From NCBI GenBank assembly GCA_944327105.1, contig CALVGN010000013.1, positions 1 through 41,612 on the forward strand: a stretch of DNA of 41,612 nucleotides, in the 5' to 3' direction. The notes beneath the pieces are model-generated. The model saw only the letters and a list, made by a program, of their open reading frames with translations, ran no database searches and had not been told where the DNA came from. The stretch is from an uncultured Erysipelotrichaceae bacterium (lineage in GTDB: Bacteria; Bacillota_I; Bacilli_A; Erysipelotrichales; Erysipelotrichaceae). Numbering within the stretch: the first letter of the stretch is position 1; each line of letters starts with the position of its first letter. Positions 1 to 41,612 of this stretch are shown here, one piece after another. The translations under genes and the position numbers were made by a program.

Positions 1-4
1 TCAT
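1..4 (-). CDS. Start codon of a gene leaving the window on the left
   Basis: On the minus strand a strong ribosome-binding site, AAGGAG, lies at 16-11 and is followed after six bases by ATG at 4-2. Only the first codon is inside the window, so the product cannot be named. The gene would be divergent from rlmA, leaving about 175 bases between them that would hold both promoters. Confidence 0.4.
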
Positions 5-162
5 GAGTGGCTCCTTATTTTTTGTGACCTAAATAATTTGCCATATCATGAACCTTTTTACTATTATTCACTGCAAGAGTCGAACATTTTAAGAAGCCTC
101 AAACCCATTCGTTGTCACGAAGAGCCAAATTTTTTGGGAAAAATCAAATGATCGATCGACTT

Positions 163-178
163 TGCTATACTTGACACC
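163..178 (+). promoter_or_regulatory. Extended -10 promoter of rlmA, apparently leaderless
   Basis: TATACT at 166-171 is preceded by TG at 163-164, giving the extended -10 form. Exactly seven bases separate it from the ATG at 179, so transcription should begin at or next to the start codon. No purine-rich ribosome-binding site precedes the ATG, and no good -35 is visible, which fits an extended -10 promoter. Confidence 0.6.
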
Positions 179-958
179 ATGGAACTGAGATGTCCGATAT
201 GTCAACAACCTTTATATACCGACCATGATCATGCATGGTGTGACCATGGACATCGTTTTGATCGTTCAAAACAAGGTTATTTCAATTTATTGAAGCATGG
301 CAAAAGATTTAGTGGGGATGACAAGGATTTGGTTGAAACCCGAATCCGTTTTCTTGATCACGGTTATTATGACTTTCTGATTGAAACCATCAATGTTTTG
401 GTCAAACCATATAGTTCAAATACCATTTTGGATATTGCCTGCGGACCAGGGTATTACCTTAAACGATTTGATGGTCGAAGCAAATACGGACTGGATCTTA
501 GCAAACCTGCCATCGCTTATGCTGCAAAACATGATCCAACCAGTCAATATCTGATCGCCAATGGATTTGATCTTCCATTTATGGATCGAACCATGGATCT
601 GGTCACGGTGATATTTGCACCCTATTCTTTGGATGAGATAACCCGTGTGCTAAAAACAAACGGGATATTTATCCGTGTATCTCCCGCCCCGATGCATCTA
701 TTTGAGATCAAGCAATTGCTTTACCCAACGGTATATGTCAATCACTATAAACCCATTGATCATTCCCATTTGACATTGGTCAAAACCATGATGATCGCTG
801 ATCGGAGTTTGATGGATGGTCCAACCATGGAAAACTGTTTTGCCATGACCCCCTATCGATATAAAACCGATCCAAACGCAATCAAGATATTGGCCAGTGC
901 ACATAAAAAAACAGTGACGATGGAATTTTATATCGATGTCATGATCAAAACCAAATGA
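179..958 (+). CDS. rlmA: 23S rRNA (guanine-N1)-methyltransferase RlmA
   Basis: The product is 259 residues, the normal size for the RlmA family, which methylates N1 of a guanine in helix 35 of 23S rRNA using SAM. The N-terminus has the family's zinc-binding module: C5, C8, C21 and H25, within CPIC and then C-x3-GHRFD. It is followed by the family's KQGYFNLL stretch. The SAM-binding motif I is ILDIACGPGYY near residue 84, with the acidic GLDLS at the end of the next strand. The gene stands alone and appears to be read from a leaderless transcript. Members of this family can affect sensitivity to some ribosome-targeting antibiotics, but the subtype (G745 or G748) cannot be settled by eye. Confidence 0.88.
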   Translation: MELRCPICQQPLYTDHDHAWCDHGHRFDRSKQGYFNLLKHGKRFSGDDKDLVETRIRFLDHGYYDFLIETINVLVKPYSSNTILDIACGPGYYLKRFDGRSKYGLDLSKPAIAYAAKHDPTSQYLIANGFDLPFMDRTMDLVTVIFAPYSLDEITRVLKTNGIFIRVSPAPMHLFEIKQLLYPTVYVNHYKPIDHSHLTLVKTMMIADRSLMDGPTMENCFAMTPYRYKTDPNAIKILASAHKKTVTMEFYIDVMIKTK

Positions 959-1046
959 TCCTTTGGTTTACACCATCGCTTTTGATGGTACGACCAAAAA
1001 TGAAATATGGGTAGAAACCATTGAAATCATGTGTTTTCATCTGGAT

Positions 1047-1083
1047 TTTACATGGTCTTTTCATACCGTGTATAATTAACGCC
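1047..1083 (+). promoter_or_regulatory. Promoter of recU-ponA, leaderless GTG start
   Basis: TTTACA (1047-1052) and a perfect TATAAT (1071-1076) are 18 bases apart. After TATAAT come seven bases and then GTG at 1084, which is where the RecU homology begins. The predicted transcription start therefore falls on the start codon, and there is no ribosome-binding site. This is the clearest leaderless promoter in the window because both boxes and the protein alignment agree. Confidence 0.7.
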
Positions 1084-1677
1084 GTGAAGGAAGTTTTAAA
1101 GTATCCGGATGGACAACGATTTGATCAAAAATCCCCTGCTTTAAATGGTCATGCCAATAAAGGCATGGATCTGGAACAGATGATCATCACATCGCTGAAT
1201 GAAGGATATCAAAACGATCAATGCTGGATCGTCAAATATCCCACACCCGTTACAGTGGTCAAAACCATGACACGTCATGGTGTGGTCCATATTACGGATG
1301 GTTTCTTCACCACCCCTTCCTGTTGTGATTTTATCGGTGTATGTGCGGGTAAAGCCATTGCGTTGGAAGCGAAAAGCACAATAAAAAAACGGTTTGCGTA
1401 TTCATTGATCCAACCCCATCAGCTATCCCACTTGAAAGATATGATCGCCCATCAGGGAAAAAGCTATGTGGTCATCGAAATGAAAGCTTATGGGGAAATA
1501 TTTTTAGTGGATGGCGGATATATCATCCAATCCATTGAATCGAATCATAAATCCATGAGCATTGACGAATTGAGAATCCATGGTAAAACCATTCAAACCG
1601 ATAACCCCTACCACCCTTTGAAACTATCTGAAACACTGTACAATGAGGTAAAAAACGATGCACATCGAAACCAATAA
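1084..1677 (+). CDS. recU: Holliday junction resolvase RecU
   Basis: RecU cleaves Holliday junctions during recombination and chromosome segregation in Bacillota. From GTG at 1084 the product is 197 residues (B. subtilis RecU is about 206). It begins KEVLKYPDGQRFD, like the family's 'YPNGK' start. The nuclease core is visible as CCDFIGVCAGKAIALEAKST, supplying the D and the E-x-K catalytic residues, then QPHQLSHL and a C-terminal strand. The reading frame is open back to 1021, but the upstream part precedes the -10 box and has no family similarity, so GTG is preferred. It overlaps ponA by 20 bases, and the recU-ponA pairing is conserved in Bacillota. Confidence 0.9.
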   Translation: MKEVLKYPDGQRFDQKSPALNGHANKGMDLEQMIITSLNEGYQNDQCWIVKYPTPVTVVKTMTRHGVVHITDGFFTTPSCCDFIGVCAGKAIALEAKSTIKKRFAYSLIQPHQLSHLKDMIAHQGKSYVVIEMKAYGEIFLVDGGYIIQSIESNHKSMSIDELRIHGKTIQTDNPYHPLKLSETLYNEVKNDAHRNQ

Positions 1678-4468
1678 AAAACATGGTCCAACCACTGACC
1701 ACACTGGTCGAACCAGAAGACCTAAACCCAAACGCAAGATCAACAAGAAAAACCTGGCTGCATTGATCATCTCCGTGATGCTGGTCTGTTTTGTGATCGG
1801 ATGCATCGGTGCACTCATTTTCGTTGCTAAAGTCAATTCCGATGCCCCTGATCTGGTGATCACCGACTTTGTCAGTGAACAAAGCAGCCAGATCATGGAC
1901 AAAAATGGCAATCTGATCGCGGATGTGGGTTCACAGATCCGCACCAATGTGGATTACGACCAAATGCCGACGGCATTTGTCGATGCATTCGTGGCCGTTG
2001 AAGATTCCCGTTTCTTTGACCACAATGGATTTGATTTGTCCCGTTTTGCAAAAGCCATGCTGGAAAATATCAAATCATTATCCTTTGCTCAGGGTGGTTC
2101 CACCTTGACCATGCAATTGATCAAACAGACCTATTTCATGGATGATGAAACCGGCATGCAAGCCGCGCGCAGCGGCATGGGCGGGATCGAACGAAAAATG
2201 GCGGAGATCCTGTTGGCCCCACAATTGAGTGGACTGGCAGATAAACAAACCGTGTTTGAGTTATATGTCAATAAAATCAACTATGGTGGTTCATACAATA
2301 ACCGGGGTGCCCAACAGGCCGCGTTATATTATTTCAATAAAGATCTCAACCAACTGAATTTGAGTGAATGTGCGTTGTTAGCTGGCGTAGTCAATGCACC
2401 CAATGCCTACAACCCATTCAATAACCTGGAAGCAGCGACCGAACGGCGCAATACCGTGTTATATCAGTTATACAACCATGGTTATATCTCCAAAATGGAA
2501 TATGAACTGGCCAGATCGATCAAGATCGAAGATCAGCTGGTGGATCCGGATGATCCACAGCGTAAAAGTGGTGGGACCACTTATGCCTATCAGGCATATA
2601 TCGATGAAGTGATCAACGAAGCACAACAATTGACCGGACGTGATCCAACCACCACTGCCATGAAGATCTACACGGCCATGGATCCTACGGTTCAGGGATT
2701 CATGGATGATCTACAGGCTGGCAATATTTTGGAATTCCCGGATGAATTGATGGAGATCGGTGTAGTTTCCATGAACAATTCCACTGGTGAGATCATCGCC
2801 ATCGCCGGTGGACGAAACTATGCCAGCGGTGGTTCACTATTGCTCAACCATGCCACAGATCAATACAAACAACCGGGTTCCAGTATCAAAACCATCCTCT
2901 CCTATCCCCTGGCATTTGAAAATTTAGGATGGGCCACCAGTCATGTGGTGGTGGATCGACCATTGGTCTATGCGGGAACTGACTTTGTCATCACCAATGC
3001 CAACAATACTTATGCCGGAGAGATCCGTTTGGTGGATGCGATCGGCCATTCCTTGAATACGCCGGCCATCGCCACCTTGCAGGAATTGGTCGATACCATG
3101 GGACGCGGTGCCATTGTGGATTATCTACAATCCCTTGGATTCAGTCAGGTCAATGATGATAATTTCGATATCCAGTTTGCCATTGGTGGTTCAAATTTAG
3201 CGGTATCGGTGGAAGAGATGGCCGGCGCGCATTCGATGATCTTGAACAATGGTCAATACATTACCCCTCATACCATCACCAAAATCGAATTCATGGACAG
3301 TGATGAAGTGGTCGAACCACAATATGAAGCCACACAGATCATTTCCCCTGAAGCGGCATATTTAACGGCACGCATGGAATACCAGGCCATCTATGGACCG
3401 TATGCCAACTATATGCAGGTCGCTCGCAAAAACTATCAAAGCTTCGGCAAGACCGGTACCACCGACTGGGGCGATTCCGGTCTGGAATACAATATCCCGC
3501 TGGGTGCGGTCAAAGACCGTTGGATGGCGATGAGCACCACCGACTTTACCAACGTCGTATGGCTGGGTTACGAAAAAGCGGTCAAAGATCAGGGAACCTA
3601 TTTTACCAGCGCTAAAAGTGCATTGAATATCACAGGGAATACCATGAGTAAATTGCTCGATGTATTGGAAAGCGTCTACGGTACCCCGGCCGATCTGGAA
3701 AAACCGGAAAATGTGGTCAACATCACTCACATCCTGGGAACCTGGCCTTATGCCTCCCCGATCGCGGAAATGGATCCGACGTATATCACTACTGGTGAAA
3801 TCAAAAAAGACAGTTACAAATTAGTCGATCCAATGACCCAGGAATTGGCGGAATTAAGTGAATTCAGCAGTGAAATCGACAATAATCTGCATTATAAATT
3901 CCACTTCGCCCCCTATCCGGATGAAAGCAAGCTGACCGTTGCCGATAGTACGATGGACATTTCATTAAGCAGCGGCTCCACATATGTGGAAGCCTGGGGC
4001 AATCGGTTGTTTGATTATTCATGGATATTTGGTCCGGTGCGCTACAAAGTATTCATCAAACAAGGTGATTCGATCGTGCAGGAGATCATTACCGATCAGG
4101 CAGACAGTGAAGGCGATTTGAGTGTGCCTGCGGGTACCTATGATGTCTGTGGCATGTATACGTTTGAAAACTTAGGAACGACCAGCAATCAGATCTGTCA
4201 AACATTCACATATACACAAGTAGTGGAAGAAGAGGAAGAAGAAGAACCGACACCGACGCCAACAGCTACACCGACGCCGACACCGGAATCCACGCCCACA
4301 CCGACACCAACACCCACTGCTACTCCAACACCGACACCAACACCAACGCCCAGTGAATCCACTGGTGAGACCACGCAACCTGGTGAATCCGGTGAGATCG
4401 GAAATGGTGCAACCACCGATCAAAGTGGACAAACCAACCCAAATGCCAATCCACAAACTGGGGATTAA
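1658..4468 (+). CDS. ponA: Class A penicillin-binding protein (PBP1-type)
   Basis: This bifunctional 936-residue enzyme polymerises glycan strands and cross-links peptidoglycan outside the membrane. A basic cytoplasmic tail is followed by one membrane anchor at about 33-57. The GT51 domain has EDSRFF (E115) and GGSTLTMQLIKQ (146-157). The transpeptidase domain has the three penicillin-binding motifs: SSIK (408-411), SLN (465-467) and KTG (598-600). A C-terminal extension follows, ending in an acidic run, a long Pro-Thr repeat and a hydrophilic tail whose last residues are NPQTGD. GAGG upstream of 1658 serves as the ribosome-binding site inside recU. It is co-transcribed with recU and ends at the hairpin at 4498-4521. 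Confidence 0.93.
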   Translation: MHIETNKKHGPTTDHTGRTRRPKPKRKINKKNLAALIISVMLVCFVIGCIGALIFVAKVNSDAPDLVITDFVSEQSSQIMDKNGNLIADVGSQIRTNVDYDQMPTAFVDAFVAVEDSRFFDHNGFDLSRFAKAMLENIKSLSFAQGGSTLTMQLIKQTYFMDDETGMQAARSGMGGIERKMAEILLAPQLSGLADKQTVFELYVNKINYGGSYNNRGAQQAALYYFNKDLNQLNLSECALLAGVVNAPNAYNPFNNLEAATERRNTVLYQLYNHGYISKMEYELARSIKIEDQLVDPDDPQRKSGGTTYAYQAYIDEVINEAQQLTGRDPTTTAMKIYTAMDPTVQGFMDDLQAGNILEFPDELMEIGVVSMNNSTGEIIAIAGGRNYASGGSLLLNHATDQYKQPGSSIKTILSYPLAFENLGWATSHVVVDRPLVYAGTDFVITNANNTYAGEIRLVDAIGHSLNTPAIATLQELVDTMGRGAIVDYLQSLGFSQVNDDNFDIQFAIGGSNLAVSVEEMAGAHSMILNNGQYITPHTITKIEFMDSDEVVEPQYEATQIISPEAAYLTARMEYQAIYGPYANYMQVARKNYQSFGKTGTTDWGDSGLEYNIPLGAVKDRWMAMSTTDFTNVVWLGYEKAVKDQGTYFTSAKSALNITGNTMSKLLDVLESVYGTPADLEKPENVVNITHILGTWPYASPIAEMDPTYITTGEIKKDSYKLVDPMTQELAELSEFSSEIDNNLHYKFHFAPYPDESKLTVADSTMDISLSSGSTYVEAWGNRLFDYSWIFGPVRYKVFIKQGDSIVQEIITDQADSEGDLSVPAGTYDVCGMYTFENLGTTSNQICQTFTYTQVVEEEEEEEPTPTPTATPTPTPESTPTPTPTPTATPTPTPTPTPSESTGETTQPGESGEIGNGATTDQSGQTNPNANPQTGD
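4243..4351 (+). repeat. Low-complexity Thr-Pro coding repeat in ponA
   Basis: Degenerate tandem copies of ACACCG/ACACCA-type units encode a Pro-Thr tail that follows an acidic run of seven Glu. Such tails often span or bind the cell wall. The repeat is prone to length change, and it produces long spurious antisense reading frames. Confidence 0.8.
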
Positions 4469-4497
4469 CCCACTGCATTCAATAATGAACTATCTTC

Positions 4498-4521
4498 AAA
4501 AGCGACCGTATGGTCGCTTTT
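4498..4521 (+). terminator. Intrinsic terminator after ponA
   Basis: AAAAGCGACC (4498-4507) pairs with GGTCGCTTTT (4512-4521) around a four-base loop. The right arm supplies the T-run, and the structure lies 30 bases after the ponA stop codon. Confidence 0.8.
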
Positions 4522-4580
4522 GTTATGGTTGAAACCATGTTTCATCCGAATGCATATCCCATCCTCATCGTGACCAATGA

Positions 4581-4597
4581 TGGTAAAATAATGTTGT
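4581..4597 (+). promoter_or_regulatory. Extended -10 promoter of the TPR gene, apparently leaderless
   Basis: TGG-TAAAAT puts an extended -10 at 4581-4589, eight bases before ATG 4598. No ribosome-binding site lies between them, and no clear -35 is visible. Confidence 0.5.
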
Positions 4598-5701
4598 ATG
4601 GAAGATATGGATTTATTGAACCAATGTGATCAATATGCACAAAGCGGTGATGGCGGTAGCCTGTTATCTTTTGTGGAAGCCAACCGTTTTGCATTTGAAG
4701 ATCCCTGCTTATATTACATGCAAAAAAGCAATGCCTTGAGTTTGCTCAATCTCAATGATGAAGCTTTGGCCTGCGCTTCGATCGCCTACTCCCTGTATCC
4801 CAACAATCCTGTTGCTTCGATGACACTTGGATTGTGCTACAGTACCACCAATCAACCGGATAAAGCGTTGCATTATTTTAAAAATGCAATGAAACTTGCC
4901 GAACACAGCGTGTTTTTGTATCAAAACCTTGGACGATGTGAACATGCACTTGGTCATACTCAAAAAGCCATCGAATATTTCAAAGCCATCGATGATAATT
5001 ATCCGATGGATGTTTATACCACCATTGAGCTGGCGACACTCTATTTTGAATCGCACGATTACAATGAAGCCTATAACTATTACTCCATCGGTTTTGTCAA
5101 TAACTGGCTGGTAGTGGATGAATTGAAAAATTATGCACAATGCAGTATTGAGCTTGGATTGATTTCCCAAGCCTATATCATTCTGGCATCCATTTATACC
5201 GCAGACCCCTCCACCGCCCAATGGGTGGATGCGCAGGACATCAAGATCACGATCAATTATTTCCAAGATTATGAGAGTGCCCAAGAGCAATTGAAAGTTT
5301 ATCTCAAGTCCTATCCCAATGATGACTGGGGCAAGATCCAGATGGCCTATTGCGCTGCAAAAAGCGATCATATGCGCCGTTGCAAAAACTATCTTGGACA
5401 GATCCGCTCTTTCCAAGATGACCCGCTGCATTACCGTTTGGCTCGCAGCATCATGTTCCAGTCCAAAAGGGATTATGATAGTGCCATCAATGAAATGAAA
5501 ACACTAAAGGATGTGCATACCCATACGGATGCCACGATGCAGCTGGCCAATCTGTATGTCAAAACCAACAAGACCAATGATGCGATCACTTTATTGAAAA
5601 AAAGCCGTAAAAGCAATGCATATCAGCCTTCGGTCAATGCATTATTGAATCAATTGGAAAAAGAGAAGACCAATAATAACAACAACAGCACCACGAATTA
5701 A
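4598..5701 (+). CDS. Tetratricopeptide-repeat protein
   Basis: The 367-residue soluble protein has no signal peptide or membrane segment and is made of TPR-like helical hairpins. Repeats are recognisable at NDEALACASIAYSLYPNNP, DKALHYFKNAMKLAEHS and QKAIEYFKAIDDNYP, then more weakly through DYNEAYNYYSIG, and again near the C-terminus (DYDSAINEMKTLK, TNDAITLLKKS). The C-terminus is an Asn-rich tail. TPR proteins are scaffolds for protein contacts, and nothing here identifies the partner. It is a single-gene unit between the ponA terminator and its own terminator, which overlaps the stop codon. Confidence 0.75.
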   Translation: MEDMDLLNQCDQYAQSGDGGSLLSFVEANRFAFEDPCLYYMQKSNALSLLNLNDEALACASIAYSLYPNNPVASMTLGLCYSTTNQPDKALHYFKNAMKLAEHSVFLYQNLGRCEHALGHTQKAIEYFKAIDDNYPMDVYTTIELATLYFESHDYNEAYNYYSIGFVNNWLVVDELKNYAQCSIELGLISQAYIILASIYTADPSTAQWVDAQDIKITINYFQDYESAQEQLKVYLKSYPNDDWGKIQMAYCAAKSDHMRRCKNYLGQIRSFQDDPLHYRLARSIMFQSKRDYDSAINEMKTLKDVHTHTDATMQLANLYVKTNKTNDAITLLKKSRKSNAYQPSVNALLNQLEKEKTNNNNNSTTN

Positions 5702-5720
5702 CGTGGTGCTGTTTCTTTAT
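5684..5720 (+). terminator. Terminator overlapping the TPR gene stop codon
   Basis: AACAGCACCACG (5684-5695) pairs perfectly with CGTGGTGCTGTT (5702-5713) around a six-base loop, followed by TTCTTTAT. The last five codons and the TAA stop (5699-5701) lie inside the hairpin. Confidence 0.8.
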
Positions 5721-5781
5721 TGCTTCATTTACGTTCAAAATTCAAATGAAAATCCCCTCGTATGGCTCGGATCAAGTACTC

Positions 5782-6306
5782 CTAACACGACAAATATAAA
5801 TTTTCAGAATCGAACCCGATTTCTTCTGTATGGTTGAAAATCATAATCATGTCATCCATTTTTTTAACAAAAACTGTTGTCTTTGGGTTATTCAGCTGTG
5901 CAAACTCTCTTACTACGTCTCCCTGAATTTTTTTAGAGGATTGTTTCAATTTATCTCCACTTTCAGTCAAGAATTCATCAACATGGCCTTTTTCGAGTAC
6001 AGGTATTTTATTGATAGCTTTACCGAAGGTGCTACCAATAACACCGATCCCTTTAAGGACATTGGATTCAATTGCACTAGATGATGCCTTTTCCAATTTC
6101 AAGGAGCTTTCATCAAACAAATTGCGATACGATTTGGACATAGAAACAATTTGTCTTTTAATACCTTGAATGTACTCCTCATTGAAATTTCCGCTTAACA
6201 TGATCTCCATCAATGAAGCCAAAGAGTAGATATATAGCGAAAGTCGATAATATTTGAACATCTTCTCGAGATCTTCCAACAATGTATTAACTTGACTCTG
6301 AGACAA
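5782..6306 (-). CDS. Unknown protein, 3' part of a frameshifted gene
   Basis: This 174-residue frame has no convincing start of its own: it opens at a TTG with no ribosome-binding site. It continues the upstream frame (6336-6995) after a one-base backward shift at the A7 run at 6345-6339. It is mostly helical, with an amphipathic segment YYRLSLYIYSLASLMEIML, a Gly/Ser-rich patch (NVLKGIGVIGSTFGKAINKIP) and a charged C-terminus. I do not recognise a family. Read with the upstream part it makes one protein of about 404 residues. Confidence 0.5.
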   Translation of the reverse strand: MSQSQVNTLLEDLEKMFKYYRLSLYIYSLASLMEIMLSGNFNEEYIQGIKRQIVSMSKSYRNLFDESSLKLEKASSSAIESNVLKGIGVIGSTFGKAINKIPVLEKGHVDEFLTESGDKLKQSSKKIQGDVVREFAQLNNPKTTVFVKKMDDMIMIFNHTEEIGFDSENLYLSC

Positions 6307-6335
6307 TGCCAGTTTTTTACCATCGAGGGTATCAT

Positions 6336-6995
6336 TTATTTTTTTGTAATAGAAAGTGAATTTTTTCGTGCGGTACGTTGTATATCCAATACCATTTTGT
6401 GACCGCTTGAAAGAAAATATTCATTATCCCAGCTGGACTTATATTTCCTTGTAATATCCATCAACATCTCAACATCAGCTTCTACTTCCGATTCTTTTTC
6501 TATCTCCAAAAACGAAAGAATTTCCCTTTCCATTTCCTGGATTTGATCGAGATCTTTTTCGATCGAATACAACGCAATCGCTATCATTGCGGTTGCAGGA
6601 TCAATTGGTAATGTTGTGACAGATGTTGCCGTAAAATTGGATAACTCGTCCACTGGCTGAAATTTCGCCATCTTCGAAGTTCCATCTAAATCCTTTAATG
6701 CACCCCAAAAATTGCCATCCGCTGCTTTTTTTAAAGCTTCACCTATACCCTGATTTGCCACGCGATACAATCCTTCAGTCGAAAAAGAATATGTTTGAGT
6801 AAAAGTGATCAATTGAGGAACAATGGCCGACACTGCGGCTCCAAGTGTCGATAACTCAGCAAATGGAAGCTTTATTGTTTGATTGCGATCAGCAATTTGA
6901 AGCGGTTCAGCTAATACATCCTGAGTCATCTCAGTGAGTTGATTTCGAAATTCATCTACTCGGTCATAATCTTTTTTGCATGTAATTTCATCCAT
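6336..6995 (-). CDS. Unknown protein, 5' part of a frameshifted gene
   Basis: The start is ATG at 6995 (MDEITCKKDYDR), with GGGGGA nine bases upstream as ribosome-binding site; the frame is open further back but without a site. The 219-residue part has an acidic N-terminus, a small-residue hydrophobic stretch (LSTLGAAVSAIVPQLITF), a second one (DPATAMIAIALYSI) and then a charged coiled-coil-like segment. It ends at TAA directly after the slippery run. The region has no copy of the window's TGGT-N3-ACCA repeat and slightly lower GC in the lines I sampled, which is compatible with acquisition by transfer. No function can be assigned. Confidence 0.6.
   Translation of the reverse strand: MDEITCKKDYDRVDEFRNQLTEMTQDVLAEPLQIADRNQTIKLPFAELSTLGAAVSAIVPQLITFTQTYSFSTEGLYRVANQGIGEALKKAADGNFWGALKDLDGTSKMAKFQPVDELSNFTATSVTTLPIDPATAMIAIALYSIEKDLDQIQEMEREILSFLEIEKESEVEADVEMLMDITRKYKSSWDNEYFLSSGHKMVLDIQRTARKNSLSITKK
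6339..6345 (-). other. A-AAA-AAA slippery run joining the two frames
   Basis: On the coding strand the 0-frame reads ACA AAA AAA TAA. The heptamer A-AAA-AAA is a canonical -1 slippery site placed immediately before the stop. After a -1 slip the frame continues ATA AAT GAT and stays open to 5782. The cause could be an inactivating deletion, a sequencing or assembly indel, or programmed frameshifting. Confidence 0.7.
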
Positions 6996-7050
6996 GATTT
7001 GTATCCCCCAAACTATTGAACAGTTAACCATTGAGATCAATTCGTTTCAT

Positions 7051-7071
7051 TCGCTATATAAATTATAGCGA
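7051..7071 (-). promoter_or_regulatory. Inverted repeat over the -10 of the frameshifted gene
   Basis: TCGCTATA (7051-7058) and TATAGCGA (7064-7071) are perfect 8-base arms around TAAAT. On the minus strand a TATAAT lies within the repeat, about 70 bases upstream of the ATG at 6995. A regulator bound here would block the promoter. This is inferred from position and symmetry only. Confidence 0.45.
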
Positions 7072-7122
7072 GACAAGGGCTTCATGCTTTAATGAATTAT
7101 AGAATCTCCCTTATTTCAATAG

Positions 7123-7746
7123 TTACTCGTTATACGTCCGACAAAAATCCTGAAACGGACAATTCGTGCAATCGGGATGCTGCGCTTTGCATTTGTAGCG
7201 ACCCCAGAAAATCATCGTATGATGGGCCATATTCCATTTGTCTCTGGAGATCTTTCGTTTTAACTTGGCTTCGATCACTTCCACATCATCATTTGGTTTG
7301 GCCAATCGTAAACGCACTGCGATGCGGGAAACATGGGTATCGACGGCAAAAGAAGGGATATCAAAGCAGACCGATCGGATCACATTGGCACTTTTTCGAC
7401 CAACGCCAGGTAAACTGGTCAAATCCTTCATGGATGTGGGCATGATGCCATGATACTTTTCTTCCAATACTGTGGCTAGACCAAGAATGCTTTTAGCTTT
7501 ATTACGGTATAAACCCAATCGGGCAATATACGGTTCGATCTGTTGCACGGTGGCTTTAGCCATCAATGCACTGGTTGGAAAACGATGAAACAGTGCGGGA
7601 GTCACTGTGTTGACCGCGGCATCGGTGGTTTGAGCACTTAATACGACAGCAACTGCCAATTGAAATGGGGTTTCATGGTTGAGTTCACACTGCGCATGGG
7701 GAAACCATTTTGCCATTTCATCAATGATCCAATCTGCACGTTTCAT
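7123..7746 (-). CDS. nth: Endonuclease III (DNA glycosylase/AP lyase)
   Basis: Nth removes oxidised pyrimidines in base-excision repair. The 207-residue length is typical. The helix-hairpin-helix LPGVGRKSANV contains the catalytic Lys, and VDTHVSR contains the catalytic Asp. The C-terminal four-cysteine iron-sulfur loop is C-x6-C-x2-C-x5-C (CKAQHPDCTNCPFQDFC). Its ATG shares a base with the dnaD stop (TAATG), so the two are translationally coupled. The dnaD-nth pair is conserved in Bacillota, as is its proximity to ponA and recU. Confidence 0.95.
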   Translation of the reverse strand: MKRADWIIDEMAKWFPHAQCELNHETPFQLAVAVVLSAQTTDAAVNTVTPALFHRFPTSALMAKATVQQIEPYIARLGLYRNKAKSILGLATVLEEKYHGIMPTSMKDLTSLPGVGRKSANVIRSVCFDIPSFAVDTHVSRIAVRLRLAKPNDDVEVIEAKLKRKISRDKWNMAHHTMIFWGRYKCKAQHPDCTNCPFQDFCRTYNE

Positions 7747-8246
7747 TAACGGTTTGCCCTCCGTCTTAAAATACCCGCCATGTAATCGATGTTTTTCTTT
7801 CCATACAATAAGGCTTCACGCAATGCTTCACGAATCTTCACATCCCCGTATTCTTCTCTTAGACGAGCTAATTTTTCGATGTCATTCATACTCAACAATG
7901 TACCGAATTGCTGTTGGATCAGATCGACGATGGTCATATCCATATTACTGGTATAGGTAGGATGTTCATATTCATATAATCCGGATAGGTCGAATACGAT
8001 GGAAGAACCAGTGGACTTAATGGAAAGATATCGCTTTTTTTTCAGGCTGGAAATGGTTCGATCGATGCTGTCATTGTCAGTATGCAAAGCACGCTGCAAT
8101 CCATCTGCTGTGATCAAATGGTGAGTGCTATTATAAAAATCAATCAGTAAAACCACTGCCGTCTCCAGTGGATCCAGATTCAGATATTCCAGATTATTTA
8201 AGATCCAATCCCGTGTATTGACATAAGGTTGTTCGAACCATTTCAT
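7746..8246 (-). CDS. dnaD: DnaD-family replication initiation protein
   Basis: DnaD helps remodel the origin and load the helicase at initiation and restart. Starting at ATG 8246 (MKWFEQPYVN) the product is 166 residues. AAAGGA lies eight bases upstream, whereas the 48-base upstream extension lacks a ribosome-binding site. The N-terminal half is a winged-helix-like domain (LETAVVLLIDFYN ... SIDRTISSLKKKRYL). The C-terminal half is the DnaB_2/DnaD domain (IEKLARLREEYGDVKIREALREA), ending in the family's Y-x3-IL motif (YMAGILRRR). It is shorter than B. subtilis DnaD (about 230), mainly in the linker and the tail. Confidence 0.85.
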   Translation of the reverse strand: MKWFEQPYVNTRDWILNNLEYLNLDPLETAVVLLIDFYNSTHHLITADGLQRALHTDNDSIDRTISSLKKKRYLSIKSTGSSIVFDLSGLYEYEHPTYTSNMDMTIVDLIQQQFGTLLSMNDIEKLARLREEYGDVKIREALREALLYGKKNIDYMAGILRRRANR

Positions 8247-8380
8247 ACGATGTTTCCTTTCATATTTTAATTCTGGTCTTACCATGATATTCATTGGTCA
8301 GACCACATGGATTTACCATAATATCCCATATCCCAACGGTTGTCAGTTTATCAAATATATGATACCGTAATCACGTTCCT

Positions 8381-8893
8381 ATGAAATATTATCGTCGCAC
8401 TGTGGCGTTTTTTGCGGTGATCTTTGGTTTCACCACAATGACGCTATTATATAACATCTTTACCCCACCCACTGTCCAAGCGCAGCCACTTTACATTGCC
8501 CGAAGCAATTTGGAAATCGAAAATCTTGAAAATTATGTGCTTTCCCTTGGTAATTCCAATCGGGTCTATGTCTTAATCGGACAAAGTGATGATGCCAATA
8601 CCGTTTACTTGACGGAAACGGTTTTGCATAATCTGGCCAATCATGCCAATGTTGAAGAATTCAGCAACCTGGATTATGTCAACGTCTCCAATCTCAATGA
8701 CCAGATACGTTTATTACTCAATAATACGTATCACCTTACCCAATTGCCCGCATTTGTTTCCTTACAAAATGATAATGGCACACTGCGAGTGACCAGTACA
8801 TTGCAATGGGATGACCAACAACCCATCGATACGTCGGATGTGCAAGAGTGGATGGAAATCAATAATATCTGGCCATCAAGCAGTGCACGATAG
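8381..8893 (+). CDS. Small exported or membrane-anchored protein of unknown function
   Basis: The 170-residue product begins with a basic tip and one hydrophobic segment (TVAFFAVIFGFTTMTLLYNIF) followed by PPTVQAQP, which could be a signal peptide with an A-x-A site or an anchor. The remainder alternates strands and helices: VYVLIGQSDDANTVYLTETVLHNL, then LPAFVSLQNDNG. This resembles a thioredoxin-like fold without a CxxC, but that is only an impression. No ribosome-binding site is evident before ATG 8381. A TATGAT lies at 8358-8363, giving at most a very short leader. The gene is followed by a strong bidirectional terminator. Confidence 0.65.
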   Translation: MKYYRRTVAFFAVIFGFTTMTLLYNIFTPPTVQAQPLYIARSNLEIENLENYVLSLGNSNRVYVLIGQSDDANTVYLTETVLHNLANHANVEEFSNLDYVNVSNLNDQIRLLLNNTYHLTQLPAFVSLQNDNGTLRVTSTLQWDDQQPIDTSDVQEWMEINNIWPSSSAR

Positions 8894-8918
8894 TGATGCA
8901 ACCATTGATGATCTGGAT

Positions 8919-8961
8919 CCTAAAACAGAGCTGTCGCATCAAGCGATAGCTCTGTTTTAGG
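8919..8961. terminator. Bidirectional terminator between the exported protein gene and mtnN
   Basis: The 19-base arms at 8919-8937 and 8943-8961 pair with a single G-T wobble around a five-base loop. The arms contain AAAA/TTTT at the base, so either strand has a T-run. It ends both convergent transcription units. Confidence 0.85.
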
Positions 8962-8962
8962 A

Positions 8963-9658
8963 TTATTGATCAATGGTCAACACCAATTCACGACACCACT
9001 TCGCGGCACGTTCGCTGGCCAATGCAACATATTGATCAAACGTGATCTCATTGCCTTCATTGACCGTGATATCACTTAATGAACGGATCACTAACACCGC
9101 GACATCGCACATATTGCACACGGCAGCGATCGCACCCCCTTCCATCTCGGCACATAAACTCTCCGGATAACGTGTCAAGATGGTTTGAACTTGATCATCC
9201 CGGTTAACGAAAGCATCCCCGGTCGCGATCGGTCCAATCCACACCTGATGATCTTTGGGAGTAATCACGTTTTTGGCTTTTTCCAACAAACCTTGATCGA
9301 TATCAAAACAGGTATGGGGATTGCCATATCCAAATCCCCAATCGAACACATCGATATCATATTGGCAAATGGTGGTGGCCAACACCACATCCAAAACCTG
9401 CTGCGCTTTCCGTAAGCCACCGGCGGTACCGATATTGATGATCACAGCGGGATGAAAAGATTCGATCATCAGCATGGTCCTTGCAGCAGCAGCGACTTTG
9501 CCGATGCCACATAGACCGATGATTAGATCATGATTTGCAATGGATGCTTGATAAAAAGGGATATTGTGGATCATGATCTGATCCATGGTATCACAAAGTT
9601 TCAATATGGCTTCTACTTCGACTTCCATGGCTGCCATGATCCCGATAGGTTGTTTCAT
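8963..9658 (-). CDS. mtnN: 5'-methylthioadenosine/S-adenosylhomocysteine nucleosidase
   Basis: MtnN cleaves MTA and SAH, by-products of polyamine and methylation reactions, releasing adenine. The 231-residue length is standard. The N-terminus IGIMAAMEVEVE carries the conserved catalytic-site Glu, NIGTAGGL is the phosphorylase-superfamily glycine motif, CAEMEGGAIA contacts the ribose, and RSLSDI contains the catalytic Asp. AGGAG precedes the ATG, and TCATGA overlaps the yqeM stop. It is the last gene of the yqeH operon. Several preceding or nearby methyltransferases produce SAH, and the adenine it frees is a substrate for AdeC, encoded at 20.5 kb. Confidence 0.94.
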   Translation of the reverse strand: MKQPIGIMAAMEVEVEAILKLCDTMDQIMIHNIPFYQASIANHDLIIGLCGIGKVAAAARTMLMIESFHPAVIINIGTAGGLRKAQQVLDVVLATTICQYDIDVFDWGFGYGNPHTCFDIDQGLLEKAKNVITPKDHQVWIGPIATGDAFVNRDDQVQTILTRYPESLCAEMEGGAIAAVCNMCDVAVLVIRSLSDITVNEGNEITFDQYVALASERAAKWCRELVLTIDQ

Positions 9659-10356
9659 GATTTGACTCCTATAAAATCATATTTTTCGCAATCCAGTGAT
9701 GGATTTGATCGAAAATCATAATAAGTGGTGGTAGTGAATCCAACATCCGTTAATACCTGGTTCAACCATTTCCCATCGTAAATGCGTTGGACATGGGATT
9801 CATTGATCAAACCATGATCGGTATAAAAGGCAAAATGATGGTTGAGATAATCGCCATCCGTGGCAATGGTCCATTGATATCCTACCCCATCCACCCATCC
9901 TTCTTCGATAAACGGTTCTTTGAATTCATTCAAACGATTGGGATGATGGGCATCCAAGATAAAGATACCTTTAGGATTCAAATGGTCGTAGACATGTTGG
10001 ATGAAGCGGATCACATCCGCTTCATCGAGTAGATAATTCAATGTATCCACCAGGCAGAATGCACAATCATAGGTTTTATCCAGGGCAACATCTACCATGT
10101 TGCCCTGGATAAAATGGATATCTGGATATTGGGTGATGCCACAATTGATCATATCCAATGATAAGTCCACACCATCCATGGTCAAACCAAGGCAAGCAAT
10201 GGCATGAGTGATCTCACCTGTGCCACATCCAAAATCGATACCACTCGTTTTACCTGAAACAAACGGGGCGATAAAATCTACGTATTCCGCAATGGATTGG
10301 GGATCATTGACCAGATCTTGATAGTATTGGGCCAATATTGAATACATCATTGCCAT
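9655..10356 (-). CDS. yqeM: SAM-dependent methyltransferase (YqeM-like)
   Basis: A 233-residue class I methyltransferase: motif I is GIDFGCGTGEIT (about residues 39-50), followed by MDGVDLSLDMI and, at motif II/III, CAFCLVDTLNYLL. The substrate is not known for this family, which sits at the end of the yqe cluster in B. subtilis as it does here. The rsfS stop lies inside its first codons, so the start is at 10356 or at the next ATGs (10350). A weak GGA lies before 10356. It overlaps mtnN by four bases. Confidence 0.85.
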   Translation of the reverse strand: MAMMYSILAQYYQDLVNDPQSIAEYVDFIAPFVSGKTSGIDFGCGTGEITHAIACLGLTMDGVDLSLDMINCGITQYPDIHFIQGNMVDVALDKTYDCAFCLVDTLNYLLDEADVIRFIQHVYDHLNPKGIFILDAHHPNRLNEFKEPFIEEGWVDGVGYQWTIATDGDYLNHHFAFYTDHGLINESHVQRIYDGKWLNQVLTDVGFTTTTYYDFRSNPSLDCEKYDFIGVKS

Positions 10357-10700
10357 GTTATCCGCTCACAATCTCCCCATAAGCGTTCCAGATTATAGGT
10401 ATTTCTAGCTTTTGGGGTAAACAGATGGATGATGATGGAACCATAGTCCATCAATATCCACTCACTCTGGCTCAAACCATTGATGTGTTTGAGTGGATAC
10501 CCTTTCTTTTCACTCATTTCTTCAATATATCCGACCACGGCATTGGCTTGTCGGATCGAATCCACAGAAGCGATGATGAACACATCATATAAGGGGGATA
10601 CGGTAGTCATATCCAATACCACGATATCATTGCACAGTCGCTCATCCAATACCTTGGTAAAATCATGGATTTGTTGATTGATCGTGTTGTCCAGCGACAT
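10347..10700 (-). CDS. rsfS: Ribosomal silencing factor RsfS
   Basis: RsfS (YqeL/RsfA, DUF143) binds uL14 on the 50S subunit and blocks subunit joining in starvation. From ATG 10700 it is 117 residues, typical of the family. Motifs seen are VVLDMTTVSPLYDVFIIAS, ANAVVGYIEE, and the C-terminal WILMDYGSIIIHLFTPKAR followed by YNLERLWGD. A GTG at 10709 is an alternative start; GAGG is oddly close (three bases) to the ATG. It overlaps yqeK by 38 bases, suggesting translational coupling. Confidence 0.92.
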   Translation of the reverse strand: MSLDNTINQQIHDFTKVLDERLCNDIVVLDMTTVSPLYDVFIIASVDSIRQANAVVGYIEEMSEKKGYPLKHINGLSQSEWILMDYGSIIIHLFTPKARNTYNLERLWGDCERITWQ

Positions 10701-11472
10701 AAGCCTCACTTTCTTTTTGAACGGTTAAAAATCCTTTGGTTAGATCACGTTTGGATAATGCGATCAAACAAGAAGAATCATAATCTCTTCCTGGATCACA
10801 TTTATCCGCAATATAAATGATCCGTGCCAGTGGTGAAACCACATGACCGGTGGTGTGATTCGCAATGGCATTAACGATTTGACGATCGGTAATACCAAGA
10901 AAGGTTTGAATAAAGATTGCTCCCGCATATTGATGCCAGATGGGTTTGGGTTGATATAAACAGGATGGATCATACTGTTGCGTCAATGATTGAAGTCGAT
11001 CATCATCCATGTTTTTGGCGATATCATGCAATAATGCGGTTTGTTTGGTTTTGACCACATCCACACTATGACTCTTGGCCAAATCAACGGCCAGTGATGC
11101 CACTCGATAAGTATGGGCATAGCGGGATGGTTTGAGATAATGCTTGAGCATTTGATCATAATAAACCATGGATCGATTGAGATATCGGATATACCACATG
11201 GGCAAACCATGATAATCCCCATTCCGGATGGTTTCCATAGCTTGGATCAATGACGCATCATCTTCGATGGTCAAACCAATGGATGAAGGGGTCTGACCAT
11301 AATGCACATAACTTAATCCCTTCAACCAGCTTTGATTCAATCGATCGATGATCGGATGCAATGGTTGGGTCGCAACCACATAAATATCTTGGTGGTATGT
11401 ATGGTGTAAACCATGGATGATATCCAAATGATTTTTAGTCAATGGATCACATAAAGAACGAAATAAGATCAT
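10663..11472 (-). CDS. yqeK: YqeK-type HD hydrolase with a degenerate, shortened NadD domain
   Basis: The C-terminal part, from about residue 112, is a complete YqeK domain, the family shown to hydrolyse diadenosine tetraphosphate: RYAHTYRVASLA (first His), ALLHDIAKNM (HD), an HTTG element and IIYIADKCDP (distal Asp). The first 110 residues resemble the start of nicotinate-nucleotide adenylyltransferase NadD, but are about half its length. The GG-x-F-DP-x-H-x-GH signature has become RSLCDPLTKNH, and the downstream ISST-x-IR motif is not seen. NadD-YqeK gene adjacency or fusion is known in Bacillota and Mollicutes; here the NadD half looks catalytically dead. Its start overlaps the yqeI stop (ATGA). 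Confidence 0.82.
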   Translation of the reverse strand: MILFRSLCDPLTKNHLDIIHGLHHTYHQDIYVVATQPLHPIIDRLNQSWLKGLSYVHYGQTPSSIGLTIEDDASLIQAMETIRNGDYHGLPMWYIRYLNRSMVYYDQMLKHYLKPSRYAHTYRVASLAVDLAKSHSVDVVKTKQTALLHDIAKNMDDDRLQSLTQQYDPSCLYQPKPIWHQYAGAIFIQTFLGITDRQIVNAIANHTTGHVVSPLARIIYIADKCDPGRDYDSSCLIALSKRDLTKGFLTVQKESEAYVAGQHDQSTNP

Positions 11473-11756
11473 GGCAAAATGATTTTGGGCTCCTTGGCTT
11501 TTTTATACAAGACATAGGTTTTACCGATGGTTTGGACCAATTCAGCTTTGGTAAAAGCCAATGTATCCAATATCAGTTCATTCAATGGGATATCACAACT
11601 TTTCAATACATGGATCTTCACCAATTCTCTCGCAATCAATGCTTGATCGATGGAGACCAGTGTGTTTTTATCCAAACCATTCTTGCCGATCTGGAAAATG
11701 GCATTTTCTCGATTAGCAAGGGATCGTAAATAACGTTTTTGTTTTCCGTTTAACAT
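11469..11756 (-). CDS. yqeI: RNA-binding protein YqeI (CRS1/YhbY domain)
   Basis: YhbY/CRM-domain proteins bind pre-50S ribosomal particles. From ATG 11756 (MLNGKQKRYLRSLA) the product is 95 residues, the family length. It has the diagnostic KNGL (IFQIGKNGLD) and the ELVKIHVLKSC strand, then AELVQTIGKTYVLYKKAKE. The long upstream extension of this frame lies in yqeH and has no family similarity. AGAGG lies 11 bases before the ATG, and the gap from yqeH is two bases. In B. subtilis aroE lies between yqeH and yqeI; it is absent here. Confidence 0.9.
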   Translation of the reverse strand: MLNGKQKRYLRSLANRENAIFQIGKNGLDKNTLVSIDQALIARELVKIHVLKSCDIPLNELILDTLAFTKAELVQTIGKTYVLYKKAKEPKIILP

Positions 11757-11758
11757 GG

Positions 11759-12805
11759 TTAAATCATCCTCTTTCTGATGGTATAGCTCACTTGTTTGGG
11801 TAATGTCATGGATAATGCTGTGGTTTGACCATGGAAACTCATCCACCCCAATCCATTGATACATAGATCACGCCCATCGAGTGGTTCAGAAATAACGATC
11901 GTTTCATATTCACGATGACTCCATGGTTTCAATAATGTTCCCAAATGGTTGGACCAAAGCTTTTTGGCATTATCCAGTGGTGTGCGGTGGATCTTAAGAT
12001 TGTTTTCCAGATACATCACGATCGAAACGGTTGATTGTGGCACGATATCGATACGCATCAATCCACCAATACTATAGGATTGAGGCGAATAGCATTGATA
12101 GACACTGGGTTTGATGGGTTTAGTTGGAAGTAATGCTTTGATGGTCGAATCATCCACAGCCTGTAAGATACTCTCGCTGTTTTCGATACCCGGGGTATCG
12201 ATAATGGTCAAACCATTATCTAAATGGATGGGATTGAAATCGATCGTCGTTCCGGGATAGCGGGAAGTGGTCAGGATCTTTTGATTCAACAAACCATTGA
12301 GCAATGTGCTTTTACCCGCATTCGCACGCCCAGCAAAGATCGATACCGAGTCCACAGCATAGGGTTTCAACTGGTCTAATAAGACTGTATTATGGTCAAG
12401 ACCATAATCACCGGTAACAATCAATCCATCCACACTGATGTTCATGGATTTCAATCGATCCATGATAAAACCATAGTACTTTTGTGAATCGATGATATCG
12501 ACCAATAAATCCGTCTTGGTAACCACCAAGACGATGGATCGATTGGAAAACAAAGCATTGAAATCATCCATGAATCCATGATCAATATCCAATCCATCCA
12601 CTACCCATACCAACGTTCCTTTTGTTTTTTGGATAGTTTCAACCACACGATCCGGATCGATCCCTGTTTTTAAAGAAACCATCTGATCCCCATAATGGCT
12701 CAAACGAAAACAACGCTGACAGTATTTACTCTCTTTTTTTGGTGTATATCCCAACTGGTTTGGATCATCATATTGCAGGGTCACACCACAACCTTTACAT
12801 TTCAC
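11759..12805 (-). CDS. yqeH: Ribosome-assembly GTPase YqeH
   Basis: YqeH is a circularly permuted GTPase needed for 30S assembly. From GTG 12805 the product is 348 residues and begins with the family's zinc finger (KCKGCGVTLQ ... YCQRCFRLSHY). The permuted G motifs are KTD (G4, VVTKTDLL), then G1 as GRANAGKSTLLN, then the GTTID (G2) and DTPG (G3) elements. An ATG is available upstream at 12834, but it precedes the -10 box and would add residues before the zinc finger. It is the first gene of the operon to mtnN and follows the parC terminator. Confidence 0.9.
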   Translation of the reverse strand: MKCKGCGVTLQYDDPNQLGYTPKKESKYCQRCFRLSHYGDQMVSLKTGIDPDRVVETIQKTKGTLVWVVDGLDIDHGFMDDFNALFSNRSIVLVVTKTDLLVDIIDSQKYYGFIMDRLKSMNISVDGLIVTGDYGLDHNTVLLDQLKPYAVDSVSIFAGRANAGKSTLLNGLLNQKILTTSRYPGTTIDFNPIHLDNGLTIIDTPGIENSESILQAVDDSTIKALLPTKPIKPSVYQCYSPQSYSIGGLMRIDIVPQSTVSIVMYLENNLKIHRTPLDNAKKLWSNHLGTLLKPWSHREYETIVISEPLDGRDLCINGLGWMSFHGQTTALSMTLPKQVSYTIRKRMI

Positions 12806-12818
12806 AATCGGTATTATA
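12806..12818 (-). promoter_or_regulatory. -10 box of the yqeH operon, leaderless GTG start
   Basis: On the minus strand TATAAT (12818-12813) is followed by seven bases and GTG at 12805, the same geometry as recU. No ribosome-binding site is present. The palindrome TGGTCCAACCA (minus strand; 12834-12824) lies five bases before the -10, within the -35/-10 spacer. Confidence 0.65.
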
Positions 12819-12850
12819 TCAAATGGTTGGACCATCGGGATCGAAAAGGC

Positions 12851-12884
12851 AATATGCCATCCCTTAAAACAGGGATGGCATATT
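12851..12884 (-). terminator. Terminator overlapping the parC stop codon
   Basis: AATATGCCATCCCT at 12851-12864 and AGGGATGGCATATT at 12871-12884 are perfect 14-base arms with a six-base loop. On the minus strand the hairpin covers the last codons of parC and is followed by GCCTTTT. It separates parE-parC from the yqeH operon. Confidence 0.75.
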
Positions 12885-15398
12885 GAATTCACTATGTGCA
12901 TCTTCTTCAATGGCATTACCACGGTTTTGGAATGCTTCACTTGTCGATAGATCGATCACATTGACGGGCTTTAATTCCTGGTAAAGACCATGATCCACTT
13001 TGATGGAACCATAATGACTATATGTGGCATCGATATCCATAATCGAAATGTCACTGCCTTTGATCATATGGAACCCATCCTCATCCATCATGGTAAAATC
13101 ACTGCCTTTCAATGGTGTGATGGATTCGATCCATACCGGATTGGTTTTGATTGCTTTCGCGATCCGTGTCCCTTTGACATAGGGTTTATTATCGACGATA
13201 TCGGATAAACGGACTCTTTTGACAGCATTATTTGAACCATTGATGATGATATAAGAACTGGTTGAACCATCGGGCAATATGGCACCATCGACCACACTGT
13301 CCCCTTCTGCCAAACGGATTCCTCGAATGCCTTGTCCTTTAGGAGCCGTCATATTGATCATATCCAAACTATAACGATTGATGAATCCATGTTTGGTTGC
13401 AACCAGGATCGTATCATGGTCATAACATACCATGGCATAGACCACCCGATCCCGAGGTTTCAATTTCATCAATGTCACACTTTTGCTATAACGTACCAAA
13501 GATAGATCCGGGATCGGTGTTTTTTTGATCAACCCATTGGCACTCATGGTCACCACATAGGCTGCCGTGTTGAAATCTTTGACAGTAAACGCAGCGATCA
13601 CATGGTCAAAACCATCCGTTTTGACATAGTGGTTGATGTGATTTCCTTCATCCTTCCACTTGGTTTCCTCAATCTTATAGATTGGTAAATACGTATACGA
13701 TCCATTATCCAATACCAGAATCAAGGTATCCAAAGTATCCGCCTGACCATAAGTCAATAACGTATCATTGTTTTTCAAACCCGGATAGGGTGTCGTGGAG
13801 GCATTGAAGCTTTTTAAAGAAACACGCTTGATATACCCATCACGGGATACAGAAACCACCACCCGCTCGTTGGCAATCATTGCCCTTGCATCGATATTGA
13901 TTTCTGCCACTTCATCTTCGATTTTAGTCAATCGTGGCGAACCATACGTTTCTTTAGTCAATCGGAATTCATTGATGATCGTTGAACGCAGTACGTTTTC
14001 GTTTTCAATGATCATCTTCAGATTTTCGATCTCATTGACCAATTGGGCAAATTCTTCTCGTAAAGCGACAACATCCGTATTGCTCAAACGATACAAACGC
14101 AACTCAGCGATCGCGGTGGCTTGATTTTGCGTGAAATCGAATTGTTGCTGTAGATTCTTGATCACATCGCTTCGATCCTTACACGCACGGATACAGGCGA
14201 TCACTTCATCCAAGATCGACACCGCTTTCATTAGTCCTTCGATGATATGGCATCTTTTTTCACGTTCATTGAGCAAATAGCGGCTCCGTTTGAGTACGAT
14301 GCTTTTACGGTGGGCAATGAATGCATCGAGAAGATCAGTCAGACTCAGTAAACGTGGGGTGCGGTCCACGATCGCAACGACGTTGTAATTGTAATTGACC
14401 TGCAACGGTGTGTTTTTATAGAAATACTGCAATACATTGTTGGCATCGACTTCTTTTTTCAGATCCACAACGACCCGTAATCCATTGCGATCGGATTCAT
14501 CCCGTACATCGATGATGCCATCGATGTCGTGGTTGAGTCGTATCTCGTCCATGCGTTTGACCATTTGGGATTTGACCACTTCATAGGGGATCTCAGTAAT
14601 GATGATCGAATTGATGGTCTTACCTTCCTCGATGTTGGCCACACCACGGATGACGATCTTGCCACGTCCAGTTTTAAACGCATTTTCAATCCCAGTTTTC
14701 CCCATCACGATCCCACCGGTAGGAAAATCTGGACCGGGAATGATCGTCATCAATTCATCGATGGTACACGTGGGATTCATGATGCGATAGATGCAGGCAT
14801 CCATCACTTCTTTAAGATTATTGGGTGGGATATTCGTAGCATAACCCGCCGCGATGCCCATGGCACCATTGACCAGTAATGTGGGAATGCGCGATGGCAG
14901 CACCGTTGGCTCGACGTCATTGTCATCATAGTTTGGTGCAAACGGTACCGTATCATAATCGATATCTGCAATGACGTCGGCACACACCGGTGCCAATCGC
15001 GCTTCGGTATATCGCATCGCAGCAGCTGGATCATCATCAATGGATCCGTTATTGCCTTGCATATCCACCAATGGCACCCGAACTTTCCATCCTTGGGAAA
15101 GACGTACCATGGCATCATACACACTGGAATCACCATGGGGATGGTAGTTACCGATCACTAAACCGACTGTCTTCGCACTTTTACGATACGGACGATCCCA
15201 GGTGTTGTGATCTTTGTACATTGCATAAATGATGCGTCGTTGGACTGGTTTTAAACCATCTCGTACATCCGGTAGCGCACGATCCTGGATGATGTATTTG
15301 GAATAGCGGCCGAATCGTTCGCCCATAATATCTTCCAACGCTGCATTGAGCAATGTGGAATGATCGTCGATCATCTCTTTTTTTCTGGTTTTTGCCAT
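12864..15398 (-). CDS. parC: DNA topoisomerase IV subunit A
   Basis: ParC is the breakage-reunion subunit of topoisomerase IV, which decatenates chromosomes. The 844-residue protein has RALPDVRDGLKPVQRRIIYAM, then the quinolone-determining helix VIGNYHPHGDSSVYDAMVRLSQ, and the catalytic Tyr in AAMRYTEARL. MQGNNGSIDDDPAAAMRY is the ParC form; GyrA typically has HGNFGSVDGD there. The C-terminal half is the beta-pinwheel, without the GyrA-box Q-R-R-G-G-K-G. The QRDR serine is S (HGDSS), the quinolone-sensitive form. It starts two bases after the parE stop with no close ribosome-binding site (GGAGG lies too far upstream), so coupled translation is likely. Confidence 0.93.
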   Translation of the reverse strand: MAKTRKKEMIDDHSTLLNAALEDIMGERFGRYSKYIIQDRALPDVRDGLKPVQRRIIYAMYKDHNTWDRPYRKSAKTVGLVIGNYHPHGDSSVYDAMVRLSQGWKVRVPLVDMQGNNGSIDDDPAAAMRYTEARLAPVCADVIADIDYDTVPFAPNYDDNDVEPTVLPSRIPTLLVNGAMGIAAGYATNIPPNNLKEVMDACIYRIMNPTCTIDELMTIIPGPDFPTGGIVMGKTGIENAFKTGRGKIVIRGVANIEEGKTINSIIITEIPYEVVKSQMVKRMDEIRLNHDIDGIIDVRDESDRNGLRVVVDLKKEVDANNVLQYFYKNTPLQVNYNYNVVAIVDRTPRLLSLTDLLDAFIAHRKSIVLKRSRYLLNEREKRCHIIEGLMKAVSILDEVIACIRACKDRSDVIKNLQQQFDFTQNQATAIAELRLYRLSNTDVVALREEFAQLVNEIENLKMIIENENVLRSTIINEFRLTKETYGSPRLTKIEDEVAEINIDARAMIANERVVVSVSRDGYIKRVSLKSFNASTTPYPGLKNNDTLLTYGQADTLDTLILVLDNGSYTYLPIYKIEETKWKDEGNHINHYVKTDGFDHVIAAFTVKDFNTAAYVVTMSANGLIKKTPIPDLSLVRYSKSVTLMKLKPRDRVVYAMVCYDHDTILVATKHGFINRYSLDMINMTAPKGQGIRGIRLAEGDSVVDGAILPDGSTSSYIIINGSNNAVKRVRLSDIVDNKPYVKGTRIAKAIKTNPVWIESITPLKGSDFTMMDEDGFHMIKGSDISIMDIDATYSHYGSIKVDHGLYQELKPVNVIDLSTSEAFQNRGNAIEEDAHSEFNMPSLF

Positions 15399-15400
15399 AA

Positions 15401-17311
15401 TTAGATTTTAAAATCATCCTCCATTGTAAATGCCACATTGGCGTTGATCCACTCTTGCCGCGGTGCCGGTTTGTCGCCCATCAAGGTCGTCACACGATTT
15501 TCTGCAAGATAGGGATCATCGATTTCGACTTGGATCAATGTCCGGGTCGCTGGATTCATCGTGGTTTCCCATAACTGGGAGGGGTTCATTTCTCCCAATC
15601 CTTTATAACGTTGGATCTCGTATTTGATGCCGCTGGCACGATAATGTTCCAATTGTTCATCGTTGTAGCAATAGATCACTTCTTTGCCACGGGATAATTT
15701 ATATAATGGCGGCATCGCGATATAGACATGGCCTTGTTTGATCAGATCCGTCATGTAGCGGTAGAAGAATGTCAGTAACAAACATTGGATATGGGCACCA
15801 TCAGTATCCGCATCGGTCATGATGATCACCTTATCATATGCAATATCATCGACATCAAAGTTTGGTCCAAATCCTGCGCCCAGGCAATTGACGACCGTAT
15901 TGAGTTCTTCATTCTTTTCGATATCACTCAAACTGCATTTTTCAGTATTGAGGACTTTCCCACGCAACGGCAAAATCGCTTGTGTATGGGCATCCCGTCC
16001 TTGCTTGGCGCTGCCGCCAGCGGAATCGCCTTCCACCAAAAACAATTCTTTTTCTTTCGCATTTTTACTGTTAGCCGCCGCTAATTTGCCGGAAAGGACG
16101 CGTTCATTTCGGGTCGATTTCTTCCCTTTGCGTGCTTCTTCACGGGCTTTTCTTGCCGCTTCACGTGCACTGGCAGCTTTAAGCATCTTCGTGATCAGTC
16201 GTTCGGCTAACTCACGATGTTCTTGAAGATAATAGGTCAATTGTACGCTCACGACATTATCGACCGCATTCTTAGCTTCCGGTGTCCCCAGTTTGCCTTT
16301 GGTTTGACCTTCAAATTGCAGCAGATCTTCTGGGATGGCTAAAGAGAGCACACTGCTCAATCCTTCACGGATATCCACACCATCGAGATTTTTATCCTTT
16401 TCTTTCAACAAACCAACTTTACGTGCATATTCATTGATGGTTTTGGTCATGGCTACCCGATAGCCGTTTTCATGCGTGCCACCATCGGGGGTACGGACCA
16501 TGTTGACGAAGGAATACATGTTTTCCTGATAGTCCTCACAATATTGGAAAGCAACAGAAACATCGATTCCATTGTGATTCCCTTTGAAAATGATGGGTTC
16601 ATGCATCGTGGTACGATCCGCATTGATGGAATTGAGAAATGCTGTCAATCCGTCTTCATAGCAGAAACGTTCACTTTGATTATGGATTTTATCTTCGACC
16701 ACCATTTCGATGCCAGAAAGTAAAAATGCCGTTTCCTGTGCACGTTCAAAGATGGTGGAATAATTGAATACGGTGGTTGAAAAAATCAAGGTATCCGGTT
16801 TGAAATTGACGGTGGTTCCGGTTTTGGTGGTCTTACCAAGGTGTTTGACGGATCCATCCACCTTTCCACCATTTTTAAAGGAAAGAGAGGTGATCACACC
16901 ATCACGATAACTGGTGACCGTCAGACGTTCACTTAAGGCATTGACCACAGATGCGCCCACACCATGCAATCCACCCGAAACTTTATAGTTGCCATCGGCC
17001 TGGAACTTCCCACCGGCATGTAAAACGGTATAAATTACTTCCAATGTGTTCTTTCCACTGGGATGCTTGCCACAAGGGGTTCCGCGACCTTGATCGGATA
17101 CCGTGATGGAACCATCCAATTCAATGGTAATGGCTATTTTTTTACCATAACCGTTCAATGCTTCATCCACAGCATTGTCCACGATCTCCCATACCAGATG
17201 GTGTAAACCACGGGAATCGGTGGACCCGATATACATGCCTGGGCGTTTTCGGACCGCTTCTAATCCTTCAAGAATCTGAATACTGGAATCGGAATAAGAT
17301 TGATTGGCCAT
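15401..17311 (-). CDS. parE: DNA topoisomerase IV subunit B
   Basis: ParE is the ATPase subunit of topoisomerase IV. The start is ATG 17311, with AAAGGA upstream; the frame is open to 17398 but without a site. It has the GHKL ATP-binding motifs EIVDNAVDEAL, VSDQGRGTP and GGLHGVGASVVNALS, then the TOPRIM residues ELFLVEGDSAGGSAKQGRD and TDADTDGAHI, and the C-terminal QRYKGLGEMNPSQLWETTM. Its 636 residues, its pairing with parC and its position beside plsY (as in streptococci) favour ParE over GyrB. Confidence 0.93.
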   Translation of the reverse strand: MANQSYSDSSIQILEGLEAVRKRPGMYIGSTDSRGLHHLVWEIVDNAVDEALNGYGKKIAITIELDGSITVSDQGRGTPCGKHPSGKNTLEVIYTVLHAGGKFQADGNYKVSGGLHGVGASVVNALSERLTVTSYRDGVITSLSFKNGGKVDGSVKHLGKTTKTGTTVNFKPDTLIFSTTVFNYSTIFERAQETAFLLSGIEMVVEDKIHNQSERFCYEDGLTAFLNSINADRTTMHEPIIFKGNHNGIDVSVAFQYCEDYQENMYSFVNMVRTPDGGTHENGYRVAMTKTINEYARKVGLLKEKDKNLDGVDIREGLSSVLSLAIPEDLLQFEGQTKGKLGTPEAKNAVDNVVSVQLTYYLQEHRELAERLITKMLKAASAREAARKAREEARKGKKSTRNERVLSGKLAAANSKNAKEKELFLVEGDSAGGSAKQGRDAHTQAILPLRGKVLNTEKCSLSDIEKNEELNTVVNCLGAGFGPNFDVDDIAYDKVIIMTDADTDGAHIQCLLLTFFYRYMTDLIKQGHVYIAMPPLYKLSRGKEVIYCYNDEQLEHYRASGIKYEIQRYKGLGEMNPSQLWETTMNPATRTLIQVEIDDPYLAENRVTTLMGDKPAPRQEWINANVAFTMEDDFKI

Positions 17312-17354
17312 GGGATTTCCTTTCTTGATTACTATTAACCGAAATATTATACCA
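17312..17354 (-). promoter_or_regulatory. parE promoter and leader
   Basis: An extended -10, TGG-TATAAT, lies at 17354-17346 on the minus strand. It is followed by a 34-base leader with AAAGGA before ATG 17311. Unlike yqeH this is a normal leadered message. A TGGT-N3-ACCA copy at 17379-17389 lies just upstream, between the divergent parE and plsY promoters. Confidence 0.55.
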
Positions 17355-17420
17355 TGGGTGAACCTTACTATCGGGCGTTGGTCACACCAAAAAATCACAC
17401 AGTAAAACGATATTTCAGTC

Positions 17421-17452
17421 TATAATGAATGCGTTCCACATGGAACGCATTC
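17421..17452 (+). promoter_or_regulatory. plsY promoter -10 with an adjoining 26-base inverted repeat
   Basis: TATAAT at 17421-17426 is followed immediately by GAATGCGTTCCA (17427-17438), CA, and TGGAACGCATTC (17441-17452). The arms are perfect over 12 bases. The predicted transcription start falls in the left arm, so the element could be an operator or a 5' hairpin ending just before the AAAGGAG site (17458-17464). It does not match the FapR operator I know from Bacillus lipid genes. Confidence 0.6.
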
Positions 17453-17468
17453 ATTTTAAAGGAGTACT

Positions 17469-18080
17469 ATGCTGAATCTTTTATTCATCGTCATTGCATA
17501 TTTATTCGGTTCGATTTCCTGGAGTTTGGTGATCGGAAAAGTATTCTTCCATACCGACATCCGCACTCAAGGCAGTGGGAATCTTGGTGGAACCAATGCC
17601 GGAAGAGTATTGGGAAAAAAAGTAGGAATGATCGTTATCGTATTGGATGCATTGAAAGCCTTCTTTGCCATCATGATCGCAGTATTGATCGCACCAGCGG
17701 ATACCGTGGTATTACCATTTGTCGGTATTGCCAGTGTGATCGGACATTGTTATCCGATCTTTGCGGGATTCAAAGGGGGCAAGGGCGTCGCCACCTGCTT
17801 CGGTTTTGTTTTGGCATTGGGCGTATTTGTGGTCAACGATCTGCTGTGGATCTTTGTGATCCCCTTGTTGATCTTCTTGGCTACGCTGTATTTGACCAAA
17901 TATGTTTCCCTATCCAGTATGGTCGCCATTTTCTTCATGCCCTTATTTGCTTTATTCAAAGGGTATTCGATGGAGATCGTCCTGTCACTGGTGATTTTAT
18001 GGTTGTTGGTCGTATATCGGCATCGGGAAAACATCAAACGCATCAAGGATGGCAGCGAACGAAAAATCACGTGGATGTAG
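17469..18080 (+). CDS. plsY: Acyl-phosphate:glycerol-3-phosphate acyltransferase PlsY
   Basis: PlsY is the membrane enzyme that acylates glycerol-3-phosphate from acyl-phosphate, the first step of phospholipid synthesis. The 203-residue protein has five to seven hydrophobic segments. The three family motifs are visible: GSGNLGGTNAGRVLGKK, the C-terminal part of YPIFAGFKGGKGVAT, and the N-terminal LFGSISWSLVIGKV. AAAGGAG lies five bases before ATG 17469. It is divergent from parE and ends at the terminator at 18084-18111. Confidence 0.94.
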   Translation: MLNLLFIVIAYLFGSISWSLVIGKVFFHTDIRTQGSGNLGGTNAGRVLGKKVGMIVIVLDALKAFFAIMIAVLIAPADTVVLPFVGIASVIGHCYPIFAGFKGGKGVATCFGFVLALGVFVVNDLLWIFVIPLLIFLATLYLTKYVSLSSMVAIFFMPLFALFKGYSMEIVLSLVILWLLVVYRHRENIKRIKDGSERKITWM

Positions 18081-18120
18081 AAAATGCGAAGCGATTGCTT
18101 CGTATTTTTTTACATCCACG
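18070..18120 (+). terminator. Nested hairpin terminator after plsY
   Basis: An inner stem (18084-18092 with 18097-18105, one G-T pair) is followed by a run of seven T. Outside it, CGTGGATGTA (18070-18079) is repeated as the reverse complement TACATCCACG (18111-18120), beyond the T-run. The inner stem alone is a normal intrinsic terminator; the outer pairing is unusual. Confidence 0.75.
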
Positions 18121-18165
18121 CAATGGATCGATCATCTTCACTGTTAAATCCATATAAAATTTGGA

Positions 18166-18183
18166 TATAATATCTTTCAGGAG
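18166..18183 (+). promoter_or_regulatory. udk promoter -10 and ribosome-binding site
   Basis: TATAAT is at 18166-18171, and AGGAG is at 18179-18183, ten bases before ATG 18194. ATCCA and TGGAT around the upstream AT-rich stretch form a short inverted repeat over the promoter. No clear -35 is visible. Confidence 0.5.
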
Positions 18184-18193
18184 ATAACCAACT

Positions 18194-18829
18194 ATGCAAA
18201 CACTCGTATTGGGAATTGCCGGTGGATCCGGCAGTGGTAAAACCACCATCAGTAATATCCTAGTGGAACAGTTCAAGGATCATATCACGGTGATCAACCA
18301 TGATAATTACTACAAAGCTCAACATGATACCCCACTTGAAGAACGGGCATTACGCAACTATGATCATCCGGATGCGTTCGATACCGATCTGATGATCGAC
18401 CAACTCAATCAATTGAAGCATGGTCAGACCATCCAATGTCCCGTATACGATTATACGATCCATGATCGTACCGATACCTTATTGACCATCCATCCTGCCC
18501 CGATCTTGTTGGTGGAAGGTATCCTCATTTTTGAAAACAAAGAGTTATGCAATCTGATGGATATCAAAGTCTTTGTGGATACCGATGCAGATGTACGGAT
18601 CTTAAGACGGTTATTACGGGATATGAATGAGCGCAACCGAACGATGGAAAGTGTCATTGAACAATATTTGACCACCGTCAAGCCTATGCATGAAGCTTAT
18701 GTCGAACCATCCAAGAAAAACGCGGATATCATCATTCCTGAAGGTGGTCGCAACAAAGTGGCCATTGCGATGTTGATCAATCAATTGAATGATCATCTTC
18801 GAAAACAAAACATCGATTCACAAATTTAA
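18194..18829 (+). CDS. udk: Uridine kinase
   Basis: Udk phosphorylates uridine and cytidine to UMP and CMP in pyrimidine salvage. The 211-residue length is standard. Walker A is GIAGGSGSGKTT (about 7-18). NHDNYYK and the DHPDAFD element bind substrate, YDYTIHDRT follows, LLVEGILIF is Walker B, and RLLRDMNERNRT is the lid with family-conserved Arg residues. AGGAG lies ten bases before the ATG. It is a single-gene unit ending in a hairpin. Confidence 0.94.
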   Translation: MQTLVLGIAGGSGSGKTTISNILVEQFKDHITVINHDNYYKAQHDTPLEERALRNYDHPDAFDTDLMIDQLNQLKHGQTIQCPVYDYTIHDRTDTLLTIHPAPILLVEGILIFENKELCNLMDIKVFVDTDADVRILRRLLRDMNERNRTMESVIEQYLTTVKPMHEAYVEPSKKNADIIIPEGGRNKVAIAMLINQLNDHLRKQNIDSQI

Positions 18830-18835
18830 AAACAC

Positions 18836-18863
18836 AGACCGGCAGTCAAACGACTACCGGTCT
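18836..18863. terminator. Hairpin between udk and the convergent lipoprotein gene
   Basis: AGACCGG-c-AGTC (18836-18847) pairs with GACT-a-CCGGTCT (18852-18863) with one mismatch and a four-base loop. T-runs are poor on both strands, so termination efficiency is uncertain. Confidence 0.55.
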
Positions 18864-18886
18864 GATACTTTATTCAACCACGCGGT

Positions 18887-20356
18887 TTATCCATTCACAT
18901 TGATGATATGGACAAAATCACTGTCGCTCAGTTGCTGATATGTCATTTCATAATGTGGAAAAGCGATCGGATAATCTTCCATGGCTTCAACCAACGCATT
19001 CGATAATCCGCTTTTTTCGGGTGCCATCAAATCCGATCCGTCCAATACAGCGATATCATTGATGCGCCAATATTGATTGTAATGACTCAATACTAATGGG
19101 ATGAATTCCACCACACCATATCCGTTTTCATCCACTGTATCATTGATGATGGCAAAACCATGGGTATCGGTCCACATGTTACTGCTTTCATTGATCAATA
19201 CATACCATTGCCGCTGATCGTCTTTTTGGTAAACCGATAAGAAATTGGGATTGGTATCATCCACATCGATGGTTTGACCAAAGATATCAAGAAATCCCTG
19301 GTTAAGATCATCAAACGATGCATACTTATAAATGTTATGCGTTTGATAACTGTTCAAACCCACTGCATCCCATTGCAAGGATTCTTCCTTACGCTTCATC
19401 TGATCCACCGTATAGCAATCCCCATATTCGCACATGGATCGATACACGATCGATCCCAAGGGATTGATCAGTTCTTCAACATCGAGATGGTTGAAACCAT
19501 GAGAAGGATCTTTGAAATAAGAAAGAATGAACAATGTATGTTCCAATGGTGTCAATTGAGGCATATCCACCCAATGGAATGCTGTGGTATCACCAATCAA
19601 TACCTTTTCTTGCGCCTGTTGAGTGAAATTTTCCCGATGATAATGATAATCGAAGGATACAGGTTCCATCCACCAGAAATATTCAGGATCTGTGGAAAGA
19701 TTATCCAGATTGATTTCACTATGACCATTGGCACGACCATCGATCAATTCACCCGTATTGAACCCATTGGTCACCACCACACCATTGACATAAAGCATCG
19801 TCAATAACTGATCATACAGGTCCCGGTTGAAGTGAATGGTATTCCCATAGGTATCACTGGTTGGATCATTATCCATGATCCGACGGGATCCATAATCAAA
19901 TGCAAAGGGATACACTTCATTTTCTTCAGTGGTCACTGTCCCGAATATCCCATAGAATCCACCGCTGGGATTGACATCATAACTGACCGATATCACTGCC
20001 GTTTTATCCTTATCCTCCATGGTATAGTCGATGGTGGTTTCCAATTGTCCGATCATGGTATTGTGTTGATATCCACCATGGGTATAGGTCATGGTCAAAC
20101 CAACGGCATCATCTTTTAACGTAAACCCATCGTCTATGCTACTAACAATTTCAAAATCCAAATCGTGATAGCCATTTAGGGCATCCAGATAATTGTATTG
20201 TTCCAATGCGGTACCATAATCTGAAGTTTTAAAGGATATGGTCGATGAATTGGTTGGTGGTGGTGTGACCATTCCAGTTTCCTTTGTGTTAGCGGATGGA
20301 TTGGTACAACCCGTGAATACGATGGTTGCAACCATCAACATTATCATTTTTTTCAT
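18887..20356 (-). CDS. Lipoprotein of unknown function
   Basis: The start is ATG 20356 (MKKMIML), with AGGTG seven bases upstream. The signal peptide ends in a clear lipobox (VFTGC), so the product should be lipid-anchored outside the membrane. A Thr/Pro/Ser-rich linker follows, then about 440 residues rich in aromatic and acidic residues, with repeated D/N-x-D-like loops (DNDPTSDTYGN, DVDDTNPN, DSDFVH). No catalytic signature or Pfam family is recognised by eye. It is monocistronic, between the ade terminator and the udk hairpin. Possible roles include substrate binding or cell-envelope maintenance, but none is supported. Confidence 0.75.
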   Translation of the reverse strand: MKKMIMLMVATIVFTGCTNPSANTKETGMVTPPPTNSSTISFKTSDYGTALEQYNYLDALNGYHDLDFEIVSSIDDGFTLKDDAVGLTMTYTHGGYQHNTMIGQLETTIDYTMEDKDKTAVISVSYDVNPSGGFYGIFGTVTTEENEVYPFAFDYGSRRIMDNDPTSDTYGNTIHFNRDLYDQLLTMLYVNGVVVTNGFNTGELIDGRANGHSEINLDNLSTDPEYFWWMEPVSFDYHYHRENFTQQAQEKVLIGDTTAFHWVDMPQLTPLEHTLFILSYFKDPSHGFNHLDVEELINPLGSIVYRSMCEYGDCYTVDQMKRKEESLQWDAVGLNSYQTHNIYKYASFDDLNQGFLDIFGQTIDVDDTNPNFLSVYQKDDQRQWYVLINESSNMWTDTHGFAIINDTVDENGYGVVEFIPLVLSHYNQYWRINDIAVLDGSDLMAPEKSGLSNALVEAMEDYPIAFPHYEMTYQQLSDSDFVHIINVNG

Positions 20357-20436
20357 ACGTATCACCTACCCTTATCTTAACAGATAATTCATCGATAGAA
20401 TGGTTCAAATCCTCCTAAACCACTGTTCATAAACAA

Positions 20437-20471
20437 AAATGAATCGCTTTGAAATTCAAAGCGATTCATTT
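20437..20471 (-). terminator. Terminator after adenine deaminase
   Basis: ATGAATCGCTTTGAA (20439-20453) and TTCAAAGCGATTCAT (20455-20469) are perfect 15-base arms around a single base. The structure is flanked by A-run/T-run sequence that gives TTTTTG on the minus strand. Confidence 0.85.
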
Positions 20472-20479
20472 TAGAGATA

Positions 20480-22252
20480 TCAGCCCTTAAATAACGGAAC
20501 GATCTTTTTGGTATTGACTTCGATCAATCCCATATCACTCATCTTATATTCCGGAATGACCGGTAAAGCTAGGGTCGCGATTCGAAGCAATGGATTTTCT
20601 GGTTCAACCAACCCTAAACCTTGATACGTCTGTTTCATATGAGCACTGATCTTGGATAACTCTTGTGCCGGCAACAAGCTCATCAACCCCGCCAATGGTA
20701 ATGCCAACTCATCCAATACTTCACCATGATCCACTGCAACCATTCCACCACCAATGGTTTGGATACGAGTGGCGGCAACCAATGCATTCTTTGGAGTGTC
20801 ATAAACGATGACCAGATTATGACAATCATGGGATACGGTCGAAGCAATGGCACCATGGTTCAAACCAAAGTTACGGATCACATGTAAAGCAATATTGTCA
20901 TTACCGGGATAACGATTGACCACTGCAACGAATTTCAAGTTTGGATCATCCAATACCAATGTGCCATTGACCACATCCAATTGCATTTGTTCAAGGTATG
21001 TCAATGAGTTTTTAGTATCCGTGAATGCCATGACATTGACGGTGGTTTTACCATTTTCAATGGGTGGGACAATGGTAAAATCATCTTCACTCAATGGTTT
21101 GATCACCACAGAATTTTGTTTTTCCAATTCATATTCTTTTACTGGAATGGTTTCGACCAATTTACCATCCTGTGCCACCAATTTCCCACCAAAGAAAACA
21201 TGCGATGGTTTGATCACACGAATATCATCCAACAAACACAGATCCGCTGTATATCCTGGTGCCACAGCCCCTAAATGATCGATCTTGATCTCCCGTGCAT
21301 TGTTATAAGTGGCACAACGAATCGCATCGATGGGATCCAATCCACAATCGATGGCTTTCTGTATGACATGATTCATATGTCCCTGATGCAACAGATCATC
21401 ACTTTCTCGATCATCCGTGCACAAATTCAGATTGTCTTTATAACGCACATCTTTCAATGCATTTATGATATCCGGAACATTACGCGCCATGGACGACTGA
21501 CGGGCGTCGATATGCATGCCAGCTCTGAACTTTTCATAAGCATTAGCACCATTGGTCGTTTCGTGGTCGGTACATGGTCCAGCCGCAATGTAGGCACTTA
21601 ACGCCCTTCCGCTTAAACCTGGAGCATGGCCTTGTAAATACAAACCGTGATCTTTTGCCACTTCAAGGATATCCATCATCCGTTTTTCACCATTGATCAC
21701 AGCTAGAAAATCCATGACTTCGGCTAATCCGACCACTCGATCCAATTTGGATAATTCAATGATCTCACTGGCGGTAAAATCAGCACCGGCGTTTTCTTTT
21801 CCCGGAACACTGGGCACACAACTTGGGATATCGATCAATTGACGCATGGGAAGATCATCACTGCAATCATGCATGTATTTGACCCCTTGTACACCATAAA
21901 CATTACCGATCTCATGGGGATCGGTGACCACGGTGGTGGTCCCCCAAGGGATGACGGTCGCGGCAAAATTACGGGGTGTCATCATACTGGATTCGATATG
22001 CATATGCGCATCGATGAATCCAGGAACGATGATCTTGCCCGATACATCCATGATCTGATCCGCATGGACAGTGGTCAGATCATCGTATTCCACATGCGCA
22101 ATGAAGCCTTGATCGATAAAAACATTAGCTTTATCGATCGTGCCGGTAAATACGTTGAGTACAGAGCCATTGATCAATGCCAATTGAGCCGGGATGCGAT
22201 CCAATGCGACGTTGAGAAAACGCGACAGATCAGCAGGTTGTAATTTAATCAT
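20480..22252 (-). CDS. ade: Adenine deaminase
   Basis: AdeC hydrolyses adenine to hypoxanthine and ammonia. The 590-residue size fits. Metal-binding motifs of the amidohydrolase fold are PGFIDAHMHIESSMMTP and the TDPHEIGNV that follows; the catalytic region continues with GHAPGLSGRALSAYIAAGPCTDHE and LCTDDRESDDL. The C-terminal family motif SHDCHNLVIV is present. ATG 22252 is chosen because AAGGA lies seven bases before it; the GTG directly upstream is the alternative. A purine riboswitch lies in its leader. Together with MtnN it would channel adenine into hypoxanthine salvage. Confidence 0.94.
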   Translation of the reverse strand: MIKLQPADLSRFLNVALDRIPAQLALINGSVLNVFTGTIDKANVFIDQGFIAHVEYDDLTTVHADQIMDVSGKIIVPGFIDAHMHIESSMMTPRNFAATVIPWGTTTVVTDPHEIGNVYGVQGVKYMHDCSDDLPMRQLIDIPSCVPSVPGKENAGADFTASEIIELSKLDRVVGLAEVMDFLAVINGEKRMMDILEVAKDHGLYLQGHAPGLSGRALSAYIAAGPCTDHETTNGANAYEKFRAGMHIDARQSSMARNVPDIINALKDVRYKDNLNLCTDDRESDDLLHQGHMNHVIQKAIDCGLDPIDAIRCATYNNAREIKIDHLGAVAPGYTADLCLLDDIRVIKPSHVFFGGKLVAQDGKLVETIPVKEYELEKQNSVVIKPLSEDDFTIVPPIENGKTTVNVMAFTDTKNSLTYLEQMQLDVVNGTLVLDDPNLKFVAVVNRYPGNDNIALHVIRNFGLNHGAIASTVSHDCHNLVIVYDTPKNALVAATRIQTIGGGMVAVDHGEVLDELALPLAGLMSLLPAQELSKISAHMKQTYQGLGLVEPENPLLRIATLALPVIPEYKMSDMGLIEVNTKKIVPLFKG

Positions 22253-22260
22253 CACTTTTT

Positions 22261-22281
22261 CCTTTCTCTTTCACTCAAAGG
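22261..22281 (-). promoter_or_regulatory. Possible anti-Shine-Dalgarno hairpin before ade
   Basis: On the minus strand CCTTT (22281-22277) can pair with the AAAGG of the ade ribosome-binding site (22265-22261), with 11 bases between. No rho-independent terminator is seen between riboswitch and gene, so translational control is the likelier output. This is inferred from pairing only. Confidence 0.4.
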
Positions 22282-22304
22282 TTATCATGGTGCGTCACGG
22301 CAAT

Positions 22305-22380
22305 GTGAATGCATAGCAAGACCATTTACGGTGGTCTGTAGATACTCCCTTCCATATTCCGGGATTATATGAAAACCATT
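22305..22380 (-). promoter_or_regulatory. Purine riboswitch, guanine/hypoxanthine type, in the ade leader
   Basis: Read on the minus strand, the aptamer has CATATAAT (P1 and J1/2), the P2 loop with GAATATGG, J2/3 as GTATCTAC, P3 with 6-base arms AGACCA/TGGTCT around the loop CCGTAAA, and J3/1 ending GCTATG. These are the conserved core elements of the purine class. The specificity position before TATG is C, as in guanine/hypoxanthine sensors; adenine sensors have T. P1 is short (CATA/TATG plus weak pairs). It begins about 60 bases before the ade start codon. Confidence 0.88.
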
Positions 22381-22450
22381 TGATGCATCAGTTATACATA
22401 AGAATGCATCAAGATGCAACAAAAACACAAAATGAGACACTTGCTTGCTA

Positions 22451-24199
22451 TCATTGCAATGCGTCAATCAGATTTGCAACGGTGGCATTGAGTTGAAGCC
22501 GTTCAAATGGGGAGGCAAATGTGGCATATTGGTTGGAATCAATGGAGAAACGAGGATAAACCCATGTTTGTAGTTTTGAAAGGATGGATGAATCACCTTG
22601 TTGTTTCAGACATTCGATTCTATGGATCATGGTCAGACCATAGCGGATCAATAATAATCGATACGAAGGGGTGATATATGGTTCGACCAATTCCTCCTTT
22701 GGATAAACCAGAAATGGATCTCCACTTTGGAAATCACCATAATCCGCATTGATCAATGGATCTTCGTTCCATCCATCATAACTCCATCTTAAAAAGCCGT
22801 TTGCGCCAAAGCGATAACTGTATAACAGAGAAAATAACGTATCTGCAGGATCAGAAGTAACGAAGGATGAGGGATATTGGCCAGTAGTGGTATAGATGGT
22901 GGTGGTTAGACCAACCGCATCCCGATGGCTACACAATGCTTCGAATGATTCGATATGATCGTCAATGGCAACCAGTGAAAAAGAAATATCATCGATTTGA
23001 TCGAGTAAATCCCATTGATCAATCAAATTTGAATTGATGGCAGCGGATATTTTAAAACTCTCTCCTTTTCCACTTTGGATCGAATGGATCAAATCGATGC
23101 AGGCTTGCAATGTGGTTGCATCCCGCTCATCCATGGCGATATAGATCAATCCTTCGATATTCAATGATTCACAATGAACCATGAAATCTTCCAAAAAAGT
23201 GGTCCAGTAATAGATCCAAGGCTGACTGCCCACTTCCAGCACTTCATCGATAGTGGTATGACTGGCTTCATCCAAATACGAGATCTGATTGTTCCACGGG
23301 GCAATGGAATACGCTTTGATCCCACTGTTGGGATTGGATGGATCCAATACATCACTGGTCAAACCAAGGGATATCCATTGATCAAAATAAGTATAATCAA
23401 AACGAAATGACCCATCTTCCTGACGGATCCATTGGATCAAGGATGGATCGGAATCATAGGATTGATGGTTCCATACCTCATCAACAACTGTGGCTGTTAG
23501 CATATGTCCACCCATGGATGCATATTCGGTAAGCATGGATGATAAAATCATTTGATGCTCAATTCCAAAAGTTTCAAGATCATAATACCGAGCACTGGTA
23601 AAGGGATGTTGCCATAATTCGATGGTAAAACCATCTTCTAAACGGATATTGACGGGATTGATCTGTATCGCTAATGCTTTGGGCTTTTCAAACTGATCTG
23701 CATCGATCTTGATGGTCAAATCAAAAGAGTCCATCGGCATCTGATATGTGGTTTCAACCACCAGCACATATTGACAGATACCGTTATGCTCCACAGATCT
23801 ATCTACGGTATCGTTCATGACATCCAAATAGGGATACGATGGTCCATCCTTCAAGGGTGAAGCCATGGTTGGATCCATTTGGTAAATGGTATAACCATCC
23901 ATCCATTGTTCCAATGGTAAATCACTTTCTAGATCGATCGATAGATTGGTTAAGGATGTTTGATGTGTTTCAATGGCAAAACGGATCAGTGCATAATCAT
24001 TGCCATACAGTTGGAGCACCATCGTTTCAAAACCATTGAGGTCCTTTGCTTTGTCATCTTTGATGGATTCAAGGATATCGACAAAATAAACGTCGGTTTC
24101 TTCTGTTTTGACACACCCATAACAAAAAACAAGCAACAGACTTAATATCAATTGGATACTTGGTTCGACCAAGGATAACGATGCAAAAAATCGTTTCAT
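22451..24199 (-). CDS. GH123/DUF4091-like surface lipoprotein glycosidase
   Basis: The 582-residue protein has a hydrophobic leader ending CYGC at residue 29, an imperfect lipobox, so it is probably anchored outside the cell. The fold resembles DUF4091/GH123 (N-acetyl-beta-galactosaminidase family): a beta-rich N-terminal half, then a TIM-barrel part with an Asp-Glu pair in YIAMDERD (357-358), where GH123 has its catalytic pair, and near the C-terminus GANGFLRWSYDGW (465-477) and GDPFLVYP (493-500), typical DUF4091 motifs. Substrates of the family are GalNAc-containing glycans; the actual specificity is unknown. It follows the ECF S gene by six bases with no ribosome-binding site. Confidence 0.72.
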   Translation of the reverse strand: MKRFFASLSLVEPSIQLILSLLLVFCYGCVKTEETDVYFVDILESIKDDKAKDLNGFETMVLQLYGNDYALIRFAIETHQTSLTNLSIDLESDLPLEQWMDGYTIYQMDPTMASPLKDGPSYPYLDVMNDTVDRSVEHNGICQYVLVVETTYQMPMDSFDLTIKIDADQFEKPKALAIQINPVNIRLEDGFTIELWQHPFTSARYYDLETFGIEHQMILSSMLTEYASMGGHMLTATVVDEVWNHQSYDSDPSLIQWIRQEDGSFRFDYTYFDQWISLGLTSDVLDPSNPNSGIKAYSIAPWNNQISYLDEASHTTIDEVLEVGSQPWIYYWTTFLEDFMVHCESLNIEGLIYIAMDERDATTLQACIDLIHSIQSGKGESFKISAAINSNLIDQWDLLDQIDDISFSLVAIDDHIESFEALCSHRDAVGLTTTIYTTTGQYPSSFVTSDPADTLFSLLYSYRFGANGFLRWSYDGWNEDPLINADYGDFQSGDPFLVYPKEELVEPYITPSYRLLLIRYGLTMIHRIECLKQQGDSSILSKLQTWVYPRFSIDSNQYATFASPFERLQLNATVANLIDALQ

Positions 24200-24205
24200 C
24201 GTGAT

Positions 24206-24784
24206 TTATTGTAACCGATTATGATTAAAATGCGATGCGACCGCCGCATAGATCAAGGATGCGGATAGTGTAGAGGTGATGGCATTGATCAATGAGGTGA
24301 TCAAATTGAACGATGCCAGCAAAGCCGCTGCATCCATAGGAGCACCAAATAAAAAATGGTTATACAGAAATGAAAATAACGGATCAAGAATAACATTGCA
24401 TCCCATGGCGATCCCACAGGATATCAACGCATATTTAAAGGATTTGGTCTTATCATTGGCATGATCGGCTATATGCAATCCATGATGGGCAATAGCGCCA
24501 CAAATCAATCCCATGATAAATTTCAATATCAGTGTTTTCGGCGCAGAAAGGATATAGAGCGGATCGAGGATATCGCCGATCCCCATCCCGATGGCTCCCG
24601 CCAAGCCCCCTAATGGTCCACCCACGATCAATGCAGCCAAAACACAAAAGCAATTGCCAAAATGGATCGCTGTCGATCCATTGGCAACCGGGATATTGAT
24701 TTTGATGAATGTAAAAGCGATATAACATAATGCTGCAAATAGTGCAGTCAAGGATAATTTGACAATCGAAGCATTTCGTTTCAT
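24206..24784 (-). CDS. ECF transporter S component
   Basis: This 192-residue integral membrane protein has about six hydrophobic segments and looks like an ECF substrate-binding subunit: LTALFAALCYIAFTFIKI, then HFGNCFCVLAALIVGGPLGGLAGAIGMGIGDIL, then a cytoplasmic-side loop and KTLILKFIMGLICGAI. This HmpT/ThiW/QueT-like pattern binds vitamins or nucleobase-like compounds with a shared energising module (EcfA-A'-T) encoded elsewhere. The substrate cannot be read from sequence. It has an apparently leaderless promoter and precedes the GH123-like gene; whether they act together is uncertain. Confidence 0.82.
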   Translation of the reverse strand: MKRNASIVKLSLTALFAALCYIAFTFIKINIPVANGSTAIHFGNCFCVLAALIVGGPLGGLAGAIGMGIGDILDPLYILSAPKTLILKFIMGLICGAIAHHGLHIADHANDKTKSFKYALISCGIAMGCNVILDPLFSFLYNHFLFGAPMDAAALLASFNLITSLINAITSTLSASLIYAAVASHFNHNRLQ

Positions 24785-24796
24785 GCATCCATTATA
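24785..24796 (-). promoter_or_regulatory. -10 box of the ECF S gene, leaderless
   Basis: On the minus strand a perfect TATAAT (24796-24791) ends six bases before the ATG at 24784. The bases between (GGATGC) contain no usable ribosome-binding site. A terminator ends directly upstream, so the gene must have its own promoter. Confidence 0.6.
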
Positions 24797-24802
24797 GTTT
24801 AT

Positions 24803-24847
24803 TAAAAAAAAGAATCATGGACTTTGTTTTACCAAAGTCCATGATTC
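24803..24847 (-). terminator. Terminator after the FtsX-like permease
   Basis: AATCATGGACTTTG and CAAAGTCCATGATT are perfect 14-base arms with a six-base loop. On the minus strand the hairpin is followed by CTTTTTTTAAT, a textbook intrinsic terminator. Confidence 0.9.
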
Positions 24848-24850
24848 ATG

Positions 24851-27800
24851 CTATTCGACACTTTTCAATGATTCAACCATGTTGATATTGTCCAGATTAC
24901 GTTCCATAGCCTTATTGACCAAAATGGCAAAGACCAATGTAATCATAAATGCCAGGATATACGTCGGTATGGAAATATTACTGCCAAAACTCATATTGTC
25001 CATCTTGATCGATGTCATGATCAACGATAGTTCAGCTTTACCAAACGCCAGACCAAATAACGCTCCGATAAAAGTCAGGATGATGTTTTCATAATAAACG
25101 TAATGGTGGACTTCCTTGGGTGTGAAACCCAAAACTTTCAATGAGGCGATCTCTCGGGTACGTTCCGAGATATTCACACTGGTCAGATTGCCAAGTACGA
25201 CAAACGCCAATGCGCCCGCAGCTGCAACACATACGATGACGATGATGTTGAATCCACCGACCATTTGATTAACGAATTCAATGACAGTCGAGTTGAGACT
25301 GTAAGCGGATAGATCCGTATCCGCATCGATCAGATCGAGCAACGCCGTTTCATCACTGCACGATATTGCCAATGTATTGGGTTGAACGGTCGTATCAAAT
25401 CCATTGTTGTAGGCTTGGTCGGACATGAAGACGTGATGATTGACATACATTTCGCAAATACCGATCACGGTGAAGGTGGCTTCTTCATCATCCAGATTGG
25501 TCATCGTCAATTCATCCCCAACTGAAACATCGAAATAGCGCGCCAGTGCATTGGAAATAATGATGCCATCGGCATCCATGGACAGGGCTTTTTTGCTATT
25601 GTGGTCTCTTAAATTGAAGATATGGTCAATATCATCGATGCTGGAGACATACAATGTCGATGTCTGGGTGGACGCATTATCGGGATCAGTGGATCCGATC
25701 GTGACATTACTGGTGTATAAGGTCGCGACATTGTCCACAAAGGACTGGGATGCATAGAGTTGCGTTTTTTGGGATAATTGTTCGGTGCTGATATCATCGT
25801 CGTAAGAAACCGAAGCATCGAAATTGTAGATTTCCCCGAATTGAACGGTCCCAATGGATCCAACCACGTCTTTGATGCCTAAACCACAAACGATCAATGA
25901 AGTACATCCGGCAACACCGACGACGGTCATAAAGAACCGTTTCTTGTAACGGAAGATGTTACGCATGGTCACTTTAATCGTAAAACTAAGAGCATTCCAG
26001 ATAAACGTGACATGTTCGATCAGTGTTTTATGCGCATTCCGTGGAGCGGCAGGTCGCATCAATTGGGCCGGGACTTCCTTCATGTTCTTGCGACAGGTCA
26101 AATAAGTGGTCAACACCATTAGTGCAATAAAGAGAAAGCAGATGAAAATCAACCAACCCCATGGTATGACCAGGGTAAAATCCGGGTTGTAATACATCAT
26201 GCCCCAGGCATTATAGATGATGATTGGGAAGATCAATACACCTAGGATCGAACCAATGACGGAGCCGATCAAAGCAGCAATGAACGCATAGATCAAAAAT
26301 TTTGCACACGATTGGCCCTTGGTAAAACCAAGAGAACGATACGTTCCGATTAAAGTGCGTTCTTCATCCACCATCCGGGTCATCGTGGTCAGACAGACCA
26401 ACATCGCCACAAGAATGAAGAAGATGGGAAACAATAACCCGATCACGGTCATGGTGGTGATGGTATTGGCATACATGGCGCTGGAATAATGCATACCTCG
26501 ATCCAGTACGATCCATTCACAATCTTCGATCTCATCGACTTCTTTTTGAGCATCATCGATCTCAACCTGGGCATCGGCGATCTGTTGGGCAGCATCGGCT
26601 AATTCGGCTTCCCCTTCCGCTTTTCCTTCCTCCAGTTCAACACGGGCGTCAGCTAATTCTGCCACACCATCATGATACTGGTTCCAACCATCATCGATTT
26701 CAGCTTGGGCATCCGCAAATTCTTGGTTCGCTTCATCCCATCCGCTGATCAGTTCTTCACTGGCTTCCACCAATTGCGCGTTGGCACGATCCAATTCCCA
26801 TTTGGCGTGATCCAATTGTTCCATGGCCTGATCATAGCCACTCTGGTATGCATCCTGACCATAGCGGGCAAGGCCGTCACCGATTGCAAGTAAACTGATC
26901 GATTCTGTTAATGCATTGATGTCTTGACCGCTGAATTGATGAATCAATTCAATCAATGCTTCGGGATCATTCATCACTGCATCGTATTGCATTTCAAGAT
27001 TGGTAAGGATTGCTTGCTGAATCGTATCATCAGTTTGAACATACTTCAAAATATACGCTTTTTTCTGTTCATCTGTTAATTCAGCCCAAGAAGGACCACC
27101 TTCCATGCCTGCAACGGTTGCATCATACAAAGCTCCAATTTGTGCGCTTTTTTCGGGATCTGCGAACAATGTTTCCACAGTTTGATTTTCGGCTTCGACT
27201 TTTCCGGCAGTGACAAATGCATCTTTACTAATGCTTTGTTTAAATGTATTCAAAAGGATATCTTTGATTTGAAATGCCTGTTGTGATTGCGGATCATAGA
27301 TTTCTTGCGGTTTTTGTATTCCGCTTTGACCATACCCATACGCAATCGTGGCATACTCTTCCATTACTGGCGTCAGCGCATCATAAAGACCTGGCATCAT
27401 GGCCAGACTGGTTTTTAACGTTTCTTTGGCGGCAGCAATTTGATTCGATGCATCGTCCACCGTTTTCTTGGCCGCTTCCAATTGAGCCAGTGCTTGATCT
27501 CTACCTTCGTAATACTGGTCCCAACCATCCTGAAGCTGGGCTTTACCATCATTGATCTGGTTTTCGGCATCATGCAGTTCGGCGATCACATCGGCTTTGC
27601 TGCTCTCTAATTCCGCCTGTCCATCGATCAATTCTTGATAGGCATCATTCAATTCACGCTGACCATCATCGATTTGAGCCTGGGCATCGGCGATTTCCGT
27701 ATTGAATTCTTCTAAACCATCATCATATTCTTGTTGCGCATCGGTTAATTCCTGACGGGCATCATCTAATTCGGCATTGGCTTCATCCTTGATCGTTTGT

Positions 27801-28582
27801 GTACGATCGATCGCGCCTTGTTCAAATACCGGATCCAGGGTATCGGAAACCGTATCCATATATTGGCTGTAATCATCACTGAAGGAATCATAGCCTTTGG
27901 CACCGTCAATGGAAATGACGACACTGGGAATGGCTTCCATGGTGAAATTATCGATATCAATGATCCCGACTTGACTGAGCTCTTGGTTATCCAGTGTGGA
28001 TGTATCCAATATTTTGGTAATGTATTTAGCGTCACGATAGAATCCGACCACCGTGAATGTGGTCTGACCAAGGGATTCAGAAATATCTTCATCCCCATCC
28101 AAAAACAGATCGATGGTATCGCCAAGTTGTAATAAAGGTGAATCAAAGTTTCCACCAAGTGTGGACGCGTTTTCACTATAAAGCAAAATGATCTCATCAT
28201 CCGCCTGGATGTCTCTTCCCTCTACGATCTCATAGGAATCGATGGTCGTCCCATCGATCTTGCCTTCAATGCGGATCACACTTTTATTTCGACCGATCTG
28301 GGTATAGCAATCTACGAAATAATACGGTTCGACCAGATCGATATATTCCTGACTTTCAAGATTTTGGATGTCTTTATCTTCAAATCCCAGTGTGGAAATG
28401 ATCTGATAATCATGCAGATTGTTCAAATCATCAAAATTTTCGATGGATGCCTGCATGCTTGGTGGGGCTGCCATCAAGCCGACAAAAAAAGACACTCCAA
28501 GCATCACGATGCATGTCAGCGTGACAAACTTGGAAAGCGATTGACGAATCGATTTCAATGTGTCTTTGAGAATATATTTCAT
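24851..28582 (-). CDS. FtsX-like ABC permease with a giant extracytoplasmic coiled coil
   Basis: From ATG 28582 the protein is 1243 residues. One membrane segment (about 16-40) is followed by a MacB-like extracytoplasmic domain. Then comes a stretch of several hundred residues of heptad-rich helix with repeated 'D-A-x-x-E-x-x-D-G' phrasing (AQAQIDDGQRELNDAYQELIDGQAELE-like), interrupted by a globular insert with GGPSW. Three membrane segments with the FtsX signature follow (LVAMLVCLTTMTRMVDEERTLIGTYRSLG), a second periplasmic domain, and a final FtsX domain (SERTREIASLKVLGFTPKEV). It pairs with the ATPase at 28587. Such systems act by mechanotransmission rather than import; the cargo or target is unknown. 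Confidence 0.85.
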   Translation of the reverse strand: MKYILKDTLKSIRQSLSKFVTLTCIVMLGVSFFVGLMAAPPSMQASIENFDDLNNLHDYQIISTLGFEDKDIQNLESQEYIDLVEPYYFVDCYTQIGRNKSVIRIEGKIDGTTIDSYEIVEGRDIQADDEIILLYSENASTLGGNFDSPLLQLGDTIDLFLDGDEDISESLGQTTFTVVGFYRDAKYITKILDTSTLDNQELSQVGIIDIDNFTMEAIPSVVISIDGAKGYDSFSDDYSQYMDTVSDTLDPVFEQGAIDRTQTIKDEANAELDDARQELTDAQQEYDDGLEEFNTEIADAQAQIDDGQRELNDAYQELIDGQAELESSKADVIAELHDAENQINDGKAQLQDGWDQYYEGRDQALAQLEAAKKTVDDASNQIAAAKETLKTSLAMMPGLYDALTPVMEEYATIAYGYGQSGIQKPQEIYDPQSQQAFQIKDILLNTFKQSISKDAFVTAGKVEAENQTVETLFADPEKSAQIGALYDATVAGMEGGPSWAELTDEQKKAYILKYVQTDDTIQQAILTNLEMQYDAVMNDPEALIELIHQFSGQDINALTESISLLAIGDGLARYGQDAYQSGYDQAMEQLDHAKWELDRANAQLVEASEELISGWDEANQEFADAQAEIDDGWNQYHDGVAELADARVELEEGKAEGEAELADAAQQIADAQVEIDDAQKEVDEIEDCEWIVLDRGMHYSSAMYANTITTMTVIGLLFPIFFILVAMLVCLTTMTRMVDEERTLIGTYRSLGFTKGQSCAKFLIYAFIAALIGSVIGSILGVLIFPIIIYNAWGMMYYNPDFTLVIPWGWLIFICFLFIALMVLTTYLTCRKNMKEVPAQLMRPAAPRNAHKTLIEHVTFIWNALSFTIKVTMRNIFRYKKRFFMTVVGVAGCTSLIVCGLGIKDVVGSIGTVQFGEIYNFDASVSYDDDISTEQLSQKTQLYASQSFVDNVATLYTSNVTIGSTDPDNASTQTSTLYVSSIDDIDHIFNLRDHNSKKALSMDADGIIISNALARYFDVSVGDELTMTNLDDEEATFTVIGICEMYVNHHVFMSDQAYNNGFDTTVQPNTLAISCSDETALLDLIDADTDLSAYSLNSTVIEFVNQMVGGFNIIVIVCVAAAGALAFVVLGNLTSVNISERTREIASLKVLGFTPKEVHHYVYYENIILTFIGALFGLAFGKAELSLIMTSIKMDNMSFGSNISIPTYILAFMITLVFAILVNKAMERNLDNINMVESLKSVE

Positions 28583-28586
28583 GGTT

Positions 28587-29288
28587 TTACCATTCGATGG
28601 TGGAAACATCCTGGGGATGTTCATTGATCACACTGGATTCGATCTGACCGTTTTTTACCCGGATCACCTGATCCCCCATGGGGGTAATGGCCAGATTATG
28701 GGTGACGATGACCACACTCATTCCATAACGACGGGCACTTTGCTGAAGCAGCAATAAGATCTGCTTTCCGGTCTGATAATCCAAAGCACCGGTGGGTTCA
28801 TCACATAACAAAATTTTTGGATTTTTGGCTAACGCCCGGGCGATGGCCACCCGCTGCTGTTCCCCGCCGGAAAGCTGACTTGGAAAATTGTGCAGTCGTT
28901 CTTTCAATCCGACCGCTTCCAATACGGTCTGCGGATCCAATGGATCTTTGCAGATCTGGGTCGCCAGCTGCACATTTTCAAGTGCGGTCAAATTGGGAAC
29001 CAGATTGTAAAACTGGAATACAAATCCGATTTCATTGCGGCGATACATCGTCAATTGTTTATCATTGTAGGCTGCAACATCCTCCCCTTGCAGATAGACA
29101 TGGCCACTGGTGGGACGATCCATACCACCTAAAATATTCAATATGGTGGATTTTCCAGCACCGGATGGTCCACAAATGATGGTGACTTTCGAGTCATCCA
29201 GTGTAAAAGAAACCCCATTGAGTGCATGGATATCCACTTCACCGACATGATAGGTCATGCGGACATTATCAAACTGAACCAGATTCAT
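28587..29288 (-). CDS. ABC transporter ATPase (MacB/LolD type)
   Basis: The 233-residue ATPase has Walker [10 protein letters not shown], the Q-loop [16 protein letters not shown], signature [15 protein letters not shown], Walker [13 protein letters not shown] and the H-loop IVTHN. EPTGALD and the FtsX-like partner place it in the MacB/LolD/FtsE branch. Its TAA stop lies four bases before the permease ATG, inside a TGGTTTTACCA palindrome. The promoter appears leaderless. It and the permease form a two-gene operon. Confidence 0.93.
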
Positions 29289-29300
29289 GAGACTATTTTA
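29289..29300 (-). promoter_or_regulatory. -10 box of the ABC ATPase-permease operon, leaderless
   Basis: TAAAAT (29300-29295, minus strand) ends six bases before ATG 29288. No ribosome-binding site and no good -35 are visible. Less certain than recU or yqeH, because the -10 matches at five of six positions. Confidence 0.45.
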
Positions 29301-29361
29301 CATTGTTTTCAAAATTAGATGAAACTTCTGTTCGGTTTCATACAATTTCACAAAGTTGATC

Positions 29362-29398
29362 GATAAGAAAAGACGTCTGATCGTTCGATCAGACGTCC
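29362..29398 (-). terminator. Terminator after trxA
   Basis: GACGTCTGATCG (29372-29383) and CGATCAGACGTC (29386-29397) pair perfectly around two bases. On the minus strand the stem is followed by TTTTCTT. Confidence 0.85.
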
Positions 29399-29415
29399 CA
29401 ATGGTTAAACCAGAA

Positions 29416-29727
29416 TCAGATGTGGGAATCAATAAATGCTTTAAGATCACTTTCCGGCATATATCCCATGGTCGTGCCGATGGTTGAACCATCTTTGGTC
29501 ATGATCAGCGTCGGAATGGACATGATCCCGTATTGTGCTGCGACATCCTGACATTGATCGACATCCACTTTCAGGAAAGTGACCTTATCTTGGTATTGCG
29601 TGGATAGTTTTTCAACGATCGGACTTAACATCTTGCATGGTCCACACCACGTGGCATAAAAATCAATGAAACAAGTACCTTTGGCAATTGCGGCGTCAAA
29701 TTCAGCTTTACTGTGAATCATTTGCAT
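29416..29727 (-). CDS. trxA: Thioredoxin
   Basis: Thioredoxin reduces cytoplasmic protein disulfides with NADPH-thioredoxin reductase. From ATG 29727 it is 103 residues, standard length, preceded by the strong site AAGGAGG. The active site is ATWCGPCK, with the buried Asp of FIDFYATW and the cis-Pro loop SIPTLI. The frame extends upstream into the M32 gene, but this part lacks similarity. It lies 16 bases after the M32 stop in the same operon. Confidence 0.95.
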   Translation of the reverse strand: MQMIHSKAEFDAAIAKGTCFIDFYATWCGPCKMLSPIVEKLSTQYQDKVTFLKVDVDQCQDVAAQYGIMSIPTLIMTKDGSTIGTTMGYMPESDLKAFIDSHI

Positions 29728-29743
29728 GATTGAATCCTCCTTC

Positions 29744-31303
29744 TTATTTATGACTGAACTCATTATATCCAACAATGATCGATTCGTCTTTTTGAATGCT
29801 CATTGGATCGATTTCATATAATTTCGTATATTTATCAACCAGATAATCGATGTAGTATGACGGATCAAAGGGTTTGCCAGTTGCACGGGTCAAGATGGTA
29901 TTGAAATCATGCAATGAGCCATCATGCTGGATGTTGGTCTTCAACCATTCCAATATCGTTGTGATATCACCATCTGAGAGAATGGTATCCACATCCATGG
30001 CTTGACACATCGTTGCATAGATCTGGGCAGCAATGGCTGAACCAAGCGCATACGTTGGAAAATAGCCAAATGAGCCATCTGCCCAATGGACATCCTGAAG
30101 GATGCCCATTGTATCATTTGGAACATCCACGCCCAGGAATTCATGGTAATAATCATTCCATACCGTGTTGAGGGGTTTGCCGTCCAATTGGCCGGCAAAC
30201 AATGCTTTTTCCATGGTATAACGAATCAAAATATGGATCGGATAAGTCAATTCATCCGCTTCAGTACGGATCAGGGATGGGGATGACGCATTGATGGCTT
30301 TGATAAAATCATCAAAAGAAATGGTTTGAAAATGCGGTGCGATGGTTTGAAGTTTGGGATAGAGCGTTTTCCAGAATGCAGTGGATCGACCCAGGTTATT
30401 TTCAAATAAACGAGATTGCGATTCATGCATGCCGCTGGAGATGGACCAGGCCAAGAATGTGCCACTGATATCATCATCCAGCTGATGTTCATAGGTGGCA
30501 TGTCCGACTTCATGAATCAGTGAAAATATGGCACTGGTGGCATCATGCAGATCATAAGCCGTGGTTACCCGCACATCATTTTTATTGAACCCATTGGTAA
30601 ATGGATGTGCGGAAACCCCCATATAACCCCATGAAGGGTCAAAATGAAGATAGTCTTTCAATAGATCCATGATCTTTGTTTGCTTTTCGATTGGAAAATC
30701 ACCATTCAGGATGATTCGATCCACCTTATCTTGATGTTTGACCACGGCATGGATCAAAGGAACCAGCTTTTTTTGAACCAAATCAAAAAAAGCATCATAT
30801 TGTTTCTGATCCATTCCCGGTTCATACTGGTCCAACCAATAATCGTATGGATCCATATCGGGTGCACAGTAATGGGCAAAGCGCCGTTGCGTTTCGATTA
30901 CTTTTAACAGATAGGGCTCAAACGATGCATAATCATTGGTTGCTTTACTTTTTTGCCATTGTTGAGCACTTTCACTCTGCAATTGCTGAAATGCGATATA
31001 TTCATCCTTGGGAATTCGGGATAATTCTTTGAGTTGCTTGAATTGTTTTTTTGCCGATTCAACGATTTTTGGATCCACTCCATGGGAATAAACCAATGAT
31101 TTTAATGGTTCAACCATATTTTCATCCGTGGCAATGGAATAATATTCACCGGATAAATAAGCCAGTCGTTGATTGCGATAATTTGCACCATCATTTGGTG
31201 CAATGGTCAGATCATCGAAATTAATGGTCGATATTGCCAGTAAGTAAGCACTCTGTTTAAATTCCCAATCCTTGAATTTTTCAATTGCCGTTTCGATTTG
31301 CAT
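29744..31303 (-). CDS. M32-family metallocarboxypeptidase (Taq-type)
   Basis: M32 carboxypeptidases are cytoplasmic, metal-dependent enzymes that trim residues from peptide C-termini. The 519-residue length is typical. The metal motif is HEVGHATYEHQL (HExxH), followed by the family's GMHESQSRLFEN, whose Glu is the third ligand, and then the TEADELTYPIHILIRYTME stretch. AAGGAG lies eight bases before ATG 31303. It shares an operon with trxA. Trimming of peptides imported by the Opp system encoded nearby is a plausible role. Confidence 0.93.
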   Translation of the reverse strand: MQIETAIEKFKDWEFKQSAYLLAISTINFDDLTIAPNDGANYRNQRLAYLSGEYYSIATDENMVEPLKSLVYSHGVDPKIVESAKKQFKQLKELSRIPKDEYIAFQQLQSESAQQWQKSKATNDYASFEPYLLKVIETQRRFAHYCAPDMDPYDYWLDQYEPGMDQKQYDAFFDLVQKKLVPLIHAVVKHQDKVDRIILNGDFPIEKQTKIMDLLKDYLHFDPSWGYMGVSAHPFTNGFNKNDVRVTTAYDLHDATSAIFSLIHEVGHATYEHQLDDDISGTFLAWSISSGMHESQSRLFENNLGRSTAFWKTLYPKLQTIAPHFQTISFDDFIKAINASSPSLIRTEADELTYPIHILIRYTMEKALFAGQLDGKPLNTVWNDYYHEFLGVDVPNDTMGILQDVHWADGSFGYFPTYALGSAIAAQIYATMCQAMDVDTILSDGDITTILEWLKTNIQHDGSLHDFNTILTRATGKPFDPSYYIDYLVDKYTKLYEIDPMSIQKDESIIVGYNEFSHK

Positions 31304-31333
31304 GGGATTTCTCCTTTATTTGGCTAATATTCA

Positions 31334-31365
31334 CAATGCCATTGCGTTTTCACGCAATGGCATTG
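31334..31365 (-). other. Hairpin between pduL and the M32 gene
   Basis: CAATGCCATTGCG (31334-31346) and CGCAATGGCATTG (31353-31365) are perfect 13-base arms around a six-base loop. Neither side has a T-run, so it looks more like an mRNA-stabilising or processing element, or a weak terminator, than a standard terminator. Confidence 0.55.
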
Positions 31366-31398
31366 CAATGGTTAAATCAGTTGATTCAATGGTTTGTC

Positions 31399-31971
31399 TT
31401 ATTTCACAATGGTTCCGCGTGCACTGCCCGCAATACCGGCCGCATTGCCTTCATCGGTATCGATGTGCATCGCCAATGCATATTTGTCAGAAACACGCAC
31501 CACCGTGTCCTTGAAGATCAAGGAACGGCCGTCGGTATCGACTTCAACGGAAACGATATCCCCATTATTGACACCAAATTCCTTGGCATCTTCCGGTGTC
31601 ATATGGATATGGCGTTTTGCAGCGATCAAGCCACAGGACAATTCCACAGTTCCCTTTGGTCCGATCAATGTAATGCCATTGGTTCCTTCGATATCGCCAC
31701 TTTCACGGACCATTGCCACAGCACCTAATGTACGCGCATCGGTCAGAGAAACTTCTACCTGACTGGCAGAACGTGTGGGACCGAGAATGGAGCATTTCAA
31801 TTCACCTTTGGCACCTTTGACAATGACCTTTTCTTCGGCGGCATACTGGCCCGGTTGGGACAGGTACTTTTTCGGATGTAATTCATAGCCTTCACCGAAT
31901 AAAGTTGCCAGATCAGCATCGGTAACATGCACGTGACGTGCGGAAATTTCAACAATAAAATCTTTAGACAT
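31399..31971 (-). CDS. pduL: PduL-type phosphate acyltransferase
   Basis: PduL (PTAC) exchanges acyl groups between CoA and phosphate, and replaces Pta in many fermenters. The 190-residue protein has the paired metal-binding histidine motifs: SARHVHV near the start, AKRHIHM in the middle (RHIHMTPEDAKEFGV), and MHIDTDEGNAAG near the end. It lacks an obvious N-terminal encapsulation helix, and no microcompartment shell genes are in the window. It is therefore probably a soluble enzyme for acetyl-phosphate to acetate fermentation. AGAGGAAATGAAG precedes the ATG; the exact ribosome-binding site is not clean. Confidence 0.9.
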   Translation of the reverse strand: MSKDFIVEISARHVHVTDADLATLFGEGYELHPKKYLSQPGQYAAEEKVIVKGAKGELKCSILGPTRSASQVEVSLTDARTLGAVAMVRESGDIEGTNGITLIGPKGTVELSCGLIAAKRHIHMTPEDAKEFGVNNGDIVSVEVDTDGRSLIFKDTVVRVSDKYALAMHIDTDEGNAAGIAGSARGTIVK

Positions 31972-32051
31972 ATTTCTTCATTTCCTCTTTTCGTTTCTAT
32001 TTTACTCTAGCAATAACGAAATTCACTAAGATTTTGATCGGAGATGATAAA

Positions 32052-32429
32052 ATGGTTCGCATGATAAAGAAATTCAAATATGACAAACGTCAAAAGAAAA
32101 TATTAGCCGAATTGATCTTGATCATTTTGATTTTGACCAGTATTTACGGCTGGTTTAACAAACCCTTCCTTACCGGCTTCGCGGATGGCACATTTATGGC
32201 CGGATTGATCCTATGTACGATTTGTGCCATCCGCACGACCTATGATGATCATCAGACCTTCAAAAAATATACGCAATATGCACGAGAAACGGATCAGCCC
32301 GTTGGTATCGATGCCTACAAAAAAAGCAACATTGATGCCGATAAAACAGGTGGCGATGTATTGTTGGGATTATCGTTAATTATTTTGATGATCGGCATCC
32401 TGTTTACCGTGATCGTCATCGTGGTCTAA
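32052..32429 (+). CDS. Small membrane protein, DUF3899-like
   Basis: From ATG 32052 (GGAG eight bases upstream) the product is 125 residues. It has a very basic N-terminus, two adjacent hydrophobic segments (ELILIILILTSIYGWF and FMAGLILCTICAI) and a C-terminal one (LGLSLIILMIGILFTVIVIVV), with a charged hydrophilic loop between. The arrangement resembles DUF3899, but similarity is weak by eye. It is divergent from pduL and ends in a strong bidirectional terminator. No function is known. Confidence 0.72.
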   Translation: MVRMIKKFKYDKRQKKILAELILIILILTSIYGWFNKPFLTGFADGTFMAGLILCTICAIRTTYDDHQTFKKYTQYARETDQPVGIDAYKKSNIDADKTGGDVLLGLSLIILMIGILFTVIVIVV

Positions 32430-32444
32430 AACAATCATCCATGA

Positions 32445-32478
32445 AAAACCGTGTGCCAGAAACTTGGCACACGGTTTT
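32445..32478. terminator. Bidirectional terminator between the small membrane protein gene and oppF
   Basis: AAAACCGTGTGCCA (32445-32458) pairs perfectly with TGGCACACGGTTTT (32465-32478) around a six-base loop. A/T runs flank both sides, so it can terminate both convergent genes. Confidence 0.9.
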
Positions 32479-32486
32479 ATTTTAAA

Positions 32487-33419
32487 TTACTTCACTTCAG
32501 CACGATATTGTTGCATTTCTTTTTCGTTTCCGTAAATGAAATGTCCGGGTTTGATTTCTTCCCAGAATGGTTTGTCCACGCTGTAATCATGGATGGACAT
32601 ATCATACGGATGTACGACTTTCTGCTTTTCCAGTGCCGGATCGGGGATCGGAACAGATGAAAGCAACGATTTGGTATACGGATGCAACGGGTTGAGGAAC
32701 AACTCTTCGGCTTCGGCTAATTCGACAATATGTCCCAGATGAATGACCGCGATCCGATCGGAAATGAAACGGACGACGGAAAGATCGTGCGCAATGAATA
32801 ATACTGTCAGATTGCGCTCTTTCTGAAATTGCTTGAGCAGATTGAGCACTTGCGCACGAATGGATACATCCAGTGCACTGATCGGTTCATCCGCAATCAA
32901 CAGACGCGGTTCCATGATCATCGCACGGGCGATACCAACACGCTGACGCTGGCCTCCGGAAAATTCATGCGGATAACGGCTTTTATGTTCCGGCAGCAGA
33001 CCGACACTTTGCAACGCCGCATCGACTTTGGCTTCACGATCGGCCTCATCTTTATACAGATGGAAATTGTACAGTCCTTCGGAAACACAATAATCGATCG
33101 TGGCACGTTCGTTCAAGCTAGCAGCGGGATCTTGGAAGATCATTTGGATGTTTCTTACGACCATCTTGTCCACTTCTTTGGTGGTTTTACCAGAAATCTT
33201 GGTGCCATCGAAATACACTTCACCGTTGGTGATCGGATTCAATTTGATGATGGCTCGACCAATGGTGGTTTTACCAGAGCCGGATTCACCGACCAAAGAG
33301 AAGGTTTCACCTTCATAGATATCGAAGTTGACATCATTGACGGCAGTAAAGGAGCGGCGACCATTTTTAAACGTGACTTCCAGATCCTTGACTTCCAGGA
33401 TTTTCTTGCGTTCAGTCAT
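32487..33419 (-). CDS. oppF: Oligopeptide ABC transporter ATPase OppF
   Basis: The 310-residue ATPase has Walker [10 protein letters not shown], signature [15 protein letters not shown], Walker [13 protein letters not shown] and H-loop IAHDL, then the Opp-family C-terminal segment ([18 protein letters not shown]). That C-terminal domain identifies it as a peptide-uptake ATPase. It is the last gene of the opp operon; its start overlaps the oppD stop by 8 bases. Confidence 0.93.
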
Positions 33420-34482
33420 GGCTGACCTCCTTTCCGTACAGTTTATTCATGCGCGCATGCAGATTCTGAATACCGATTGGTGGCTCAACTTTCGGTGCCC
33501 GTGGATCCAATAACCATGTTTTGGCCCAATGGGTATCCGTGACATTGAAAATCGGGGGTTCTTCTTCGAAATCGATTTGCATCGCATAGGGATTTCTTAC
33601 GGCAAACGCATCGCCTTTGACTTCTTCGAACAAGGATGGCGGTGTACCGGCAATGGCAAATAATTCATGGCCTTTTTCACCCAATTGCGGCAAGGAATTC
33701 AACAAGCCCCAGGTATAAGGATGTTTGGGTTCATAGAATACTTCTTCGACTTTGCCGTATTCGATGATCTGGCCGGCATACATGACGGCCACATCATCGG
33801 CGACATTGGCCACAACGCCCAAATCGTGGGTAATGTAAATCGTGGTGAAACCATAATCTTTTGACAAGTCTTTGATCAATTGAATGATCTGAGCCTGAAT
33901 GGTGACATCCAATGCAGTGGTGGGTTCATCGCAAATCAAGATCTTTGGATGACAAGCCAAGGCAATGGCGATAACGATACGTTGCCGCATTCCGCCGGAA
34001 TACATGAATGGATATTCATCATACCGTTTTTCCGGATCAGGAATACCAACACGTCCCATCAATTCGATCGCTTCTTTTTTGGCTTCCGCTTTGGATTTAC
34101 CTTCATGTTTGATGATGACTTCACTGATCTGATAACCAATGGTGCGAACTGGATCCAAAGAACTCATGGGATCCTGAAACACAGTGGCAATTTTTTTACC
34201 ACGGATGTCTGCCCAATCCTTATCTGTCTTGAATTTGCCCAGGTCTTGTCCTTCAAACCAGATTTCACCCTGTGGGATCGATCCATTGATTTCCAGCATA
34301 CCAGTAAATGTTTTGGTAAAAACACTTTTCCCGGAACCGGATTCGCCAACGATTGCGACCGTCCGACCTTCTTCAAAATCCAGTGAGATATTGCGGATCG
34401 CCGTCAAAACTCGATCACGGACTTTAAATTTAACGACCAGGTTTTTAACCGAAAGCAACGGTGTTTTGTTCGTATTCTCCAT
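33412..34482 (-). CDS. oppD: Oligopeptide ABC transporter ATPase OppD
   Basis: The 356-residue partner ATPase has Walker [10 protein letters not shown], signature [15 protein letters not shown], Walker [14 protein letters not shown]-loop ITHDLG, and the OppD C-terminal [16 protein letters not shown]. OppD and OppF form the heterodimeric motor for OppB and OppC. AGGAGG precedes its ATG, directly after oppC. Confidence 0.94.
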
Positions 34483-34505
34483 AATTTATCCAAAACCTCC
34501 TTTGC

Positions 34506-35426
34506 TTAGTTCATATGCGTCTTCGGATCCGACGCATCGGCTAAAGTTTGACCGACAATATAGAATGAAACGGAAATCGCCGCCGCGACGATCAATGGCA
34601 ACCAGAACATATACGGCGCACTGAGCATGTAGGGTGAATACGTCTGGATCATCTGACCCAATGAAGCGACGTCTTTGCCCAAACCAACTCCAAGATAACT
34701 TAAGAATACTTCATACGAAATGTAACTTGGAATGTCACGCGCAACACTGGTCACGATGACGGAAACCAAATACGGTAGGATGTTATGGGTAACGATCTTG
34801 CTGACCGGTGTTCCCAGACAACGTGAAGCCAAGTTATATTCACGATCTCGAATGATCATGACTTGAACACGAATGAAATACGCCACAGAAATCCAGGATG
34901 TGACACTCATGGCAAAGATCAATTGCCAAATGCCACCACCCAGTGCATAAACCAGCACCATGACGATCAGTGTAAATGGTACATTGGCGACTACATTGTA
35001 GACTTCGATCATAAACACGTCGATTTTTTTGGAATATCCCCAAAACATACCGACGATCACACCGATCACAGTGGAAATGAGTGTGGCCATTGCAGCGATA
35101 AACAAGGAATTGCGCGTTCCCGCCCATACGGCATCAAACAGATTCTTACCGACATTGTCCGTACCAAATGGGAATTCCAAACACGGCCAGATGTAATGCA
35201 TGGAACGATCGTTGATAAATCCCGGATCACGTGGGTCGTAACCACTGATCATGGGATGCACGATCGACATAATGACGATAAATAGCACGATCAATAGCAT
35301 CACGATCGCCACTTTGCTGGAAAAGAACTGTCTGAAAACACTCTTCCAGTAGCTGTATTGCGGAGCCGCGATATGCTCACTGGCATCCTCTTTCATTTGG
35401 ACGAAAGTAAATTTATTTTCACTCAT
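34506..35426 (-). CDS. oppC: Oligopeptide ABC transporter permease OppC
   Basis: The 306-residue permease has a cytoplasmic N-terminal tail, one anchor (VAIVMLLIVLFIVIMSIV) and then five segments with the importer EAA-like loop (YNLASRCLGTPVSKIVTHNILPYLV). The N-terminal OppC motif GTDNVGKNLFDAVWAGTRNSL is present. It overlaps the oppB stop by four bases. Confidence 0.94.
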   Translation of the reverse strand: MSENKFTFVQMKEDASEHIAAPQYSYWKSVFRQFFSSKVAIVMLLIVLFIVIMSIVHPMISGYDPRDPGFINDRSMHYIWPCLEFPFGTDNVGKNLFDAVWAGTRNSLFIAAMATLISTVIGVIVGMFWGYSKKIDVFMIEVYNVVANVPFTLIVMVLVYALGGGIWQLIFAMSVTSWISVAYFIRVQVMIIRDREYNLASRCLGTPVSKIVTHNILPYLVSVIVTSVARDIPSYISYEVFLSYLGVGLGKDVASLGQMIQTYSPYMLSAPYMFWLPLIVAAAISVSFYIVGQTLADASDPKTHMN

Positions 35427-36904
35427 CGTGTATCTCCTTTCGCCGTCAATTGAATACGCGGATCGATAACCGTCATCAACAAGTCACCAACCAAAACAGC
35501 CAGGATCGATAATGACGCAAAAATGAATGTCAAGGTGATCACCATATTGTTATTAACCACCTTAATGGCATCCGGAAGCATTTTGCCCATACCTGGGATA
35601 GAGAAAATACTTTCGGTGATCACTGATCCGCTCAGACAGGCAACCACTGAACTAGGGATGCCGTTGACAATCGGAATGATCGCATTTTTCAAAATATGAC
35701 GATTGAAAATTTCAGACTGACTCAAACCTTTTGCTTTGGCAAATTTGACATAGTCTGCATTGGTCTGATCGACCATGTATCGTCTTACCCAGGTCATCAA
35801 GGAAGCAGTATTGAGCAACGCCAAGATGATGATGGGCAAAACGTAAGAGCGAATATCTCCAAAACCGTACTGAGGGAATTTATCCGGTGCTCCGAAGAAG
35901 TTACCAATCTGTTTGACCAGGAAAATGAACGCCAAAGATGGTAATGCAATAAGGAAATTAATATAGACAATACCGATTTTATCGACCAGTTTGCCTTTTT
36001 TTCGTGCCATCTGAATGCCGGCTGGAATAGCAATCAGATATGCAATGATCAACGACATCAAACCAAACATCAATGATGTGGATGCCATGGACGGATCCTT
36101 ATAATTCAATGCACAATCGGCATAATTGGTATCGAATTTGGTCGTATCCAGATGATCTAGCGTACTGGTCATCTTATATTTGCAGGCATTCAGATTCACA
36201 CTGGACGGTTGGGTCACACCGGTTGGGAATGTTGTATCGGCCTGTTGTGGTGTTCCCTGTCCTTGCATGATTACGGTCATGGTTGGAACACCCTGATTGG
36301 TCGGGAACGAATTTCCAAAATTCAGTTCAACGACATTTTGATGGATAAACGGGAATGATCCGTCAATATAAATCTGAGTTTCTGCAAGACAGCCGCTACA
36401 TTTGATCGCCGGCAATCCTTCATATGTAGTCGATAAATAGTATTTGCGCTCTAAATCCGGATTATTCGGATCCTGGATATACCATGGATTATCAACGCGG
36501 ATAAATGTGGTCAAAAAATTCCATACCAGCTCTACCATCGTATAATCACGGCTCGCAAAGGGCATGCCGCTTTCTAGATACTGGATCGTATATCCATCGG
36601 CAGCGTACTGATCCACAACACGCTGCTGTTCATCACTGCCGACTGTCAGACACGCTGTCGTGTCTTCACTGCCAGCATTGGTGCACATGTCACTCATTGT
36701 CTGATAATCCAGATATCCCAATTCTTCCCAACGGGTATACGTGTATGCCGTTTTGGCATCACCTTGCATTTTTTTATACCCTGCATCCTGGTCGAAGATC
36801 TTGGTCCGTGACACCATCTTAAATAAAAGCAGCATCACGATCATTACGACCAGAAGAATAGAAATAACGGATTTCAGAAGTCGAGTCAGCACGTATTTCT
36901 TCAT
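35423..36904 (-). CDS. oppB: Oligopeptide ABC transporter permease OppB with an enlarged extracytoplasmic domain
   Basis: The C-terminal half is a standard OppB permease core, with the EAA-like loop YVKFAKAKGLSQSEIFNRHILKNAIIP and the SGSVITESIFSIPGMG motif. At 493 residues it is well beyond the roughly 300-320 usual for OppB: between the first membrane segment (about 11-30) and the core lies a polar domain of some 240 residues. It contains several cysteines (MCTNAG, TACLTV, KCSGC, NACKYK, ADCALN), which could form disulfides outside the cell. AGGAAG precedes the ATG. It follows oppA after a large intercistronic hairpin. Confidence 0.9.
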   Translation of the reverse strand: MKKYVLTRLLKSVISILLVVMIVMLLLFKMVSRTKIFDQDAGYKKMQGDAKTAYTYTRWEELGYLDYQTMSDMCTNAGSEDTTACLTVGSDEQQRVVDQYAADGYTIQYLESGMPFASRDYTMVELVWNFLTTFIRVDNPWYIQDPNNPDLERKYYLSTTYEGLPAIKCSGCLAETQIYIDGSFPFIHQNVVELNFGNSFPTNQGVPTMTVIMQGQGTPQQADTTFPTGVTQPSSVNLNACKYKMTSTLDHLDTTKFDTNYADCALNYKDPSMASTSLMFGLMSLIIAYLIAIPAGIQMARKKGKLVDKIGIVYINFLIALPSLAFIFLVKQIGNFFGAPDKFPQYGFGDIRSYVLPIIILALLNTASLMTWVRRYMVDQTNADYVKFAKAKGLSQSEIFNRHILKNAIIPIVNGIPSSVVACLSGSVITESIFSIPGMGKMLPDAIKVVNNNMVITLTFIFASLSILAVLVGDLLMTVIDPRIQLTAKGDTR

Positions 36905-36929
36905 GTATCTCTTCCTTCCTTATGACAAT

Positions 36930-36969
36930 AATTAGGTTGTAAACCTTTCGCAAAGCTTACAACCTAATT
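36930..36969 (-). other. Intercistronic hairpin between oppA and oppB
   Basis: AATTAGGTTGTAA (36930-36942) pairs perfectly with TTACAACCTAATT (36957-36969), and CTTT/AAAG can add a small inner stem. On the minus strand the 3' side is followed by ATTGTC, not a T-run, so it may limit read-through or protect oppA mRNA. Such elements commonly make binding protein more abundant than permease. Confidence 0.65.
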
Positions 36970-37003
36970 CGATTATTATCGGAATTTGCGTTCAGCTAAC
37001 GGT

Positions 37004-39055
37004 TTATTCACCCTTAACTTCGGCACGGCGTGCTTCGTAATCAGCAGCAGTGATAATACCATCGCTGACTAACTGCAGACCTTTCCACTTGTATTCACCG
37101 ATACCAGTCTGTCCATCCTGTTTGGTGAACGGGATGAAGCGACGCACCCATTGAGTACGGGTCTGCTGATATGACGGGATATACAGTGCATGAGCAACTA
37201 AGTATGCATCGGCTTGAGCAAATGCTTCATAACGTGCATCCATATCATCCGTGATCGCATCCGCTGTACGGTAGAGTTCTTCATATTCATAGAAGCCCAA
37301 TTCTTCCTTAACCGCAGCATCCGGATCTTCATCCTGATCAGCCGGTACGAAACCGAAGCTATTCATCAGATAACCGGTCGTCGGGGAAACGATATCAACG
37401 AAGGATTTCGGATCCGCATAGTCCGGAGACCAGCCTGCGAATGTATTGATATCGTAATCGCTGGCTTCAGGTCCTGCTTGGTTGTAGCAGGTTGCATTGA
37501 TTTCATCTTCATTCAACATGACGACATTAATGAGAATGTTGCCTTCAGTGTTGGCTTCGACAGACTGTTTGAGACTGTTCGCCTGGTTGACCAAACGCTG
37601 ATTGCTTTCCAAGGTCGGCATATCCAATGTAACCGGGAATACAACACCATCCGCTTCAGCCGCTTCGATATAGCTCATTGCTTCTTCAGCGGAGAAGAAT
37701 GCATCCTGACCATCAGCCAAAGAACGGGTGTCACCAGTCATTTCAGCATAGGCTTCTTCGACCAACGTACCATAGCTCTTACCGTCACCGGTATGAACCA
37801 CTTCAGGATAGTTGTTGATATTACGCAGTGTTTCTTCTGCAACATCCAATGGTGCAGACACAGCTAAATAACTTGTCTTATCGAATGCAGCACGCAATGC
37901 TTTACGGAAGTTTTCATTGCGAATCGCAGCCTGTGTATTCGCTTTATCTTCATCGGTTGTGTGAGCGCTGTACTCATAGCTTAAACGGTTGAAGTTCAGC
38001 TGAATACCAAACACGGAAGCGTTCGGTTCGCTGGCAACGATAAATCCGGCATACTTGTCAGCATAAGACTGATAATCAGCCCAACTGGTTTCCAGATAAG
38101 CGGCAGGATAAGTACCAGCTTCAAATGCATTGATCTTACTATATGGATCACTGCCATCATCAAAGATCTGAGTGATGGTTTCCAGATAAACATGATCAGC
38201 ATCCCAATAAGATGGGTTTTTGGTCATGACAATGCTGGACTTGAAGTCGTAGCTTTGCAGGATATAGGCACCATTGTAAAGAATGGAGTCTGGTTGACCG
38301 GCAGCACCGAAGGTGCATTCTTCGATCACCGGATTACCCAATGCACAACCAGTACCTCTGGATTCCAAGAATGTCTTGTTCACCGGATAAAGTATAGTGT
38401 AGTTCGCCATGGTTTCGAAATACGGTGTACTGGATTCCAATGTGTATTCCAGTGTCAAATCATCGATTGCCTTGACACCGACTTCTTCAAATCCAACCAA
38501 GCCATCGGTATATTCTTTATAGTTTTTGATGACGCCTTCGAGCAACCATCCGGTACCACTATTGAAATCAGCAGCATGTTGCATACCGGTAACCCAGTCC
38601 TGAGCAGTCACCTGTTCATAGACTTCACCGGTATTGGTGACCCAATAAACATCCGGACGGATGTGGAAAGTCCATACTGTTGCATCTTCATTGTGATCCC
38701 AACTTTCAGCCAAAGACGGCACGATGTTTCCAGCAGCATCGTTTTCCACCAGACCATCAACAAAGTTGACATTCTGACAGTGATCTTCAGCCAATGCAGA
38801 AGTGACGTAGTCCATTGTTGCGACGTCAGTCGTGTAATAGTACGTCATCTCGGTCGGACCGGTGTAATCAGCAACACTGGTTGCAATGGTATACGTCGCT
38901 GCGGTACCGCCGCTACCCAAGGCAGTTGTGCCTTCGGTGCTCGGGGTGTCCGTTCCGGTCGCTGCCGTGGTAGACGGCGTTGTCGTGTTTCCAGAACATG
39001 CAGCCAGGGATACCAGCATCAGTCCAGCCAAAGAGCTTGAAACTAATTTCTTCAT
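37004..39055 (-). CDS. oppA: Oligopeptide-binding lipoprotein OppA
   Basis: From ATG 39055 the protein is 683 residues. AGGGAGGG lies upstream; the frame is open to 39124 but lacks a site. The signal peptide ends with lipobox SLAAC, then comes a Thr/Ser-rich linker. The SBP_bac_5 domain shows ESWDHNEDATVWTFHIRPDVYW and the later AFDKTSYLAV and GWSPDYADPKSFVDI elements of peptide-binding proteins. It is the first opp gene and probably the most highly expressed. Confidence 0.93.
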   Translation of the reverse strand: MKKLVSSSLAGLMLVSLAACSGNTTTPSTTAATGTDTPSTEGTTALGSGGTAATYTIATSVADYTGPTEMTYYYTTDVATMDYVTSALAEDHCQNVNFVDGLVENDAAGNIVPSLAESWDHNEDATVWTFHIRPDVYWVTNTGEVYEQVTAQDWVTGMQHAADFNSGTGWLLEGVIKNYKEYTDGLVGFEEVGVKAIDDLTLEYTLESSTPYFETMANYTILYPVNKTFLESRGTGCALGNPVIEECTFGAAGQPDSILYNGAYILQSYDFKSSIVMTKNPSYWDADHVYLETITQIFDDGSDPYSKINAFEAGTYPAAYLETSWADYQSYADKYAGFIVASEPNASVFGIQLNFNRLSYEYSAHTTDEDKANTQAAIRNENFRKALRAAFDKTSYLAVSAPLDVAEETLRNINNYPEVVHTGDGKSYGTLVEEAYAEMTGDTRSLADGQDAFFSAEEAMSYIEAAEADGVVFPVTLDMPTLESNQRLVNQANSLKQSVEANTEGNILINVVMLNEDEINATCYNQAGPEASDYDINTFAGWSPDYADPKSFVDIVSPTTGYLMNSFGFVPADQDEDPDAAVKEELGFYEYEELYRTADAITDDMDARYEAFAQADAYLVAHALYIPSYQQTRTQWVRRFIPFTKQDGQTGIGEYKWKGLQLVSDGIITAADYEARRAEVKGE

Positions 39056-39151
39056 AATTCCCTCCCTAGTTTCTGCAATCAAATTGCATGTGAACATTTT
39101 CGACCAATTGATAAGTGAATGCAATTAAAAAGAGTCACAAATTACCTTTTA

Positions 39152-39169
39152 TATGAAAATATTTTCATA
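39152..39169. promoter_or_regulatory. Perfect 18-base palindrome upstream of oppA
   Basis: TATGAAAATATTTTCATA is its own reverse complement and lies about 97 bases before the oppA start codon, in the only sizeable intergenic region of the operon. TATAAA partly overlaps it on the minus strand, but no -35 of good spacing is visible. An operator is plausible. The arms are in the opposite order to the CodY box (AATTTTC-N-GAAAATT). Confidence 0.45.
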
Positions 39170-39267
39170 AAGCATTTACAATTTCTTTTCCTGCTTGACA
39201 CTTCCACCGTAACGCAAACGTCATGTCATGTGGCTTGAACACAAGCTATCGTGGCTTTATTGCAGCA

Positions 39268-39300
39268 ATAAAAAAGTGCTGTCAAACAACAGACAGCACC
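39268..39300 (-). terminator. Terminator after the YhfC-like gene
   Basis: GTGCTGTC (39276-39283) pairs with GACAGCAC (39292-39299). On the minus strand the stem is followed by TTTTTTATTG. A second perfect inverted repeat, TTTATTGC/GCAATAAA, lies just beyond. Confidence 0.8.
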
Positions 39301-39314
39301 TTACATTGGCATAA

Positions 39315-40148
39315 TCAGTCAATGACATGGTCAAATGGAATATGCCATTGAGTAGCATTGGTCTTTTTCACCCATGTGATCAAACCAAGATCCACGACGA
39401 TCAAAACAGCATAAACCAACACCAACCCGGCAGTGGCAGAAATCCCCAAAGCCGTCAAAACATTGGTAGAATACAATCCAGCCATAAAATCCACCGCAAA
39501 ATGAGCGAGTATGGCCACACCAAATAATCCCCATGCTTTCGTGTAAACTGCAGTAAAGACGATCACACTGAGCACCACATGAAGCACAAAAGCCAAAATG
39601 CGTTCCAACAGTGAAAGGAAATACATCGATACCGGCGTGGCGGCCATTGCCGAAATGGATGCCATCAATTCCGGTGTCATTTCGGTCGTGCCCATGACAC
39701 TGGCTAAATCGTTATTGGCAATGGCTTGAAGGATCATGGCATTGGAAAACATGTTCAACGCCCCAATGATCAGCATCTCCATGCCACCATGGCCAAAACC
39801 ATACATCAATGCATCACTGATGGAATTGAACCGCTTGCCGATGCATTTGAAAATCAAAAAGCGGGTTCCTTCTTCGAAGATGGCTGCCATTAAGCCGCCA
39901 TAGGCGGCATAAAGCACACCATTAGACAAAATGGTCGAACCAATGGGTGAAGCAAGAATCAGAGAATGCGCAAAGCTTTCCACCACGAATACAGATAAAA
40001 AGAATGCACACAGACCGATGATGGCATTACCAATGAATCCGTGATATTTGAATTTGAAAAATGCAATGGATGCAATCGGAATCAACGCCATCAATGCCGC
40101 AACGACATATACGACATTGACAAGTGATGGTGAAATGGTGATATCCAT
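39315..40148 (-). CDS. YhfC-family intramembrane protein (putative metalloprotease-like)
   Basis: This 277-residue protein has about seven to eight hydrophobic segments. YhfC proteins are distantly related to CPBP/PrsW-type membrane proteases. The characteristic pieces are EEGTRFLIFKCIGKR, YGFGHGGMEMLIIGAL, ERILAFVLHVVLSVIVF and LAHFAVDF, whose Glu and His residues lie where a metal site would be. Activity is unproven for the family. AAGGAG lies eight bases before ATG 40148. It is probably monocistronic, downstream of the ABC-F terminator. Confidence 0.82.
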   Translation of the reverse strand: MDITISPSLVNVVYVVAALMALIPIASIAFFKFKYHGFIGNAIIGLCAFFLSVFVVESFAHSLILASPIGSTILSNGVLYAAYGGLMAAIFEEGTRFLIFKCIGKRFNSISDALMYGFGHGGMEMLIIGALNMFSNAMILQAIANNDLASVMGTTEMTPELMASISAMAATPVSMYFLSLLERILAFVLHVVLSVIVFTAVYTKAWGLFGVAILAHFAVDFMAGLYSTNVLTALGISATAGLVLVYAVLIVVDLGLITWVKKTNATQWHIPFDHVID

Positions 40149-40162
40149 AAAAAATACTCCTT

Positions 40163-40195
40163 AAAAGTCCCGTTGATCGTTTAAGATCAACGGGA
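40163..40195 (-). terminator. Terminator after the ABC-F gene
   Basis: CCCGTTGATC (40169-40178) pairs perfectly with GATCAACGGG (40185-40194) around six bases, followed on the minus strand by a short TTTT. The ribosome-binding site of the YhfC-like gene begins immediately after. Confidence 0.65.
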
Positions 40196-40232
40196 TTCAT
40201 CTTAACACAAGATATTTTGATTGAAATATGGT

Positions 40233-41612
40233 TCAACCATTGAGTTCGTGGTTAGACCCTTCTTTTTGGACGTGTTCGATCAACTCACATTTACTTTGCC
40301 ATTGATCCATCAGATGCGCAATTTCATTATGTTTGTCATCGATGGTTTCATCCAATTGTGCCATTTTGGAAGAATCCTGATAGTATTCCGGTTCAAACCG
40401 TAATTCTCTCAATGCTTCCAGTTCCCCTTCTTTTTCATCGATCAATGCTTCCAGTTTTTTGATTTCCCGTTGGACATTGATCAAAATGATCCGTGGTTTG
40501 ACCACTTCTGCTTTGGAGGATTCCACCTTGACTGGATTTACTTTTTCTTTTTGACCCTTGTCTTTTTCACCAACATCGAATCGTTCAACGATTTCGACTT
40601 TACCATCTTTGATGGACGCGATATCCGTGGCGATCTTTTCGATAAAATAACGATCATGAGAAACAAATAAAATCGTCCCCTCATAATCCATCAACGCATC
40701 TTCCAGTGTTTCTTTGCCCAATATGTCCAGATGATTGGTTGGTTCATCCAAAACCAGAAAATTTGCTTTTTTCAGTAACAGTTTCGCCAGTGAAAGTCGT
40801 ACTTTTTCCCCACCCGAACATTGGTCGACTGTTTTGAATACTTCATCAGCAGTAAACAGAAAATGGCCTAACACCGTTCGGATTTCGGTTTGACCCATTT
40901 GCGGATAGTCGTCCCATAATTCATCCAATACCGTTTTTCCACTGTTTAATTGGGCCAGTTGCTGGTCAAAATAACCGATATCGATCTGATGACCAAGTAA
41001 AAAAGCACCGCTTAATGGTTGGACCATTCCCACCAGTGTTTTTAAAAAAGTGGATTTGCCGCATCCATTTTCACCAATAAGTGCGATCCGCTGGCCTTTA
41101 CGGATGTTGTAAGACCAACGGAACAAAGGATGGTCATAACCAACGGTCAATTCATCAAACTCCACCACACTCTTGCCTCCGCTTCGTGCGCATTCAAAAG
41201 AAGCGCTGAAGCTTTGGGTATCGGCTTTTTGCGGATCGTCGATCTTGTCCATGCGTTCCAGGTATTTGATCTTGGATTGGGCAAATGCGGCTTTGCTGGC
41301 TTTGTAACGGAATTTTTCGATCAACGCTTCCATACGCTGGATCTCTTTTTGCTGATTACGGTAGCGTTTGCTCTGCAGTTCGAAGTTTTTCTTTTTTTGT
41401 TCGACAAAGCTGGAATAGTTTCCTTTATACCCCGTCATATGGCCATATTCGATCTCATAGACCATATCGACGATGCGATCGAGAAACATGCGATCGTGAC
41501 TGACCAAAAGGATGGCTTTCTCATATTTTTTCAAATACTCTTCCAGCCATCGGATCGTCGGCAGATCCAGATGATTGGTCGGTTCATCCAGCATGAGCAT
41601 ATCGGGTTTGGT
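40233..41612 (-). CDS. ABC-F family ATPase, C-terminal part (truncated by window end)
   Basis: The gene enters from beyond 41612; 459 residues are visible. They begin in the Walker B of the first ATPase domain (LMLDEPTNHLD), followed by the ABC-F linker with charged helices (RYRNQQKEIQRMEALIEKFRYKASKAAFAQSKI). The second domain has Walker A GENGCGKST, signature QCSGGEKVRLSLAKLLL and LVLDEPTNHLDI. The C-terminus is a basic linker and a coiled coil. It has no membrane domain, so it acts on ribosomes. The layout is YdiF/Uup-like; a housekeeping translation factor is likelier than antibiotic protection. The stop lies inside a TGGTTCAACCA palindrome. Confidence 0.9.
   Translation of the reverse strand, partial: TKPDMLMLDEPTNHLDLPTIRWLEEYLKKYEKAILLVSHDRMFLDRIVDMVYEIEYGHMTGYKGNYSSFVEQKKKNFELQSKRYRNQQKEIQRMEALIEKFRYKASKAAFAQSKIKYLERMDKIDDPQKADTQSFSASFECARSGGKSVVEFDELTVGYDHPLFRWSYNIRKGQRIALIGENGCGKSTFLKTLVGMVQPLSGAFLLGHQIDIGYFDQQLAQLNSGKTVLDELWDDYPQMGQTEIRTVLGHFLFTADEVFKTVDQCSGGEKVRLSLAKLLLKKANFLVLDEPTNHLDILGKETLEDALMDYEGTILFVSHDRYFIEKIATDIASIKDGKVEIVERFDVGEKDKGQKEKVNPVKVESSKAEVVKPRIILINVQREIKKLEALIDEKEGELEALRELRFEPEYYQDSSKMAQLDETIDDKHNEIAHLMDQWQSKCELIEHVQKEGSNHELNG

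Follow-up and report, generated by a model that had tools for sequence, protein, structure and literature searches.

A palindrome with a central gap, TGGT-N3-ACCA, is iterated throughout the 1.61 Mb genome to which the window (the whole stretch of 41,612 nucleotides analysed here) belongs. The genome contains 2182 perfect copies, compared to 93 of a reversed control pattern, and the density amounts to 1.35 per kb. The initial annotation had proposed a genome-wide element on the basis of the window; this proposal holds and withstands the first of the two refuting outcomes named there, the count being far above order-3 Markov and codon-aware expectations. On balance, and by a narrow judgement, we consider it probable that the element is a FadR-type operator that was amplified genome-wide and is read by the only FadR-type GntR protein of this genome; both the reader and the function are predictions from sequence.

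Copy number, spacing and relation to coding

Recounting of the window yielded the same number of exact N3 copies as reported initially, the first starting at 236 and the last spanning 41016-41026 (Table 1). The expectation given at that time (about 0.6, corresponding to about 90-fold enrichment) was too low: tetramer frequencies give 3.3 and an order-3 Markov model gives 3.0 copies. The enrichment is thus about 19-fold, which is still overwhelming. The over-representation of the N4 form and the near absence of N2 and N5 were reproduced (26, 1 and 2 copies, respectively), and the extended palindrome cited earlier was found again. The N6 form occurs nine times and the reverse arrangement ACCA-N3-TGGT twice.

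Table 1. Positions of the N3 and N4 forms, of closely spaced pairs and of the candidate reader gene. Coordinates refer to the window, except for the last line.
Feature	Position	Strand	Remark
TGGT-N3-ACCA, n = 57, 11 bases each	236..41026	.	count; expectation 3.0-3.3
N3 starts, first part	236, 399, 817, 986, 1581, 1684, 1705, 2569, 3309, 4363, 4405, 8274, 8295, 8425, 9758, 10179, 10831, 11268, 11821		
N3 starts, second part	11946, 12205, 12824, 13259, 16828, 17379, 17585, 17707, 18235, 18421, 19270, 19585, 20092, 20261, 20600, 21043, 22630, 22679, 22903		
N3 starts, third part	23356, 23623, 23887, 24161, 26162, 26320, 28060, 28582, 29402, 29481, 30828, 31106, 33182, 33266, 33843, 39932, 40229, 40494, 41016		
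TGGT-N4-ACCA, n = 26, 12 bases each	777..41142	.	count
N4 starts	777, 964, 1256, 3087, 4526, 8974, 11046, 11402, 11528, 12393, 12517, 12979, 13394, 13603, 17199, 19488, 19768, 20323, 20856, 21148, 23749, 26107, 26679, 27516, 29638, 41131		
N3 pair, centres 21 bp apart, TGGTCCAACCA-N10-TGGTCGAACCA	1684..1715	.	21-bp spacing enriched in two independent samples
N3 pair, centres 21 bp apart, TGGTCTTACCA-N10-TGGTCAGACCA	8274..8305	.	
Mixed pair, N4 form at 964-975 with N3 form at 986-996, distance between centres 21.5 bp	964..996	.	
15-bp extended palindrome CTTGGTTCGACCAAG	24159..24173	.	cited in the initial annotation
Candidate reader, FadR-type GntR gene	G000:C27, open frame 11336-12157	+	flanked by rbfA and two tyrosine-recombinase genes

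The element also survives an order-3 Markov model in a 597-kb sample of the genome, where 796 N3 copies were observed and 43.7 expected; order-3 composition is therefore ruled out as a cause. N4 (353 copies, about 44-44.5 expected) is the sole other strongly enriched spacing, N6 is weakly enriched, and all remaining spacings are at or below expectation. In 359 kb, 487 N3 and 202 N4 copies were found, compared to 27.5 expected for each. When all 4-mers were ranked as arms of inverted repeats, TGGT at N3 and N4 was by far the strongest (17.7-fold at N3). Similarly, TGGT-N3-ACCA heads the list of all gapped 4-mer pairs with gaps of 0-25 in the sampled genome (797 versus 43.4); other arms are modestly enriched, for example TTGA-N0-TCAA (79 versus 30). 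A mismatch is tolerated, as TGGT-N3-ATCA occurs 212 times versus 56.

All 39 readable stretches carry the element, 38 of them at 0.69-2.4 N3 copies per kb, which makes a local or assembly artefact unlikely. The 39th is a 25-kb stretch of alien composition within one contig and holds a single N3 copy (0.05 per kb). Copy density is 1.27 per kb in predicted coding sequence and 1.55 per kb outside (359 kb). Extreme genome-wide over-representation in coding and non-coding DNA is characteristic of highly iterated palindromes, and a high chromosome-wide density is likewise expected for sites of nucleoid-associated proteins. The element is denser in divergent than in convergent intergenic gaps.

As argued initially, amino acid usage does not explain the copies: 40 synonymous shuffles of 285 predicted genes yielded 56 +/- 6 copies, compared to 363 observed, which rules out codon and amino acid usage as the cause. 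The reading frames do vary, as had been noted, but unevenly, since 264 of the 349 N3 copies in coding sequence (first gene set) have GGT and ACC in codon frame. The proposed extension to ATGGT...ACCAT is borne out by an A preceding TGGT in 58% of the flanks (487 copies, both strands pooled). The centre is YNR in 58% of the genome's own N3 copies and in 145 of 189 copies outside predicted genes. Copies with GGTC/GGTC halves, i.e. a C/C centre, are rare (26/796; 9/189 outside and 17/607 inside genes). The apparent avoidance of this centre proved to be mostly a coding effect, with 9 copies versus 12.7 expected outside and 17 versus 51.9 inside genes.

Phasing of neighbouring sites

Same-strand half-sites recur at a distance of 21 bp (106 versus 28 expected in sample A), and the recurrence was reproduced in the hold-out sample B (65, compared to a TGGT/ACCA expectation of 16). 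Of 1592 flanks, 86 have a partner with at least six of eight matches at a distance of 21 bp; the corresponding numbers are 14 for 18 bp and 22 for 24 bp, and no other distance between 8 and 70 bp exceeds 29 (reached at 63 bp). Such partners are a minority, corresponding to an excess of about 4% per flank. Mixed N3/N4 combinations make up 18 of the 34 pairs at 20-22.5 bp; one reader therefore seems to use both spacers. Triple-motif patterns gave no matches in the sampled sequence. The 21-bp, i.e. two-turn, spacing of neighbouring sites is new here. Because it corresponds to two helical turns in two independent samples, it argues for protein dimers sitting side by side, and against hairpins, biased mutation or a site for a methylase. 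The earlier suggestion of a nucleoid-type protein site with a flexible dimer gains support, with binding itself being predicted.

It is extremely improbable that the copies are self-complementary RNA or DNA hairpins, or that a replication or repair bias perfected quasi-palindromes. Loops of three to four nucleotides would be favourable, a few long doublets resemble terminators, and inverted repeats with other arms are mildly high (2013 versus 1860 at N3, about 1970-2500 at N4-N20), partly owing to frames overlapping the element. However, no other arm comes near TGGT, solely the spacings 3, 4 and weakly 6 exceed expectation, neighbours are phased at 21 bp, and the alien stretch within one contig is nearly devoid of N3 copies. 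Hairpins and quasi-palindrome repair were rejected because the TGGT arms are unmatched and the sites are phased. Neither the hairpin nor the mutational bias suggested initially is thus supported.

Relatives, iterated elements and FadR-type operators

None of the 314 other genomes of the order and none of 343 further genomes of the class exceeds 148 TGGT-N3-ACCA copies; among those searched, the element is restricted to this genome. Another 51 genomes of the class-level scan belong to the order and are included in the former number. A search for other iterated inverted repeats in 20 stretches from 20 relatives, one of them all N and one with a masked run, gave nothing comparable. The strongest repeat in these stretches was CTGC-N1-GCAG in L286 (15 versus 1.5).

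With respect to density, which the initial annotation had rightly likened to that of HIP1, to the spread over coding and non-coding DNA and to lineage restriction, the element resembles the cyanobacterial HIP1 palindrome (GCGATCGC). Highly iterated palindromes such as HIP1 are not known to have an agreed function or an obvious protein reader. A DNA methyltransferase or methyl-directed repair might create and keep such a palindrome, and Elhai 2015 links HIPs to methyltransferases (PMC4390886). According to the same study, HIP1 is a contiguous 8-mer, whereas the element is not a single contiguous fixed palindrome: it is interrupted, has two spacers and degenerate positions, is helically phased and looks like an operator. 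Two spacers, tolerated mismatches such as TGGT-N3-ATCA and phasing at 21 bp are unlike the known reading of methylase sites. The methylation site suggested initially is therefore not supported, and we regard an origin of this kind as improbable.

DNA uptake sequences, which tag self DNA for competence, also reach thousands of copies per genome. In Neisseria and Haemophilus there are about 2000, a number similar to that found here, and an alien stretch nearly lacking the element would be consistent with tagging. Uptake sequences are not known to have the dyad symmetry of dimer sites or a two-turn phasing. The symmetry, the flexible spacer and the phasing fit binding by a dimer, and a greater density in divergent than in convergent gaps would not be expected for tags. 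An uptake function is accordingly very improbable.

The closest likeness is to operators of FadR-subfamily GntR regulators (FadR, PdhR, LldR), with which the element shares the TGGT half-site, the 3-nt spacer, the Y-N-R centre and dyad symmetry. Sites of this subfamily are described in PMC4494728 as TKGT/ACMA boxes usually 3 nt apart, which is what TGGT-N3-ACCA presents. The spacing given there is 3 or 2 nt for the FadR subfamily and 4 nt for HutC; here N2 is not enriched, whereas N4 is enriched and mixed with N3 in 21-bp pairs. The N4 form would thus be unusual for a single FadR-type dimer. As a single site, TGGTNNNACCA is the recognised operator type of FadR-subfamily GntR regulators (PMC4494728, PMC7660256). 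The initial statement that no description was known consequently fails for the single site; it stands for the genome-wide iteration, of which no description was found in those parts of the open-access literature that the search covered. The regulators described so far bind at few places, PdhR for instance at 35 sites in E. coli K-12 by gSELEX (PMC7660256), whereas the 2182 perfect copies counted here are mostly intragenic and accompanied by the N4 form.

Elsewhere, FadR-type operators also form tandem pairs with a 21-bp spacing next to the gene of the regulator. GTDB genomes were queried with the DNA pattern TGGTYNRACCA-N10-TGGTNNNACCA alone, i.e. without protein information, which returned at least 102 loci. 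Among the matches listed, a GntR-family gene lies at most 300 bp from the first pair at 46 of 102 loci, many of them from the single genus Microbacterium, and a GntR ORF is absent at 52. Among ORFs of at least 300 bases at the listed matches, GntR genes account for 46/498 within 300 bp, 1/647 at 300-1500 bp and 3/1595 beyond. Ten of the 46 adjacent proteins were tested with profiles; all ten contain an FCD domain and one also contains FadR_C. Both sites are YNR in 41 of 47 GntR-adjacent pairs listed versus 40 of 65 other pairs, the pattern itself forcing one of the two sites. In 78 viral contigs carrying the 21-bp pair no GntR ORF was found. When viral sequences were scanned with the gyrase B protein, one distant locus turned up.

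The candidate reader

The genome contains five GntR genes, one of which is FadR-type (GntR, E 3.7e-12; FCD, E 7.2e-6, 26.9 bits versus a cut-off of 24.3). In terms of Pfam domains, two of the other four proteins have UTRA and two have no second domain. No NCBIfam model reached its cut-off for the candidate; a MocR-type regulator gave the best of the weak matches, and NanR, LldR and FadR came next. The R and RE that are common at this place (VSRxxVREAL) are missing from the candidate's recognition helix, VSKTIVHDGL.

Two perfect sites, TGGTCTGACCA at L250:11371 and TGGTCAGACCA at 11384, lie directly upstream of the inferred start codon (ATG at 11405), so the gene is probably self-repressing. 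The frame runs open upstream through this doublet; the shorter start gives better length agreement with a homologue in G020. This homologue is 29% identical and has TGGTCTGACCA 15 bases upstream of its start, and the genome that encodes it contains only 18 copies. The search for a sigma-70-type promoter at the doublet was negative. Read on the opposite strand, the doublet is also scored as a terminator-like hairpin; two similar doublets elsewhere resemble terminators. A short GntR protein (L237) has TGGTCAGACCA 83 bp upstream of its start. Copies thus do stand at a FadR-type GntR gene, as expected for its operator, but they are few, and nearly all copies lie elsewhere.

That the start codon is inferred and no promoter matched at the doublet weighs against the candidate and in favour of another reader. 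It is rather unlikely, but to be taken seriously, that the chromosome-wide site has a different reader, either a further GntR member or some unrelated DNA-binding protein, and that the FadR-type protein has only the operator type in common with it. The sites at the candidate's gene belong to the minority form with GGTC/GGTC halves and are 13 bp apart rather than 21. Moreover, the N4 spacing is HutC-like and the genome encodes two UTRA-type, i.e. HutC-like, GntR proteins; as the sequence read covers about 43% of the genome, further candidates may have been missed. On the other hand, it would then be a coincidence that half-site, spacer, YNR centre and 21-bp pairing all agree with those of FadR-type tandem operators, and the surroundings examined carry no copy for one UTRA-type gene (L234) and a single N4 copy for the other (L235).

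If the FadR-type protein is the reader, the element would be a double-stranded binding site, TGGT-YNR-ACCA with a spacer of 4 also allowed, for an FCD-domain GntR dimer. One winged-helix dimer would occupy each palindrome, and a second could bind at a distance of 21 bp, facing the same side of the helix. Point mutation and selection would have multiplied the site to its present density in genes and gaps alike. The reader would have turned from a local repressor into a chromosome-wide, nucleoid-protein-like binding protein with extra sites near promoters, and protein in excess of what the genomic sites absorb would switch off its own gene. We infer that the candidate binds, that most sites are occupied by it and that the whole serves to organise the chromosome. 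Global regulators that behave like nucleoid proteins, such as Crp (PMC8546631), likewise suggest that a transcription factor of the ligand type may at the same time bind throughout the chromosome; the difference is that here the genome sequence itself is reshaped by a high-information palindrome at more than one copy per kb. Tentatively, a metabolite-type GntR/FadR repressor may have become the sequence-specific chromatin protein of this lineage, with the genome, its codon choice and even amino acid sequences having evolved to carry the operator more than once per kb and neighbours in helical phase.

In the present case a family of readers is suggested by the sequence alone, as site, spacer, centre and 21-bp pairing are all those of FadR-type GntR operators. 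Together with the presence of one FadR-type candidate gene, this makes the cause of the genome-wide palindrome filling testable, a single purified protein and a single sequencing run being sufficient. If true, the proposed explanation would show a local repressor turning into a protein of the whole chromosome, and to what extent codon and amino acid usage can be bent by a binding site.

Abundance and lineage restriction of the palindrome

A recount of TGGT-N3-ACCA (N3) in the window yielded 57 copies, exactly the number of the initial annotation, whose expectation of 0.6 per window was recomputed as about 3. The over-represented TGGT-N4-ACCA form (N4) occurs 26 times, and the near absence of N2 and N5 was reproduced, with almost no copies found. 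An order-3 Markov model, which had been proposed as a check, was applied to 597 kb, leaving out one stretch that reads N and one alien stretch. It predicts 43.7 N3 and 44.5 N4 copies; 796 and 353 were counted. TGGT-ACCA at N1, N2, N5 and N8 lies below the expectation of this model (29, 18, 25 and 25 copies), and N6 occurs 63 times. The whole genome (1,614,838 bases, 59 contigs) contains 2182 N3 copies compared to 93 of the control, the pattern read backwards. Furthermore, all 256 tetramers were surveyed as inverted-repeat arms with spacers of 0-20 in 359 kb (the window and 20 stretches; sample A). TGGT at N3 was the strongest arm by far (487 versus 27.5); the same arm gave 202 copies at N4 and a small excess of 46 at N6. 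Excesses of other arms were modest, e.g. 79 versus 30 for TTGA-N0, and inverted repeats overall slightly exceed expectation at most spacers, partly due to frames overlapping the element.

The element is restricted to one lineage among the genomes searched. The survey of the order comprised 79 genera including the window's own, which is represented by its one genome; in the 314 other genomes the highest count was only 115 (control 68). It was only 148 (control 106) in 343 further genomes of the class, and 481 in 8.2 Mb (control 273) among 25 genomes from other groups chosen from a GTDB scan. No comparable iterated inverted repeat was found in 20 stretches from 20 relatives, one of which reads N. 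In 20 kb of the relative G034 (L286, C8:1-20000), CTGC-N1-GCAG occurs 15 times versus 1.5 expected; this may be a further iterated palindrome, belonging to a related genus.

Contig C25 of the window's genome has an alien tetranucleotide profile in its first 25 kb, with only one N3 and one N4 copy there; beyond, the density is as usual. Ten ORFs in C25:1-20000 (L255) include defence-type genes: SNF2 and other helicases, an MZB-domain protein, an OLD-family ATPase, C5 and N6/N4 DNA methylases and a WHH/colicin-type DNase domain. We read this part as probably acquired DNA at a contig end; alternatively, the contig may be misjoined. If acquired, it shows incoming DNA without the element and therefore speaks against a fast mutational process. 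Within the window, six kb (33854-39931) are free of N3 and N4, including an SBP_bac_5 solute-binding protein gene (37004-39124), and are possibly a later acquisition.

Phasing of neighbouring sites and relation to genes

Neighbouring half-sites are phased. In sample A, the TGGT-to-TGGT distance of 21 bp was found 106 times (28 expected), and ACCA is followed by the next TGGT at 14 bp in 116 cases (27.5 expected) and at 13 bp in 66. The phasing recurred in a 260-kb hold-out (65 and 62; TGGT/ACCA expectation 16). Partners with at least 6/8 matches were searched at distances of 8 to 70 bp around each perfect N3 site. Of 1592 flanks, 86 have a partner at 21 bp. The numbers at 18 and 24 bp are 14 and 22, and no other distance exceeds 29; because these stay low, codon periodicity does not explain the peak. 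Among the pairs, 18 of 34 mix N3 with N4. With an excess of about 4% per flank, most sites lack a 21-bp partner, and the distances between copies vary more than expected at random (CV 1.35). Two helical turns correspond to 21 bp, and such pairing would be the expected trace of side-by-side dimers on double-stranded DNA; it is expected neither of RNA hairpins, nor of a repair bias, nor of methylase sites. The phasing is a new structural fact on the element.

Amino-acid usage had been dismissed as an explanation, and rightly so: synonymous-codon shuffling of 285 predicted genes yields 55.9 +/- 6.1 N3 and 38.1 +/- 5.2 N4 copies versus 363 and 165 observed. Copies occur within and between genes, as initially noted, with N3 densities of 1.27/kb inside and 1.55/kb outside genes predicted by a simple purpose-written script with rough borders. 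Most are intragenic and evenly distributed along genes. The element seems to bend amino-acid order: in the predicted proteins of sample A, G-x-T exceeds T-x-G by a factor of 1.6 (622 versus 379) and W-[FSYCL]-[YHND]-[HQ] occurs 21 times versus 0 in reverse order, with V-x-P, G-x-S, A-x-T and V-x-A near the counts of their reversals.

Gaps of 15-800 bp separating predicted genes differ in their combined N3 and N4 density, with 4.76 copies per kb in divergent, 3.47 in same-direction and 2.17 in convergent ones, compared to 1.87 in genes (divergent versus convergent p = 0.005; same-direction versus convergent p = 0.08). Divergent gaps contain 46 copies and 91 TGGT tetramers in total. This preference for gaps with promoters is consistent with a binding protein of transcription-factor origin, although the majority of copies is intragenic. 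At L034:15029 and L251:4345 of the window's genome, a pair of perfect N3 copies at a distance of 14 bp makes a longer palindrome, at the end of BacA/uppP followed by six T and at the end of dxs followed by four T (gene strand); here, the element seems to be used as a terminator stem.

Match to FadR-type operators and a candidate reader

According to PMC4494728, TGGTNNNACCA is the known operator type of FadR-subfamily GntR regulators, with TKGT/ACMA boxes usually 3 nt apart; for PdhR of E. coli, PMC7660256 gives 35 sites in the genome and the box AATTGGTnnnACCAATT. Independently of the literature, GTDB genomes were scanned by the DNA pattern TGGTYNRACCA-N10-TGGTNNNACCA alone, which gave at least 102 loci. 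At the 102 listed, GntR ORFs were identified by a purpose-built profile (E up to 1e-4), and all ORFs were grouped by distance from the first pair. The closest group (up to 300 bp; 498 ORFs) includes 46 GntR ORFs, the next (300-1500 bp; 647 ORFs) one and the outermost (1595 ORFs) three. All ten tested proteins of the 46, from different groups, have an FCD domain and one also FadR_C. Judged by titles for 80 of the 102 loci listed, the GntR-adjacent ones presumably belong to Actinomycetota, Pseudomonadota, Desulfobacterota, Myxococcota, Verrucomicrobiota and Bacillota; among the matches listed, many of the Actinomycetota are Microbacterium and hence not all independent. No GntR gene lies within 300 bp at 56 of the 102 loci, some of which are intragenic tandem repeats, and none of 78 viral loci with a 21-bp pair has a GntR ORF. 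Tandem TGGT-N3-ACCA with 21-bp spacing thus recurs as an operator arrangement next to FadR-type genes. By sequence, the element matches these operators, and the window's genome is filled with it. No description of a genome-wide GntR-type element was found in the open-access papers searched.

L078 of the Myxococcales MAG RYN_368, which has only 56 N3 copies genome-wide, contains a dense local cluster of eight in 8 kb with two 21-bp pairs, one at a GntR gene. The IMG/VR contigs L198 (13.6 kb) and L221 (11.7 kb), which seem related and oppositely oriented, contain ten and nine N3 copies, where 1.7 and 1.5 are expected; neither was found to have a GntR ORF.

The window's genome encodes five GntR proteins: two with UTRA, two short ones without a second domain, and one FadR-type candidate on contig C27.

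Candidate reader gene and its upstream doublet
Feature	Position	Strand	Remarks
FadR-type GntR gene (open frame)	C27:11336-12157	+	GntR E 3.7e-12; FCD E 7.2e-6, just above cut-off
Doublet TGGTCTGACCA + TGGTCAGACCA	L250:11371 and 11384 (starts)		13 bp apart, before the inferred start codon of the C27 GntR gene

Its PDB relatives are weak and include Rv0494 and FadR; no NCBIfam model reaches the cut-off. The gene is flanked by rbfA and, on the other side, by two tyrosine-recombinase genes. We infer that its start codon follows the doublet, with an in-frame ATG at L250:11405; the frame stays open further upstream. A search of L250 11200-11500 found no sigma-70-type promoter; on the opposite strand, the doublet resembles a terminator hairpin by its score. 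A homologue in the relative G020 (29% identical), whose genome has only 18 copies of the element, has TGGTCTGACCA 15 bases upstream of its start, which points to binding of the motif by this line of proteins. The C27 protein may read all genomic copies. Against this assignment, its own sites have a C/C centre, a minority form, and are 13 rather than 21 bp apart. C-N-G centres (CTG, CAG) precede two GntR genes (L250:11371-11394, L237:1385-1395) and occur in 26 of 796 N3 copies; this rarity is largely a coding effect.

Proposed working of the element

Across the sampled chromosome of this one lineage, the element forms a high-information dyad site with two spacers and with pairs at two helical turns, and it matches tandem operators of FadR-type genes. 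Each copy would be bound by an FCD-type GntR dimer, and neighbouring dimers at 21 bp may help each other. With thousands of sites, the dimer would act as a chromosome-wide protein whose level would be set by autorepression. Selection for the sites would be general and weak per site, shifting codons and some residues.

Follow-up and report, generated by a model that had tools for sequence, protein, structure and literature searches.

Half-length NadD remnants fused to YqeK in the Erysipelotrichaceae: a probable case of recurrent domain atrophy

The window, that is, the whole stretch of 41,612 nucleotides analysed here, belongs to a genome of the family Erysipelotrichaceae (1.61 Mb, 97% complete). 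On its minus strand it carries, in this order, yqeH (12940-11759); yhbY, with a CRS1_YhbY domain (11469..11864); a fusion gene of half a NadD and YqeK (10663..11472), which encodes 269 aa; rsfS (10347..10709); and a methyltransferase gene. The ATG of the fusion gene overlaps the yhbY stop codon by 4 bases (ATGA), its 3′ end is overlapped by rsfS, and its frame is free from internal stops. Residues 1–107 (11152..11472, minus strand) represent an atrophied NadD domain, delimited by profiles, a leave-one-out HMM and the predicted fold, in which the middle is deleted and the ends are kept. The approximate junction, where about 70 NadD core residues are gone, spans residues 60–78 (11239..11295, minus strand), with inexact borders because the window sequence is diverged. 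It is followed by the retained NadD C-terminal helices (residues 79–106; 11155..11238, minus strand) and by the YqeK HD hydrolase domain (residues 108–263; 10684..11151, minus strand), in which the metal-site residues are present. Elsewhere in the window, three ORFs of 170–234 aa, at 5782-7040 (minus strand) and 8381-8893 (plus strand), had no Pfam match.

The YqeK part scored 104.6 bits against TIGR00488, for which the curated cut-off is 70.15, and its predicted fold aligns with those of solved YqeKs (Z 22). Residues H120, H149, D150, H180, H206 and D223 are invariant; in an alignment of 28 half forms, one of them that of the window, every invariant position falls within the YqeK part. The score and the intact HD residues bear out the first-pass annotation, made from the window alone, which had called this domain complete, and its sequence is that of an active-looking Ap4A hydrolase. 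The model for the entire fusion, NF005519, did not reach its cut-off on the window protein (130 bits of the required 315), and the match runs from model position 160 onward, starting at residue 81, within the last NadD helices. A different arrangement is found in genome G046 (L165:889-2001), where a YqeK without NadD part is C-terminally fused to a methyltransferase, as though the downstream methyltransferase of the window's gene order had been joined to it.

The N-terminal 109 aa of the window protein, searched alone, matched no family in Pfam or NCBIfam, and the match of this domain alone to an intact-NadD profile was not significant (hhalign probability 3.7%). Common descent with NadD was established through the relatives. 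An HMM of the half domains, built without the window sequence, matched the window domain at 25.3 bits (E 7.4e-10), whereas the highest score among 2000 shuffles was 7.8 bits. The half-domain profile, in turn, aligned with intact fused NadD over 114 columns (hhalign probability 99.6%, E 1.6e-24), with one large internal gap: NadD positions ~4–76 and 145–187 are kept in the half forms and ~77–145 are absent. When profiles were made genus by genus, those of g18, g32, g48, g24, g27, g20, g53 and g46 each matched intact NadD (probability 97–99.8), and a similar central gap was present in all eight. Genera g5, g16, g19 and g57, as well as the single g1 sequence, which is that of the window, did not match intact NadD when taken alone.

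The AlphaFold2 model of residues 1–112 presents a β-α-β-α-β arrangement plus C-terminal helices (pLDDT 79, pTM 0.69), with low confidence at residues 35–65. A plain Foldseek search with this model was weak, with E no better than 0.04 and PPAT and NadD in the top rows; a second structural alignment placed NadD, NMNAT and PPAT among the top rows, with Z up to 8.6 over residues 1–111. Hence the profiles of the relatives and the predicted fold agree with the initial description of a half-length, degraded NadD fused to YqeK, and the ORF of the window is confirmed as a complete YqeK behind a NadD remnant of ~107 residues. The profile match and the fold rule out an unrelated N-terminal extension. That an intact fusion is masked by a frameshift or an assembly error, a possibility considered earlier, was also rejected: the NadD middle is wholly absent, yhbY abuts directly on the gene, and the same form recurs in many genomes, being found in 13 genera as an uninterrupted frame kept by selection.

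Conservation was counted in alignment numbering in 117 full forms and compared with the half forms. In the full forms, the GG pair, the two His, Gly17, Lys45, Glu75, Gly105, Asp107, Trp115, Arg132, the SS pair and R159 are 94–100% conserved; in the half forms, these active-site residues are found at 0–34%, except for R159 at 41%. The residues kept in the half forms are F11 (95%), P13 (94%), Y180 (88%), G161 (80%), D12 (78%) and R55 (77%). The NadD nucleotide motif, GG-x-F-D-P-x-(H/T)-x-G-H, reads RSLCDPLTKNH in the window protein; GG and F are lost, as had been noticed at first sight, but the segment CDPLTKNH keeps D, P, T and H, so that the T and H of (H/T)xxH survive as TKNH. The second half of NadD, with W, R and SSTxIR, is likewise not conserved, positions ~77–145 being absent together with W and R132. 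The ~70 residues lost come from the centre of the domain, not from its end. The SSTxIR region had been considered missing; SST is indeed replaced, but IR is still present, together with the last NadD helices (ETIRNGDYHGLPMWYIRYLNRSMVYY). Since the established NadD motifs are lost, adenylyl transfer by the half form is, from its sequence, very unlikely.

On another contig of the same genome (G000:C30), pncB, nadD and nadE are found in a row with overlapping ends. This separate NadD has intact motifs (GGTFNPLTNAH and ISSTNVR), and scored 111.6–111.9 bits against TIGR00482, slightly below the curated 112.45. The first-pass annotation had supposed that NaMN adenylation must be supplied by another gene or bypassed through salvage. 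The former proved right. The bypass is ruled out for this genome: as an intact nadD lies between pncB and nadE, the NadD step is itself part of nicotinate salvage, and one compact operon would thus both produce and consume NaMN.

A survey of 146 genomes of the family, with classes counted from open-frame lengths, revealed the full NadD-YqeK fusion in 90, which answers the earlier suggestion to look for intact fusions in relatives. The half form was found in 35 genomes, an intermediate form in one, and YqeK alone in 12; in the remaining genomes the gene is lacking, cut by a contig end or of another architecture. The N-terminal lengths fall into two tight classes, mostly 181–193 and ~100–118 residues, with the intermediate G138 between them at 146; all 35 half forms have an open frame. 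In three genera (g3, g37 and g45), YqeK carries no NadD part. The named relatives are Erysipelotrichaceae such as Holdemania, Solobacterium, Allobaculum and Faecalicoccus, among others. The matches listed for the neighbouring family in this order are full fusions (368–388 aa), and the named Sharpea, Coprobacillus and Faecalibacillus also have full fusions, so that the full fusion looks ancestral.

Among the matches listed, a separate NadD was present in 0 of the 90 full-fusion genomes versus 41 of the 48 reduced ones (Fisher p 3e-28, with related genomes not being independent). The separate gene often adjoins pncB, and its presence makes the fused copy redundant. Two separate NadDs are part of other fusions: in the half-form genome G052 (L106:2400-4973), the domains CTP_transf_like, CN_hydrolase and NAD_synthase form a single 858-aa frame, a fusion to glutamine-dependent NAD synthetase; and in G017 (L125:1836-3089), NadD and a nitroreductase-like domain (TM1586_NiRdase) form an in-frame fusion. 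In six half-form genomes of 80–98% completeness (G131, G100, G019, G073, G056 and G089), NadD, PncB and full-length NadE were not detected, which may reflect assembly gaps; NadR was looked for in the genomes without NadD and none was found. PnuC is present in three of these six.

The phylogenetic tree of the HD part is incompatible with the reduced forms having arisen only once (AU p=0.00014), which rules out one ancestral deletion. The supported branches require the full state to have changed at least 5 times, and parsimony counts 11 changes, the exact number being limited by the 160 columns and the long branches; the placement of the window in this tree is unsure (support 72). Full and half forms, two of each, make up sister pairs within genus g24 (support 96); the intermediate, another member of this genus, is without only about NadD positions 86–119. 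These sisters, the intermediate and the 35 open half-form genes show that the loss of core elements is no artefact of gene models or alignment. Recurrent, independent domain atrophy with similar borders in the Erysipelotrichaceae is the best reading. In the NadD tree, all sampled fused NadDs were included in one group (support 99), and the separate NadDs, 40 of 40, were all placed elsewhere, forming three clusters or more. Excision of the fused domain as the source of the separate NadD is ruled out by this tree, and the fused domain was therefore displaced, not moved.

The half domains are under purifying selection, with dN/dS of 0.04–0.37 in many pairs from several genera; these values are those of the relatives, since the genus of the window has a single genome. 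They are about twice the value of the HD part and far below 1. In addition, the model of the whole window protein (pLDDT 89.5, pTM 0.87) suggests, by the pTM of its two domains, that the remnant packs on the HD domain. We propose, with a probability of about 65%, that an atrophied NadD, displaced by a NadD from another branch, is kept as a non-catalytic cap which supports the fold or assembly of YqeK. The full NadD-YqeK fusion would already have been present in the ancestor of the order; in the lineage of the window, NaMN adenylation would have passed to a NadD of another branch, the one now encoded in the pncB-nadD-nadE operon; and the fused domain would then have been deprived of ~70 central residues and of its active site. 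Its first β-α-β-α-β half and last helices would remain as a folded, non-catalytic cap, which may support the fold or assembly of the active-looking YqeK hydrolase. We infer this order of events, separate NadD first and shrinkage later. Of the roles considered for the remnant, that of a structural cap is the most economical. Counting against it are the three genera whose YqeK lacks the NadD part; as they lost it, the half domain would be useful but not indispensable, and dispensable somewhere. Where a regulatory or structural appendage had been suggested before, a non-catalytic appendage is supported, and of the two roles the structural one is favoured.

A possible but doubtful alternative is that the half NadD has been re-invented repeatedly, being trimmed to the same half-Rossmann cap each time NadD was supplied elsewhere, because this cap has a real job for YqeK in assembly, allostery or partner binding. 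If so, a lost catalytic domain would converge on a new, conserved and non-enzymatic domain. Less probable is a pure relic, in which the half domain would be a useless remainder of NadD heading to the total loss already finished in g3, g37 and g45. The existence of these YqeK-only relatives, the twofold faster evolution of the half domain relative to the HD part, and the divergence of g5, g16, g19 and g57 past individual recognition are in agreement with decay; on the other hand, the dN/dS values are far from neutral, the 35 frames are all open, and the lengths gather at ~100–118 residues and do not scatter. It is unlikely that the remnant is a regulatory sensor that binds a nucleotide and tunes YqeK, an idea to which its recurrent retention and the F-D-P loop, the best-kept stretch and adjacent to the NadD nucleotide site, lend something, since in most half forms GG, both His, Lys, Trp, Arg and SST are lost or deleted and the canonical site cannot form. 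A tether that docks on the separate NadD or its product, bringing YqeK there and keeping a proofreading link, would accord with the NadD-fused YqeK of a mycoplasma, which hydrolyses wrong NadD products (PMC9426524), but it is very improbable, as the half domain is kept in the six genomes without detectable NadD, and separate NadDs are spread over at least three clusters.

Returning to the non-catalytic cap, a single enzyme domain has shrunk repeatedly and independently in this family; one genus contains full, intermediate and half states, and others show total loss. A second NadD from another branch is the likely trigger, and selection acts on what remains; the minimum size of such a domain and the reason for keeping a dead one thereby become testable. 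In practice, the annotation “nadD-yqeK” in Erysipelotrichaceae is no safe sign of NadD activity. Half a NadD on YqeK, generally or in this family, was not reported in the literature searched, outside which lie most subscription journals.

The full NadD-YqeK fusion, common in Erysipelotrichaceae, is known from mycoplasmas, where YqeK was proposed to proofread NadD products (PMC9426524). With this fusion (NF005519; JCVISYN3A_0380 of Mycoplasma JCVI-Syn3A), the window protein shares the domain order and the YqeK HD hydrolase, but its NadD part has half the length and is without the catalytic motifs. With YqeK as symmetrical Ap4A hydrolase (TIGR00488), it shares the C-terminal 160 residues, the conserved HD residues and the fold, and differs in bearing the additional N-terminal remnant. 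Domain atrophy is a named phenomenon, described as extremely rare (Prakash and Bateman 2015, PMC4432964). The present case resembles those within-domain examples in its large core loss inside a Rossmann-like domain; the remainder has a predicted fold and, in relatives, shows purifying selection. Most of those cases retain the functional site, whereas the present one has lost it, in independent events with similar borders, alongside a surviving intermediate and an identified displacing gene.
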